Made by a program: the position numbers and the translations under genes
Virus record (IMG/VR): IMGVR_UViG_3300021432_000017
Location: 1-43,727 of that record
Length of the DNA stretch: 43,727 nucleotides
Reading direction: 5' to 3' (one strand)
Source: a virus
Notes under the pieces: model-generated
Databases searched by the model: none
What the model was told of the DNA's origin: nothing
The model's input: only the letters and a program-made list of their open reading frames with translations
In this document: in pieces, positions 1 through 43,727 of the stretch
Layout: every line of letters begins with the position of its first letter
Numbering within the stretch: the stretch's first letter is position 1

Positions 1-655
1 TAAGAACGTCGTCCACCGAGACACCGTGGGAGATCACGCCTCCCACCACGCGCCTGACATCAAGGGTTGGGTCTTGGCTAGGCGCGACATTCGTGGCCGA
101 ACCAATAAGGATTCCTCCCGTAGCCGTCTGGCTTACAACAGAACTAGTGGTACTGGTCGTCAAGGAAGTGGCGAGGGGGAGGAAGTTGATAGTCTGACCC
201 GATAGTCCACCTCCGCCACCGCTGTTATTCGCCACCCACGTGGCAACGCCTGAAGTATTGTTGGCGCAGGTATAGCCCGCTAGTGTCGCCGTGTTTGTAT
301 AAGTCGCCGTTGGCTGGCATGCTAAGTAGGGCGCGCCGATGCCAGAAGTTGCCACGCCAGCAGGAATAACGTAGTTGTCCCAATTGAAAGTTGTTCCGCT
401 GATAGAAACATTTGGAACCGAAAGTAGCGTGGTGTGGCCAGTGACGACGTAAACAGTGTTGCCGAGCGTCGGGTTATTCACTTTCGAATTAGCTGCGATC
501 GCACCGGAGGTCACGGTGAAGCAGGTACTGCCCACACACCACTGCCCCGAAGACAAGGCGGAGCCAGAACCGTTCTGGACACCTGAAGCCGTAATTGTCG
601 TCTGCGCCGCTAGTGGCAGGGCAAGAAATACCGAGAGTAGCGCTAGGATCTTCAT
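1..655 (-). CDS. Tail-fibre-like protein with Sec signal peptide, 5' part (runs off window)
   Basis: Open from ATG 655 to the window edge (218 codons). It starts with a Sec signal peptide (MKILALLSVFLALPLAAQ), then a Ser/Thr/Gly/Asn-rich beta-type sequence with several Cys and a Gly run near residue 158, as in phage fibres. The ATG overlaps the stop of the DUF2460 gene (ATGA). The likely 3' part is the open frame at 42977-43727 if the genome is circular; the joined text reads as one fibre, but the two ends need one more base (or 3n+1) to stay in frame. A signal peptide on a structural gene is odd. It could instead be an exported surface protein encoded in the tail operon. Confidence 0.75.
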   Translation of the reverse strand, partial: MKILALLSVFLALPLAAQTTITASGVQNGSGSALSSGQWCVGSTCFTVTSGAIAANSKVNNPTLGNTVYVVTGHTTLLSVPNVSISGTTFNWDNYVIPAGVATSGIGAPYLACQPTATYTNTATLAGYTCANNTSGVATWVANNSGGGGGLSGQTINFLPLATSLTTSTTSSVVSQTATGGILIGSATNVAPSQDPTLDVRRVVGGVISHGVSVDDVL

Positions 656-1776
656 AAGGGTGTTGGCCTCGCTGTCGTGAGTTTGAGTGTTCCTGAGCCG
701 TTCTGACCTTCTGAGCCACCGATAGTCCAGTAGCCGCCGCCCTGACCGATATTGGCCGCAGCGGAACCAACTCCAAGGAATTTCTCAAAGTCTTGCGAGT
801 CGGATTCAAAGCGAACCCGGAAGTAGAAATTGAACTGTGCGGTGACGGGTCCGGTAGGGCCGAGGTTGTAGCCCTGATCCGTCCAGGTCAAAGCGCCGTC
901 CGTCGTCGTGCCGCCAGAGTCGTTGAAGACTGGAATGCTGCTGCCTGAAGCTCCCCCGCCTCCGCCCGTGACCTTTTGGATATGCCCGGCAGGGTCGAGG
1001 ATCGTGGCGTTGGTGGCGTAGGTATGCGCGGCCTGCCATGCTGCGATTCCGGTAGGCCAGGCGAGGTACATGCCCATGTAGGAGTGCGTTGGCAGGGCGA
1101 GGCCGGGGCCGCCTACAGTGTAGTCAGGCCCAACCGTTTTCAGTACGCCGTTGAGATAAACCGTGATACCGCCGTTGAGGTCGGTAACGTCTTCATAGAA
1201 GAATCCACCAAGCGTCCTTTGGATGGGGGAGTAGTAGTTGCCCGCACCGTCGCTGACGAGCGAAAGCTGCGCCAATGGCACGTTCGGGAAGCCGCCGCTG
1301 TAGACTCCCCGGTCGGTCCAGGTTGCCGTGCCGTCCGAGGTTGGTCCGCCCGAATGATTGAATGAGGGAATGCTGCTGGCTGTCGTGCCCGCCCCAGTGA
1401 TCTGCTGCCAGTGGTTGGCGCTGTCGAGAATGCCGTAGTTGAGGGGATAGGTGAAGCTTGGCTGCCACGTCGCCGTGGAGAGTGCCGGGCCGACGTAGTT
1501 GTCGTCTGGGTCGGTGAAGAGAAAACTTCCAGCTTTACCGCCAACCTGAAGAAAGAAGTCCATCAGCGTGCGAAGTTCGGAGACTAGCTGGTAGCCACCC
1601 CAGAAGAAGTCGTGCAGAAAGTCATAGATGAACGTAAAGTTCCACGTTGGGTTGATGGTCTGCTGAATCCTGACCTCGTAGGCGTTTGGCGCGCGCATGT
1701 CGAGCGTGTTGAACTCGGGCGCTTTGATGACGGTGTAGGTCAGGCCCGGAAGGGTTGGGTAGACGGGGAGACTCAT
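652..1776 (-). CDS. DUF2460-type distal tail protein with two repeated inserted modules
   Basis: 374 residues. The N-terminal part (FLFTDPDD near residue 85) and the C-terminal FYFRVRFESD (about 317-326) resemble the DUF2460/TIGR02217 family, gp12 of gene-transfer-agent tails, which sits at the tail tip below the tape measure. Two similar segments, residues about 104-157 and 247-302, share the pattern W-TY-ILD-H-Q-TG-SSIP-FN-SGG-T-DG-WTD-G. They look like a duplicated small beta module, perhaps sugar-binding. The start overlaps the tape-measure stop by ATGA. Position between the tape measure and the DUF2163/NlpC genes supports the call. The function of the inserts is inference. Confidence 0.8.
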   Translation of the reverse strand: MSLPVYPTLPGLTYTVIKAPEFNTLDMRAPNAYEVRIQQTINPTWNFTFIYDFLHDFFWGGYQLVSELRTLMDFFLQVGGKAGSFLFTDPDDNYVGPALSTATWQPSFTYPLNYGILDSANHWQQITGAGTTASSIPSFNHSGGPTSDGTATWTDRGVYSGGFPNVPLAQLSLVSDGAGNYYSPIQRTLGGFFYEDVTDLNGGITVYLNGVLKTVGPDYTVGGPGLALPTHSYMGMYLAWPTGIAAWQAAHTYATNATILDPAGHIQKVTGGGGGASGSSIPVFNDSGGTTTDGALTWTDQGYNLGPTGPVTAQFNFYFRVRFESDSQDFEKFLGVGSAAANIGQGGGYWTIGGSEGQNGSGTLKLTTARPTPL

Positions 1777-4127
1777 CCTCTTGCCAAAGCCCCAGTGTTG
1801 ACTGCCTGACGAACGATGCTGACAATGTCGTCTTTATGCGCCTGCAACGTGGAGCGGAAGCCGTGTCGGTCAAATGCATTGACGTTGGGGCTATAGTTGA
1901 GGTGAATATTGCTGCCGCCTCCGCTTGGACTGTTCACCATGCGCTCGAAGGTCTGCGTTTGTGCAGTCGATAGAACCCGTTCCCCGGCGTGCGCGACGAT
2001 TGGTACGGGCATTCCGTGCGCGCCGTTGACGACGCCGCCAGCTTCGAAGGCTGCTAGGCCAAGGAAACTGATCGCGCCGGCGTAGGCTGTTGCGGCTGCC
2101 GCGGGTGCCAGTGCGGGGCCGACGAAAGGAATGGCTGCGGTGGCGGCGTAAGCACCCGCGCCAGCAACAGCGGCATCACTGGTAATTTGCGTGATTGCCG
2201 ATGTTGAGGCGGCAGTCTTGCCGAATATTTCGTCCATCAGCCACATCTCCGCCTTCTTCTCCAAATATTGGAGGACGAACGTTGCGAGCTGGCCAAGCAT
2301 TTGATTCAACATCTGCGCGAAGGCTTTTGCTGGGCCTTCGGTCGTCGTAATCATCTTCGAGATAGCAGAGTTGAAGTCTTGGGTGATGGCGTCGTAAACC
2401 TTCTTGTAGTTCTGCATCTGCTGCTGGAGGATTCTTTTGGTGTCTTGAACCTCTACCTGCTGAAGCTTCTGTTTGTCAGCTTGCAGCTTCCTCTCAAGCG
2501 CAAGTATTTCCTCGTTGAGGCGTGCCTGGATTTCGCGCACCTTATTACCGTCAGTCGCGTAGAGCTGCTGTTCCTGCTGCGCGATCTGGCGATCTAGCGC
2601 CAGCACCTGGTTGAGATACCTCTCATCTTCGGCTATCGCCTGCTGATGGAGTGTCTGCAGCGCGTCCAGATCCTTTTGTGGATCGGTTATGCCCAAGGAT
2701 TGGCCGGTCTGAATCTTTGTGATTTGCAGTTGGATTGCGCCAGCGGCCTTCTGGTGCTGAGTCTCTATGTTGAGTTTGGCGACCTCTTCCGCTGCCTTCT
2801 GTGCGGCCTCTGCGACCATCTTGTACGCAGCGGCCTGCCCCCTTATGGCATCGGAATCTCCCTCGTCTACCTTGGTGTGCTTGTCGCCCGTGAGAGAGTC
2901 CAGCGCGCCAATCGGGTTGCCCGTCTTGAACAGCTCAATGGCGGAGTGCGCCCGCTTTGCGCTCTGCTCGGCGCTTGTGGCCAACTTCTGGAGAATGGTG
3001 TCGTACTGTGTAGACCCAGCTTCGAATAAAGCCAGCCGCGCATTCCAGAAGTTGTACTCAAAATTGAGGGTCTTTCCGCCGTTGAGGACGGTCTGGTTGT
3101 ATTCTTCCTCCATCGCCTTTAGGCGTTTGGCGTTGGCCTTATCCTCTAGGCCGGAATCTTTCTCGCTGACCTCAAGCTTACGAAGCGTCTCCTGTTGCTG
3201 GTGCGTGGTTAGATCGTCTTGCGCATCCTTCAGCTGGATAGAGAAGCTGCGATAGTCCTGGAGTTCTTTATCCAGCAGAACCTTGGCCTGGCGAGCTTCG
3301 AAGTCGCTGATCGGCACCATCATGCCGTTCCGCTCCCCCATGCCGGATGCCTCGGTGCGAAGCTTCTCTATGCTCTTCGAGAGCGCGTCCATTTGGGCGG
3401 CTGCGCTCTTAATCTTCTCCTGGTCTTGGATGATGTCGAATGCCGCGCCAGCCTCTGCGCCGCGGTCTGCGCGACCAGTCTTGCCACCACTCAGTTCGGC
3501 ATAGATTACCTGCTGTTCGCGGAGATTTCGTAGAGCCTTTTCGGTGGATGAGGTTTGCTGGGCATCGACTTCAAGAAGCTTCTTATGGTAGGCCTCAACC
3601 ATAGAGGTGAGGTTGTAATACTCATCCGTGATCTTGTGGATCTTTTCGGCCATCGTGCCGAGAATTTCTACCAATGCAATCGCGCCGAAGACCGGAAAGG
3701 CCATCTGCATCGCTGCGCCCAAACCGGGAATGGTAGATAGGAGCGCGCCCGCAGCGCGGGTCGATCCCATCATGTTGCCTTCCATCACCCGCAGCTCGGC
3801 GTTGGCCGCCATGCGCGTCGAGATGGAGCTACGAACTACCCTCTCCTCTTGTGCTTCCGTCTCCGAGAATCGCGCCACCGCCGCTTCTGTGGCCGCAACC
3901 TGTGCGCGATATTCCTCAAGGACTACTGCGGCCTGAGTGTTTCCCTGTTCGGCTGCCGAACCTAGCTGGCGCTCAGCATCGGCGAGCTGATTGACGGCCA
4001 TCACGTTCGCCGCCATCGCAGATTTTAGGTTTGTGGAGAATTTTTCAACTGACGCGGTGCCCGCACTTAGCCCGGAGTTCAGCGCAGACGTATCGGCTGT
4101 AATCCTTACATTTAGGTCAGTGGGCAT
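1773..4127 (-). CDS. Tail tape measure protein
   Basis: 784 residues, the longest gene between the tail chaperone and the distal tail genes, which is where a tape measure lies. The N-terminal two thirds is rich in Ala, Gln, Glu and Lys with long helical, coiled-coil-like stretches. Two hydrophobic segments follow (about residues 130-155 and 655-700), then a typical end with AGGVV and HAGERVLS before a C-terminal helix. This protein sets tail length and may help DNA cross the membrane. At about 3 bases per residue this predicts a tail a little over 100 nm (rule of thumb, inference). The start lies only 33 bases from a divergent plus-strand gene. Confidence 0.9.
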   Translation of the reverse strand: MPTDLNVRITADTSALNSGLSAGTASVEKFSTNLKSAMAANVMAVNQLADAERQLGSAAEQGNTQAAVVLEEYRAQVAATEAAVARFSETEAQEERVVRSSISTRMAANAELRVMEGNMMGSTRAAGALLSTIPGLGAAMQMAFPVFGAIALVEILGTMAEKIHKITDEYYNLTSMVEAYHKKLLEVDAQQTSSTEKALRNLREQQVIYAELSGGKTGRADRGAEAGAAFDIIQDQEKIKSAAAQMDALSKSIEKLRTEASGMGERNGMMVPISDFEARQAKVLLDKELQDYRSFSIQLKDAQDDLTTHQQQETLRKLEVSEKDSGLEDKANAKRLKAMEEEYNQTVLNGGKTLNFEYNFWNARLALFEAGSTQYDTILQKLATSAEQSAKRAHSAIELFKTGNPIGALDSLTGDKHTKVDEGDSDAIRGQAAAYKMVAEAAQKAAEEVAKLNIETQHQKAAGAIQLQITKIQTGQSLGITDPQKDLDALQTLHQQAIAEDERYLNQVLALDRQIAQQEQQLYATDGNKVREIQARLNEEILALERKLQADKQKLQQVEVQDTKRILQQQMQNYKKVYDAITQDFNSAISKMITTTEGPAKAFAQMLNQMLGQLATFVLQYLEKKAEMWLMDEIFGKTAASTSAITQITSDAAVAGAGAYAATAAIPFVGPALAPAAAATAYAGAISFLGLAAFEAGGVVNGAHGMPVPIVAHAGERVLSTAQTQTFERMVNSPSGGGSNIHLNYSPNVNAFDRHGFRSTLQAHKDDIVSIVRQAVNTGALARG

Positions 4128-4129
4128 GG

Positions 4130-4135
4130 TATATT
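4130..4135 (+). promoter_or_regulatory. Candidate -10 element of the 4161 moron
   Basis: TATATT lies 25 bases before the start of the plus-strand exported gene and directly against the start codon of the tape measure gene. No good -35 hexamer was seen at 16-18 bases. An own promoter is expected for a gene that opposes the late operon. Confidence 0.35.
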
Positions 4136-4160
4136 GGGCGTCTCCCCTGGGAGGTTTGCT

Positions 4161-4634
4161 ATGCGGAAGTTATTGCCTTTGGTTTTGACAGTGAGCGCAT
4201 TCGCACAAGGCTCGTGGACACGCATCGTCAACGTTGACAAAATGACCGGGAAGACTTCGATTGGCTATTCAGTGGTTCCGATCACGTCTCAAGGAACGGA
4301 CTATGACCGCGGGCCGCGCCTGTCCCTCTTCTGTGAGAATGGGCACGTTAAGCTGATTGACTATTGGGTTGGTGCGGTGTTGGCGAATGATCCGCTGGTT
4401 GGCGACTACTCCAAAAGCATGATCCAGTACAAGCTTGACAACGACCGCGTTCGTCTTCAGTGGTGGACAGATAATGGCCAGCACGCTTTTTCAAAGAGCG
4501 CCAAGGTTAAAGACTTGCTATCTGCTAATCGGCTTGTGTTGCGCGCCAGCACTTTTACCGGCGAAGTGGTTACGGATGAGTTCAATGTCTCGGGACTGGA
4601 CACACCGCAATTTCATCAGGACTGCGGCCGCTAG
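4161..4634 (+). CDS. Exported moron protein, resembles T6SS-associated VasI-type proteins
   Basis: 157 residues on the plus strand inside the minus-strand tail operon. ATG 4161 is preceded by GGGAGG; an in-frame ATG at 4134 is less likely because the signal peptide (MRKLLPLVLTVSAFAQ) begins at 4161. The mature part has RLSLFCENG, then YKLDNDRVRLQWW, then LSANRLVLRAS and FNVSGLD, an arrangement I recall from VasI/DUF-type periplasmic proteins linked with type VI secretion. Reverse orientation, own RBS and export suggest a gene expressed from the prophage, for example for superinfection exclusion or a change in the host envelope (inference). Its last 4 bases overlap the 3' end of the chaperone extension. 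Confidence 0.75.
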   Translation: MRKLLPLVLTVSAFAQGSWTRIVNVDKMTGKTSIGYSVVPITSQGTDYDRGPRLSLFCENGHVKLIDYWVGAVLANDPLVGDYSKSMIQYKLDNDRVRLQWWTDNGQHAFSKSAKVKDLLSANRLVLRASTFTGEVVTDEFNVSGLDTPQFHQDCGR

Positions 4635-4945
4635 TTCACTGGTTCGTTCTTCATCTGCTCAATCAATTGCATCATCTCTGGCGTCTTCAGGAACGCCGGC
4701 ATCTGCTGGACCCGCATCGGTATTGCTTTGATCGCCTCTGCGTTGTCCTTGCGCGCGCGATGCGCGACCTGCTTGCCGGGCGTCTTATAGCCCAGGTAGC
4801 TCGCCACGAGCAAATCCGATGGTGGATGCTGAGCGCAGAATTCCTCCAACAACCAGAAGTCCGTAAACAGCATGTCGTCAATTTCGGTGAACGTGTACCC
4901 GCACCAGCGGGCTAGGCTGCCGTAGATGTAGGTGAAGTCTATTCC
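4631..4945 (-). CDS. Tail assembly chaperone, -1 frame extension (GT-like)
   Basis: The first ATG in this frame is 4873 (80 codons), but the frame reads as good protein upstream of it to about 4945 (IDFTYIYGSLARW, then YTFTEIDDM). It overlaps the end of the 4939-5235 gene in the -1 frame. This is the layout of lambda G/GT-type chaperones, where ribosomal slippage fuses the second frame to the first to bind the tape measure, whose gene follows. The coordinates give the part expected to be read after a slip; if slippage does not occur, a separate protein from 4873 is the alternative. The end is convergent with the exported moron. Confidence 0.65.
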   Translation of the reverse strand, partial: GIDFTYIYGSLARWCGYTFTEIDDMLFTDFWLLEEFCAQHPPSDLLVASYLGYKTPGKQVAHRARKDNAEAIKAIPMRVQQMPAFLKTPEMMQLIEQMKNEPVN

Positions 4946-5235
4946 GCCGCCGCTACGGGCGGCTGATCTTCCCCCGTTTTCGGCTTCTCCAGCTTGAACC
5001 CGTTGACTTCGAATGCTGCACTGACGAATTCAATGAAACTGTTGCCGTAGTCCAGATTTTCATCGACCCACTCATACGAAGCGTCGGGGTTTCCCCCGGC
5101 CTTGAGAGATTCCCCGACGAATGCGACGTTGTAGTCTTCCGGATCTGGGTACTTGGCTTTGAGTCTGCGGCCTACGCCCATCTTGATGGTGCCGAGCGTG
5201 TACTCGGCACCGTTGACTGCGATTGTTTTCTGCAT
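4939..5235 (-). CDS. Tail assembly chaperone (G-like)
   Basis: 98 residues between the major tail protein and the tape measure, the place of lambda gpG-like chaperones. The start is ATG 5235, with AAGGGGG 11 bases upstream. The middle has an acidic helical region (PDPEDYNV, WVDENLDYGNSFIEF) and the end is polar. Family identity is from position and size rather than a clear motif. It probably coats the tape measure during tail assembly, and a minor share of ribosomes likely continues into the -1 frame to give a product near 200 residues. Confidence 0.75.
   Translation of the reverse strand: MQKTIAVNGAEYTLGTIKMGVGRRLKAKYPDPEDYNVAFVGESLKAGGNPDASYEWVDENLDYGNSFIEFVSAAFEVNGFKLEKPKTGEDQPPVAAAE
4969..4975 (-). 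other. Possible -1 frameshift site
   Basis: On the minus strand the zero-frame codons ACG GGG GAA give the run G-GGG-GAA. It is the best slippery candidate in the window where both frames are open (about 5025 to 4939), but it is not a canonical X-XXY-YYZ heptamer, because the A-site codon would re-pair imperfectly. The true slip point could lie elsewhere in this interval. Confidence 0.35.
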
Positions 5236-5259
5236 CGGCGGAATTACCCCCTTCAGGTT

Positions 5260-6036
5260 TTAGAACTGGTTGTAAGCGATGAACGGCTGCCCATTGGCGC
5301 CGGCGAAGGCCTCGAAGTCCACCGACAGCATCTGGTAGTCCTCAAGCTTCGTGGTGATGTCGATTTTGCCCAAACGAACATTGGGCAGGTAGAAGCCCAT
5401 CCCGGCGTTGCCGCCAGTGATGCTCTCGTACGGGAAGACGACGTTGAGGGCAACCAGCGGACCAAAGCCCATCTGGTGGTTTGCGGCGGTCAGGGTCGTT
5501 CCACCCGTGGTGCTGGAGTAGCTGTAGGAGATGGTTACTCCCAAAGTCGTATCAGCCGCAGCGAAGGTGTAGACGCCAGTGGCGGAGTTGACGCTGTACT
5601 GACCCGTTGTCGGGGTGGCGTGCTCAACCAAGGCAACGCCGGTGGCCGTGTAGGTTACGCCATAGTCCTGAACGAAGTGCGCGGCCTGGGCAACGGTCAC
5701 CTGATACGGTGTGGCCGGTACGGTGTCCTGCTCGTCAAGGACGGTGTAGTTCAGGCCCGTGGTCACGGGGTCTGCGGTGAAGAGCTGGGAAATGAACTGA
5801 TTGGATAGCTGTGCGGACTCGAACGAACCCTTGATCGACCGCTTACCGACAGCGGAGTCGATTGGCCACTGCTGCTGCCCAAAGAGCGTCTTGATGTCCG
5901 CACCGAACGTCAGCTTGACGTTTTGAATCGCGCCAATCTGCATCGGTGTGGGATTGGTGGCGGGATTGCCGGAGGTGGAAGACGGTGCAGCGTAAAGGTA
6001 ACCGGCGCCGAAGCCGAGACCAGGAAGAATAGACAT
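5260..6036 (-). CDS. Major tail (tube) protein with inserted beta domain
   Basis: 258 residues with a GGGAG ribosome site before ATG 6036. The ends (QNVKLTFGADIKTLFG and LEDYQMLSVDFEAFAG) look like a tail-tube fold; genes for the tail terminator before it and the chaperone after it fit. Residues about 104-174 form an inserted segment with VPATP, DYGV, GQYSV, GVYTF and ISYSYS. A clearly similar segment lies in the connector gene at 7256-7444. Such Ig-like inserts in phage surface proteins are often thought to bind cell-surface sugars; that role is inference here. Confidence 0.85.
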   Translation of the reverse strand: MSILPGLGFGAGYLYAAPSSTSGNPATNPTPMQIGAIQNVKLTFGADIKTLFGQQQWPIDSAVGKRSIKGSFESAQLSNQFISQLFTADPVTTGLNYTVLDEQDTVPATPYQVTVAQAAHFVQDYGVTYTATGVALVEHATPTTGQYSVNSATGVYTFAAADTTLGVTISYSYSSTTGGTTLTAANHQMGFGPLVALNVVFPYESITGGNAGMGFYLPNVRLGKIDITTKLEDYQMLSVDFEAFAGANGQPFIAYNQF

Positions 6037-6093
6037 GGAAACTCCCTTGCGTTTGTATTCGGCGGAAAAATTGGATAGGGTTCAGAGCCCCGG

Positions 6094-6588
6094 TTACATA
6101 CCACTAAGAATCGAGATGGGAAACACGATGGCACCCTGCTGGTTCTGTAGGCCTTCGTTGACTAAGATCCGGCCCTTGACGCGTGCGTGGAAGACGACGC
6201 CCCCGAGGGTTTGCTTATTGCCGCCCAGCAAAGGGACGACCGTCGTGCCGTTGCTTGCCAGGGTTCTTTGCTGTAGCTGGAAGATGAACGCGTCTCGCAG
6301 GTTGTTCAGTTGTGTCGAGGCGATGCCGTTTGGCCCACCAGTGTTCCTGAAGAAGATGATGGCCGCGCAGTGCAGCTCGTACTTTGCATTGGCGAGCGAG
6401 TTCTCCATTACGTCCTGCTCGCCTTCAATGATGTACATCGCCGGCTGTGTGGCTTGGCCGACGTTTGCGACTGGCGGGCAGGTTCTGCCCGTTGTTAGAA
6501 AAGCCGGGGTGTTGTTCGGTATGCCGTTCGTCAGCATCTGCGTCTGCGAGAGAAGGCTGAAAAGGTTGGCGAAGATGGTCTCTGTCAT
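6094..6588 (-). CDS. Tail terminator / tail completion protein
   Basis: 164 residues between the gp10-like neck gene and the major tail protein, the usual place for a gpU-like terminator that caps the tail tube and joins it to the head. The sequence has helical ends and a central LGGNKQTLGGVVFHARVKGRILV strand-rich region. The start ATG 6588 overlaps the end of the upstream gene (ATGA). The assignment is mostly from position and length; another neck protein is possible. Confidence 0.65.
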   Translation of the reverse strand: MTETIFANLFSLLSQTQMLTNGIPNNTPAFLTTGRTCPPVANVGQATQPAMYIIEGEQDVMENSLANAKYELHCAAIIFFRNTGGPNGIASTQLNNLRDAFIFQLQQRTLASNGTTVVPLLGGNKQTLGGVVFHARVKGRILVNEGLQNQQGAIVFPISILSGM

Positions 6589-7070
6589 GCCAGCACCCCG
6601 CTTACCGTCTCCTGCAGTTGCGCGTAAATCTCATCGGTCATCTCATCCAAGGACGACCGCAAATAGCTTGTCTCTTTCGCCGGGGGATGATTGACTCTCC
6701 CGGCAAAGATCATTCCTTCCGGCCCTTCAAACGCCAGTGCTTTCGCCTGGTCTGGGGCGATAGTGTAATAACCCTGGCCGCCGTACTCATGCACGTAGGC
6801 ATAGACAAAACTAGGCTGTCCTTCATCAATTCCCACCGAGGTCTGACAGACAGCGCCGACATATTCTGCGGCCTGCCATTCGACCGAGCGAAGTAGAACG
6901 CCCGTTCGTTGGTTGAGAACTTCGCCCGAGAGCTTGCCCTGCACCCTTTGGAGTAGCTGCGCGCCAAGCGAGTTGACTCTCTCAAAGATTGCTGCTTGCA
7001 GGAGGTCTTTCTTCTCCCTCAGTTCAGCAATCAGTGCTTCGTCGTTCAGCGACCACGCAACCGCTGCCAT
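6585..7070 (-). CDS. HK97 gp10-like neck / minor tail protein
   Basis: 161 residues. An N-terminal helix (EALIAELREKKDLLQAAIFERV) is followed by RTGVLLRSV, then YVHEYGG and the end RVNHPPAKETSYLRSSL, a pattern typical of HK97 gp10-like proteins (P-A-x-x-x-L-R-x-x-L near the C-terminus). These proteins form part of the head-tail joint. It starts with ATG 7070, sharing its A with the stop of the connector gene. Confidence 0.8.
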   Translation of the reverse strand: MAAVAWSLNDEALIAELREKKDLLQAAIFERVNSLGAQLLQRVQGKLSGEVLNQRTGVLLRSVEWQAAEYVGAVCQTSVGIDEGQPSFVYAYVHEYGGQGYYTIAPDQAKALAFEGPEGMIFAGRVNHPPAKETSYLRSSLDEMTDEIYAQLQETVSGVLA

Positions 7071-7924
7071 TAGGTCAGGAACCTTGCTGTGTAGCGGTCG
7101 ATCGTGCCCGAGATGCCAAGCTCCATCTCAAGCCGCGAATAACTTGTCGTGCCTACCTGTGGCTGGTTTACCTGCGTCTGGTCGATCCACTGGCGTCTGC
7201 GGTATTGCTGGGCGACTAGCTGTGTCGCGGCCTGTTGCAAGTCCAGGGGGACACCACCATAACTGTAGTTCAATAAAACGGCAGTACCCTGCAGCGACGG
7301 AGAAAAGGTGTAAACTCCAGCCGCTACCGAGTACTGCCCCGCCAGTGAGGAGCCAGCGGAATTCGTTGCGCCAAGATCGGCAAACCACGTGCTTGCGTTT
7401 GCTGCGTTTACTGTGTAGGGTCCGGGTGTTGCTGGTACGGTTGCCGCCTCAGACAAAGCCTGAAGTAGATAGCCAGCCTGATATGTCACGGCGACATTCA
7501 GAATCCCCGGCCAGAAGGCGTAAGGTGCCATGCCGGAAATCTGGAAAGCGTAGTCTGGCCACTCGCCCTGCCCCTTCCTGCCGTTGTTGCCGACAATCAC
7601 GAGAGAGGAGTACTCCCCTTCAGGGTTAATGGCATAGCCGGTTTGGATGTAGTCCGGCGTCGCTGGGACGGTGAGGCCGTTGACAGTCAAAGAGGAGACG
7701 GTTTGGATGGGGTAGTTCTTGAGTTGAAGGCTTGACCAACCCTGCCCGTTATAACGTTCGTTGTACGTTCGGATGCCACCAAGGAACGCCCTGCCCGTTC
7801 GCTTGAGGACGTTGGCCGAGTATCTTGTGATGGCCGTTTGGATGAGGGTTGCGTCAATACCAGGCTGATTCAGCCAGCCATCGACATCGGCGACGGTGCA
7901 CAAATCTATCGGGTTCGTCGCCAT
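7070..7924 (-). CDS. Head-tail connector protein with inserted beta domain
   Basis: 284 residues. The helical N-terminus (LCTVADVDGWLNQ, LIQTAITRYSANVLKRTGR) and C-terminus (DLQQAATQLVAQQYRRRQ) match phage gp6-like connectors, which add a ring under the portal. Between them sits an insert at residues about 161-223 with VPATP, GQYSV, GVYTF and LNYSYG, related to the insert in the major tail protein. The gene follows the capsid gene after a plus-strand moron. ATG 7924 was taken as start. Confidence 0.8.
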   Translation of the reverse strand: MATNPIDLCTVADVDGWLNQPGIDATLIQTAITRYSANVLKRTGRAFLGGIRTYNERYNGQGWSSLQLKNYPIQTVSSLTVNGLTVPATPDYIQTGYAINPEGEYSSLVIVGNNGRKGQGEWPDYAFQISGMAPYAFWPGILNVAVTYQAGYLLQALSEAATVPATPGPYTVNAANASTWFADLGATNSAGSSLAGQYSVAAGVYTFSPSLQGTAVLLNYSYGGVPLDLQQAATQLVAQQYRRRQWIDQTQVNQPQVGTTSYSRLEMELGISGTIDRYTARFLT

Positions 7925-7977
7925 TTTAGTTCTTCCCTCCCGATTAAACTTGGTTGATAATCAATACTGAGGTGCCC

Positions 7978-8229
7978 ATGAGAATCACTGGACTTGAGGC
8001 TCTTACCCCCGAACAAGTTAAACAGCTTGGCACCTGCGAGATCTGCGGTGCCGTTGCAACCAACTTCACCCGGAATGTCTTTTTTGAGTACAGATTTGAC
8101 AAGCCCTGGGTCGATAATGTGTCGCCGGGCGAGCTTCACCGCCGATGCGACGAGCATCCCCACGGGTCAAGGGTTGTTGATATAGTCGAGGGCCCAGTGT
8201 CCTATCTTGCTCGAACCCTCAACACTTAG
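7978..8229 (+). CDS. Small zinc-knuckle moron protein
   Basis: 83 residues on the plus strand between the capsid and connector genes, both minus. ATG 7978 follows GAGGTG; a start at 7954 is possible but has no ribosome site. CEIC near residue 19 and CDEHP near residue 60 make a C-x2-C plus C/H pair that could bind zinc. A -10-like GATAAT lies at 7956-7961, and the gene ends just before a strong hairpin. Orientation, own signals and isolation make it a moron. I do not recognise the family. Confidence 0.65.
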   Translation: MRITGLEALTPEQVKQLGTCEICGAVATNFTRNVFFEYRFDKPWVDNVSPGELHRRCDEHPHGSRVVDIVEGPVSYLARTLNT

Positions 8230-8233
8230 GGTT

Positions 8234-8261
8234 GCCCGCCCTACCTCTGCGTAGGGCGGGC
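8234..8261. terminator. Hairpin between convergent genes
   Basis: GCCCGCCCTAC (8234-8244), a 6-base loop, then GTAGGGCGGGC (8251-8261): a perfect 11-bp stem between the ends of the plus-strand moron (8229) and the minus-strand capsid gene (8303). It has no clear T run on either side, so it may end transcription in both directions with help or protect 3' ends. A second small inverted repeat (AACCCT/AGGGTT, 8214-8233) lies next to it. Confidence 0.65.
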
Positions 8262-8302
8262 TAGGAAAGGGGCGCTCCGCCGTGGGACGCCCCAAACCAT
8301 GT

Positions 8303-9943
8303 TTATGCGCCGATTGCGGTTGCGCCGTATGCTCCGAGGCCAGTGATGAAGCCGTAGAGATGCGGTGTGCGCGAGGCCAGCACAATTTCCGAGTACACGC
8401 CGCGGGTCCACTTGCGGCTGGTGATCGGATAGAGCAGGCCGTACAGTTCGCGCCGGCACATCACTTCGCGGGTGGTTCCCATGCGGCTCGCGCCGTAGGG
8501 GGCCGGAAGCTTGGCGGTGTCGAACAGGATCGTGCCGCTCGGCAGTTGCGGGTGGAAGATCAACGGAATCGCGTCTCCGCCGTTCGGTGCGAAGCGGTTG
8601 AAGTATTGCTTCGGTGCCGACTTAATGGAGAAGTCATTCGACTCGTTGACATTGATAAGGAAGTTCGCCACCGGGGAAGCCGAGCTACCCGTCAACAGGG
8701 CCTGCGAGATAGCTGCAGTCTGGTCTGCTGAGTAGTAGATCGCCGTGGGAGCGGACTGAACCTGCTGGAACGTCTGGAGGATCGTATCAAACTGGCTGAT
8801 CGAACCCAGAATCGTGCCCTGCGTCAACCCGCCGGCACCAGCATCCACCCACGGTGCCGTGATCGGGAAGCCATTGGAGTACGTCGCATTCGCAGCGAAG
8901 TACAGCATACCGTCCATGTCGAGGCTGTTGGTCGAGAGGTCAACCGAGAATCCCTGCAGGCTGGCGGGAGCGTAGGCGGCAGTTTGCGTGCCCTGCGCCT
9001 GGCCAGTGTAGACGAAGTTCGGGTTGTTGGTGATAAACGTTAGCTTAGCGTTCGCTGTCGTTGGGGCGCTGGCATCAATGATGTCAACGAACCACGCATA
9101 GGCGAAGGCGCCGCGGGTCGGTGTGGCCTTGAAGGTCGCGGTGCAGGTGTTGCTTGAGCCGCTGGTCACCACAACATTCGAAGACGCCGAGACGATCGAA
9201 GTTCCACCGTTGATGGTGTCCGTGGTGCCGTCAGCGTTAGTCCGCACATACTGAGTGGTCAGGCCGTTGGTCACGGTGTTGCTCGGGCTGGTTGCAGCGC
9301 GCCAGGTCAAAGCCACGACGCGAGCCGAGACATTGGTAGCGGTCGGGATCGTGCTGACCGTGCCGGTCTGAAGCGTCGCTACCGGGGTGTTGGCGGTGCC
9401 AAGCTGGAGAGAGGTGTTGCCACCCAACAGCGTGCCTTCCTCGGCGAGGAAGTAGGCCAAAAGCAGGGTCTCAGCATCGTCGCCCAGAACATCGGTAAAG
9501 CCCTCAGACGCCGACTGCGATTCAAAGGTCGCGTAGGAATCGAGACCAAGCGAAGCGTAGGTTGCGGTGAAGTCTTTCTCCGTCACTGAACGGAAGGCGT
9601 TGCGATTGCCTTCAGACAGTCCGATGAAGGTATTGGTTGCGTTGGGAGACAGGATCGCCTTCCAGTGTGCCGCCGTACCGGATCCCGCATTGAACTTCGG
9701 GGTGCGGGGGGTCGTGTTGCGAATCGGGGTGTAGACGGGGAAGATGTTGAAGACGGGCGGCCGAAGGTCGTAGAAGTTCAGCCCGGTCGTGGTGAGAAAG
9801 CCCTGGGTTGTGGCGTCCTTCATGAACTGCGCGGTGAATGCCTTCCGCTGATCCGGCTGCATTCCTTTCGTCTTTTCGCGCAGCGCATTGCCGATCTGGA
9901 CCGCCTTAAGGTAGTCGTTTTGAGAGAATCCACCAAAATGCAT
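8303..9943 (-). CDS. Major capsid protein (HK97-like) with large central insert
   Basis: 546 residues, long for an HK97-fold capsid. The N-terminus is helical (scaffold-like, about 1-60). A region around 70-190 holds ordinary fold elements, and residues about 180-340 are Thr/Ser/Val-rich and look like an inserted Ig-like domain. The C-terminus (GTTREVMCRRELYGLLYPI, ending ITGLGAYGATAIG) looks like the capsid core. AGGAGA precedes ATG 9943. It follows the protease/scaffold gene and precedes the connector. Assignment is by position, size and composition; no search was possible. Confidence 0.8.
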   Translation of the reverse strand: MHFGGFSQNDYLKAVQIGNALREKTKGMQPDQRKAFTAQFMKDATTQGFLTTTGLNFYDLRPPVFNIFPVYTPIRNTTPRTPKFNAGSGTAAHWKAILSPNATNTFIGLSEGNRNAFRSVTEKDFTATYASLGLDSYATFESQSASEGFTDVLGDDAETLLLAYFLAEEGTLLGGNTSLQLGTANTPVATLQTGTVSTIPTATNVSARVVALTWRAATSPSNTVTNGLTTQYVRTNADGTTDTINGGTSIVSASSNVVVTSGSSNTCTATFKATPTRGAFAYAWFVDIIDASAPTTANAKLTFITNNPNFVYTGQAQGTQTAAYAPASLQGFSVDLSTNSLDMDGMLYFAANATYSNGFPITAPWVDAGAGGLTQGTILGSISQFDTILQTFQQVQSAPTAIYYSADQTAAISQALLTGSSASPVANFLINVNESNDFSIKSAPKQYFNRFAPNGGDAIPLIFHPQLPSGTILFDTAKLPAPYGASRMGTTREVMCRRELYGLLYPITSRKWTRGVYSEIVLASRTPHLYGFITGLGAYGATAIGA

Positions 9944-10004
9944 TTTTGTATCTCCTGGTTATGAATTTCGGCGGAGTTAAAGGGGGTAGACGTTCAGAGG
10001 CGTC

Positions 10005-11384
10005 TTAGACGGCAACGATATCGGCTTCTTTGAGGGCTTTGGCAAAATCCCCACCTTCCATGCCTGGGGGCATGAATGTGGCGAACTCGGAGATGGTTTC
10101 CGTGATGCCAAACTGGTTGCCCTTGCCGAGCAGATCGGTGACGTCGATGCCAGATGCGGCGGCTGGGGTCGCGGGCGTGGCGGCAAGCTTGGTCATCAAC
10201 TCCGCAAACTTCGCTGTCAGGTCGTCTAGCTTCTTCTGGATGTCGCCAGCGGGCGCGGCAGGCGTAGCGACAACTGGGGTGTCAAGCGACTTCTTGAAGT
10301 CCGCCACCGAAGCCTTCTCGTGCTCTTCCGGTTCGTTCTCTTCCATCGCAGCCTTGCAGGCCTTCATGCACTTCTCGATGTGCTCGCCGAACGCGTCATG
10401 CTTGTCCTCGATTGCCTTGTGAACTTTTTCGACATGATCGCAAAGCGCCTCGTGCTTGTCCTTGAGGCCTTCGAGATGATCGTGCAGGGTCTTTGCCGCC
10501 TTCTTGTAACCGGCAACATCAGTGATTTTCATTGCATTCTCCGTGCCGCCAGTTGCGGCTTTTTCGCTCTTCCAATCATCCGGAAGTAGGTTTGTCAGGC
10601 CCAGTGTTTTTGCTCTGGACTCGATGTGTCGTTTTGCTTCGGCGGGGTCTTTCGCTCTGCCAACGTCGTGGATGGCGTTGCGTAGGTCAGAGTCGTTGTG
10701 GATGGGGAAAGATCCATCAGGTAGCGCCGCGCCCGAAGCAGCTGCGCTTCTGCGCTCAGCCGCGTCAAAGTCTCGCTTGGCGAGCGTTTCAACCATGCGT
10801 GTAAGCCGCTCAATCCGCACCTCCGTATCATTCGGGATGTCGAACTTCTCCACCGACACCGAGCCATTCGACTTCTGCATCTCAAACGTCCGGTTCTTCA
10901 TCGACTCAATAACAGCTTCTGGGAGACAGGGGGAGTCCACCGCGGAAACTTCCATTGGGTTAGCGATGTACCGAGTACATCCCTTAAAGTCTGGGTCGGG
11001 CCACTTCTTGACGTACTCCCCGCCCTGAGAGAACCCGACAAAAACCCCCGCTCGGTATTTCTTCACCGCATCGGGATCGACCACATGGAAACCCATGCGA
11101 ATGATTTCGTCTTCATCGAAGAAATCCATTGCACGACCCGCGCCAATGGCCTTGAGTTGGTGCATCTCGCGATGCGGCATTAAGGATGGGGTCATCCCCT
11201 CAATCGAGGTGAGTTTTAGCATCTGCGCGGCCTGGGCCTGAAAGTACGGCTTTGACCCCGCATAGTCGCAGACCTCTTTATCGTGGTCAGGCTTCTGCGC
11301 CGTCACCTTACCATAGACAAAGAGGCTGCCATCCGTCTGCTCCTCGATCTTCGAGAGCGGAATGAACTTACGAAACTGTTCCAT
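10005..11384 (-). CDS. XkdF-like prohead protease fused to scaffold-like region
   Basis: 459 residues. Residues about 1-170 match the XkdF-type phage protease family as I recall it: FVYGKVTAQ, EVCDYAGSKPYF, REMH, VDPDAVKKYRAGVF, GFSQGGEYVKKWPD, RYIANPMEVSAVDSPCLPEAV. The middle (about 275-370) is a His/Cys/Lys/Glu-rich helical stretch (HDHLEGLKDKHEAL and similar), followed by a Pro/Ala linker and a final helix. Such protease-scaffold fusions mature the capsid that is encoded next. An AAAGGG site precedes ATG 11384. Confidence 0.75.
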   Translation of the reverse strand: MEQFRKFIPLSKIEEQTDGSLFVYGKVTAQKPDHDKEVCDYAGSKPYFQAQAAQMLKLTSIEGMTPSLMPHREMHQLKAIGAGRAMDFFDEDEIIRMGFHVVDPDAVKKYRAGVFVGFSQGGEYVKKWPDPDFKGCTRYIANPMEVSAVDSPCLPEAVIESMKNRTFEMQKSNGSVSVEKFDIPNDTEVRIERLTRMVETLAKRDFDAAERRSAAASGAALPDGSFPIHNDSDLRNAIHDVGRAKDPAEAKRHIESRAKTLGLTNLLPDDWKSEKAATGGTENAMKITDVAGYKKAAKTLHDHLEGLKDKHEALCDHVEKVHKAIEDKHDAFGEHIEKCMKACKAAMEENEPEEHEKASVADFKKSLDTPVVATPAAPAGDIQKKLDDLTAKFAELMTKLAATPATPAAASGIDVTDLLGKGNQFGITETISEFATFMPPGMEGGDFAKALKEADIVAV

Positions 11385-11673
11385 GCTTGGCCCTTTCGAC
11401 TGCCCTTAATGCTTTGCGCGCCTTCACCCACTGCCGCCCGCTCATGCCCACCGGTCTGCGGGGCTTGGTTGACTGGAAGCGATGGCCAGGTTTGTTCTCA
11501 TGAAGGCGTGCGGCTATGCTGGCAGATTCGCGCGCCCTGCGTAGTCTCTTCAGCTTGGCCTTAAGGTGATCTGGCAACCGCGCTTCAAGAACTGCCCGCT
11601 CTAAAGCCGCCGCGGATTCCTCTTCGCTTGGCATTTCCGAGAGATTGAACCCGTTGAAATCGCCGTAGCTCAC
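11368..11673 (-). CDS. Small basic helical protein, unknown
   Basis: 101 residues, GTG start 11673 overlapping the previous stop (GTGA). The start of the protein (SYGDFNGFNLSEMPSEEESAAALERAVLE) is acidic; the rest is rich in Arg/Lys and Ala (LKAKLKRLRRARESASIAARLHENK, ending QWVKARKALRAVERAKHG). It sits between portal and protease genes and its end overlaps the protease start by 17 bases. It may be a head-assembly or nucleic-acid-binding accessory. No family recognised. Confidence 0.7.
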   Translation of the reverse strand: MSYGDFNGFNLSEMPSEEESAAALERAVLEARLPDHLKAKLKRLRRARESASIAARLHENKPGHRFQSTKPRRPVGMSGRQWVKARKALRAVERAKHGTVS

Positions 11674-11834
11674 TTGGCCTCCGTCACAATCAGCCGCTTG
11701 GTGTCGATGTCGAAAGACTTCCCGCCAGCGACCACGCGGATCTGATCGACAAGCTTCGTGTAGACGTTTCTCTCGGTCGCAATTCCGGTGATGCCTAAGG
11801 CTGGATCGGTTACCGTGTCGCTCAATCGAATCAT
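11670..11834 (-). CDS. Small 54-residue head-region protein, unknown
   Basis: 54 codons from ATG 11834, overlapping the stop of the upstream gene by ATGA, and ending in TGA that overlaps the next GTG start. The sequence (MIRLSDTVTDPALGITGI, then KLVDQIRVVAGGKSFDIDTKRLIVTEAK) looks like a small beta-rich fold. The coupling at both ends supports that it is translated. Function unknown. Confidence 0.7.
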   Translation of the reverse strand: MIRLSDTVTDPALGITGIATERNVYTKLVDQIRVVAGGKSFDIDTKRLIVTEAK

Positions 11835-12100
11835 TTCTCTGGCTCCGCAAAGATGATGGTCGTCTCCGTCAGTGCAAAATCGTTGACGTCTCGCTTCTTT
11901 GTCTCCGTGAATCCCTGTATGGCAACGCCAGTGGATTCGATTGCGTCCGCTATTTTTCGTAATCTCTCCGCGACACGCTTAGAGCTGACGCCGAACCGGT
12001 AACCCGAACCGCTTATTGCCTCTTCGCCGGGCTCCGACTTAGCAACGGCGTCCACTGGAAAGCCTGAGTCTGGACCATATAAACTCGCCACTTCGCTCAC
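11831..12100 (-). CDS. Small head-region protein, unknown
   Basis: 89 residues from GTG 12100, which overlaps the portal-MuF stop (GTGA). It has a helix with VSSKRVAERLRKIADAIESTGV, followed by FTETKKRDVNDFALTETTIIFAE. An upstream extension to 12130 would lie inside the portal gene and is less likely. It may be a structural or accessory head protein; no family recognised. Confidence 0.65.
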   Translation of the reverse strand: MSEVASLYGPDSGFPVDAVAKSEPGEEAISGSGYRFGVSSKRVAERLRKIADAIESTGVAIQGFTETKKRDVNDFALTETTIIFAEPEK

Positions 12101-14358
12101 TTTTTCACCTCGGTCACAACTAGCGCGCACTCGCAGTTGGGGTGCGCGTCGGGTGGCGCGAAGACTCCCGGCGCATACTCATGACCCACAGCAACGCTGC
12201 CCTTCAGCGCATACAGATCGCAGTTGTCGCAGCACTTGTGGTCTGCGCTGACCTGCCACTTCGTCTTCGTAATCACGCCTGACTGCACCCATGACTGCAG
12301 ATTCCCAAAGCTCTGCGACCGTGCAATCTCTGTCTTGGCAATCATCTCGGCTCGGTCGTTCGAGAAGACCTGCGAGCCTTCGATGACTGCGGCAAGCTGA
12401 CTCTTGGTCCAACCCTCTTCAAACGCTTGCGCTACGGTCTTCTTGATGTCGTCGCGCGTCGTCTCGGAGATGGCCCACTTCGCTTCTGGGTTGTCCACCC
12501 AGTCATTTCCGGCGCGCTTCATGCCGACGAGTTCTGCTGCCCTGTCCTCTGCGAACTTCCGCGCATAGCTTCCCGCAACACGCTGCACGACGGCCGAGTC
12601 AGCGCCGTACGACGTTAAAGCCTGCTGCGCGCCTACCAGAACGCCCTGCTCTGCGGCATAGACCAGATCGCCTTCAATCTCATGGATGAGCTGATACCAG
12701 CCAAAGTCGGCGTCCTCAATCAGCTTGTTCGTCTTGTCGTCCTTCTTGACTTTGCCGTAGCCTGCTGCGATCGACTTCGCTACTCGCTGTGCCTGGGCCT
12801 TGAAGAACTTCGACAACGTGCTCTGCATCCGCGTCTTTGCCACCATCGAACCAGAGGTGAATTCGTGGCCCTTGAAACTGGCGTGGTTGATGTGCGCCTT
12901 ATTCGCCGGTGAGGTTGACTCCTTCTCCTCTGCCTGCTGCTGATCTTGTTCCATCTGCTGACCAATCTGGTCGAGCAGGATAATCGTTGCTCCCGCGGTC
13001 ACCGTCAGCTCGTTCGCCATCGGCTCATCGCTTGGGTCCATGCCGTCAAGCTCTCGGGCTTCGTTCCTCGTCATCCGCCCGGTGTTGACCTTGCTTGCGA
13101 TGATGACTTCTTGGACTGCAGGGTCTACGTCCTCTTCAGACTCCCACTCAAACTCCAGATCCGGCTTCTTGAGCAGGTACTGAATGATGTAGTTCAGCGT
13201 GTCCTTCGTGAAAGCCGCCAGGGACACCTCGCCAGATTCTTTCGATACCTCGGCAGACTTCTCCGCACTCGCGCGGTTCATCTGCTTGATTAAATTCTGC
13301 GGCGACTCGTCAAAGCAGTAGCAAACCAGCTTGACGAGGTAGTCTTCGGTGGTGTCCGTCAGCGCCTGCTGCTTAGCCCATTCAACCGAATGGCCTGACG
13401 TCTTGCCTGCCGGGGCCATGATGAGTCTGCGACGCTTCGCCAGGTTACCGGCGAGTAGGTTGTCGAGCCACGTCTGGAACTGCTTGATCTGGTCAGGCGT
13501 CCACCCATCGGGCGCGAACAGGAAGCCTTCGGGGACGTTGCCTTCGGTGTAGTAGTCCTTGAGGAACTGCTGACGTCTCGAAGCAATGTCCAGCGTGACG
13601 ATGATTCTTTCAACTGGAGAGCATCCCCAGCGGGTAAACGGTCTTGGGTTTCTTGGCCGATAAACCAACTGGTCTTGCGTCAAGCCCTTGGCTTTTTTGT
13701 CTGCCGTTACCTGCGTGCCTGCGATGTTGTTGGTGGGCAGGCCTAAGATGATTTGCTGATACGCCGGGTTCGGCGGCGTGGGGACGAAGCCTTGCTCGTC
13801 AATGAGCGGCGTGATAGTGGAACCGGAAATGACACGTAATTGAAATACGTCGCCGAGTAGATTCTTGACAGGTAGGATCGATCCCGCGTCGCATATAAGG
13901 ACGTCGTCGAGCCACATGTTGATCCATTGCTGAAAGCTGTGGTGCCCGTCAGGGAACTCGAAGAGGCTGGTGATGGCTTGGATTTCGCCTGCCGACTTGG
14001 TTTCTCTGCCTTTGTAGTCACCCTTCTTCTCCCCTGGCACTGGCTTGAGCCGGATCTGCCACTTCTTTGAACCAATCTCGCGCTTCTTCTTGTCGATGAC
14101 CATTGCACAGAGGTCAAACGACTGCGCGACGTGTCTGAGCTGCTGAAACGTTACCCGCTGATCGCCGCGGGGCTGGTACGTGAGGTTGAGGCCGGGCGTG
14201 AAGTCCCATGACCGAAACCCCATGTTGGGCGGGGTGAACGGCTGGATCGGCTGGAGAGGAGAGTCCCACGACCCCGGCGTGATGCCCTCAATGGTGTCGC
14301 CGGCCGGATTGAATATGGGGCGAAGCTCCCCGGCAAGCTTTTTCCAAAGTGGCGGCAT
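12097..14358 (-). CDS. Portal protein fused to MuF/SPP1 gp7-like head morphogenesis domain
   Basis: 753 residues. Residues about 60-470 are portal-like (Gln-rich binding regions, EEDVDPAVQEVIIASKVNTGRMTRNEAREL near 410-440). Residues about 560-753 match the MuF/gp7 domain: FSNDRAEMIAKTEIARSQSFG, then DHKCCDNCDLYALKGSV, ending PPDAHPNCECAL with the family's Cys and His residues. Portal and gp7 are usually two genes; here one frame covers both with no stop. The protein forms the DNA gate in the procapsid; the MuF part may be an internal or minor head component. It starts with TAATG overlap after the small gene upstream. Confidence 0.85.
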   Translation of the reverse strand: MPPLWKKLAGELRPIFNPAGDTIEGITPGSWDSPLQPIQPFTPPNMGFRSWDFTPGLNLTYQPRGDQRVTFQQLRHVAQSFDLCAMVIDKKKREIGSKKWQIRLKPVPGEKKGDYKGRETKSAGEIQAITSLFEFPDGHHSFQQWINMWLDDVLICDAGSILPVKNLLGDVFQLRVISGSTITPLIDEQGFVPTPPNPAYQQIILGLPTNNIAGTQVTADKKAKGLTQDQLVYRPRNPRPFTRWGCSPVERIIVTLDIASRRQQFLKDYYTEGNVPEGFLFAPDGWTPDQIKQFQTWLDNLLAGNLAKRRRLIMAPAGKTSGHSVEWAKQQALTDTTEDYLVKLVCYCFDESPQNLIKQMNRASAEKSAEVSKESGEVSLAAFTKDTLNYIIQYLLKKPDLEFEWESEEDVDPAVQEVIIASKVNTGRMTRNEARELDGMDPSDEPMANELTVTAGATIILLDQIGQQMEQDQQQAEEKESTSPANKAHINHASFKGHEFTSGSMVAKTRMQSTLSKFFKAQAQRVAKSIAAGYGKVKKDDKTNKLIEDADFGWYQLIHEIEGDLVYAAEQGVLVGAQQALTSYGADSAVVQRVAGSYARKFAEDRAAELVGMKRAGNDWVDNPEAKWAISETTRDDIKKTVAQAFEEGWTKSQLAAVIEGSQVFSNDRAEMIAKTEIARSQSFGNLQSWVQSGVITKTKWQVSADHKCCDNCDLYALKGSVAVGHEYAPGVFAPPDAHPNCECALVVTEVKK

Positions 14359-14516
14359 TAGATGTCATCCCGTCGAGTGTCGTAGCACTGCTCGCACCAT
14401 GCGCTGGTCTGCGGGTTATCCTCAGTGATGTCCTCGGGGTAGATTTCGCGGATAAACGGGTCGATGCGAACCCCGACATCCTCTTTGTCTTCGCCGCAGT
14501 GATCGCAAAGTGGCAT
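14358..14516 (-). CDS. 52-residue zinc-knuckle protein
   Basis: ATG 14516 shares a base with the preceding TGA, and its TAA overlaps the portal ATG (TAATG). CDHC near the N-terminus and CEQC near residue 41 make one CxxC pair set; the middle is acidic (EIYPEDITEDNP). It is one of a group of tiny Cys-rich proteins between terminase and portal. Tight coupling on both sides supports a real gene. Function unknown. Confidence 0.7.
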   Translation of the reverse strand: MPLCDHCGEDKEDVGVRIDPFIREIYPEDITEDNPQTSAWCEQCYDTRRDDI

Positions 14517-14761
14517 CAGTCCTCCCTAGCTGGTTGGGGCTTCTTCAGCCACTTACCTACGTCTTCAATCGGTGTCTGCCCGTACTTGGCTTCACACAGA
14601 GCACAGGTGTGCATCACCTGCAATTCAATCGGATCCCACTGAATCTTGTGCTCGCGAATCACTCCGCATGCTGGGCACTTGCGCTTGGTCGAAACATGCA
14701 GCCTGTACTTCGCCAGCAGCCACGGAAAGGTTTTGTACAGCCAGAGGAAGAACCGCCTCAT
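14516..14761 (-). CDS. 81-residue zinc-ribbon protein with basic N-terminal helix
   Basis: ATG 14761 overlaps the previous stop by ATGA. The N-terminus is a hydrophobic, basic helix (FFLWLYKTFPWLLAKYRLHV), then CPAC (29-32) and CALC (about 54-57) form a zinc ribbon, and the end is basic. A longer frame upstream (to 14827) would overlap the preceding gene fully and is rejected. It may act in packaging or bind nucleic acid; the family was not recognised. Confidence 0.7.
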   Translation of the reverse strand: MRRFFLWLYKTFPWLLAKYRLHVSTKRKCPACGVIREHKIQWDPIELQVMHTCALCEAKYGQTPIEDVGKWLKKPQPARED

Positions 14762-14889
14762 TTCGCGAACGCCCTGACGATTCCTTGCCACGTCTTGCAG
14801 TAGACAGAGTGGGTGCCATATCCACAAGACCTAGTGGCGCGCCAACTACCATCCTCGGCTTTGGATAGTTTCCATTTCGACCAGTTCAT
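14758..14889 (-). CDS. 43-residue small protein, unknown
   Basis: ATG 14889 overlaps the preceding TGA (ATGA) and its own TGA overlaps the next ATG. The sequence (MNWSKWKLSKAEDGSWRATR, then CGYGTHSVYCKTW) has two Cys residues nine apart and a basic, Trp-rich start. It was too short for routine gene finding. The chain of couplings supports translation. Function unknown. Confidence 0.6.
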   Translation of the reverse strand: MNWSKWKLSKAEDGSWRATRSCGYGTHSVYCKTWQGIVRAFAK

Positions 14890-14984
14890 GGATGCCTCGC
14901 TTGCATGTCCATAAAGCCAACCATGAGGCCACCGAGGAATATCGCGACAGCTATCCAGTCAAGCCAGTCGAGGCGTCTACGCAT
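14886..14984 (-). CDS. 32-residue single-span membrane protein
   Basis: ATG 14984 lies inside the end of the upstream gene, and its TGA overlaps the next ATG (ATGA). A basic start (MRRRLDWLDW) precedes a hydrophobic stretch (IAVAIFLGGLMVGFM). This is the form of a tiny membrane protein; a role in lysis is possible but there is no direct sign of it. Confidence 0.55.
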   Translation of the reverse strand: MRRRLDWLDWIAVAIFLGGLMVGFMDMQARHP

Positions 14985-15147
14985 GACCCGCTAGATAGCA
15001 GCAAACGGTGCACATATCACGCCCGCCCCTGGATATGGTCAGGACGCTTGAGCAATTGGGGCAACGGCGCTCGATAGACGCCAACGGGATAGCGGGCCGT
15101 GGCGACTTGTCTACAATCTTGTGCAGGCTTCCGGCTTGTCTCACCAT
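14977..15147 (-). CDS. 56-residue zinc-ribbon protein
   Basis: ATG 15147 (with in-frame GTG 15144 overlapping the previous stop) and an AGAGG site. CPNC (29-32) and CTVC (46-49) form a compact zinc ribbon; the N-terminal half is basic. It is the second of a row of small Cys-rich genes behind terminase. Its last bases overlap the membrane minigene. Function unknown. Confidence 0.65.
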   Translation of the reverse strand: MVRQAGSLHKIVDKSPRPAIPLASIERRCPNCSSVLTISRGGRDMCTVCCYLAGHA

Positions 15148-15359
15148 CGTCCTCTCACTTCCTTTGGCCCCGACTCTTCAAGGGCATACGCACGGCTGGT
15201 TACTCGTCGCATCTGCTCATCTGTCCGCAAGGTCTCGTCCGTCTCCATGTAGCAGAGGACACCGCAGTTGTTGCAGAGCCGCTCGCGCAAGCCGATGACG
15301 GTTAGGGGTTGTGTGCAGTTCGGGCAGAGCTGCGTGTCTTCGGTGAGCTTGATTCTCAT
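15141..15359 (-). CDS. 72-residue zinc-ribbon protein
   Basis: ATG 15359 overlaps the terminase stop (ATGA). CPNC near residue 12 and CNNC near residue 29 form a zinc ribbon; the second half is helical and charged. It directly follows the zinc ribbon that ends terminase, so the two ribbons are encoded side by side. Translational coupling to terminase suggests a linked role, for example in DNA packaging (inference). Confidence 0.7.
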   Translation of the reverse strand: MRIKLTEDTQLCPNCTQPLTVIGLRERLCNNCGVLCYMETDETLRTDEQMRRVTSRAYALEESGPKEVRGRW

Positions 15360-16834
15360 TTCGGCCTCACCTTCCCGCACTTGAAGCACTTATCCAGCCC
15401 CGCTTCCTCAACAAACGCTGTCGATCCGCACTCGCACCGATTACGGTTTGAGCCATCGACTAGAATCTCTGACTTCTCGGGCGGTTCGATCACGCCCTCT
15501 TTCGCCATATGCCCAACCTCGCCCCGCATGTATTCGAGGTAGTTGTCTGACCCACTGGCGAGTTCGGTCAACGCCCACACCAACGCATCCATACGGTCTG
15601 GCGAGTCTTGCTTCTCATCCTGTGGGTTCCAATCACACATCTGGTCTTCCAGCTTCGGAAGGCTTCCAACGTGATGTACTCGGTTCTGCTCGTACAATGC
15701 TGCTATTGGTTCTGCGCGAATCGTCTTGCCGCGCGATGCCGTTACCTTCGAATACGAGACATTGGCGTTCTGGTGGCGGATAACCGTCTCCACCATGTCG
15801 CCACCATTGTTGGTCTCTGCGATGATCCTGTCTGCCTGATGGTTCTCGTAGGCGTTGATGGCTATCTTCGCCCATTCATCCGGTGTCGCGATCGTGCTCA
15901 AATCGTCCAGCACATAGAAGTGTTGCGGCCATCGGCCGTCATGCGCGCAGACCACAATGCCGGTTTCGTCTGAGTCTGGATTACTTGTGACTGCTGGGTC
16001 GATCGCCACTACAATCCGCGTCAGCGGCGGTGCTTTATTGACCCGGTTCGCATCAATGTTCGAACGCTTCCACAACGCGTTGGGGTTGTCGTCCAAGACC
16101 TCGGCGTTGAGTTCCTGCCGGCCTAGCCTTGTGCCCTCGTACCGCGTGATGATCTTCGAGTAGAACGCCGGAGCCAGGTTTGACCTGTTCTCATACGTCG
16201 TTCCACGTGTAACAGCCGTGCCCTTATCGGCGATGAGTTGTCGTACCAGCTTCGTGGGTCTAGGTGTGGTTGTTACGACCACTTGTGGCAATTTGCCGAG
16301 CCGCAACCCGAACATTGCCTGATCCCACGATTCCTGGTCGTACCTCCATGCTGCGAGTTCATCGCACCATAGACCGGTGTGCTGCTTCCCTCTAAGCCTG
16401 TCAGGCTCCTCTGCGGTGAAGAGGAGCGACTTTGCCCCGTTCGGCCACTCTAAGCAGCGCCTGGACGGGTAGTAATGCGGTCTCTCGTCCTTCGGGCAGA
16501 CCGCCAAGATCCCCGATTCGCCCTCGACCATCACGTCTCTGAGGTCGTCAGCCGTTGCGGCGATGAGGTTTACGTACTCTGAACCGTTTTTTACCCAAAG
16601 CCTGACTTGCTCTGCACCGCACCGCGTCTTACCAAACCCTCGGCCGGCAAGAATAAGCCATACCGACCAATCCCACTGCGGTGCGAGTTGGTTCGTTCTC
16701 GCCCAGAAACCCCAGTCGTAGAACAGCGTTACGGCTTCTGCGTCCGTCAGCGAAGCAAGCAAGGCCTCGCGCTCAGCTTGCGGCAGGTTGCGTAGCTGAT
16801 CCAGCAAGCCGGTCTGAGAGCTTGGAGCGGACAT
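15356..16834 (-). CDS. terL: Terminase large subunit with C-terminal zinc ribbon
   Basis: 492 residues. Walker A is AGRGFGKT (63-70), Walker B ends LWCDE (about 155-159), and the nuclease part starts with VVAIDPA (Asp279). The motor cuts and pumps phage DNA into the procapsid through the portal encoded downstream. The usual end motif (RMDALVWAL) is followed by about 60 extra residues with CECG and CFKCGK near residues 467-487, a zinc ribbon that typical TerL proteins lack. AGAGG lies before ATG 16834. The gene overlaps the small-subunit candidate by 62 bases. Confidence 0.95.
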   Translation of the reverse strand: MSAPSSQTGLLDQLRNLPQAEREALLASLTDAEAVTLFYDWGFWARTNQLAPQWDWSVWLILAGRGFGKTRCGAEQVRLWVKNGSEYVNLIAATADDLRDVMVEGESGILAVCPKDERPHYYPSRRCLEWPNGAKSLLFTAEEPDRLRGKQHTGLWCDELAAWRYDQESWDQAMFGLRLGKLPQVVVTTTPRPTKLVRQLIADKGTAVTRGTTYENRSNLAPAFYSKIITRYEGTRLGRQELNAEVLDDNPNALWKRSNIDANRVNKAPPLTRIVVAIDPAVTSNPDSDETGIVVCAHDGRWPQHFYVLDDLSTIATPDEWAKIAINAYENHQADRIIAETNNGGDMVETVIRHQNANVSYSKVTASRGKTIRAEPIAALYEQNRVHHVGSLPKLEDQMCDWNPQDEKQDSPDRMDALVWALTELASGSDNYLEYMRGEVGHMAKEGVIEPPEKSEILVDGSNRNRCECGSTAFVEEAGLDKCFKCGKVRPK

Positions 16835-17186
16835 CCTGAACCTCTACTAAGATTGGGCCGTCATCCTCACCTGTGTGCACAGTTTTTTGCGCTACCTTGC
16901 CCTCTACCCTGTCCAGCAACTCTTTGAGCGCGATGATGTCACCCTTTGCGGACATCGCAACCAGCTTGAATGCAATCATTTCCCCGAACGTGGCGTTCTC
17001 GCCGTAGACCTCAACGAAGATCGGCGGTAGCTTGGCCTTCATCTTTTCGGGAATGGGCTTATCTAGCTGATCCTTCAGGTAACCCGTCACCGGGTGCTTC
17101 TTCGGACGACCGCCAGCGTTGCCGGTTTGACCTGGCTTGAAGCAGTACGGAGCTAAATGGGCTGCTTTTTTGCTGTTCTCAGCCAC
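16773..17186 (-). CDS. Terminase small-subunit candidate (DUF5681-like)
   Basis: 137 residues, GTG start 17186. The motif FKPGQTGNAGGRPKK (about 16-30) is the hallmark of DUF5681 proteins, often found directly before phage terminase large subunits. A helical middle (GEMIAFKLVAMSAKGDIIALKELLDRVEGK) follows. It likely recognises phage DNA and hands it to TerL, whose gene overlaps its end. The role as small subunit is from position and family habit. Confidence 0.75.
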   Translation of the reverse strand: MAENSKKAAHLAPYCFKPGQTGNAGGRPKKHPVTGYLKDQLDKPIPEKMKAKLPPIFVEVYGENATFGEMIAFKLVAMSAKGDIIALKELLDRVEGKVAQKTVHTGEDDGPILVEVQDVRSKLSDRLAGSATQPAAS

Positions 17187-17187
17187 G

Positions 17188-17442
17188 TCACTGAACCTCT
17201 TTGCTGCCGCTTACTCTTGCAGCAGCATTGAATCCGTCTTTCCACTCAGTCAAACGCTCGATCTTGCCACCGTGGACTTCCAGCTTTTCGGCGTGCTTCT
17301 CAAGTGTCGCGGCGTGGTCTGCAGTCTTGGCGGCGCCGTCCTTGATCTGCTGCGTAAATTGGCCTGACATGTAGGCCACGCTCACGATCGTGACGACAAC
17401 ACCAAAGAGTGACCCGAATGCGGCGAGCGCGGCCCAATTCAA
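17188..17442 (-). CDS. Holin- or XhlA-like membrane/coiled-coil protein
   Basis: 84 residues with a TTG start at 17442 just after the previous stop. One hydrophobic helix (about residues 4-24, FGSLFGVVVTIVSVAYM) is followed by a long heptad-like helix (KTADHAATLEKHAEKLEVHGGKIERL). This form is common for small phage membrane proteins of the XhlA/holin or spanin type. No endolysin lies next to it, so a lysis role is tentative. An alternative is a membrane-linked packaging accessory. Confidence 0.6.
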   Translation of the reverse strand: MNWAALAAFGSLFGVVVTIVSVAYMSGQFTQQIKDGAAKTADHAATLEKHAEKLEVHGGKIERLTEWKDGFNAAARVSGSKEVQ

Positions 17443-17443
17443 C

Positions 17444-17824
17444 TTAGGCCGCCGGCGCGGTCATCGCGTTGATGAATGTGACCAGCGCGGAGTTTGCCGT
17501 CTGAATCTGTGCGGCTGTACGGGCTGAGAGCCCGGACTCCTGGGCATACTGCAGCACGTCTGGGGTAACCGCCGTCAGCACGGCGACGGCTTTATCCGGA
17601 CCTGACCCAGTAGCCTTACCTGCCGCGACTGCTAGAGACTCGATGTTATATGCCTTAGCTGCCCAAACATTGAAGAGGTTGACAATGGGGACAGATGCCG
17701 GAATTAGTGCCTCAACCGTAGACTCGCCCGCCGCGACAACGGCCTGCCCTTTGGGGCTACCAAACCACGCGAACGCCTTCTCAACATCCGTTCCGAATAC
17801 CTTCAATCCACTCAAAAAGCTCAT
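17444..17824 (-). CDS. Ala-rich small protein, unknown
   Basis: 126 residues, ATG 17824, preceded by AAAGGAG. The sequence is Ala/Val-rich with a weakly hydrophobic middle (VEALIPASVPIVNLFNVWAAKA) and helical repeats. Proteins of this size and composition are common in phage late regions near lysis or packaging genes. I do not recognise the family. Confidence 0.7.
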   Translation of the reverse strand: MSFLSGLKVFGTDVEKAFAWFGSPKGQAVVAAGESTVEALIPASVPIVNLFNVWAAKAYNIESLAVAAGKATGSGPDKAVAVLTAVTPDVLQYAQESGLSARTAAQIQTANSALVTFINAMTAPAA

Positions 17825-17835
17825 GTAAATCTCCT

Positions 17836-18072
17836 TTATTTTGGGCTTGCTGCGGTCTCAGGCGGGGTGACGATTTGCTGAGTGTTCAAGCGGGTATTTG
17901 TGATGTTGAAGAACTGGTGTGAGGCATCGTAAAACCAGAAGTAGGCGGTCTGCCACCACTTACCCGATGCTGACACCGGCGCGGTCTTGATCGTGGCGGT
18001 AATCATCAGCAGCTCAACCGCTTTGTGGTTCACAATGAAGCTTGCGAGGATCGGCAGCCAGCGGCAGATCAC
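17836..18072 (-). CDS. Small membrane-associated protein, unknown
   Basis: 78 residues, GTG 18072 overlapping the previous stop (GTGA). The N-terminus is moderately hydrophobic (CRWLPILASFIVNHKAVELLMITATI) and the middle is aromatic (WWQTAYFWFYDASHQFFN). The end is polar. It may be a membrane-attached phage protein; no function can be assigned. Confidence 0.6.
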   Translation of the reverse strand: MICRWLPILASFIVNHKAVELLMITATIKTAPVSASGKWWQTAYFWFYDASHQFFNITNTRLNTQQIVTPPETAASPK

Positions 18073-18308
18073 TTCAGCAACGCCTCGATATGCTCTTTGA
18101 TCGTGCTATCTGACGCGAACTTGGCTAGTCCATGCTTGCCCGAGATGGTCATACTTAGGTTGGTGCCATCGTAGGTGTAGTCGAAGGAAATCTGCGAGGT
18201 TGTGACGCTGCCTATCTTGTCATCGCCTACGTAAACAATGGATTTGTCGGAGCGTAACGCGCTTTGTGCCTTGGCGAACTGCTCAGGCGTTAGCGAGATT
18301 GTGATCAT
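18069..18308 (-). CDS. Small protein of 79 residues, unknown
   Basis: ATG 18308 has a strong GGAGG at a 5-base distance, which fixes this start; a longer frame to 18647 is open but reads unlike protein before this point. The sequence begins MITISLTPEQFAKAQSAL (helix), then a beta-rich part (VYVGDDKIGSVTTSQISFDYTYDG), then a C-terminal helix. Function unknown. Confidence 0.75.
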   Translation of the reverse strand: MITISLTPEQFAKAQSALRSDKSIVYVGDDKIGSVTTSQISFDYTYDGTNLSMTISGKHGLAKFASDSTIKEHIEALLK

Positions 18309-18388
18309 AAACGCCTCCAGAATGGGTTCTCGGTGATAGCCCCAAACTCCGCATCCGTGCACGTCAGCGGGTTCACCCTGTTGTCCAT
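18305..18388 (-). CDS. Possible 27-residue peptide or gene remnant
   Basis: From ATG 18388 to TGA overlapping the next ATG (ATGA). The peptide (MDNRVNPLTCTDAEFGAITE, then NPFWRRL) looks like protein, and the frame stays open upstream to about 18510 but without a usual start codon. It may be a real minigene or the 3' end of a decayed gene. Confidence 0.35.
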   Translation of the reverse strand: MDNRVNPLTCTDAEFGAITENPFWRRL

Positions 18389-18619
18389 ACCGAGAATAGG
18401 CAGGTAACGCTCGCGTAGCTTGCGCCAGAGGCGGGGGCCAAGATGTGCGAGTGGGGTTTGTATCCAGCCTATAGCTATGGACCAGGGCGACTCGCCGCAC
18501 CCGAATTAAATGTCGTTGCTGCCTAGAAGGTGACCACCCCCTATCTAGCTTGGTTTCTTGTACTGCACCCACATAGCAAGTAGAACGAACCCGATAAGAA
18601 CTAGGTCGAAATGCGACTC
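18389..18619 (-). other. Stretch without a confident gene
   Basis: No frame has a usual start with a ribosome site. Just after the stop of the 18620 gene the same frame reads a membrane-like segment (FDLVLIGFVLLAMW, ending KKPS) with no start of its own. That and the open frame below it suggest decayed or read-through coding DNA rather than a control region. Confidence 0.4.
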
Positions 18620-18907
18620 TCACGCTGCCCTCAAGATAGGCTGCCAACCCGCGACAATTTGAGTCGCGCGGTATTCACCCGCGAGAAATCCATCAAGCAC
18701 CCACTCTGGCATCTTCAGGCTGGCTGCTGGGCGATGTATCTCGGCTTCCGTCTTGGTGAAGTTGACGAACGTTGCACGCTTATTCCATATCGCCTGCCCC
18801 GCGTCCACCATCTCGCGAACTGTATCGATCGGCAGGAAACACGCGGCTTTTCCCCTACCACTCTTGTTTGCATAGTGGCAGGGAACCATCTGGATGGCGG
18901 AAGGCAT
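18620..18907 (-). CDS. Small protein of 95 residues, unknown
   Basis: ATG 18907 with GAGG upstream. The sequence (CHYANKSGRGKAACFLPIDTV, then MVDAGQAIWNKRATFVNFTKTEAE and VLDGFLAGEYRATQIVAGW) looks like a compact mixed fold with Cys near positions 10 and 23. It is the first gene after a 110-base gap and may begin the late transcript. No family recognised. Confidence 0.7.
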   Translation of the reverse strand: MPSAIQMVPCHYANKSGRGKAACFLPIDTVREMVDAGQAIWNKRATFVNFTKTEAEIHRPAASLKMPEWVLDGFLAGEYRATQIVAGWQPILRAA

Positions 18908-19017
18908 AGCTCGGCCTCATGTATTGGGACTCACTTTTTGGAGGAGGAAGCTTAACCTCAGCCGGGGAGGGCTGTGGTAAAGGTAAGGCCTGGCTTACCG
19001 AATAACAAGCGAAATCG

Positions 19018-19212
19018 TCATGTTTGTATAAAGCCCACCGCTTCGGCTTTCTTCTTCAAGATGCGGTCGAGCGCCCCACCCATTGGGATCTGCTTCAAGC
19101 CGGCGTACTTCTTCAAGAAGTCCTTGCTGTCCTTGCTGATTTCGACGTGGAGAACTTCTAGCTCCACCGCTGACCGATTGCGCTGCACCATTCTTGGCCG
19201 TCTACCTGGCAC
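19018..19212 (-). CDS. Small CopG/ribbon-helix-helix-like protein
   Basis: 64 residues, GTG 19212 with GGGGG 6 bases upstream. The basic start (PGRRPRMVQRN) is followed by ELEVLHVEISKDSKDFLKKYAGLKQIP and a helix (GGALDRILKKKAEAVG), the strand-helix-helix order of CopG-type repressors. It could regulate the early/late border where it sits. The match is by pattern only. Confidence 0.5.
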   Translation of the reverse strand: MPGRRPRMVQRNRSAVELEVLHVEISKDSKDFLKKYAGLKQIPMGGALDRILKKKAEAVGFIQT

Positions 19213-19250
19213 CGATTACCCCCTTGCGGATTGCCTGCCCTGTTTGAATG

Positions 19251-19448
19251 TCAGCCACGATGCCCCCGGAATCCCATTTCTTGCGTCCAGCGCACCACGA
19301 CATAGTGGAACGAGCGGTGAATATCTTCCCACGACGGAGGCTTGGTCATATCGTCTCTAATCATGTTGTGCTTACGCAGGGCGACTAGCTCCAAACTCTC
19401 AATCAAGGACAGGAATTCTTCCTCTGTTACGACGTATTGTTTCGCCAT
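19251..19448 (-). CDS. Small protein of 65 residues, unknown
   Basis: ATG 19448 preceded by GGTAGATAG with AGAGG further up. The sequence is helical (TEEEFLSLIESLELVALRKHNM) with a basic aromatic end (HYVVVRWTQEMGFRGHRG). It lies between the Cys-rich run and the CopG-like gene. Function unknown. Confidence 0.65.
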   Translation of the reverse strand: MAKQYVVTEEEFLSLIESLELVALRKHNMIRDDMTKPPSWEDIHRSFHYVVVRWTQEMGFRGHRG

Positions 19449-19471
19449 CTATCTACCTCTTCCGCCTTCAA

Positions 19472-19846
19472 CTACCAGCGTGGCCCTGATCCTAAGTATG
19501 GAGTCGTGATACTGCGAGCATTGCGAAGAGTATCCGCATTAGGAGAACATCTACCCTCGCCACCACAGGTCAGGCACGTTCCCATTTGCACCACTTGCCC
19601 CCTACAGGAACAGCCGCTCGAACCGTTGCAGCATTCGGCCTCCCACGAACCGCGTCCGAGACATGCGGGGCATGTAATCATTCGCTCCATTTCTTCTTGG
19701 TATTCTGCTTCCATCTGTTGGTGGTAAAGGCTCTCCATTTCGGATGAGACCTCAGTCAATAGTGCGGCGGCGGTTTCGTCGGCTTCTGCTGACTTCAATA
19801 AGAACTCACGAATCTTGTTCAATATCGTAAAGATGGTTTCGCTCAT
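19472..19846 (-). CDS. Helical protein with DnaJ-like Cys-rich zinc segment
   Basis: 124 residues, ATG 19846 overlapping the previous stop (ATGA). Residues 1-55 are an acidic helix; residues about 59-100 hold CPACLGRG, CC, CSCRG and CLTCGGEG, which resemble the CxxCxGxG units of DnaJ zinc domains. It probably binds zinc and a protein or nucleic-acid partner. It ends a row of small Cys-rich genes (19472-22140). Confidence 0.75.
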   Translation of the reverse strand: MSETIFTILNKIREFLLKSAEADETAAALLTEVSSEMESLYHQQMEAEYQEEMERMITCPACLGRGSWEAECCNGSSGCSCRGQVVQMGTCLTCGGEGRCSPNADTLRNARSITTPYLGSGPRW

Positions 19847-20274
19847 ACGCTGTCTACCTCTTCCGCCTTGGGTGGTGCTGGGAGTGGTTGCCAGTGAGTT
19901 ACGTCATCCAGCGCATCATCGAAACGATCAAACCAAGTAGAGCCCTTCATGATCGCGGCAGATACTGTGCGGATATTGAATGACGCGGTGTAGACCACTA
20001 AGACTTCATCGCTATAAGGAATCCCTTGACCATTTATGTCCGACGCTCGTGGTAACTCGTACTTGCAGTCAATCCACCTCGGCAGTTGTGCCGCCAGCCC
20101 CTCTCCGGTAGCTAATAGCTGTTCCTCTTTGCGCTCAAGATCTTTGATTCGTTCTCCGCGTGCATGATATAGGGCTAGAAGTTCAGAGTAATCGGCTGAA
20201 TCGACATACCATAGATTCCCGTAGCGGAGGTCGATGGCATGTCGCTCCACCGTCTCCGGATCAAATTGGCTCAC
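19843..20274 (-). CDS. DUF551-domain protein
   Basis: 143 residues, GTG 20274 overlapping the preceding stop (GTGA). An N-terminal helix (YSELLALYHARGERIKDLERKEEQLL) leads to a DUF551-like C-terminus: WIDCKYELP, then VLVVYT and the end DVTHWQPLPAPP, which is the family signature (W, LP, VLV, HW-PLP). DUF551 is common in phages and has no known function. A paralogue lies at 20916-21359. Confidence 0.75.
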   Translation of the reverse strand: MSQFDPETVERHAIDLRYGNLWYVDSADYSELLALYHARGERIKDLERKEEQLLATGEGLAAQLPRWIDCKYELPRASDINGQGIPYSDEVLVVYTASFNIRTVSAAIMKGSTWFDRFDDALDDVTHWQPLPAPPKAEEVDSV

Positions 20275-20747
20275 TTCCCCTCCGTAAGGCGTTGGATTTC
20301 AGCGCGTGCTTCTTGTAGCTGAGACTGGAGGGCGTCGATATAAGATCCAACTAGATTTTCCCCCTCCGGTGGCCCGCTCCAGCTAATGCCATGCCTACCC
20401 CCATCGTGTCCCGCAATACGTGATTGCGAAGACCTATATTCTTTCGATGGAGTTGATATCCATTCGTGTTTGATGGTGGCTGGTTCGGCCTTCACTTCGA
20501 GCTTGGCGGCCTGCATTTCTTTCAGGGAGAGGCCACGATGTACTCCGAGATGGCCTTTATCCAAAATGCACCAGCCGTTATACCAACCACATCGTTCATA
20601 GGAAAGCTGCCCATCTACCTTAGATTCGCGCTCAGTGATCGACACGCAATATCCACCATTCGAGCACATTTCGTTCGGGTTGCGGTTCATATCGCGCCCA
20701 CAGTGAGAACAGGTTGTATCGGGTTGCTGCCCATCTACTGGATTCAT
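20271..20747 (-). CDS. Cys-rich N-terminus plus helical protein, unknown
   Basis: 158 residues, ATG 20747 overlapping the preceding stop (ATGA). It starts with a zinc-type segment (CSHCGRD, then MCSNGGYCVS), has CGWYNGWCILDKGHLGVHRG in the middle with further Cys/His, and ends with a helix (SYIDALQSQLQEARAEIQRL). The repeated Cys/His pairs suggest two metal sites. Family not recognised. Confidence 0.7.
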   Translation of the reverse strand: MNPVDGQQPDTTCSHCGRDMNRNPNEMCSNGGYCVSITERESKVDGQLSYERCGWYNGWCILDKGHLGVHRGLSLKEMQAAKLEVKAEPATIKHEWISTPSKEYRSSQSRIAGHDGGRHGISWSGPPEGENLVGSYIDALQSQLQEARAEIQRLTEGK

Positions 20748-20926
20748 AGAGCCTCCCTTCGGAAAAGAATTTCTTCCCCGATCCACCGCGACAGCTCGGG
20801 ACTATTTACGTTGTCGTAGTCCAACAGCATCAACTCCAGCATCGTTAGGTTCAGCAACTTCAGCATGGATTTCCGCTGCTCGTCGGAAATCTGTTGCGGA
20901 ACTGAACTATCGCTCTTATTCGCCAT
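20744..20926 (-). CDS. Small helical protein of 60 residues, unknown
   Basis: ATG 20926 overlaps the end of the upstream gene by 11 bases. The sequence is one or two helices (ISDEQRKSMLKLLNLTMLELMLLDYDN, then PELSRWIGEEILFRREAL). The next gene starts in its stop codon (ATGA). It may be a small regulator; no function can be given. Confidence 0.65.
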   Translation of the reverse strand: MANKSDSSVPQQISDEQRKSMLKLLNLTMLELMLLDYDNVNSPELSRWIGEEILFRREAL

Positions 20927-21359
20927 TGGGAGTGTCCTTCAACGCTTGTATTGGTTGCCAATGAGTAGCTGGACAATCGAACTGCTCGGCTGGAGGGGAA
21001 CCCATCATTCTTGCGAGTTGATAGGGATAAGTCTCGACAGAATAGAAGTTTCCATCGGTAACAAGAACAAGCTGCCCATCCTGCGGCAACTCCTGCCTGC
21101 AATCCCTCCATCCCCCTGCTCGAACTCTAGCCAACTCTGCCTCAGCCTTTTCTGCCCGTTCATTGCATAATCCTCCCTGCTCATCGGGGTAAACACCGAT
21201 TAGTTTTAGTTCAGATAAAAGATGCTCCCTGCGCCAATCGGCGTCGGTGACTTTGGGTTCGCCACCGGATGGCTTCGACTCAAGGCTGCACGGATAGCAT
21301 GGGAGAACGACTCCATTGTCGGTTGACAGTTTCCGCCCACAGTGATTGCATTCGCTCAT
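20916..21359 (-). CDS. Zinc-knuckle and DUF551-like protein
   Basis: 147 residues, ATG 21359 joined to the previous stop as TGATG. The N-terminus has CNHCGRK and LPCYPC (zinc knuckle), then a helical middle, then a DUF551-like end: WRDCRQELPQDGQLVLVTDG and ATHWQPIQAL. It is a paralogue of the 19843-20274 gene in its last half, with a zinc knuckle added in front. Confidence 0.7.
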   Translation of the reverse strand: MSECNHCGRKLSTDNGVVLPCYPCSLESKPSGGEPKVTDADWRREHLLSELKLIGVYPDEQGGLCNERAEKAEAELARVRAGGWRDCRQELPQDGQLVLVTDGNFYSVETYPYQLARMMGSPPAEQFDCPATHWQPIQALKDTPNGE

Positions 21360-21592
21360 CACTTCTCCTCCGTCGCGTTCACGGTTGACCAGCCTTCGAT
21401 GGTGCGGCTTAGTAGGGTAGAGGCGCACTTCTGACCGCAGATGTGTTGGAGGCCCTTGGCATCGTCCTCAATCGTTAGCTCATTCCACGGCGAGAACCAC
21501 ATTTTTATTCCTATCGGGAAGGCCACAATCCAGTGGTTGCTTGGCCCTCTCTGCACTCCGCATACATCACACGAATAAGTTTCTAGTTTCAT
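21359..21592 (-). CDS. 77-residue zinc-binding protein, unknown
   Basis: ATG 21592 overlaps the previous stop (ATGA). CDVC near residue 9 and CGQKC near residue 54 form a treble-clef-like pair around a hydrophobic core (WIVAFPIGIKMWFSPWNEL). The size and Cys spacing suggest a small zinc fold. Function unknown. Confidence 0.65.
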   Translation of the reverse strand: MKLETYSCDVCGVQRGPSNHWIVAFPIGIKMWFSPWNELTIEDDAKGLQHICGQKCASTLLSRTIEGWSTVNATEEK

Positions 21593-22140
21593 GCTGCCCT
21601 CCGTAGTTCTATCCGGCGCATCTTCCGCGTCGTCTTCCATGCCTTCGCGTGCAGGGGCTTGGAATGCTTCACGCAGAGCCCGAACTTTGTGTTCTTGCGA
21701 ATGATGCAGCCGCACTCGGCGCAGCGATCGTGGTGCTGCTCAATCCGACGCCGGTACCTCGTGAAGCACGGCTTGCAGACTCCAAAGACTGTTTTACGCA
21801 TGGGCTTGTCACAGGCGCCGCACTTATACTTCTGCGCGGCTGGCTTTATGCCCGGTCGCTTGTGGCGGCAGCAGCGGCCCGTCTTGTTGTTGTGGCGGAT
21901 TTCGGTTTCGCATACCTCGCACTTTCGAGATGCGCGTTTCATCCTGCAAGCCTGGCCTGCCAAGGAAAACGGTGCCCGTCTCTTCTGTCGCTCTTTTATC
22001 TGCGGAGCGGTGACAAAGATCCGCTTGCCCATCTCCTCGGCTCTGCGCTTCTCTTGCTCGCGGCGCCAATCTGACTTGAATCCATCTGTGCGAAGGTCGC
22101 CGATGATGAATTTATGCAGCTCTAGCTGGTAGTAGTTCAC
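21589..22140 (-). CDS. Protein with three repeated zinc knuckles
   Basis: 183 residues from GTG 22140, which overlaps the methyltransferase stop (GTGA). The N-terminal 80 residues are basic and helical. Then three units follow: CEVC with CCRH, CGAC with CKPC, and CAEC with CVKH, each C-x2-C, about 13 residues with a conserved G, then C-x2-H/C. The tail is strongly basic. The arrangement suggests three zinc modules binding nucleic acid. Genome position beside two methyltransferases and a nuclease gives no clear role. Confidence 0.7.
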   Translation of the reverse strand: MNYYQLELHKFIIGDLRTDGFKSDWRREQEKRRAEEMGKRIFVTAPQIKERQKRRAPFSLAGQACRMKRASRKCEVCETEIRHNNKTGRCCRHKRPGIKPAAQKYKCGACDKPMRKTVFGVCKPCFTRYRRRIEQHHDRCAECGCIIRKNTKFGLCVKHSKPLHAKAWKTTRKMRRIELRRAA

Positions 22141-22889
22141 GCTATCTCCTCGAAATTGAATACAGACTGTCTTAGGCGGTTGGCGGCTATCTCGCAGTAC
22201 TTTTCTTCTAGCTCTATGCCGATGGCTTTTCTCCAGCAACTTTTCGCGGCGAGAAGAGTAGTACCGGAACCCATAAACGGATCTAGGATCGTTTGTCCCT
22301 CCTCCGTGAAAAGTTCGACCAATTCGATCATCAGAGAAATAGGCTTCTGTGTTTGGTGTTGATTCGGACCCGCTGCGCCCACGTCGCGCTTATTGTGAAT
22401 AAACACGCCGCGCTTGCCGCCGCCATTCCATACACTGCGACCAGCGCCTGCCCACGACGCCACGATGCTCTCGTACCCCATCCCCGGCCTATCGCCGCTC
22501 AATTGGGGCGCTCCATCGGGCTTTACCCACACCATTGACCGCTTATAGGAAGCCCCGAAGGCCGACAGGCTATCTCGCCATATTGCGACGGCCTCGGCTT
22601 GACAGAAAACGAGTGCCCAACCAGAGCACAGCCGTCCAATCTCAGCCGACACTTCTACGCGTGTCCTTTCGTCCATTGGCGCAAAGGATAGTGGGGCAGC
22701 ATCAATTTCCCTCTTACTCGAAATGGCAAGTTCCGCAACGCGCCCGTTCAGCCGTCTCCCCGCGGTGTGGGCCTCGGCCTCGTATGGTGGGTCGGTAATT
22801 ACATGATCCACCGCTCCACAACGGGGTAGGACTTCCAAGCAGTCGCCATGCCAGATCGTTATCCCCGCCTCTTCGTAATACGGCTTCAT
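22137..22889 (-). CDS. DNA N4-cytosine/N6-adenine methyltransferase
   Basis: 250 residues. ATG 22889 overlaps the VRR-NUC stop (ATGA). Motif IV is DPPY (33-36) and motif I is DPFMGSGT (203-210), so the order IV then I is that of beta-group enzymes; HQTQKP (about 178-183) is a further family mark. It transfers methyl from S-adenosylmethionine to an amino group in DNA, likely to protect phage DNA from host restriction. Target sequence cannot be read from the protein. DPPY fits adenine as well as cytosine-N4. Confidence 0.9.
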   Translation of the reverse strand: MKPYYEEAGITIWHGDCLEVLPRCGAVDHVITDPPYEAEAHTAGRRLNGRVAELAISSKREIDAAPLSFAPMDERTRVEVSAEIGRLCSGWALVFCQAEAVAIWRDSLSAFGASYKRSMVWVKPDGAPQLSGDRPGMGYESIVASWAGAGRSVWNGGGKRGVFIHNKRDVGAAGPNQHQTQKPISLMIELVELFTEEGQTILDPFMGSGTTLLAAKSCWRKAIGIELEEKYCEIAANRLRQSVFNFEEIA

Positions 22890-23206
22890 AGGGCCCCGTT
22901 CTCCTTCAGCCACGCCTTCACGTCCTCTGCCGACCTTGCCACTAGGTAGGGGTGGCCAGCAGCCTCTGCCTTTGCCTGAAACTCAACCTGCGACTTTCTC
23001 TGCTTGCCCTTGAGTTGCTTCATTTCGATCCAGCCAACGCCAAAGCCTTTCTCGGGATATACGACTAGGTCGGCCGTACCCGTAGGGCAGAGATGCATGA
23101 AGCCGCCGCGGACCTTGACCATGCCAGACTGCAGCCGCATCCAGAACAGGCCGTAGACGGTGAGGAGGTCTTGCACTTCGCCCTTGAGTTTTGTTTCGGG
23201 GGTCAC
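22886..23206 (-). CDS. VRR-NUC domain nuclease
   Basis: 106 residues, GTG 23206 overlapping the Dcm stop (GTGA). An N-terminal helix is followed by G-x-F-W-M-R-x-Q-S-G-M, then PTGTADLVVYPEKG and GWIEMK, and SQVEFQAKAEAAGHPYLVAR, which are the catalytic D...E-x-K and the Q-x-x-F helix of VRR-NUC (PD-D/ExK) enzymes. Such small phage proteins are thought to cut branched DNA during replication or recombination. Confidence 0.85.
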   Translation of the reverse strand: MTPETKLKGEVQDLLTVYGLFWMRLQSGMVKVRGGFMHLCPTGTADLVVYPEKGFGVGWIEMKQLKGKQRKSQVEFQAKAEAAGHPYLVARSAEDVKAWLKENGAL

Positions 23207-24225
23207 GCTGCCTCCAGTGCTTGCTTGATGCGCCTTGCTATCATCTCGGGGATTTGAGGGACTACGGCATTGCCTAGTCCCCTAAGGCGGTCCACTCGCT
23301 TGGGTATCCCATGAGCCACTCGACCCACGTTGGGTTCAATGAGCCACCAGTCATTTGCAGACCAATCTCCCGGCCCACCATCTCGTGTACCTTCTTCCTG
23401 GCGCCGCTGCCACCGTTCAAACCCGTCACCCCTCCGCCCTGTTGATTCGCACTCGGGGTTGGCCAGCGCACAGATTGGTTCACCGCTCGGCCCAACTCGT
23501 TCCCGCTGGGTCCATTGCTCCTGCCGTCCTTGCTGAATCCGTGTGGGGTTGGCCATGTGCGGTTGGCTACCACGTCTTCCAGGCGGCATCCCGCATCGCT
23601 CCTCCCGGTCTTCCCGTATGCCATTGCTGGCGATGCTCTCGGCGTCGGCCATTTCGCCGCCTCGTCGTTCAGGTTGCGTCCGCCGTGCTTCGTTCCGTAC
23701 CGGCCAACCCTCGCAGGATTTCCTTTGCCCGCATCGTGGGCCTGTGGTGTAGGCCATAATCCAGACGCGCTCTCTGAGGTGGGGCGCTCCCATGTCGGCC
23801 GCTGAAACGACTTCCCACTCCGCGTCATACCCGATCTCGGCCAAGTCTCCGAGAACAACGCCCATTCCCCGTCCAAGCAAAGCTGCGACGTTCTCCACGA
23901 GGACGTAAGCGGGTCGTAGTTCGCGAATGATTCGGTGCATCTCGCTCCAGAGTCCGCTTCGCTCTCCCTCGATTCCTGCCCGCTTGCCGGCGTTGCTGAT
24001 GTCCTGGCAGGGGAAGCCTCCGCAGATAACGTCAACGGATTTGAGGTTGTGTCTGCCGCATTCTCTGATGTCTCCAAAACGCCCTGCCTCCGGGAAATTC
24101 TTTGCCAAAACCTTCTGGCAGTAAGGGTCTATTTCAACCTGCCAAACCGTCTTGAAGCCTGCTCGCTCAAAGCCAAGATCGAAGCCACCGATACCGGCGA
24201 ATAGACTGCCCATTGTGTAGGTCAT
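23203..24225 (-). CDS. DNA C5-cytosine methyltransferase
   Basis: 340 residues. ATG 24225 with TTGAGG upstream was chosen over 24249. Motif I is LFAGIGGFDLGFERAG, motif IV GGFPCQDIS (catalytic Cys73), motif VI ENVAAL (111-116), motif VIII RERVWIMAY, and motifs IX-X RLRGLGNAVVPQIPE. The enzyme methylates C5 of cytosine in phage DNA. Residues about 160-275 are a hydrophilic, Arg/Gly-rich variable region with MADA, MANP and ALANP units; this is where a second frame (23274-24077) encodes WPTP repeats. Neighbours are coupled on both sides. Confidence 0.95.
   Translation of the reverse strand: MTYTMGSLFAGIGGFDLGFERAGFKTVWQVEIDPYCQKVLAKNFPEAGRFGDIRECGRHNLKSVDVICGGFPCQDISNAGKRAGIEGERSGLWSEMHRIIRELRPAYVLVENVAALLGRGMGVVLGDLAEIGYDAEWEVVSAADMGAPHLRERVWIMAYTTGPRCGQRKSCEGWPVRNEARRTQPERRGGEMADAESIASNGIREDREERCGMPPGRRGSQPHMANPTRIQQGRQEQWTQRERVGPSGEPICALANPECESTGRRGDGFERWQRRQEEGTRDGGPGDWSANDWWLIEPNVGRVAHGIPKRVDRLRGLGNAVVPQIPEMIARRIKQALEAA
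23274..24077 (-). CDS. Overprinted WPTP-repeat protein inside the methyltransferase gene
   Basis: 267 codons open in the +1 frame, same strand as the C5 methyltransferase and wholly inside it. It has WPTP at residues 108, 143, 175 and 205, SPARTSA near 22, SSWRTSQLCL near 60, SETWPRSGM near 77 and NPTWVEWLMGYPSEW at 248-262. I recall free-standing phage proteins with the same WPTP and NPxWVEWLMGFP motifs near cytosine methyltransferases, so this frame may be a true second gene. Motif pairs arise because GTGGCCGACCC-type DNA reads VADP in one frame and WPTP in the next. The start (TTG 24077) is uncertain, and function is unknown. Confidence 0.5.
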   Translation of the reverse strand: METSENAADTTSNPLTLSAEASPARTSATPASGQESRESEADSGARCTESFANYDPLTSSWRTSQLCLDGEWALFSETWPRSGMTRSGKSFQRPTWERPTSESASGLWPTPQAHDAGKGNPARVGRYGTKHGGRNLNDEAAKWPTPRASPAMAYGKTGRSDAGCRLEDVVANRTWPTPHGFSKDGRSNGPSGNELGRAVNQSVRWPTPSANQQGGGVTGLNGGSGARKKVHEMVGREIGLQMTGGSLNPTWVEWLMGYPSEWTALGD

Positions 24226-24308
24226 GGATGCCTCAAGTAGAACTTCCAAATCAAGTGCTGCAGCTTGTACGGGCTGTGCCAGTAGATGAACCTTGCTAGC
24301 TTACGCAT
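24222..24308 (-). CDS. 28-residue coupled minigene
   Basis: ATG 24308 lies inside the end of the DUF1376 gene, and its TGA overlaps the methyltransferase ATG (ATGA). The peptide (MRKLARFIYWHSPYKLQHLI, then WKFYLRHP) is basic, aromatic and helix-forming. It fills the 70-base gap between the two genes exactly, which supports a coupling minigene. Confidence 0.5.
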   Translation of the reverse strand: MRKLARFIYWHSPYKLQHLIWKFYLRHP

Positions 24309-25084
24309 TCCCTTTCCCTCCGTACTGCCTCTTCACGTTCCTTGATGGCAAGTAGTGCCTTGTTCTCTGCCGGCGCCTTACGGGTTGGCGGTGACTCTCC
24401 AGGCTTCCACGGCCAGCCCTCTTTGTTCCGCCAGTCACCGTCGCCAAAGAACTTCGCTGCTCCCTTCGTGTAGCTCAGCTTGGGCTTGGCCACGTCGTAG
24501 TCTCGCCACGCCGCCACCATTGCGTCACGCAAGGCCCCAGGCGTCTCGTAGAGCTTCATTTGCGATCGGCAGACCTCGTCCAGCACGACGGCCAATTGCT
24601 GCCCCGCCAGTCCGGTCTCGGTAAGCACGCTTCGAGTTACCATTTCTGGCGTGATAGGTTCTTGTTTTGCAGATGAAGTAGAAGAAGCAAATGCAGAGCT
24701 TTCGTTTGGGTTGCCCAACCCTTTAGTTTCGGTAAAGGCTTGGGTTTCTTTTGGCTTACCCGGACGACCACCTCTGGCACCATTCTGGGTTTGCCGCTCC
24801 CGGAATGCATCGTGCTTCGCGCGCTCTTTCTCGAGCCTCTTATGAATCAAGAACTGCCCATCATCAGTCGGTTCAAAGAGAGCTTTCACCGCGGCCAAGA
24901 TTGCTACCTTACAGCCTTTGCAGAGAGCGGCGAGGCGCAAGTCATTGTTGGGAACTCGACCCTCGCGCCAGCAGAAGGCTAGAAGGCGGATATAGGCACC
25001 CTCTTGCTCGAGCGTCAGTAGTTGCACGTTCATATCCGCTAAATACTCTGCTGCGTAGAACTGGAACGCTGGAGCCTTGGTCAC
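24296..25084 (-). CDS. DUF1376 replication protein
   Basis: 262 residues, GTG 25084 with AAGGCGG upstream. The N-terminus PAFQFYAAEYLADMNVQLLTLEQEGAYIRLLAFCWREG is the DUF1376 signature, a winged-helix domain found in phage replication-initiation proteins. The middle is a Thr/Ser-rich linker and the C-terminus is helical with DWRNKEGWPW. It likely loads replication factors at the phage origin, in the position of lambda O. No helicase loader was identified. Confidence 0.8.
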   Translation of the reverse strand: MTKAPAFQFYAAEYLADMNVQLLTLEQEGAYIRLLAFCWREGRVPNNDLRLAALCKGCKVAILAAVKALFEPTDDGQFLIHKRLEKERAKHDAFRERQTQNGARGGRPGKPKETQAFTETKGLGNPNESSAFASSTSSAKQEPITPEMVTRSVLTETGLAGQQLAVVLDEVCRSQMKLYETPGALRDAMVAAWRDYDVAKPKLSYTKGAAKFFGDGDWRNKEGWPWKPGESPPTRKAPAENKALLAIKEREEAVRRERECVS

Positions 25085-25120
25085 TGATGCCGCCTTGGGG
25101 GTCGGTGGGGAGTTATGGTT

Positions 25121-25285
25121 CTAAGCTGCCGGCTGTGCCTTCTTGGGTTTCCGCCTCGTTGTAAGGTTGGACAACAGCGGTGCCCACTCAGGGCTAGGGC
25201 GAATTACTGTGTCCCGCATTGGGTTGGCTGCTAGGACGTTGGCTATGCGGTGGATGTCGTCAAAGAAGCGTCTTAGTGTTTTCAA
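25121..25285 (-). CDS. 54-residue basic protein, unknown
   Basis: TTG 25285 with a perfect GGAGG 6 bases upstream. The sequence (KTLRRFFDDIHRIANVLAAN, then MRDTVIRPSPEWAPLLSNLTTRRKPKKA) has a helix, then a basic tail. Its first 11 bases follow the stop of the 25296 gene. It may be a small regulator; not recognised. Confidence 0.6.
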   Translation of the reverse strand: MKTLRRFFDDIHRIANVLAANPMRDTVIRPSPEWAPLLSNLTTRRKPKKAQPAA

Positions 25286-25295
25286 GTGTTGCCTC

Positions 25296-25442
25296 CTATT
25301 TGTGGTGAATGATGTTGATGGCTGGCGGCTTCGCCCATTGATCGAGGAAGTTGACGGCAGACCGGAGAAGGCGGGCTCCCCAGTAGCACCACAGCAGCAT
25401 GGTCGTGACGGCGATAGCCTGTTCTGCATTGTTCCAATTCAT
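25296..25442 (-). CDS. 48-residue single-span membrane protein
   Basis: ATG 25442 overlaps the HNH stop (ATGA). It has a membrane-type helix (IAVTTMLLWCYWGARLL) after a short polar start, then a polar end. Tiny membrane proteins are common in phage early regions and often act on the host cell. Function unknown. Confidence 0.6.
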   Translation of the reverse strand: MNWNNAEQAIAVTTMLLWCYWGARLLRSAVNFLDQWAKPPAINIIHHK

Positions 25443-25789
25443 GCAACCTCCTTGAAATTCTTGAGCCTCACGCTGCCCTTGCGAACGTTACAAAGTCCGT
25501 GCGCTGCTGAGTTGTACGGCTTGCCATCTACGACTATGCGGTCATCTCTGTGACCTCCGTTCATTCCTCTGCCGTCCTGGTGCTCATAGGTGCAGTCGTC
25601 AATCTTCATTGGGAATCCGCAAATGCTGCACTTCCCTCTTTGCCTTAGTGCCATCTCTGCGGTACGGCGGTAATACTCTCTGCGGCCCGTTGCGCTATTG
25701 AAGTTGCATATCTCGGGGCCGCCTATGCCTTCGGGATAAAGAATTGGTTCGGGTTTGCGCTTGAACTGCTTTTTGTAGGCGGCCAGCAA
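25439..25789 (-). CDS. HNH-like nuclease
   Basis: 116 residues, TTG 25789 with GAGG 10 bases upstream, one base after the Gp157 stop. CSIC (54-57), then CTYEHQDGRGMNGGHRDDR (H70 and H80) and HGLCN (H97, C100) give a zinc-finger HNH-like core. It is an endonuclease candidate for recombination or packaging. It lies far from terminase, so a link with recombination (Sak4-like ATPase and Gp157 upstream) fits better. Confidence 0.75.
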   Translation of the reverse strand: MLAAYKKQFKRKPEPILYPEGIGGPEICNFNSATGRREYYRRTAEMALRQRGKCSICGFPMKIDDCTYEHQDGRGMNGGHRDDRIVVDGKPYNSAAHGLCNVRKGSVRLKNFKEVA

Positions 25790-25790
25790 G

Positions 25791-26342
25791 CTATTTGATC
25801 CTCAGATAGCGCATTCCTTCGGTTTCAACCGCGCAGTCAACTAGGGCTGGGGGGATGATCGTGATGGGCGAGCACCATGCTTCCTTGAGTGCGGCGCTGT
25901 TTAGTTCTCGCTTCACACGCACGAATTGCGGGAAGTCTATGGATAGCTTTTCGAGGTCCAGGCCTTCAGTCGGTTCAAACTTCACGGTCATGGCTGATGT
26001 CTGGCCCCACACCGTAAACATTTGCGTCTTCAGCTTCCCGCCGAAGGCAGAGTCAACGGCGCCAAGGATTCTTGACTTCAGCGCTGCCTCATTGCGGTCG
26101 AAGGCCATGGCGCGATCCATGAGACGCTTCGCTTCTGCCCTGCACGCCTCTGCGGTCGCTGATAGCTCACGAACCACCATGCAGGCGGCGTCTATCTTGC
26201 GCGGCCCCTGCCGTAGAAGCTCGTCAAATCGCGCCTCTAGTTCGGGGATTAGCTCGCCGTCGTTGGCGGCGAGAATGTCGTTGATTTCGGCGCCCTCAAG
26301 CGCCACGTCGTAAAGGCTAATCTTCGTGGTAGTCGTACTCAT
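25791..26342 (-). CDS. Siphovirus Gp157-family protein
   Basis: 183 residues, ATG 26342 with AGGAGG 9 bases upstream. The sequence SLYDVALEGAEINDILAANDGELIPELEARFDELL, with a long helix (CRAEAKRLMDRAMAFDRNEAALKSRILGAVDSAF), then VWGQTSAMTVKFEPTE, matches phage Gp157 proteins. In Streptococcus phages Gp157 is linked to phage resistance and recombination modules. It sits beside the Sak4-like ATPase, which is usual. Confidence 0.85.
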   Translation of the reverse strand: MSTTTTKISLYDVALEGAEINDILAANDGELIPELEARFDELLRQGPRKIDAACMVVRELSATAEACRAEAKRLMDRAMAFDRNEAALKSRILGAVDSAFGGKLKTQMFTVWGQTSAMTVKFEPTEGLDLEKLSIDFPQFVRVKRELNSAALKEAWCSPITIIPPALVDCAVETEGMRYLRIK

Positions 26343-26478
26343 CTCGTGGTGCCTCCTGTTTCTTTGTTCTTGCTGGGTAAGGCTGGCAATGCTCACAAAG
26401 GTTTACTTCCATGCCGCCGATGAGGAGTGGCGACTTGATGTGGGTCTTACATGCGGAACATTTCAGTTGGCAGGTCAT
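26317..26478 (-). CDS. 53-residue zinc-ribbon protein
   Basis: ATG 26478 with GGAGG 9 bases upstream; a longer frame to 26517 is less likely. CSAC (7-10) and CEHC (28-31) around KSPLLIGGMEVNL form a small zinc ribbon, then a charged tail. The start overlaps the ATPase end by 32 bases. Function unknown. Confidence 0.65.
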   Translation of the reverse strand: MTCQLKCSACKTHIKSPLLIGGMEVNLCEHCQPYPARTKKQEAPRDEYDYHED

Positions 26479-27427
26479 CGTCCGTAACCTCCACTCCGTG
26501 AACGTTCTTTGGGACATAAACGAAGTCGGGGACGGGATCAGGCTTGGCCTCTGTCCCCTTGGCCCAAACCATCAGTGCGTCGTAGACGGGCATGGGGATT
26601 TTGTTGAGGTCTTTGATTTCGGCGCGGTTCAGCTCCGCCGTGACATCGGCCTTGGACTTGCCGGCCGTCTTGCACTCTTCCCATAGCTTGTGGACCTGGG
26701 TGGAGTCGGCATACATCGGCGGTGCGCCGTTAGCCAGCCAGTCGCGCATCTGCCCGGCTACCTTAGCGTCTGCGAGGTCGATTGGCTCCTCTTCCTGAAA
26801 GAGCGTGGTGCGGTTCTTTGAGGCCGTGGCGCGGTGGGCCATGTTCACGTCAAAGACGATCGTGAACTCATATTCAAGACCATCACGCTGGATCGGCGCA
26901 GTGCCAACCTTGCGGGGCTGCTGCTTGCCCTTAGCGTTGGTTTCCAGAACATACTCCTGCTTTGTCCGCATCGTGCAGATGGTGTGAACCGGGAGCTGTT
27001 TGATGAACTCCACAAAGCCGGTATGCTCTGGCGTGTATGTTGACCAATTAGTATAGGAGTTCGAACCGGGTTGACGGTCGAGAGCTTCCTTGCGGCGTAG
27101 AATGCCGCCCTCTCCATCCCACTGCTGCGTCAAGGAATCGACTATCAGAACGTCATAGCCGCCGTCAGCAGCCGCTTGCATGGCTTTCTTGTACCGCTCT
27201 GAGGTATACGGAGCCGTGAGACTAATGGTGTCGAAGTCGTACCGATCAGCGTAGAGGCTTGCGGAGTCATTCTCTGTGTCTACTACGAGGACTTTGGCAT
27301 TGGGCACAAAGTTCTTTGCCAGCGCCAGGGCACCCTCAGTCTTACCGGAACCGCTCGGCCCCTGAATGGCCATCTTCAACTTCACAGAATGCTTTTGCGC
27401 TTTACGTGGTGCAAATTCGTTATTCAT
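26447..27427 (-). CDS. Sak4-like RecA/AAA-type ATPase
   Basis: 326 residues from ATG 27427, which has AGGGGGAG directly upstream; an in-frame ATG 27475 overlapping the previous stop is the alternative. Walker A is GPSGSGKT (23-30), then KVLVVDTEND and VLIVDSLTQQW (Walker B) and a sensor-like region with HTICTMRTKQEYV. This is the fold of phage Sak4 single-strand annealing ATPases. It likely works in recombination-linked replication. Gp157, HNH and VRR-NUC downstream fit. Confidence 0.85.
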   Translation of the reverse strand: MNNEFAPRKAQKHSVKLKMAIQGPSGSGKTEGALALAKNFVPNAKVLVVDTENDSASLYADRYDFDTISLTAPYTSERYKKAMQAAADGGYDVLIVDSLTQQWDGEGGILRRKEALDRQPGSNSYTNWSTYTPEHTGFVEFIKQLPVHTICTMRTKQEYVLETNAKGKQQPRKVGTAPIQRDGLEYEFTIVFDVNMAHRATASKNRTTLFQEEEPIDLADAKVAGQMRDWLANGAPPMYADSTQVHKLWEECKTAGKSKADVTAELNRAEIKDLNKIPMPVYDALMVWAKGTEAKPDPVPDFVYVPKNVHGVEVTDDDLPTEMFRM

Positions 27428-27471
27428 AACTCCCCCTAAAGAACCACCAGCAACACGATGAAGCCAAACAT

Positions 27472-27576
27472 TCAAAGCAAAGCCACGTAGTCCACGGCTT
27501 CAGATACTTGCTCCTCAGACTCGGGGCCGCCCATCCACTCGCCGATAAGGACGATGAGCTTGTCATAGAGGTTCAT
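27472..27576 (-). CDS. 34-residue small protein, unknown
   Basis: ATG 27576 overlaps the previous stop (ATGA). The sequence (MNLYDKLIVLIGEWMGG, then PESEEQVSEAVDYVALL) is helical and acidic. It was too short for routine gene finding, but the coupling chain supports it. Function unknown. Confidence 0.55.
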   Translation of the reverse strand: MNLYDKLIVLIGEWMGGPESEEQVSEAVDYVALL

Positions 27577-27758
27577 TTGGATTCCTCTCGCGCTTTGCCG
27601 AGGAAGTGCGTTCCCCAAACTAGCGACCACAGTATGAAGAACATCGACCAGGCCGCCCAGAAAGGTTCTCGGTTCGTTATCGCCGTCGCAAGGAAAAATG
27701 CTTGGACCCACACGCAGACTGCGTGGAAGCCAGCGGTGACTGCATAGACATTCTTCAT
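27573..27758 (-). CDS. Two-span membrane protein, unknown
   Basis: 61 residues, ATG 27758 overlapping the preceding TGA (ATGA). Two hydrophobic stretches (about residues 4-26 and 33-52, FWAAWSMFFILWSLVWG) with a short loop and a charged tail (KAREESK). It is a small membrane protein, holin-like in form, but it lies in the early region, so a host-takeover or exclusion role is as likely. Confidence 0.6.
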   Translation of the reverse strand: MKNVYAVTAGFHAVCVWVQAFFLATAITNREPFWAAWSMFFILWSLVWGTHFLGKAREESK

Positions 27759-27886
27759 TCCGCCTCCTGCTTAGGTGCTTTCATCCTGCCCATCAACAGC
27801 AGCAGGGCCTTGAGTATGTCGCCCTTGGTTACGTCAGGGTTAGAGGTTGGTTGGGCAAGCCATTCGGGATCGGTGAGTTCGTTCAT
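27755..27886 (-). CDS. 43-residue small protein, unknown
   Basis: ATG 27886 overlaps the previous stop and its TGA overlaps the next ATG (ATGA on both sides). The sequence (MNELTDPEWLAQPTSNPDVT, then KGDILKALLLLMGRMKAPKQ) has a helical C-terminal half. GGAGG near its end serves the next gene. Function unknown. Confidence 0.6.
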   Translation of the reverse strand: MNELTDPEWLAQPTSNPDVTKGDILKALLLLMGRMKAPKQEAE

Positions 27887-28227
27887 GCGCCCACCGCCAT
27901 CTCCTCTTCATCTGAGAGAATTGGGGCGCAGCGATAGACGGCGGGTTTGGCAGGCTCCAATATTTCGCAGGTAAGAGTTTGTCGTACCGAAAGATCGATC
28001 CACATCGCCGAAGAATCGTATTCGACGTGTATCCTTCGATATTTCTCATCACCACCCTCGATTCGCTTTTTGAGAGGACGGGGCAACAGTTTGGCGGTGG
28101 AAAGAAATGGTTCCTTTGCCTCGCCGTAAAAATGGATGAGCGGCTTGATGATTTCGGCATCCGGCTGCGCGTCCAGCGAGTCGGCCAATTTGCGGAGTTC
28201 GATTGCTACATGTCCTGCAGTCGTCAT
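27883..28227 (-). CDS. Small protein of 114 residues, unknown
   Basis: ATG 28227 overlaps the preceding stop (ATGA). The sequence starts with a helix (AGHVAIELRKLADSLDAQP) and continues as a mixed fold (KYRRIHVEYDSSAMWIDLSVRQTLTCEIL). The pattern resembles phage proteins that accompany recombination genes, but no family was recognised. Confidence 0.7.
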   Translation of the reverse strand: MTTAGHVAIELRKLADSLDAQPDAEIIKPLIHFYGEAKEPFLSTAKLLPRPLKKRIEGGDEKYRRIHVEYDSSAMWIDLSVRQTLTCEILEPAKPAVYRCAPILSDEEEMAVGA

Positions 28228-28463
28228 GCCGCTACCCCCTTCATGATCTGCGCAGCCGTCTTGACTGCCTCGATGGCCAGCGACAAGGCCAGCTTTGCGG
28301 CCAGTTTGTCGGTGTCCCTCGATACGGCCGCAATCAGGTGGCCGATAACCTCACACTCCAAGGGCAGGTCAACGCACTCTGGAACTTCGGGAAAGGGTTT
28401 GTGCGAGGTGGTGATGCGAACGCCTCGGCAGGTTGGCTGGGTCATTACGTAGAGGCTAGACAT
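28224..28463 (-). CDS. Small protein of 79 residues, unknown
   Basis: ATG 28463 overlaps the pentapeptide-gene stop by 8 bases. It starts with MSSLYVMTQPTCRGVRITTS, followed by two helices (CEVIGHLIAAVSRDTDKLAAKLAL, then IEAVKTAAQIMKGV). The next gene starts in its stop. Function unknown. Confidence 0.65.
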   Translation of the reverse strand: MSSLYVMTQPTCRGVRITTSHKPFPEVPECVDLPLECEVIGHLIAAVSRDTDKLAAKLALSLAIEAVKTAAQIMKGVAA

Positions 28464-29184
28464 GGGTGGCCTCCGCTGCTACGGGTGGCGCGGTCATGCG
28501 CAGTGCGGCGGCCTTAGCGAATTCAAAAGCGGCTACGCGCTCCTCGCACAACTCGGAGCCATCGTTTGGATACTCCGAAACGTTGCTGTTGCGAATGCCG
28601 ATTTTCTCCCACTTGTCGAGGTCGTAGAATAGGCACCCCATGCGAATCCAACGGCTTCCGTCTTCAAACACAACCGCCCAAACCTGATAGCAGTAGAGCC
28701 CCGAAAACGCGCGCAGCGAGTGAATCTTCTTTCCGGACAGGTTGGCTCTGGACAGGTCGGCTCCGGACAGGTCGGCTCCGTACAGGTCGGCTCCGTACAG
28801 GTTGGCTCCGTACAGGTTGGCTCCGTACAGGTTGGCTCCGGACAGGTCGGCTCCGTACAGGTTGGCTCCGTACAGGTTGGCTCTGTACAGGTCGGCTCCG
28901 TACAGGTTGGCTCTGTACAGGTCGGCTCCGTACAGGTTGGCTCTGTACAGGTTGGCTCTGTACAGGTCGGCTCCGTACAGGTTGGCTCCGTACAGGTTGG
29001 CTCTGTACAGGTTGGCTCCGGACAGGTTGGCTCTGGACAGGTCGGCTCCGGACAGGTCGGCTCCGGACAGGTCGGCTCCGTACAGGTTGGCTCTCTTAGA
29101 AACCGCCTCAATTACCGCATCCTTTAGCGTTAGGCACGAAGAGACGAACAGTACCGCATCGGTAAAACTTCTAATTTCAATCAT
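28456..29184 (-). CDS. Pentapeptide-repeat protein, 24 tandem repeats
   Basis: 242 residues. ATG 29184 overlaps the previous TGA (ATGA) and was chosen over 29304. Residues 32-151 are 24 units A-(N/D)-L-(Y/S)-(G/R), which fold as a right-handed quadrilateral beta-helix. Before them is a short helical cap; after them a C-terminal domain with LYCYQVWAVVFEDG, MGCLFYDLDKWEKIGIRNS and ERVAAFEFAKAAAL, which I recall in other phage pentapeptide proteins. Some pentapeptide proteins mimic DNA and protect gyrase (Qnr, MfpA). That role here is inference. The repeat DNA is almost identical from copy to copy. Confidence 0.9.
   Translation of the reverse strand: MIEIRSFTDAVLFVSSCLTLKDAVIEAVSKRANLYGADLSGADLSGADLSRANLSGANLYRANLYGANLYGADLYRANLYRANLYGADLYRANLYGADLYRANLYGANLYGADLSGANLYGANLYGANLYGADLYGADLSGADLSRANLSGKKIHSLRAFSGLYCYQVWAVVFEDGSRWIRMGCLFYDLDKWEKIGIRNSNVSEYPNDGSELCEERVAAFEFAKAAALRMTAPPVAAEATHV
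28732..29091 (-). repeat. 24 tandem 15-bp repeats in the pentapeptide gene
   Basis: 24 head-to-tail copies of a 15-bp unit, plus-strand sense ggttggctccgtaca, varying at a few bases (gg/tc, tac/gac). The unit length is a multiple of 3, so all frames stay open. Near identity of copies suggests recent expansion by slippage or recombination; copy number is likely to vary between related phages. Confidence 0.95.
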
Positions 29185-29597
29185 CGAGCACCCCCCACAA
29201 GAGCCATCACCGCAAGAACGGTGACGACAAGCAGGAATCCGATAGCAAGCTGCAAGTAGCCGTTTGATCGGCGCTTCGGCTTTACGCTGCGCAGGACTCG
29301 CCAACAGCCGTGGGTGCTACAGAGGAGTCCGGGCTCGTTGCAGATAGGGCAGGGATCGCCACTACGTCCGTCGCTGCCGGTCGCTTGCCCGAGGAAGCGA
29401 GCTTTACCCTGAACTCTACGGCTTGCCCCACTCGCATCCACATCCGATCCACGAAATCGGACCGGTGTGCGAAATAGTCCGTCCCGGTCGAGTCCGTTAT
29501 AAGGCAAAAGGACTTGTAAGTCCCTCGAATCGAGGTAACTGTGCCTGTCATAAGTTGTCCTTTGGTTTTTAGGCTGTATGCCAATTCGTTCCGCCAT
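29181..29597 (-). CDS. Zinc-knuckle membrane protein, start unclear
   Basis: The 3' part (about 29181-29360) reads CPICNEPGLLCSTHGC, a basic stretch (KPKRR) and a membrane helix (LQLAIGFLLVVTVLAVMALV), and its TGA overlaps the pentapeptide ATG (ATGA). This looks real. The only in-frame ATG is 29597, which would make the N-terminal 80 residues overlap the cold-shock gene in another frame; a start inside, or a -1 slip from the cold-shock gene, is possible. I would trust only the last 55-60 codons. Confidence 0.5.
   Translation of the reverse strand: MAERIGIQPKNQRTTYDRHSYLDSRDLQVLLPYNGLDRDGLFRTPVRFRGSDVDASGASRRVQGKARFLGQATGSDGRSGDPCPICNEPGLLCSTHGCWRVLRSVKPKRRSNGYLQLAIGFLLVVTVLAVMALVGGAR
29282..29551 (-). 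CDS. Cold-shock-domain-like protein
   Basis: 89 residues, ATG 29551 with AAAGGA 6 bases upstream; an ATG at 29584 is less likely. The sequence TGTVTSIRGTYKSFCLITDSTG, then YFAHRSDF and VGQAVEFRV, matches the cold-shock/S1-like beta-barrel (nucleic-acid binding), with the RNP motifs weakened. The last 20 residues are low complexity. As the first gene left of attP it may bind RNA or single-strand DNA. Confidence 0.7.
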   Translation of the reverse strand: MTGTVTSIRGTYKSFCLITDSTGTDYFAHRSDFVDRMWMRVGQAVEFRVKLASSGKRPAATDVVAIPALSATSPDSSVAPTAVGESCAA

Positions 29598-29783
29598 TGT
29601 GTTACCCCTTGTGGGGGTGACAGATGCGGTAAATTGGTGCGCCCGAGAAGATTCGAACTTCTGACCTACAGCTTCGGAGGCTGTATGCCATCCAAATCAC
29701 GCTGTACGTCACATCTTTTGGGCTGCCTATTACCGCGTCCGTCACAGGATAGTTACAAACGCACAGCCATAATGGCATACAGC
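29572..29783. repeat. Three copies of GGCTGTATGCCA around attP
   Basis: GGCTGTATGCCA occurs at 29572-29583 and 29679-29690 on the plus strand, and its 11-bp core GCTGTATGCCA inverted at 29773-29783. The middle copy includes the 5' strand of the tRNA anticodon stem. Spacing is 107 and about 94 bases. Such repeats next to an integrase gene are likely integrase binding (core/arm) sites. Confidence 0.65.
29635..29684 (-). other. attP: 3' half of a tRNA-Arg(CCG) gene
   Basis: On the minus strand: anticodon stem-loop ACAGC-CTCCGAA-GCTGT (anticodon CCG at 29677-29675), then a variable loop, T-arm AGAAG-TTCGAAT-CTTCT, 3' acceptor strand CGGGCGC, A and CCA (29637-29635). There is no D-arm and no 5' acceptor strand, so it is not a working tRNA. 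Phages that integrate into tRNA genes carry this 3' part as the crossover identity, restoring the host gene. Its place 150 bases behind the integrase stop fits attP. Confidence 0.85.
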
Positions 29784-29835
29784 ACAGATATGCGTCAACA
29801 AAATTCGTAACGATTTCCGAACTATTTTTCGGGGA

Positions 29836-30927
29836 TTAGGCGCGGGCCCTGAACCTTGCCATTTGGTCGATCGCATCCACCGCCGTCTTCTGGCTCTCCC
29901 GCCTCAGGTTGGAATAGTATCGCGTCATTCGCTCTGAGACGTGGCCCATGCGCAGCCGGATTGTCTGCTCGGGTTCGCCGGCCTCGTAAGATAACGTGGC
30001 GTGCTGGTGCCTAAAGCAATGCGGGGTGAGCCAGGGAATGCCGGTGGCTGCCCGCAGCTCCTCAAAGGGGCGCCGGAGCCAACTGGCCGTGGTGGGCTTG
30101 GTTGGTTCCCAGTTCCCCGGTCCTTTACGGAAGGGAAAGAGGTAGTGGTTTGGCTCATAGCTGCCCAGCTTCGCGGCGCGCTTGAGGCAGTTGGTCATCA
30201 TGACCTGAGCTGTCGAGTTGAGGACGACGATGCGGCCGCGAATCTCTTCCTTGGCCGTCTCCGCGTCCACCAACAGCGTGGGGATTCTACTATCCATATT
30301 GACGTGCTGTAGCTGAATCGAGCGCAGCTCTACCCCGGCAACCGAGGTGTTGACGGTAAGGGATGCAGCCCAGGCCGCCAGTTCCCACTTTGGATTGGAG
30401 GAGGCAATGGAGAAGACGAGCATCTCCTGCTCATCCGACAGGACTTTTGGCGGCTTCCACCGTGGCATGGGGAGTGCCTCGAAGTGGGGCTTGATCTTGT
30501 CCCACTCGCCAGCACGCTTCAAAACCGACTGCAGCGCAGAGGTTTCGTGGTTGATTAGCGACGGCCCCGCGCGATGCTTCCACAACCCGCTGGGGTTGTG
30601 CGTACGCGCCTTTTGGTACTCCCGTATATGGCCTATGTGAATCTTCCGAACCTGCATCTCCCCGAAAAAAACACTGAGGTGTTTAACGTGTTGGCCGGCG
30701 AGATAGAACGGACGAACCTTTAGGTACGGCTTGCGAGTCTCTAACCAAATTTGTGAGGCGGCAGAAAATCTCAGGTTGCGAAGTAGTTCAGGGTCGTTTC
30801 TCAACAGATGGTCCCTTGCTGCGTCGCACGCCGGGCAATCTATGTGCCCTAACGTGTGCTGGTGTATCTCTGTGGTTTCGTCCCTGGGAGAAGGACACGT
30901 TTGCAATGAAGCAAATATGCCATTCAT
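29836..30927 (-). CDS. int: Tyrosine-recombinase integrase
   Basis: 363 residues. The C-terminal catalytic part has TPHCFRHQHAT (H303, R306), MGHVS (H329) and RYYSN (nucleophile Tyr337 or Tyr338), with a Lys near 226. The N-terminus starts with a Cys/His segment (HTLGHIDCPAC) and a SAM-like core-binding domain (about 55-140). The first catalytic Arg is not clear: the usual T-G-x-R place reads NTSVAGVELR, so Ala197 may sit where Arg is expected, with Arg202 nearby. It inserts and excises the phage at the tRNA-Arg site next door. ATG 30927 has a CATAAT 8 bases upstream and no Shine-Dalgarno. Confidence 0.9.
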   Translation of the reverse strand: MNGIFASLQTCPSPRDETTEIHQHTLGHIDCPACDAARDHLLRNDPELLRNLRFSAASQIWLETRKPYLKVRPFYLAGQHVKHLSVFFGEMQVRKIHIGHIREYQKARTHNPSGLWKHRAGPSLINHETSALQSVLKRAGEWDKIKPHFEALPMPRWKPPKVLSDEQEMLVFSIASSNPKWELAAWAASLTVNTSVAGVELRSIQLQHVNMDSRIPTLLVDAETAKEEIRGRIVVLNSTAQVMMTNCLKRAAKLGSYEPNHYLFPFRKGPGNWEPTKPTTASWLRRPFEELRAATGIPWLTPHCFRHQHATLSYEAGEPEQTIRLRMGHVSERMTRYYSNLRRESQKTAVDAIDQMARFRARA

Positions 30928-31117
30928 AGCCCAGTATTATGCACCTTTTTGCATGTTCGTCACATCAAAAAGACGGCGGGTTACCAAAGAGAACTTGACG
31001 GAGTGGCCTACGTCATACAATTCACCTCTTTTGTAACGCGATGACTATGCCACGTATCGCTTCGGCCAGTCAAGGTATTTCGTATATCGCCCCAGATCAA
31101 CATGCATAATCAATGGG
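30928..31117. promoter_or_regulatory. Divergent promoter region between int and the plus-strand gene
   Basis: 190 bases without genes. TGCATAAT occurs on both sides, facing outwards: CATAAT ends 8 bases before the int ATG (30936-30941, minus) and 7 bases before the plus-strand ATG (31105-31110). Both genes lack a good Shine-Dalgarno, so both may be leaderless mRNAs. A further plus-strand pair TTGACG (30995-31000) and TACAAT (31016-31021), 15 apart, is possible. This is the best place for a lysogeny switch. Confidence 0.5.
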
Positions 31118-31309
31118 ATGGCGATAGAGCGTCCGAAGATTATGACGGTGAGATTGTCGGAGGACGAGGAGGCGTTCCGCGATGCCCTCGCGGAGAGACT
31201 TGGGTCTGATGGCTCCGCCGTGATGCGTCAGGGAATGATAGAGTTAGGCATTCAGAAGGGGCTGGATTTCCCCCTTAAACGCCAACGGCGGCCACACCCG
31301 AAGACGTGA
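31118..31309 (+). CDS. Small ribbon-helix-helix-like protein
   Basis: 63 residues, ATG 31118. PKIMTVRLSEDEEAFRDALAERLGSDGSAVMRQGMIELGIQ has the order of strand (TVRLS), helix, turn (GSDGS), helix of ribbon-helix-helix DNA-binding proteins such as Arc/CopG. The end is basic. It diverges from the integrase across a shared control region and is the best repressor candidate in the genome (inference). No classic CI-type HTH repressor was found. Confidence 0.6.
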   Translation: MAIERPKIMTVRLSEDEEAFRDALAERLGSDGSAVMRQGMIELGIQKGLDFPLKRQRRPHPKT

Positions 31310-31315
31310 CCGCCG
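31286..31315 (+). other. Inverted repeat across a stop codon
   Basis: CGGCGG (31286-31291) and CCGCCG (31310-31315) with inner CAC/GTG pairing (31293-31295 and 31306-31308) frame the end of the 31118 gene. A 30-base hairpin, possibly a partial terminator or processing site before the next small gene. Confidence 0.35.
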
Positions 31316-31333
31316 AAAACTCTAGGAGCAGCA

Positions 31334-31513
31334 ATGTTCAACCCGGAAACTGCTGAGCTTTACCGGATCAATGGAAAAGACTATGCATCATGGGCAGACT
31401 TTCAACAGCTTCGCGAGCACTATCGTGAAGCCCTGGACTGCTTACTTCAAATAGCCCGATCAAACACGGAAGCTAACGTGGTCCTGCACAAAGCGGGGCT
31501 GAACGGGCACTAG
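31334..31513 (+). CDS. 59-residue small protein, unknown
   Basis: ATG 31334 with AGGAG just upstream. The sequence (MFNPETAELYRINGKDYASW, then ADFQQLREHYREALDCLLQI) is helical. It follows the ribbon-helix-helix-like gene, so the two likely form a small plus-strand operon. Its TAG shares bases with the stop of the facing gene in a CTAG palindrome. Function unknown. Confidence 0.6.
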   Translation: MFNPETAELYRINGKDYASWADFQQLREHYREALDCLLQIARSNTEANVVLHKAGLNGH

Positions 31514-31743
31514 ATGTTGCTCATCTTCACCGGGAAAGACTTGCTCACTCTCCAGTTATGCTCAGCGTTGTCGCATGACACCGAGGAGATGCCGATGGCT
31601 GTGCTGCCCTCTTCGGCGTAGAAGTAAAGGCCGTCCTGCTGTTCGCAGTGGTAGGGACTTTCGACTTCTGCGGGGATAGCCGGCGAGGGCTTGTGCTTTG
31701 CGCTGAACGGCCAGATGGCTAAAAGCAGGATGATTGCAGTCAT
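31510..31743 (-). CDS. Small exported or membrane-anchored protein
   Basis: 77 residues, ATG 31743 overlapping the DUF3310 stop (ATGA). The short start MTAIILLLAIWPFSAKHKPS is a signal-anchor type segment without a clear cleavage site; the rest is polar (PYHCEQQDGLYFYAEEG, SVSCDNAEHNW) with two Cys residues. It is the last gene of the 43-31 kb minus-strand run. Function unknown. Confidence 0.6.
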   Translation of the reverse strand: MTAIILLLAIWPFSAKHKPSPAIPAEVESPYHCEQQDGLYFYAEEGSTAIGISSVSCDNAEHNWRVSKSFPVKMSNI

Positions 31744-31952
31744 ACGGCCCTTCTCGCAATTTCGCGGTTGATGTACCATGCCGCCTTCTTCAAATCCTCG
31801 ATGCCGTTCTTTCCCTCGTTGCGCCAGATATATTTCATCGCGTTGCCGAGGTTGAAGTTCATGTGCTCGGTAATCTGGATGCACTCGATTCCCGATGGGT
31901 GCGACGTATAATGTTGGGGAGCGTTCACGGGGTCGTGCTTTGGTGTGGGCAT
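31740..31952 (-). CDS. DUF3310 protein
   Basis: 70 residues, ATG 31952 with AGGAGAGGA upstream. DPVNAPQHYTSHPSGIECIQ, then GNAMKYIWRNEGKNGIEDLKKAAWYI, is the full DUF3310 signature (DPVNHPxHY, GNAxKYixR, KNGxeDLkKA). These small phage proteins are often listed as nucleotide kinase-like, but their role is not settled. Confidence 0.9.
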   Translation of the reverse strand: MPTPKHDPVNAPQHYTSHPSGIECIQITEHMNFNLGNAMKYIWRNEGKNGIEDLKKAAWYINREIARRAV

Positions 31953-31964
31953 TGGCTTCCTCTC

Positions 31965-32282
31965 CTATTTCAAAAACTTGTGCAGGCGGCCGACAAGGTG
32001 GCCGAGGTGGTAAGCAAATGCCTCTTCGTCCGGTCGCGTGCCGACAGCCCTGAACATGGCTCTTACCGCGTGGCTGGCCTCGTGGGCGATTGTTGACTCG
32101 TCAGCATCCATCTCGAAGACTAGATAGCCGTGCTGGGTGCCGGGGATGTAGACGAAGGCTGCGCCGCAGCCATTCAGGTCGGTGCCTAGTCGCTTTCCGG
32201 TGCGAACAAGATCCCGCGCCTGGATGACGGTGAGGGTGTATTTGAAGACGGGGAATCGAATCGTTGCGCGGCGATTGCCCAC
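31965..32282 (-). CDS. Small HExxH metallopeptidase-like protein
   Basis: 105 residues, GTG 32282 with AGAGG upstream. TIAHEASHAV (H67, E68, H71) is a zinc-protease HExxH motif, with a possible third ligand in the helix DEEAFAYHLGHL (about 85-96). It is very short for a protease; it starts directly after the phosphoesterase gene. It might process a host or phage protein, or be a scaffold that only binds zinc. Confidence 0.7.
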   Translation of the reverse strand: MGNRRATIRFPVFKYTLTVIQARDLVRTGKRLGTDLNGCGAAFVYIPGTQHGYLVFEMDADESTIAHEASHAVRAMFRAVGTRPDEEAFAYHLGHLVGRLHKFLK

Positions 32283-33413
32283 CTAGAACCTCTTTTCGTA
32301 AAAGCCTCTGTCAAAGAAGGGGAACCACTCAGGGCTGAAGCGGGTGATGGCGCCGTTTGTGTCTTGCGAGAGATTGACGATCAGAAAGCCGACGTGGGCC
32401 TGCAGCTTCTTTTTGCGCATAAACATCGTCTGGTCGCAAGTGCAACCAGTCTGAACCGTGTGGACTTCGCGGGGGTAGCCGTAGTTGAACTTGTGGTAGT
32501 GGCCGGCTAGTTCTATCTGGGGCTTTTCCCCACCCTGATACGACTCCACGCGCTTTTGATCTGTGTACGAAATTGCATAAGATGAACCGCCGCCAGGATG
32601 CACCACGCGCATACAAGCAGAGCCAGAACCGTATTCCAGCTTGACGTCACATTCACCGTATCCCAGATATCGCAGGTCCGTTCTGCCTGACTCTTCGGCT
32701 CGCATCTGTAGGTATCGTCCAACTTCGATCCCCTCTCTCTGCTGATACCAGCCCTCATGGTCGTCGCCTGCGATGTAGTGCGTGGTGATGCCCTTGCGCT
32801 GGGGGAACTTGTCAATGAGATAGTTGATTTGGGAATCGAGGCCCGGCGCTGTCACCAGCTCGGTCTTGTTGAATCGGGCCTCGCCGTCGATCCAGTTTCC
32901 AGTGTTGAAGACTTCCGTGATGCCCTCGCGCTCAAAATGGTCATAGGCAGCGTTGAGGACATCGAGCCGGGAATGCTTATTGCAGAGATGGTTGTCTCCG
33001 GTAACTCCGAACCGTCGTGTCCCGTTGCTGGACTTGATTACCGATTGGCCCGGCTCGATATGAATGCTTTCTTTAAGGTCGTACTTGCCGTTCAGCTCCA
33101 GGAGCATGATGCCCTTGGCCTTCATCTCGGCTAGGGCCTCTTTGACTCGTCTGGGCGAACAGTCGAGTGCATCAGCGAGTTCGGCTTCGTCGTGGGGCTT
33201 TTTCTTGAGGAGTTTGCGGATGTCCTGATGGGTTAGCGGCTCTTCGGGGGATTGTGCGGCCGCTTGTGTCGAAAGGCCAGCATTCAGCTTGATTCGGCTG
33301 ATTGTCCCTGAGCCTACTTGTGTGAGTTGGTGAATCCTGTCTCGCGTAACGCCTTGTCGTAAAAGCTCAATAATTTGCTTCTCTACTTCGGCAGAAATCG
33401 GACGAGCTGGCAA
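32283..33413 (-). CDS. HTH plus metallophosphoesterase fusion
   Basis: 376 residues, TTG 33413 with AAGGAG 6 bases upstream. Residues about 1-45 are an HTH (VTRDRIHQLTQVGSGTISRIK), 60-110 a winged-helix-like segment (DEAELADALDCSPRRVKEALAEM). Residues about 134-376 carry calcineurin-type motifs: GDNH (139-142), GNWID (172-176), GDDHEG (216-221), VHPGGG (271-276) and GHYH (304-307). It may be a phosphodiesterase or nuclease brought to DNA by its HTH. Known phage genomes often carry the phosphoesterase in similar form; its role is unclear. Confidence 0.85.
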   Translation of the reverse strand: MPARPISAEVEKQIIELLRQGVTRDRIHQLTQVGSGTISRIKLNAGLSTQAAAQSPEEPLTHQDIRKLLKKKPHDEAELADALDCSPRRVKEALAEMKAKGIMLLELNGKYDLKESIHIEPGQSVIKSSNGTRRFGVTGDNHLCNKHSRLDVLNAAYDHFEREGITEVFNTGNWIDGEARFNKTELVTAPGLDSQINYLIDKFPQRKGITTHYIAGDDHEGWYQQREGIEVGRYLQMRAEESGRTDLRYLGYGECDVKLEYGSGSACMRVVHPGGGSSYAISYTDQKRVESYQGGEKPQIELAGHYHKFNYGYPREVHTVQTGCTCDQTMFMRKKKLQAHVGFLIVNLSQDTNGAITRFSPEWFPFFDRGFYEKRF

Positions 33414-33424
33414 GGGGTCTCCTT

Positions 33425-34186
33425 TTAGACTCCGAACGGTTTAGTAACTCTCCCGCGCCAGTTGACGGCCATTGGCGCACTTTCTGATTCGAGGTGGTAC
33501 ACAACAATCTCGGGGATGAGCGCGCGCTTTTTACGTGGCCACTGGATAGGGAAGTGCGAGTCTTCACGGCCCGCGTCCGTGTGGCCTTCGGGATACTTCA
33601 TGTCTCCGCTGTCGGCGTGCCAGAGCTGAAAGAATCCGATGGGTACATAGCCGCCCTCATGAGGGAAGGAAACTCTTGTCCCTAGCTGCTGGCCGGTGTG
33701 GGTGATGTGGATAAAGAACCCGGCACCCTGAACGCATGGCTCCGGTGCGGCGTAGAACTTCTCCCAGTCTTCAAAGCTCTTGAACTCGGCGCGGTCGGCA
33801 CCATAGATCATGGAGGTGTCAAGGTCGGCGGCCTCAAGGACTTTCCTGAAGTTCGGCGGGAGAACGATGTCAGCGTCGAGCAGCAAGACCCATGCATCTT
33901 TGTCGAGACGCGCCAGGCCCTGGTTGATTCCTGCGCCCTTGCAGAAGATGCCTTCCCATTGAGACTGGAACGCATCGGTCAGCCAAACCTGAACGCCGTA
34001 GTAGTCGCAGACCTTCTGCGTGGCCTTGTCATGCGGTGAGGTGCAGACCACGATCTTGTCGAAGTGCCTGAGATTTAGCGGGAGGGTATGTGCAAGAAAG
34101 TCAGAGTGGTTGACGCAGGTCACAACACATTCAATCTTCAGGCGGCGGCAGGGCGGAGGCGGCGGGCAAGGCTCTTCGTAGGACAT
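33425..34186 (-). CDS. Glycosyltransferase family 2-like
   Basis: 253 residues, ATG 34186 with TTAGGAG upstream. After a Pro/Cys-rich start comes a Rossmann-type fold (KIECVVTCVNHSDFLAHTLP), then KIVVCTSPHD, AGINQGLARLDKD and LLLDADIVLP with DAD at 104-106 for the metal and sugar nucleotide. It probably transfers a sugar to a host surface molecule or a phage component; its neighbours do not tell which. Confidence 0.8.
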   Translation of the reverse strand: MSYEEPCPPPPPCRRLKIECVVTCVNHSDFLAHTLPLNLRHFDKIVVCTSPHDKATQKVCDYYGVQVWLTDAFQSQWEGIFCKGAGINQGLARLDKDAWVLLLDADIVLPPNFRKVLEAADLDTSMIYGADRAEFKSFEDWEKFYAAPEPCVQGAGFFIHITHTGQQLGTRVSFPHEGGYVPIGFFQLWHADSGDMKYPEGHTDAGREDSHFPIQWPRKKRALIPEIVVYHLESESAPMAVNWRGRVTKPFGV

Positions 34187-34197
34187 CGGCGGAACTC

Positions 34198-34590
34198 CTA
34201 AGCAGCTTCGGGGGTTTCGAGCAATTCTTCTGTGACGATGGTTTCGGGGGTGAGGCCGGTGCGTTCACAGACTCCAGAGATGTAGGCGGCGGTATTGTTT
34301 TCGGATGGCGGTGCGAAGCGGTGAATGACTTGCGATAGCGTGGCACCACAGTACCCGCCCACCAGGTTGCCCTCGTGATCGAACTTGGCGGGGACAGACA
34401 GCCACCGCTTCAGGGCTTTCCACCCTGTATGGGGGTCGGGGAAGACGGCGAAGACGGGATCTCCACGCATGGCGCCGAAGGCCTTCGACTCGGCGCACCA
34501 GATCAAGTCGCCGGGATTGTAGTTTCTTTGCGACCGGCTTCCGGCAATGGGATAGCCTTCGCTCACGCTGAACGCTTGAAGTAAGGTCAT
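34198..34590 (-). CDS. P5/lysozyme-like protein, possible peptidoglycan hydrolase
   Basis: 130 residues, ATG 34590 with AGAGGA upstream. FSVSEGYPIAGSRSQRNYNPGDLIWC, then VFAVFPDPHTGWKALKRWL, and CGATLSQVIHRFAPPSENNTAAYI is a pattern seen in phage proteins called structural protein P5 or muramidase-like (N-NPGNI, AVF, G-W-AL, ENNT-Y). Glu at residue 11 could be the acid of a lysozyme fold. This is the best endolysin candidate, as no other was found. Confidence 0.6.
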   Translation of the reverse strand: MTLLQAFSVSEGYPIAGSRSQRNYNPGDLIWCAESKAFGAMRGDPVFAVFPDPHTGWKALKRWLSVPAKFDHEGNLVGGYCGATLSQVIHRFAPPSENNTAAYISGVCERTGLTPETIVTEELLETPEAA

Positions 34591-34599
34591 GATGTCCTC

Positions 34600-35190
34600 T
34601 TAGTGCGGTGGGGGTGCGGGGATGCAGGTAAAGACCGCCTGCTCGCCTGCTGGTGTCGTTGCCGTAGCTGGAATCACAAGGGTCGTCTTGAACGTGCAGG
34701 TAGCGGTGACGACGTTGGAACCGTCTGCGAACTGGAGCACACCCTGCAGGGGACTGCCGGGGAGATTCGAGACAGAGAACGTATAGGAGACGCTCGGCTT
34801 GAAGATGATCGATGGATAGTTCGGCGGTGGCAGGGCCGGGACAACGACTGCAACGCCGTTGACCGTGATCGTCTGCGCGGCAGCGCTTTCTTGAACGTCA
34901 AGTTCCTTGACATAGCAGTACGCAGGATCGGATACGCCCAAACCAGCGGGGCTGACGGTGGTCGGTGAAGCAACGGCCGGTGTCGCCCACGCTGCCGAGG
35001 CAAGCGCGGGACCACTGCCGCAGCCATAGGGGGTTCCGGCTGGCGCGCCATATCGCATCACGGTCCCGGCTGGAATAGAGACGCTGTTGCCGTCAGACGC
35101 GACCTTGAGCCATGTCTGAGAGAATGCGGCCGATGCCGGCATGAGCAGCAGAATCAAGATTAAGGTTGTAAACGGGGATGCCTTTTTCAC
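34600..35190 (-). CDS. Exported protein with Sec signal peptide, unknown
   Basis: 196 residues, GTG 35190. A clear signal peptide (KKASPFTTLILILLLMPASA, cut near AFSQ) is followed by a beta-rich, Pro/Thr/Ala-rich part with Cys residues (YGCGSG, AYCYVKEL, TATCTFKT, VFTCIPAP). It could be a secreted or periplasmic phage protein; the start overlaps the LuxR-type gene by nearly 100 bases. Function unknown. Confidence 0.7.
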   Translation of the reverse strand: MKKASPFTTLILILLLMPASAAFSQTWLKVASDGNSVSIPAGTVMRYGAPAGTPYGCGSGPALASAAWATPAVASPTTVSPAGLGVSDPAYCYVKELDVQESAAAQTITVNGVAVVVPALPPPNYPSIIFKPSVSYTFSVSNLPGSPLQGVLQFADGSNVVTATCTFKTTLVIPATATTPAGEQAVFTCIPAPPPH

Positions 35191-35416
35191 GGTTTCTATA
35201 CCTCATGGCGAGCTGCAGTCTGGACTCGCAGCCAACCTTCTCAAAGATGTGGTAGAGGTGCCGCTTCGCCGTGTCTACCGAGATGTCTAGTAGTTGGGCG
35301 ATAGCGGCGTTGGAGTGGCCATCGCATACAAGGTCGATGACCTGCTTTTCACGCGCGGTGATGGGTTTGGGTTGGGCCTTGAACGATCGGAATACCGGTG
35401 CGCCGTTTCGTGGCAT
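35093..35416 (-). CDS. LuxR-type HTH regulator
   Basis: 107 residues from ATG 35416 with AAGAGG upstream; longer frames (35662) lack support. ITAREKQVIDLVCDGHSNAAIAQLLDISVDTAKRHLYHIFEKVGCESR is a complete GerE/LuxR helix-turn-helix, without any sensor domain. It could turn on nearby late or lysogenic genes, or a host operon. The last 30 codons overlap the exported gene in another frame. Confidence 0.85.
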   Translation of the reverse strand: MPRNGAPVFRSFKAQPKPITAREKQVIDLVCDGHSNAAIAQLLDISVDTAKRHLYHIFEKVGCESRLQLAMRYRNREKGIPVYNLNLDSAAHAGIGRILSDMAQGRV

Positions 35417-35438
35417 AAAACCTCTTTTCCAATAAATC

Positions 35439-35515
35439 GGCCCCGTCTCCGGGGCCATCTGCCTTTCTCGCTCACACACAGATGTGCGAGGTTTTCTGCG
35501 GCGGTCTCTGCCGCC
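35439..35515 (-). terminator. Two hairpins in front of the LuxR-type gene
   Basis: On the minus strand GGCGG-6 bases-CCGCC (35515-35500), followed 40 bases on by GGCCCC-GGAGAC-GGGGCC (35456-35439). They fill the 106-base gap between the small exported gene and the LuxR-type gene and may end the tail transcript. No long T run follows either. Confidence 0.45.
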
Positions 35516-35522
35516 TACAAGT

Positions 35523-35792
35523 TCAATTTGCGCTACAGGTGACGGTGTAGCTTTTGTAGTTGGAGAGTGCGTCAAAGGTGACCTCAGCCTCGCCGCCGAT
35601 AGATACTCCGGTCTCGCGCCTCTTCCCGCCCGCCTTGACGACGCACGCCGCTGCAGTGTCACCGATGTTGCGGAGATGCACCTTGACGGTGACGTACTTC
35701 GACACTGGTGAAGACACTACTTCGGCGGTGGATTGAACGTGGAGATACGGGACGTAGAACGCCGCGAGAGCGAGCACGAATAAGCTGCGCAT
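35523..35792 (-). CDS. Small exported protein, unknown
   Basis: 89 residues, ATG 35792. The N-terminus (MRSLFVLALAAFYVPYLHVQ) is a signal peptide or anchor; the rest is a single beta-type domain (YVTVKVHLRNIGDTAAACVVKAG, then VTFDALSNYKSYTVTCSAN) with two Cys that could form a disulphide in the periplasm. It follows the tail fibre gene. Function unknown. Confidence 0.7.
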   Translation of the reverse strand: MRSLFVLALAAFYVPYLHVQSTAEVVSSPVSKYVTVKVHLRNIGDTAAACVVKAGGKRRETGVSIGGEAEVTFDALSNYKSYTVTCSAN

Positions 35793-35811
35793 AGAGTCTC
35801 CTCTTCTTTAT

Positions 35812-37923
35812 CTAGTGGGAAATTCCGTAAATCCTTACGACGCCGGACGCGATGTTGCCGCTGGACATCAGGATTTCAAAAGCATTAACCGCAGTCGTGA
35901 TCTTGTACCACGCGCTGGTGGTTGCACCTTCTATATGCGAGGCGGTGTTGAAAAAACTGGTCTGCATCGTCAGCAACTTGTTCATCGTTGCACTGCCGGG
36001 GTTGAATAACTTTCCACTTCCAGACAGTCCGCCATTTGCGGTCGTGTTTGTCAGAAGGTCAGTGCCGGCACCACCATCAACGACGATGGACGTTGTGCTG
36101 TCTGAGCCTGATTGTGTCGAGCCACCAGGAATCCAGCGCCAACTGGCATATCCATAATTCGACCCTGAGTCATAGGTCGAACCGCCGTTCGTGGACATTC
36201 TCATCAGGACACTGACCGAGTTGGTGGCAGGAACAAGGTTGACTATTTCGATAAGGTAGTCGTCGTATGACGAGGAATACCAACTCGTAAAAGCGAGTGA
36301 GGCGGAACTGCTTGCGGTATGCGCCTCAAGGAACACGAGCGAGCCGCTGCCGCCGCCGCCCGATGATGCGATGCTGACAGAACTCCCCGTATTGGTGAGT
36401 GTTACATTGGCACCCGCCGTAAGGTTGAGCACCCCCTGTGCGGCGTTGTTGGTGCCGCCCGTCTGGAACACGGGCGCTGCTTCTACAGGTCTCGGCTTAA
36501 GTGCCAGCAAGCCAATATAGGAGTGGGTGTACGCTCCCGTAGCGTTTAGCGTATTCGAGACGGACCCAGCCGCCGCAATGGTTGTGTAATAGCTGCTGAT
36601 GGTTACTGCGCTGGGGCCGCTGGTCTCCGATTGAATAAGCGGCCATGAGTCCGTGTTGGAGAGCGTTGAAGATCCGACATTGACGCTGGCCATCATGTGG
36701 ACAACATCGGTCGGATAAGTCGTGGTGATACTCTGCGCCAGCGGGGTTATAGTGGATATGGTTGAGCCGCTGACGTCAACCAAATCCACGTTGGCGTATT
36801 CGTAGATGTTGAGGTAGCCCGTGCTTCCGGCGCCCGTCATCGTCACGGTTACTGATCCGGCTACAACATTCAGCGCAACGAACTGCGAGATGTAAATTAG
36901 GCTAGCCCAATTCTGGGCGTTATATTGCGTATAGATGTTGCTTTGCGTGTCGCTTATCGCCGTGGTGTTGCCAGCGCCCCAGTACTCAACCACGATTGTT
37001 GAGCCAACCTTGACCGCTGACGTAAACGCTGCGGTAAGGGTTCCGCTACTCGACGTGACAGACTTGAACTGTAGAAGCTGGATGAGGCCTGGACCCGAGA
37101 GACTTCCGTTGGATGCCGCCGTTACCCTTCCTTCGGCATCCACGGTTACAGTAGCAGCGTTGTAGGTGCCCGCCGTCACGCCGGATGCTGGAAGGTCGGC
37201 AGCGACAAGAGAGCGGAACGTCGGGGCGGCAGGACTACCACTTGCAGGCCCCATGTAGGCCGTGTTCGCGGATTCATTCGCCTTCGTAACCGTGATGGTT
37301 CCGGGGCCGGTTAGGGGTGAGCCGGCAACCGAGAACTCGGATGGCATGCTCAGGGCGATGCTGGTGATGGTGCCCAGACCGCGCTCCGTGAAGTAGTTGG
37401 TGCCGTCTGTAAAGACAAACACGCCGGAGTTCTGACTAAGTACGAGGCTCCCGGCAGCTCCATCAAGATTCAATCCATTGGGGGTTATCGTGAGCGCACC
37501 CGCGCCAATATCTTGTACGGCAATAAACCAAACTGGCGAGGGTGGGGTGGCGGGCAGCGTCAACTGAACCGCACCGGCAGAGTTGAAGCTGATGAGTTTT
37601 GTATCATCGCCAGAAACGGCGGTGTAGTTTGCCGTCTTTGTCGAGACGCCACCGATAGCCAGGCCCGGTGATGCCCACGTGCCATCGGCCTTGAGAAACT
37701 TACTCGCAGCCGCAGACCCTGCCGGGGGTGCCGGGACGAGGCCGTCAGATCCGCCAGAGCCGGTGTCCCCAACCATGTCTGGCATGTAAGCTGACGTATT
37801 GAAGTAAGGCTGGCCCGTGGTTGCGTCTGCGCCCGCTGCAGTGGGGTCTACCTGCCAGGTTACGTTTCTTGCATTCGCTGGTGGCGCTGGATCGGTGGCC
37901 TGGAAATTCTTCTCGGTTGCCAT
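35812..37923 (-). CDS. Tail fibre protein
   Basis: 703 residues, TAATG overlap with the tip-protein stop. Early residues have PAGSAAASKFLKADGTWASPG, a common fibre motif, then long Thr/Ser/Gly/Ala-rich beta-strand repeats (ANYTAVSGDDTKLISFNSAGAVQLTLP; TAGTYNAATVTVDAEGRVTAAS), and a C-terminal part (LVFLEAHTASSSASLAFTSW, then RWIPGGS) as in host-binding fibre tips. It likely contacts the cell surface. No chaperone domain was seen. Confidence 0.85.
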   Translation of the reverse strand: MATEKNFQATDPAPPANARNVTWQVDPTAAGADATTGQPYFNTSAYMPDMVGDTGSGGSDGLVPAPPAGSAAASKFLKADGTWASPGLAIGGVSTKTANYTAVSGDDTKLISFNSAGAVQLTLPATPPSPVWFIAVQDIGAGALTITPNGLNLDGAAGSLVLSQNSGVFVFTDGTNYFTERGLGTITSIALSMPSEFSVAGSPLTGPGTITVTKANESANTAYMGPASGSPAAPTFRSLVAADLPASGVTAGTYNAATVTVDAEGRVTAASNGSLSGPGLIQLLQFKSVTSSSGTLTAAFTSAVKVGSTIVVEYWGAGNTTAISDTQSNIYTQYNAQNWASLIYISQFVALNVVAGSVTVTMTGAGSTGYLNIYEYANVDLVDVSGSTISTITPLAQSITTTYPTDVVHMMASVNVGSSTLSNTDSWPLIQSETSGPSAVTISSYYTTIAAAGSVSNTLNATGAYTHSYIGLLALKPRPVEAAPVFQTGGTNNAAQGVLNLTAGANVTLTNTGSSVSIASSGGGGSGSLVFLEAHTASSSASLAFTSWYSSSYDDYLIEIVNLVPATNSVSVLMRMSTNGGSTYDSGSNYGYASWRWIPGGSTQSGSDSTTSIVVDGGAGTDLLTNTTANGGLSGSGKLFNPGSATMNKLLTMQTSFFNTASHIEGATTSAWYKITTAVNAFEILMSSGNIASGVVRIYGISH

Positions 37924-40900
37924 TAGCTTCCATTGACCAGAATGCCGCCTGTCGCTGGGCCGGCGTTACCTGCAGCACCCGTGGGCGTAAAGGGATATGC
38001 ATCGACATCCTGGAGACTGCTGACGATATTTCCGAACTTGTTAAACGTCGGGAATTTGAACCAGAGTTGCGTTCCAATCCAAGCTGGGTCCATATTGATC
38101 TTGAAGATTCCCGTCCCGGCTGGGTCGAGCAGGGCGAATGGAGAACCGGGGGGATGATTCATTCCCACACCTGGAGATGGGGCACCGTAGACGCCGCGGC
38201 GCAGTTCGTTGCCTGAACCGGTTGCCATAAGTTCGTAGATTCCGGGGGCCAGCAGGTTGGCGTCGTTGTACGTCATGATTTCGTAGCCGAAGCCGGTAGG
38301 GGCTATTCCTCCAAAGGCAGAGATGGTCGCATTTGTTCCCGAGCCGACCATTCCGGTCGCAACTGTTTTAGGAATTGCCCATCCAAAACCAAATCCGGCC
38401 GCAGCACCAAAAGGAACCAGGGCTAGCGGATCAATGTTTGGCGTCGCGCTGCTATAGTAAATTGCCCACCCTAGGGTAACCACCTTTCCAAATGCGCCGG
38501 GGCCCGTCGTATTCAATTTCAAGTTGTAGCGGATTTCCTGACCGGTTAATGACGTGCCAATGCTCGAACCGCCTCCTGTGGGTAGTGGGGCCGATATTGG
38601 TCCAGTTATAGTTTGAACGAGCGTGCCGCCCGAGGTTGGGGTTAGGCCCGTTCCTGAATAGATTGAGGTGACGACGGGAGAACCGGTGGGGCCGGCCTCA
38701 ATGAACTGCATCGGGAAGATGCTGGTGATTACAGCGTCGCTAGGCAGTGCGTTCAGAATGGTCGGATTAGAGAAGAGGACGCCCAACTCGGTTATTTGTG
38801 TGGTGTCTCCGGTCAAAAATTCGGCGTCCAACGTGGCTTCATTATTGAACCCCACATAGCAGGGATATTGAAAGTTATCGCGCTGAGTTGGCGACAAGGA
38901 CGGGAGTGTTCCGGGGGGATTCGGCAAGGTTACAGAGGATGATATGAACAGGTTGTTGGTTGTGTCTGGATCTGTACCCGCAGGCCAATTCTGAAAACTA
39001 TTGTTTCCGACCGTAGCCTGCATCGCCGATCCCAGGACGGGATTCGAACTTGCCAGAGTATAACTAGACCCGCCGTCAGTCGAGATGTAGCACTGGCAAC
39101 CGCCATAGATTGATTGCTGCGCACAGGATGTCACAATCCATATCTGTGCCGGGGAAGTCTGCTGTGCTAGCCGGGGAGTTGCCTCGAAGATGATGGGGGG
39201 GTTGATACTGAGACCACCGGATTGGCTATTGATAACATTGCCCGGATCGTATGGTGTCGGTGTGTCAGCCGAGAAGACCGTAGGAGCATACATCCCGTAG
39301 ACAAAGGGCTCGGCTTCACAGTCGAGAGAGCCGTCCGCCTGCTCGCTGATCGAAGTCAGCCTTACCGGAATGCCCGAGATGTCCGCAAGCGGGTCTGTGA
39401 TTGTGATGACCGCATCAGAAGTTCCGCCGCCACCCGCACCCATCGGCGCAAGCAGGCACCACTTTGCTGGGATGGTGAAGGTGTAGACATCGCCACCGTA
39501 TTGCAGCTTTCTTACCTGGATGCCGAGGAGCTGACGTGCGATCGAGACATCCTGCACGGCGTTGTTCGTGATCGGGTCTGCTTTACGCACACCAAAGAGG
39601 GAAATTCCCGCGGCGTCAGGATGTTCTACTAGGCTGGGGTTGTAGTTCGACGTCCGGTTAAGGCACTGCATCTGCAGAACGTTGGGCTGGTTGATGCGCG
39701 CCGAGGTCGAGACTTTGATCGGAGCATCATTCCCACTAGGGCAAAAGTCCCCGTTCTCTGTACTCAGATTGTAGGTTGGCCCTGGCGCGGTGAGGGCGTT
39801 ATAGACGACACCATTCCCAACGGCAGAGACCTCCGAGTATGGCATGCTGTAGAGCTTGAATCCCATATAGACCGGAGCGGCGTCTGCGGCGTCGTACAAG
39901 GTCTTCAACCAATCGGAGGCCGCTTGCTGTGCGGTCATCGACAGCGATCCGTATAGGCCGTTGGCTCGGCATTGAAAACGGACTTGGTCTAGTGATGCCG
40001 TGTCAAGGAAGTCTCCCAGGGGCTTGGGGTAGTTCGCTGGCTGCGTTGCCTTGAAAGCAAGCAGTGCCGTCGAATGCGGAGCACTTCCATAGGGGGGGAT
40101 GACTAGCCCATAGGTTCCGGGCGAGTTAACGGTGCGCTCTAAAATGACCTGGTAGGGTGAGGCTATGGTTCCATATGCACCCACATCGGCAGCGAGCAGT
40201 GCGTTCCAGTGTGGGATGCGTGGATTTGGTGGGTTCGTGCCAGCGTTGTCCCACAATCCTAGGCCAAGAATGTAGGCAGGGAAATTATACTGATTGGTTG
40301 TCGTGATCGAATTCGTAAGAGTTACCGAGTCAAGCATATCCACGCCGGCAATCTCATACATGCTGATTTGCATGTTGTCTGATAGGGGGACGAGTCCTGA
40401 AAAACTGCACGTACATGCCCCGCCATTCGCCTTCGCGTACCAAGCCTGAACGCGATCGGTTCCGGTAGACGGGAAGATTGGCGTCCACGTATTGCTGGTA
40501 GTGTCGCTGATTCCCAATGTCCCTTGGTCGTTGCCGCAAGTGACGATGACCAGCAGGTAATTTCCCGCCGTGGTCGGTTGGTTATAGGGAAGCGAGAAAT
40601 TCAGGTAGATGGTCGTGTTGGTCTTTGACTGAATGCATCCGGGGAAGCGATAGCAGGACAGGCCATGCTCTACCTGCGTAAAGCTCGGACCCGCGCCGAG
40701 GGCAGCCTGCGCAACCCCAGACTTGAAGACATCCTCAATCATGTCGGCAAAGTCGGCATCGCCGGTTGCATAGAGGCCGAACTTGCCTTGCACCTCTGCC
40801 TGAAGCTGGGGAAGGGCACCAGAAGAACCTAGATCAATGTCCGACGATTCAATGCCGGCGAACATCGGGTAGATGATCTGCTGCGCCGAAAGTCCAGCAT

Positions 40901-41609
40901 CCGAGTACTCTGTGCCCGAACCAAGCTGCGGCTCAAAGGCTAGGCGGTTATGCGCGAGCGGCCCTTGATAGCTGGTGGCTGCATTCGTCTGGGTGTAGTA
41001 GATCGTGATGACGTTGGTGAAGAAGTTGGGATGGTCGAAATAGACCGTTGCTCCATAGCTTGGTTCCCAGCGATAGCAGTAAGGATAGTTCCGCACAGAG
41101 GAGCTGTGGGTAGGATCAGGTCCGGCGACCAGTTCGTTCCACATCGGGATCTGGGTTGTTCCGCTAAGCGTTACCGGATTGCCGCCATAGTCGTTGAATG
41201 TGACGGTATATGGCGCGGCCATAGTGATGCCAATAACCGAATAGAACGTGTTCGAAGCATTAGGAGGCGGAGAGGCCGGTATGGTTACCGAGCCGTTCGC
41301 GCCAGTATGGACATAGGTCGTATAGACCAATGGAATGGTGGCGCCGTTGTTCCACATCTGATTCACGCCGATGATCGGGTTGTGGCCGATCAGAAAATCG
41401 ATGTTTTCGACGTAAGCAGTGATGCCCTTCTTGAGCTGCTTGAACTTCTTGATGGAGCCGCCCTGCCGTAGATTCGCCGCCCAAATAGCCAGCAGCGGAG
41501 ATAGCGTCATCCCGTAGATCGTTGGGATGGCTGCCCCGTAAGTCGATGCTTGCAGCAGTGACCCCATCGCCGTGGGTGCTTGCGCGGCTTGTGCTTTACC
41601 GATGCTCAT
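37923..41609 (-). CDS. Tail tip / host-specificity protein (gpJ- or gp15-like)
   Basis: 1228 residues, ATG 41609 overlapping the NlpC/P60 stop (ATGA). It is the largest gene and follows NlpC/P60, the place of gpJ or GTA gp15. The N-terminus (GAAIPTIYGMTLSPLLAIWAAN) fits a hub start; the middle (about 600-790: GDFLDTASLDQVRFQCRANG, ISIARQLLGIQVRK) looks like the phage-tail_3 hub; the C-terminus is beta-rich and probably reaches the receptor. Residues 350-560 look inserted and may be extra binding domains. Confidence 0.85.
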   Translation of the reverse strand: MSIGKAQAAQAPTAMGSLLQASTYGAAIPTIYGMTLSPLLAIWAANLRQGGSIKKFKQLKKGITAYVENIDFLIGHNPIIGVNQMWNNGATIPLVYTTYVHTGANGSVTIPASPPPNASNTFYSVIGITMAAPYTVTFNDYGGNPVTLSGTTQIPMWNELVAGPDPTHSSSVRNYPYCYRWEPSYGATVYFDHPNFFTNVITIYYTQTNAATSYQGPLAHNRLAFEPQLGSGTEYSDAGLSAQQIIYPMFAGIESSDIDLGSSGALPQLQAEVQGKFGLYATGDADFADMIEDVFKSGVAQAALGAGPSFTQVEHGLSCYRFPGCIQSKTNTTIYLNFSLPYNQPTTAGNYLLVIVTCGNDQGTLGISDTTSNTWTPIFPSTGTDRVQAWYAKANGGACTCSFSGLVPLSDNMQISMYEIAGVDMLDSVTLTNSITTTNQYNFPAYILGLGLWDNAGTNPPNPRIPHWNALLAADVGAYGTIASPYQVILERTVNSPGTYGLVIPPYGSAPHSTALLAFKATQPANYPKPLGDFLDTASLDQVRFQCRANGLYGSLSMTAQQAASDWLKTLYDAADAAPVYMGFKLYSMPYSEVSAVGNGVVYNALTAPGPTYNLSTENGDFCPSGNDAPIKVSTSARINQPNVLQMQCLNRTSNYNPSLVEHPDAAGISLFGVRKADPITNNAVQDVSIARQLLGIQVRKLQYGGDVYTFTIPAKWCLLAPMGAGGGGTSDAVITITDPLADISGIPVRLTSISEQADGSLDCEAEPFVYGMYAPTVFSADTPTPYDPGNVINSQSGGLSINPPIIFEATPRLAQQTSPAQIWIVTSCAQQSIYGGCQCYISTDGGSSYTLASSNPVLGSAMQATVGNNSFQNWPAGTDPDTTNNLFISSSVTLPNPPGTLPSLSPTQRDNFQYPCYVGFNNEATLDAEFLTGDTTQITELGVLFSNPTILNALPSDAVITSIFPMQFIEAGPTGSPVVTSIYSGTGLTPTSGGTLVQTITGPISAPLPTGGGSSIGTSLTGQEIRYNLKLNTTGPGAFGKVVTLGWAIYYSSATPNIDPLALVPFGAAAGFGFGWAIPKTVATGMVGSGTNATISAFGGIAPTGFGYEIMTYNDANLLAPGIYELMATGSGNELRRGVYGAPSPGVGMNHPPGSPFALLDPAGTGIFKINMDPAWIGTQLWFKFPTFNKFGNIVSSLQDVDAYPFTPTGAAGNAGPATGGILVNGS

Positions 41610-42103
41610 TCAGCACTCCAGGGGTCAAATATTGATACTTCGCGGCGGGCGGTCAGCCAGTGAGACACCGCATTGATTTCCTTAACGCACGGGTCAGCAG
41701 CGTGCACCATGAACGGCCACTTTGTGATAATTCCGCCGTGATTGAACACCCGGCTGCCCACGACTTTGAATAGCGCAAGAGAGCCGGGCTTCGCGTCCAC
41801 CGTTCCGATACAAGAAGCTTCTAAAACTCGCGGAGCAGACCGCATCAGCCGCAGCATGTAGCGTTCGCTGCTTTGGTGTTGAAACCAGTCATGCGAATAA
41901 ATTCCCACGTCGTCAAAGTCTTCTGGCGTGCACTTGCCAATTTCGATCAGATAGGCAGCCAGGAGTGTCGCGCAGTCAACCCCGGCACCTTTGACCCGAC
42001 CACCTAAGACATAAGGCGTGCCAAGAAATGACCTTGCAATCTCTACCGCCTCAGACCGCTGAAGTTGGCTGAGGAACGAAAGGAAAGCCAAAAAAGTCTC
42101 CAT
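41606..42103 (-). CDS. NlpC/P60 tail peptidase
   Basis: 165 residues from ATG 42103; a longer frame to 42322 reads unlike protein. AIRSFLG-type start EIARSFLGTPYVLGGRVKGAGVDCATLLAAYL has the catalytic Cys44; FNHGGII has His122 and a polar third residue lies near His134. It cuts peptidoglycan peptides during DNA entry and sits at the tail tip. It overlaps the DUF2163 gene by 53 bases. Confidence 0.85.
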   Translation of the reverse strand: METFLAFLSFLSQLQRSEAVEIARSFLGTPYVLGGRVKGAGVDCATLLAAYLIEIGKCTPEDFDDVGIYSHDWFQHQSSERYMLRLMRSAPRVLEASCIGTVDAKPGSLALFKVVGSRVFNHGGIITKWPFMVHAADPCVKEINAVSHWLTARREVSIFDPWSAE

Positions 42104-42977
42104 CTGCTTGATTGATCGGCGCGGCCTTCGAGACGTAGAAGGTATCGACGCCTGGTGTCGGTGCCCACGGCAGAGCCGTATAGATGTCGAACTGGTTGTG
42201 GTTGTTGGCGTGGCCGTCCGTGTATTGTTCGTTGGTGCCGATGGCAGACCAGTACCCGGCAAGGGTAGCGCCAGCACCGGCGAGAAATACCATGTAGCCC
42301 GCAGTGAACACGTTGGTTCCATAGATACGGTTTGCTGTGGGTGTCAGGGTGTCAGCGTAGATTTTGGTCGTGGTTGAGCCGGTGAAGACAGAGAAGGTTG
42401 GGACTGAGGAGTCCCCGGCTGGGATCGTTGCGCCCGTGTAGCCAGCGAGGGTCGAAGTCGATTCGATGACGTTTGCGGGAAGCTTCTGCGTAATGACATC
42501 GAGGAAAGACGTCGTTGTAAATTCAATTTGGCTTCTGCCTACCGTGCAGTTGCCGATGCGTCCGCCGAACCACTCACAAGCCCCCAAGGTATTGGCATCT
42601 CCCGGCGTGGGCATGAAGCACTTCCAGATGCGTATCGGCCAGTTGTCGTAATAGTGAGTTCTTGCAAGTTGTAAAGCGTTTGCTGTGCCGACCGTGACTC
42701 CCGCCGTGAGATTGCCCGGAGTCCAGGTCACGGTGAGATTCTGAATCTCAAGCCCAACCTTCGTTGTCACTCCGCCGCGGCTGATAACGGCCGGTTTGAA
42801 TGTGCCCCACGAGCCATAGATTACCGGCCCTTCGTGATCTGTCAGGCGTATTGCGTTTGGATCTTCCGGCTCACCGATGAGGTAGAGGTGGCGGATGAGC
42901 GGATTGACCGTGCCAAGTAGGTAGATTTGGACTGCGGCCGTTGCGTCGGAGCCATTACCGCCTACGCACTTTCTCAT
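42051..42977 (-). CDS. DUF2163-type tail protein
   Basis: 308 residues, ATG 42977 joined as TGATG to the fibre stop. IRHLYLIGEPEDPNAIRLTDHEGPVIYG, then VTTKVGLEIQNLTVTWTPGN and CEWFGGRIGNCTVGRSQIEFTTTSFLDVITQKLP match DUF2163/TIGR02218 (GTA gp13), a hub-associated tip protein. NlpC/P60 follows as in gene-transfer-agent order. Residues about 180-260 are a Thr-rich insert. Confidence 0.85.
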   Translation of the reverse strand: MRKCVGGNGSDATAAVQIYLLGTVNPLIRHLYLIGEPEDPNAIRLTDHEGPVIYGSWGTFKPAVISRGGVTTKVGLEIQNLTVTWTPGNLTAGVTVGTANALQLARTHYYDNWPIRIWKCFMPTPGDANTLGACEWFGGRIGNCTVGRSQIEFTTTSFLDVITQKLPANVIESTSTLAGYTGATIPAGDSSVPTFSVFTGSTTTKIYADTLTPTANRIYGTNVFTAGYMVFLAGAGATLAGYWSAIGTNEQYTDGHANNHNQFDIYTALPWAPTPGVDTFYVSKAAPINQADGDFFGFPFVPQPTSAV

Positions 42978-43727
42978 CAGCAGCCCGTTACATTAGTGAT
43001 GATTCCGCTTACGATGGTGAGGACGCAGCTTCCAGCTGTCTTTGTGCCAGAGAATCCGTTGCCGGCTACAACGTGGGCAGCGTTGACCGTCCCCGACTTA
43101 TCACCTAACGTGCCATTTCCCACATCTATAACTCCTGCGGCGTCACGCGATATCCCGGTATCCGCATGCCACACCACGGGCGTAGCGGTATCAATGTCAA
43201 ATCTCGCCGCTGCTCCTAGCTCAAAACTTCCTCCTGAGGGGACGAACATATAGAGATTGTTGTCTCCCGATGTCCCGCCCACGATGCCCAACACATTGGA
43301 GAGGGAACCATTCAGCGAGAGCGCGTTATATGATCCAACCGTGACCCACGGGCCTACGATGGCCGGGCCCGCCGCTGCCCCATTGTTTACCTTGAGCGGC
43401 GCAACTACTCCACCACCAAAGAAAGAGTCGTTGGTCGCAACGTAGATTCCATGGTTAGCCCCAGCGTTGGTCAGGGTGTTGATGTACAAACCGTATTGTG
43501 TTCCCACGCTGCCAGTGCCCGACTTGATGAAGTCATTTACTTCGAAACCAAGGCGCGTATTGACAGTGCCACCGTTGACATTGGCATAACCGACAAAGTT
43601 GATGAGGTTATTAAGGGTGCCCGTATAGCCGACATCTACGGTGGGAATATCCTGATACCCCGCGTAGTGATCGATATTGCTAGAGCCTGTAACCTCCAGC
43701 CGGGAATCGAAGGCCGCATAGGGATTA
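42977..43727 (-). CDS. Tail-fibre-like protein, 3' part (runs off window)
   Basis: Open from the right window edge to the stop at 42977 (250 codons). It has TGSSNIDHYAGYQDIPTVDVGYTG, a Gly-rich beta pattern (NAGANHGIYVATND, NGAAAGPAIVGPWVTVG), a small end domain (GNGFSGTKTAGSC) and ends NVTGC. GTG 43505-43507 is an internal codon, as the frame is open before it. The best partner is the frame at 1-655, with a signal peptide, if the genome is circular. Confidence 0.75.
   Translation of the reverse strand, partial: NPYAAFDSRLEVTGSSNIDHYAGYQDIPTVDVGYTGTLNNLINFVGYANVNGGTVNTRLGFEVNDFIKSGTGSVGTQYGLYINTLTNAGANHGIYVATNDSFFGGGVVAPLKVNNGAAAGPAIVGPWVTVGSYNALSLNGSLSNVLGIVGGTSGDNNLYMFVPSGGSFELGAAARFDIDTATPVVWHADTGISRDAAGVIDVGNGTLGDKSGTVNAAHVVAGNGFSGTKTAGSCVLTIVSGIITNVTGC

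Follow-up and report, generated by a model that had tools for sequence, protein, structure and literature searches.

The virus genome IMGVR_UViG_3300021432_000017, analysed here as a stretch of 43,727 nucleotides (the window), raises the question of whether its many small cysteine-rich proteins are exceptional, and what they might do. A preliminary description had read them as an unusually dense set of small zinc-knuckle proteins with pairs of CxxC motifs. The small cysteine-containing frames that it named are all open reading frames at their positions, and most of the small CxxC frames overlap their neighbours, in agreement with the translational coupling that it proposed. Pairs of CxxC motifs were found in eight genes (14358, 14516, 14977, 15141, 19472, 20916, 21589 and 26317), while the genes at 7978, 20271, 21359, 25439 and 29181 contain a single motif. 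The list had left out a CxxC motif (CDNC) in the MuF half of the portal protein and another in gene 24296. The term zinc knuckle was wrong. The zinc knuckle (zf-CCHC, PF00098) has the motif CX2CX4HX4C, and this Pfam model has no match in ten small proteins of the window and an E-value of only 0.2, below the cut-off, at residues 482-488 of the large terminase (TerL). The proteins are instead read as C4 zinc ribbons, with two cysteine-pair knuckles on β-hairpins, based on their motifs, the AF2 model of one family (family A) and profile matches to zinc ribbons in PDB. All genes given below with both coordinates are on the minus strand, except one.

Counted across the genome, small two-CxxC genes are high-normal in number, which leaves the density claim weak. 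The window contains 0.91 such genes per 10 kb, within the range of 21 TerL relatives (mean 0.42, maximum 1.25), and ranks 5th of 26 when these relatives and four named phages (lambda, 0.21; HK97, 0.25; T1, 0; Hardycor1, 0.44) are included. One home-made gene caller, which misses genes, was used for all genomes; the window is undercounted since 19472, 20271 and 20916 were missed, and the other genomes carry the same handicap. A caller-free six-frame count showed little excess (window, 1.83; TerL relatives, mean 1.56 and maximum 4.50; lambda, 2.27; HK97, 1.51; Hardycor1, 1.11; T1, 0.41). The whole window holds 8 two-CxxC frames, against a mean of 2.3 (maximum 6) in 30 dinucleotide shuffles. With a density inside the relatives' range, genome-wide enrichment was dropped as the main claim. 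A correlation between having a ribbon on TerL and the density of ribbons across the genome (Mann-Whitney p 0.0018, 6 versus 16 genomes) was also set aside, because the six TerL-ribbon genomes fall into two TerL groups and are not independent. The real signal is the position at the terminase-portal junction rather than the genome-wide count, and the part of the cluster that is conserved and tied to this junction says more than a number does.

We regard the ribbons at 7978, at 19-22 kb and at 26 kb as unrelated genes of the accessory kind that phages ordinarily carry. The moron-like gene at 7978..8229 is an open frame of 83 aa (CEIC and HRRCDEH) on the plus strand, opposite to its neighbours, and its protein has no Pfam or NCBIfam match and one PHROG match at E 0.37. 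The gene at 19472..19846 (124 aa) encodes a DnaJ-like cysteine-rich stretch (CPAC...CSC...CLTC; weak DnaJ model, E 0.16), and the one at 20271..20747, an open frame of 158 aa with an ATGA start, has one CSHC near the N-terminus. An N-terminal ribbon and a DUF551-like C-terminus are encoded at 20916..21359 (147 aa; phrog_924, 2.9e-5; DUF551, E 0.045, below the cut-off), followed by an open frame of 77 aa at 21359..21592 with CDVC and, later, CGQKC. The three knuckle units reported for the 183-aa protein at 21589..22140 were recovered from the sequence (CEVC/CCRH, CGAC/CKPC and CAEC/CVKH); this protein has no relative in searches of phages and viral contigs. The gene at 25439 may encode an HNH protein (phrog_5718, E 0.065).

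The junction itself is compact. TerL (15356..16834, 492 aa) contains an N-terminal ATPase and a C-terminal nuclease domain (Terminase_6N, 1.6e-27; Terminase_6C, 8.9e-17; both scores above the Pfam cut-offs), and the portal protein (12097..14358, 753 aa) is fused to a MuF domain (Phage_portal, 2.6e-13; Phage_Mu_F, 3.6e-11). The gene at 16773..17186 is by its position a probable small terminase, with 35% identity to the gene preceding terL in another genome, G001, and a single PHROG match (phrog_26239, unknown function, 8.3e-5). Positions 14358-15359, between terL and the portal gene, are filled by six mini-genes that overlap one another and of which four encode ribbons. In order from terL, these are a family A ribbon of 72 aa (15141..15359) that shares an ATGA overlap with the end of terL, an open frame for a family C ribbon of 56 aa with the pattern CPNC-x13-CTVC (14977..15147), a hydrophobic mini-ORF of 32 aa (14886..14984; best 19-residue KD 1.86), a mini-ORF of 43 aa with two cysteines outside any CxxC and no Pfam match (14758..14889), a family B ribbon of 81 aa (14516..14761), and an open frame for a family D ribbon of 52 aa (14358..14516) that is TAATG-coupled to the portal gene. 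Both mini-ORFs are ATGA-coupled to the next gene. Neighbours overlap by ATGA, GTGA, TGATG or TAATG at 15359, 14889, 14761, 14516 and 14358, and by the same types among the 19-22 kb genes (22140, 21592, 21359, 20747, 20274 and 19846); longer overlaps are found at 15147 (7 nt), 14984 (8 nt) and 20926 (11 nt). The 2 kb after terL hold 4 two-CxxC frames, against a mean of 0.02 (maximum 1) in 300 shuffles. We do not claim that all junction ribbons arose by tandem duplication from one ancestor, as the pairwise signals were weak (15141 versus 14977, p 0.005; 14977 versus the TerL tail, p 0.010; 45 pairs tried with 200 shuffles each and cysteines fixed).

Families C and D are confined to the window. 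The best hits outside it had E-values of 0.31 in one search and 0.027 in another for family C, none convincing, and 0.17 in one search and none in another for family D. The best PHROG for family C was phrog_9188 (5.1e-5).

Families A and B, by contrast with C and D, have relatives, and neither is represented by a Pfam or PHROG family. Members of family B (32-member alignment A7) start with a variable, often hydrophobic N-terminus, which in the window reads 'MRRFFLWLYKTFPWLLAKYR' and is followed by CPACG...CALC. We do not claim membrane anchoring, as only 7/36 B proteins reach a transmembrane-like hydropathy of 1.6. No PHROG is matched consistently (best phrog_21994, 7/32 members, best 4.8e-5), and the family has no match in 50,697 phage records. 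Family A (17-member alignment A8) likewise lacks a consistent PHROG; the PHROG with the largest number of matching members is phrog_24515 (4/17, best 0.0013), and phrog_9188 is matched by 2/17 (best 0.00032). Its AF2 structure, predicted from two sequences, consists of a ribbon plus a helix, with strands flanking both knuckles at a pLDDT of 82-88 over residues 1-40, and gave no Foldseek match at E <= 0.001. The suspicion that such small frames may not be translated fails for both families: closely related pairs bear the mark of purifying selection. This is clearest in family B, where dN/dS was 0.04-0.31 in the 14 pairs with the lowest dS (median 0.44 and maximum 0.97 over all usable pairs). 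For family A, eight of the 14 lowest-dS pairs were at 0.09-0.25 and six at 0.46-0.67 (median 0.35 and maximum 0.79 over all usable pairs).

To place the junction among relatives, a clade was collected by alignment searches with the portal and the protein encoded at 8303 (taken as the capsid protein), which gave 19 relatives and the best 80 of 137 relatives, respectively; single-protein scans with the portal, 8303 and 21589 gave 3, 0 and 0. Two of the seeds, G001 and G002, themselves contain the cassette, but the search was made with portal and capsid alone. Of 93 distinct loci, 72 had a recognisable portal. Adding the window gives 73 loci; 49 of them are unique, and in 36 of these the sequence extends 1.5 kb or more upstream of the portal, unique loci being those that differ in a 300-nt portal piece, so that close strains still count apart. 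Among the matches listed, family B lies within 5 kb upstream of the portal in 33/36 of these loci, the window included, and within 700 nt in 27; it is missing from L243, L250 and L252. A C-terminal ribbon is present in 20/21 unique clade TerLs that are complete at this end, again among the matches listed and with the window included. The numbers that the preliminary description considered exceptional are matched in the clade, an outcome that it had itself named as refuting: 21/21 loci with both TerL and portal have at least one two-CxxC frame between the two (median 2, range 1-4, among the matches listed; L234 and L236 are near-copies).

Outside the clade, TerL relatives lack families A and B and mostly also the TerL ribbon. 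Among the matches listed, 113 TerL relatives had 0 (104 relatives), 1 (seven) or 2 (two) two-CxxC frames within 2 kb after terL and on its strand, while the window has four. The clade counts given above are not like-for-like with these 2-kb controls, as the TerL-portal interval of the clade spans 432-8931 nt. These controls comprise 66 of the best 80 TerL matches, 43 from another search and 4 named phages; they include the clade members L002 and L006 and omit loci cut at the TerL end or short downstream, and the pieces L082-L121. Single frames after terL mean little, as the opposite strand contains two-CxxC frames about as often (13/113, versus 9/113 on the same strand). When run against L002-L182, the A and B models matched only the window, pieces of G001 (both models) and pieces of G002 (B). 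Three loci with a window-type portal (L129, L130 and L131) have terL-portal gaps of 79 nt and 1 nt and an overlap, without a ribbon gene.

The TerL ribbon of the window, CEC and CFKC at the C-terminal end where the preliminary description had placed it, has the form CxC-x13-CxxC and covers residues 467-486 (15377..15436). The AF2 model of TerL is weak overall (mean pLDDT 66.6, pTM 0.40) and places a hairpin tail (pLDDT 62-82) behind a low-confidence linker (34-43). In the window's subclade, a free family A ribbon follows terL. A model of the free ribbon scored the tails of 4/6 outgroup TerLs at 24.7-28.2 bits, compared to a best of 18.2 bits among 62 named background ribbons (64 sequences). 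The two other tails scored 17.9 and 10.3 bits, and for these the link between fused and free ribbons fails; a seventh, L251, was left out because the search pattern missed it. The window's own tail scored only 4.0 bits, which indicates that it is a different ribbon from family A. On a phylogenetic tree, the distribution of the TerL ribbon needs three changes, of which well-supported branches force two. We do not claim two independent gains, as the changes could include losses.

These results place the window in an uncultivated clade of siphovirus-like phages that conserves a set of small ribbons in its packaging module, and the best reading, to which as a whole we give even odds, is that the ribbons would be conserved accessories of the DNA-packaging motor. 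The TerL tail and A would be flexible docking modules that assist TerL in locating or keeping contact with the portal, DNA or the small terminase, B would do the matching job at the portal, and the overlapping start and stop codons would keep synthesis of the ribbons coordinated with that of TerL and the portal. This reading is favoured by the TerL ribbon in 20/21 proteins, the place of family B before the portal, the controls mostly without ribbons, the dN/dS of family B and the fused and free forms of family A. Counted against it are the two outgroup tails that fail, the three loci without B, the higher dN/dS in six A pairs, the lack of convincing relatives of C and D, and L010, a phage outside the tail groups with a ribbon gene just after terL, which means that this position can acquire ribbons even where TerL itself has none. 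RNA polymerase, RNA and restriction enzymes are other targets of zinc ribbons, and none of the junction ribbons has a known homolog that links it to packaging. More tentatively, and with somewhat more doubt than belief, the ribbons may form an undescribed docking system with the TerL ribbon on a flexible tail and A and B as dedicated partners at motor and portal, an A-like ribbon having either joined TerL or become separated from it in the history of the clade.

Alternatively, the junction could be an insertion hotspot for late host-takeover genes that play no part in packaging, their products being micro-proteins that act in transcription or anti-restriction or bind RNA. We consider this unlikely, but it is the likeliest of the rivals. 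The content and length of the junction vary, as those of insertion hotspots do, C and D are private, and L010 has its ribbon without a TerL ribbon. Moreover, the ribbons of RNA polymerase and of the ribosome are similar to A and B in profile comparisons, and there are weak matches to Lar restriction alleviation (PF14354), the best being 18.5 bits for the G001 member of A, against a cut-off of 28.6. The TraR/DksA zinc finger has the spacing C-x2-C-x17-C-x2-C; it has no Pfam match in A or B, and the spacing in the window's family A is x13. A precedent for small phage zinc proteins that can act on host transcription is provided by TraR/Orf73, according to the consulted part of the source (PMC9239242). 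Against this reading, B keeps its place before the portal in 33/36 loci, and an A-like ribbon is part of TerL in at least four outgroup phages; neither is what one expects of a free-floating moron.

It is highly improbable that the ribbons take the place of the HNH endonuclease, which in many phages is reportedly encoded next to the terminase and helps it to cut DNA (Kala et al. 2014). The genomic place, the small size and the cysteine content agree, and a distant portal relative, L127, has by eye an HNH-like gene directly before the portal; however, no Pfam HNH model matches A or B (two A and 32 B members run), no H-N-H pattern is seen by eye in alignments A7 and A8, and the window has a possible HNH gene elsewhere, at 25439. 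Least probable of all is the ordinary reading, a phage whose small zinc genes are at the upper end of normal in number and cluster by chance, an explanation that fits the genome-wide density and a permutation p of about 0.04 for 4/8 two-CxxC genes within six neighbours (70 genes assumed) and that stands for the other ribbons, but is contradicted, as far as A, B and the TerL tail are concerned, by an arrangement conserved across the clade.

We found no description of a zinc ribbon on a phage terminase or beside a portal in the titles and abstract openings of the literature searched. The HNH packaging endonucleases of the HK97 gp74 type are encoded by a small cysteine-rich gene beside the terminase, and A and B share these features but have no HNH model. 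Lambda gpW is, like the junction ribbons, the product of a small gene between terL and portal, but it is annotated as a head-tail adaptor, and the two are set side by side by position and annotation alone. The herpesvirus terminase subunits pUL56 and pUL89 have putative zinc fingers, a likeness to the clade TerL by description, as far as the consulted part of the source goes (PMC5972660). Bacillus phage G has a lineage-specific zinc-ribbon expansion of about 35 copies, and in this respect resembles the window, but is a jumbo phage, and the consulted part of its description mentions no terminase-portal link (PMC7824862). Haloarchaeal tailed viruses (Hardycor1 and the HF1 group) also encode many small CxxC proteins, ten of them hypothetical proteins in Hardycor1, a 45-kb siphovirus; unlike the conserved ribbons of the window, which are inside the assembly module, these are mostly outside it, judging from the consulted portion of the source (PMC7911831). 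One CxxC protein of Hardycor1 is annotated directly before terL. A tblastn search with 15141 gave weak matches to halovirus CxxC proteins (best E 0.3), and no convincing sequence kinship with the window ribbons was found.

Most of what is known about TerL-portal docking and its accessory factors comes from a small number of model phages. The clade offers small, separable parts for testing motor-portal docking, and alignments A7 and A8 define two families that are absent as families from the libraries searched. If, on the other hand, the ribbons prove to act in host takeover, the clade would illustrate how morons can become fixed at a single junction between assembly genes.

Six overlapping mini-genes lie between the genes for the large terminase (TerL, 15356-16834, minus strand) and the portal-MuF protein (12097-14358, minus strand). 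The gene nearest to terL encodes ribbon A (15141), and it is followed by ribbon C (14977), a 32-residue hydrophobic peptide (14886-14984), a 43-residue peptide (14758-14889), ribbon B (14516) and ribbon D (14358), the last of which overlaps the portal start. TerL ends in a CxC/CxxC ribbon of its own. The MuF half of the portal contains the motif CDNC...HPNCEC, a possible further metal site.

The window contains four same-strand frames with two CxxC pairs in the 2 kb after terL. The same 2 kb were inspected in 113 TerL relatives whose sequence covers them, made up of 66 and 43 members of two relative sets, the former from the best 80 matches listed, and four named phages; the clade members L002 and L006 were among them. 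No such frame was found in 104 of these relatives, one in seven, and two in L002 and L010. The opposite strand holds similar numbers (none in 100, one in nine, two in four), so single frames after terL are considered background. In L010, a ribbon gene is located right after terL although its TerL lacks a ribbon. L129-L131 are bacterial contigs whose portal is of the same kind, and in them terL adjoins the portal gene, with gaps of 79 nt and 1 nt and an overlap. By eye, L127 has an HNH-like cysteine-rich gene (4446-4763) directly 5′ of a distantly related portal.

Clade members were identified with portal and presumed capsid protein alignments from the window and its relatives G001 and G002. 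One alignment yielded 19 loci and the other contributed the best 80 of 137, giving 93 distinct loci, with a recognised portal in 72; the window was added for the counts. Among the loci listed, 20 of 21 unique, C-terminally complete clade TerLs, including that of the window, have the C-terminal ribbon; in the exception (L190) the protein terminates after the first ribbon half. Also among the loci listed, family B is located within 5 kb upstream of the portal in 33 of the 36 unique loci whose sequence extends 1.5 kb or more beyond it on that side, and within 700 nt in 27 of those 33. All 21 other clade loci that have both terL and portal contain one to four two-CxxC frames between them, the two genes being 432 to 8931 nt apart. 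As a specificity control, models of A and B from the clade alignments were run on 182 sources (L002-L182 and the window), where both models matched the window and G001, B also matched G002, and neither matched any other source; the G001 and G002 sequences were pieces. TerL also bears a ribbon in a second group (L055-L076; L055, with FCPQC...CPKC, L058, L062, L065, L066, L068, L069, L070, L072, L074 and L076), in which no small two-CxxC gene was called behind terL. On a 111-row TerL tree, the TerL ribbon requires three changes, whether gains or losses, and well-supported branches make two of them necessary.

The dN/dS ratios and the overlapping frames support translation of A and B under constraint, more strongly for B. 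For the 14 pairs with the lowest dS, the ratios were 0.04-0.31 in B, while in A they were 0.09-0.25 in eight pairs and 0.46-0.67 in six. Across all usable pairs, many of which are near saturation, the median was 0.35 (maximum 0.79, 107 pairs) in A and 0.44 (maximum 0.97, 266 pairs) in B. Neither C nor D had convincing relatives in the two locus sets searched, and their support as genes comes solely from the open, coupled frames.

The four two-CxxC proteins of the junction are predicted to be C4 zinc ribbons. For A, the AF2 model from a two-sequence alignment has a mean pLDDT of 70.5, with 82-88 in the ribbon and a weaker helix behind it, and that of TerL (nine sequences; mean pLDDT 66.6, pTM 0.40) shows a low-confidence linker at 429-462 and a better hairpin tail. 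Profile matches in the PDB were RpoM and GATA-factor ribbons for A; for B they were the ribbons of RNase P and RPA12. No Pfam family was above the cut-off for A (two members run) or B, and no consistent PHROG family was obtained for either. A tblastn search of one B member against 50,697 phage records gave nothing at E 0.1; the B of the window gave just 27-residue matches at about E 0.1, mostly to annotated baseplate hubs, which we take as chance.

A model trained on free A ribbons only was used to score TerL tails. Six tails from outgroup members of the clade, with a seventh (L251) left out, scored 28.2, 28.0, 26.9, 24.7, 17.9 and 10.3 bits, compared to a maximum of 18.2 and a median of 3.9 for 62 named background ribbons. 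By these scores, an A-like ribbon is part of TerL in at least four outgroup phages. The tails in the window's subclade scored -4.8 to 9.6 bits and are thus a different ribbon; A is a separate gene there, beside a TerL bearing another ribbon. Fused and free domain pairs often act together. Since ribbons are short, the likeness of A to the outgroup tails may instead be due to convergence. Frames of about 240-290 residues with a C-terminal A-like ribbon also occur in capsid relatives: L253 (10332-11204), L254 (15319-16191), L256 (18046-18768), L258 (16910-17698), L259 (17517-18299) and L264 (15701-16477).

The window is a siphovirus-like phage with 56% GC and genes mostly on the minus strand. A tyrosine-recombinase-like protein recognised by eye (29836-30927) suggests that it is temperate. 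The small CxxC frames named in the preliminary description are present as open frames, and the majority share a few bases with the adjacent gene. Two CxxC pairs are found in eight genes and one pair in five. The gene at 19843-20274 encodes a DUF551 protein (1.6e-7, above cut-off), and nearby 20916 has a weaker DUF551-like end and a ribbon. A pentapeptide-repeat protein was recognised by eye at 28456-29184, where the repeat DNA also keeps the opposite strand and further reading frames open over long stretches; these additional frames are probably spurious.

The density of small two-CxxC genes, said to be unusual, turned out to be only mildly raised. With one gene caller applied to all genomes, the window has 0.91 per 10 kb versus a mean of 0.42 (sd 0.43, maximum 1.25) in 21 TerL relatives, and lambda, HK97, T1 and Hardycor1 have 0.21, 0.25, 0 and 0.44, which places the window fifth of 26. 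A caller-free count showed little excess (1.83 versus a mean of 1.56), while the eight two-CxxC frames exceed the mean of 2.3 in shuffled DNA. The count is ordinary to high-normal. Ribbon-rich phages have been described before, with ten CxxC hypothetical proteins in the 45 kb of Hardycor1 (PMC7911831) and about 35 ribbon copies in Bacillus phage G (PMC7824862), and putative zinc fingers have been described in herpesvirus terminase (PMC5972660). The Hardycor1 annotation has one CxxC protein gene directly before terL. Among the open-licence papers listed, no title or abstract beginning described a phage TerL that carries a zinc ribbon, or a ribbon family beside the portal, and the arrangement is, as far as searched, undescribed.

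The terminase-portal ribbon arrangement is real and conserved within the clade examined, and the analysis shows conserved motifs, positions and constraint. The main rival to a role in packaging, which is the favoured reading, is that the ribbons are host-takeover micro-proteins in an insertion hotspot. The A and B model control favours packaging, whereas the fuller dN/dS values of A and the opposite-strand tally weigh against it; these are roughly balanced and leave the likelihood of a packaging role unchanged. The observations favour no particular binding partner. If the ribbons serve packaging, the TerL tail and A would assist TerL in docking, be it to the portal, to DNA or to the small terminase, with B working at the portal.

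Follow-up and report, generated by a model that had tools for sequence, protein, structure and literature searches.

The closest described systems are two-polypeptide C5 DNA methyltransferases (MTases), among them M.EcoHK31I and its isoschizomer M.EaeI. The small subunit of EcoHK31I is encoded in an alternative frame within the large one, as Lee, Kam and Shaw are said to have described in 1995. In M.EcoHK31I, the large subunit carries motifs I-VIII and X and the small subunit carries motif IX, and M.AquI is divided as I-VIII / IX-X (PMC3404938). The target-recognition domain of M.EcoHK31I has been assigned to the large subunit in the literature, by prediction.

The stretch of DNA analysed here (the window) is a 43.7 kb virus record, in which matches to portal, tail, Gam-like and annealing proteins indicate a tailed phage. 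Its C5 MTase gene very probably encodes an enzyme split into two polypeptides: a catalytic half, alpha, and a recognition half, beta, nested within it. Alpha (23203-24225, minus strand) was read from ATG 24225 and has 340 aa; its open reading frame (23203-24249) reaches further upstream, to TTG 24249. Alpha matched phrog_363 and, over residues 12-170 only (motifs I-VIII), the Pfam family PF00145 (E 2.1e-53). When the window was checked for the motifs of C5 MTases (PF00145), motifs I-VIII (PCQ, ENV, motif VIII arginines) were present in alpha, and both IX and X were found only when the two frames were counted together.

The original prediction had placed a second open frame of 267 codons inside the MTase gene, on the same strand, and this frame was confirmed at 23274-24077 (minus strand). 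It lies in +1 relative to the MTase frame, starts with TTG and would encode a beta polypeptide of at most 267 aa (284 codons from stop to stop). Four WPTP modules were found at beta residues 108-111 (23745-23756), 143-146 (23640-23651), 175-178 (23544-23555) and 205-208 (23454-23465), all on the minus strand; their predicted first residues (108, 143, 175, 205) were exact, as was the NPTWVEWLMGYPSEW ending that beta carries at its C-terminal end. The enzyme frame beneath the modules had been read as VADP/MANP, which was close: from the first module to the fourth, alpha has MAYTT, MADAE, MANPT and LANPE. The stretch NPTWVEW begins at beta residue 248, and motif IX (NPTWVEWLMGYPSEWT; 23289-23336, minus strand) is in the beta frame, where alpha reads EPNVGRVAHGIPKRVD and both frames are constrained. 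Motif X (LGNAVVP; 23257-23277, minus strand) is in the alpha frame, and the beta stop codon (23274-23276) overlaps its first codon. Beta matched phrog_1008, a phage 'DNA methyltransferase' family (E 3.6e-36), and had no match in Pfam.

Two other genes of the neighbourhood, both on the minus strand, were noted. A small ORF (22886-23206), which weakly matched families of phage endonucleases and Holliday-junction resolvases, starts inside the end of the MTase gene, with a 4 nt overlap. An N4/N6-type DNA methyltransferase gene (PF01555; 22137-22913) lies two genes downstream of the C5 enzyme, so that the phage carries two kinds of DNA methyltransferase.

Set beside the described enzymes, the window resembles M.EcoHK31I at the level of sequence: the large subunit has motifs I-VIII and X without IX, and motif IX is in a second frame. 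It differs in two respects. The recognition domain of M.EcoHK31I is predicted in the large subunit, whereas the variable region of the window family belongs to beta by dN/dS (0.78 alpha, 0.23 beta); and the window system is phage-borne, with no restriction enzyme partner identified among the near neighbour genes of its MTase. By analogy of motif division, the window system probably works like M.EcoHK31I, with a nested layout of the same kind. M.AquI, another C5 MTase, is likewise split at a point past motif VIII and short of the end, but in the window beta is nested in alpha and motif X remains with alpha.

Relatives were collected in three ways, and all counts are lower bounds on prevalence. 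Selection by the second frame gave at least 35 genome loci and at least 80 viral loci, selection by the MTase frame alone gave at least 80 viral loci (60 after removal of redundancy), and a DNA pattern covering just the WVEWLMG motif gave at least 80 readable loci. In nearly all loci picked by the MTase frame, a motif IX-like NPxWVEWLMG[YF]P was found in +1, and the MTase frame held motif X (LGNAVVP), as a rule 20 codons after motif IX. The arrangement was clearly nested in 61 of the 80 pattern-picked loci listed, the rest being mostly cut by contig ends or ambiguous. It recurs among phages of widely different hosts.

The +1 frame was open in all 60 non-redundant viral loci picked by the MTase frame (longest run 144-358 codons), and in 54 of them the run exceeded that of synonymous-codon shuffles at p<=0.01. 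For the window gene, the longest +1 runs averaged 143 codons in synonymous shuffles (p=0.003) and 176 codons in a harsher shuffle that preserved +1 codon content (p=0.027). Scored with a profile of relatives that share under 45% identity with it, the window +1 frame reached 258 bits, compared with 108 +/- 13 (maximum 149) for 500 synonymous shuffles. Over the variable region only, the same profile gave 37 bits for the window, 7 +/- 5 for the shuffles and 19 +/- 4 for the shuffle preserving codon content.

Alignment of the homologues, which had been proposed as a check, showed reduced synonymous change of the MTase frame in the overlap. At its end, over motif IX, synonymous MTase-frame codons are frozen (GGT 47/47, GTG 48/49, GCT 49/50, GGG 49/50); one further site is H, N, Y or D in the MTase frame with a codon of the form xAT in 49/50, which keeps L-M-G in the second frame. 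The freeze relaxes right after the beta stop codon. Across 53 independent pairs, substitution at alpha codon positions 1/2/3 showed the normal wobble pattern on both sides of the overlap (.107/.069/.354 before,.142/.093/.367 after). The variable region gave.261/.140/.138, so that there the second frame's wobble position changed fastest. Frame-specific dN/dS (34 pairs, bootstrap intervals) for alpha/+1 was.11/.98 before the overlap,.15/.31 in the part of the overlap with the motifs,.28/.24 over motif IX and.17/.82 after the overlap. In the variable region it was 0.78 (0.61-1.01) for alpha and 0.23 (0.17-0.30) for beta. Both frames are thus under protein-level selection in the overlap; within the variable region, selection acts on the WPTP frame, while the MTase frame is close to neutral yet is kept open. 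For the variable region of the window itself, the values were NS.49, SN.35 and NN.34, and its nearest relatives are too diverged for a clear alpha/beta contrast, so the variable-region contrast is a claim at the level of the family.

When beta synonymous codons were shuffled in 51 loci, 215 alpha-frame stops were expected in the variable region and 0 were seen; these loci had been required beforehand to hold motif X in the alpha frame, so the zero is partly built in. The same point is made by the third frame, where stops were not avoided (296 seen, 273 expected, same region and loci), and by loci with a closed alpha frame, in which motif X moves to beta. Since motif X lies beyond the variable region, the simplest interpretation has alpha translated across it, into a protein whose middle part matters little.

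These results bear out the conserved dual-coding system of the original prediction, through the open +1 frame in relatives, the frozen synonymous codons and the frame-specific dN/dS. Free loss of the second frame, a lack of constraint beyond the enzyme frame and WPTP proteins present only as shadows were looked for, and none of the three was found. The suggested joint evolution of the enzyme's variable region with a second protein has to be inverted: in that region, the WPTP frame is selected and the MTase frame is the nearly neutral one. Nor does the second protein look like an unrelated passenger; it is most likely the specificity half of the same methyltransferase, with the target-recognition region and motif IX.

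The second frame is constrained from about MTase residues 97-105 onward, so the first ~40 of beta's 267 residues, and hence its exact start codon, are uncertain. TTG 24077 is a plausible best candidate for the window: a Shine-Dalgarno-like GGAGG (24087-24091, minus strand) stands 9 nt upstream of it, at a position shared with the relatives L127, L128, L150 and L157. As a universal start this TTG was rejected, as some relatives have in-frame stops downstream of the site, and the position of the beta start codon varies among relatives. In the listed loci, candidate start codons lie upstream of the constrained part of beta.

Relatives in which the two halves are arranged differently serve as natural controls. 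In ShiLan gp70, WillSterrel gp71, Tweety gp72 and prophi91-4 gp24, the PTP-repeat region and motif IX are in frame with motifs I-VIII and X, in one polypeptide. The single-chain enzymes of Cheoctovirus (ShiLan gp70, Tweety gp72) thus share this recognition and motif IX region, PTP repeats included, and have it joined to I-VIII, but they differ from the window in having one frame and one polypeptide; codon position 3 is the fastest in the recognition region of the ShiLan-type fused gene, as in an ordinary gene. Fused ShiLan gp70 matches both phrog_363 (alpha) and phrog_1008 (beta) in one frame. PHROGs keeps these two as separate families, and neither description records two frames of one gene.

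WPTP proteins apart from the enzyme frame, which had also been foreseen, were found in Firecracker (gp5), Lilbooboo (gp33), the free gene of locus L040 and the tandem loci L239 and L249. Alpha ends after motif VIII, and a separate beta has IX and X where the alpha frame is closed, in Firecracker gp6/gp5, Lilbooboo gp32/gp33, L239 and L249, which is the AquI layout; motif X is on beta in the tandem relatives L001, L002, L239 and L249, and beta occurs with a closed alpha frame in L239, L249 and L284. In L040, alpha retains X, the nested frame has decayed (one stop, motif IX lost), and a free-standing, non-overlapping beta gene (L040:2983-3765) directly follows alpha, a natural un-nesting. Given these fused, tandem and relocated relatives, the simplest account makes beta the small domain of this enzyme, the one for target recognition, encoded in the second frame.

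Several variants were observed among other loci. In phiBT1 (NC_004664; L006:1757-2860), gene 9.1 is annotated 'DNA methylase may be inactive' and is followed by a geneless stretch whose open +1 frame has PTP repeats, EWLMG and GNGVVP, an unannotated beta; the phiBT1 enzyme may be complete. At L046:2124-3156, PTP repeats are in +1 and motifs IX and X are both in the alpha frame, so that beta would hold the recognition region only. The +1 frame of L215:1038-2528 (Paenibacillus polymyxa plasmid pAP1) has two LNPxWVECLMGFP copies with stops between them, and looks as if the end of beta had been duplicated within alpha. At L043:2678-3760, motif IX is in the alpha frame and motif X in another frame, which would be either an assembly frameshift or a fusion intermediate. 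In the Paenibacillus phage Tadhana, both nested ORFs (L213:1271-2341 and 1473-2177) have been deposited as 'DNA methyltransferase'. Several Paenibacillus phage records carry two methyltransferase features at this place, so annotators had noticed the overlap; no paper commenting on it was found in the open-access literature.

In alpha, PCQDIS, ENV and GAPHRRDR were invariant or nearly so among 105 relatives. The AF2 model of alpha had a pLDDT of ~97 at residues 1-160 and 320-340 (the motif X helix) and mostly <50 at residues 165-305, and its folded part matched M.HhaI and M.HaeIII in Foldseek. Alpha is accordingly predicted to be an M.HhaI-like domain with a disordered middle and a motif X helix. 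Residues 165-305 (23311-23733, minus strand), which lie over the beta variable region, are a predicted disordered, passive linker by AF2, dN/dS and stop avoidance. Modelled alone, beta gave a mean pLDDT of 57 and a pTM of 0.22, and its profile had no match by sequence among solved structures (PDB); its small-domain fold is suggested by motif IX and the fusions.

In one alternative, the second frame would be only a shadow cast by the MTase frame: conserved alpha motifs and codon bias would yield the open +1 frame, WPTP and WVEWLMG, and there would be no second protein. One stretch does resemble such a shadow: over alpha motif IV (residues 57-96), position-3 change is about.30, near its pre-overlap level. 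From about residue 97 onward, however, the shuffles, frozen codons, position rates, dN/dS and profile score all reject this reading, beta is present where no alpha frame underlies it (L040, L239, L249), and in the variable region it is alpha rather than beta that looks like the shadow. The position-specific and frame-specific substitution rates, together with the synonymous shuffles, refute it, and we give it practically no weight.

Two further explanations accept the second frame as coding. Ribosomes that begin in alpha could slip +1 once past motif VIII, read on in the beta frame and slip back ahead of motif X, yielding one full enzyme; motifs I-VIII, the recognition region, IX and X would then follow in canonical order in a single chain, as in the fused single-frame relatives ShiLan and Tweety. 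Such recoding is very unlikely: two shifts in opposite directions are required, and the listed loci have candidate start codons ahead of the part of beta that is constrained. The double frameshift is disfavoured because alpha is kept open in the variable region, where a recoded enzyme would have no need of it, and because constraint on beta already begins within motifs IV-VIII, at a point where a frameshifting ribosome would not yet have left alpha. Alternatively, beta could be translated with another role, for instance in regulation or in inhibiting host restriction, in line with its lack of a Pfam or solved-structure match. We regard this as even less probable, since alpha has neither motif IX nor a structured recognition domain, beta carries motif IX and the variable region, and fused and tandem relatives place beta exactly at the small-domain position of a C5 MTase; M.EcoHK31I shows that motif IX in a separate subunit is possible (PMC3404938).

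In the preferred two-polypeptide reading, the MTase frame would give the alpha subunit, with the AdoMet-binding and catalytic domain (I-VIII), a long unconstrained linker and the motif X helix. The +1 frame, translated from a start of its own, probably internal to the same message, would give beta, a small domain with the WPTP target-recognition region and motif IX. Alpha and beta would assemble as a heterodimer into one active methyltransferase. Sequence specificity would be set by the WPTP region, and the likely role of the enzyme would be the modification of phage DNA against host restriction.

To our knowledge, it is rare outside small viruses for overlapping genes on one strand to be long, widely conserved and clearly under selection in both frames, and the function of the second frame of overlapping genes is usually unknown. 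Here, the function of the second frame can be named, and un-nested controls exist in nature. An earlier description of nested C5 MTases across phages was not found in the open-access literature. Apparently new are the breadth of the arrangement in phages and the membership of the variable region in beta; the motif split has its precedent in M.EcoHK31I. The family offers naturally split methyltransferases usable for targeted-methylation tools, for which M.EcoHK31I has already been employed (PMC3439449).

More broadly, we think it likely that these genes form a large, previously unrecognised class of phage C5 MTases, in which the recognition module is in an alternative frame and the main frame serves there as a neutral, stop-free spacer. 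Specificity could then vary through one frame and leave the other undisturbed, and current annotation would capture the variable region in the wrong frame only. Should specificity be set by beta, specificities read from the annotated 'variable region' of such enzymes use the wrong frame, and phage methylases called possibly inactive, such as phiBT1 9.1, may be complete two-subunit enzymes.
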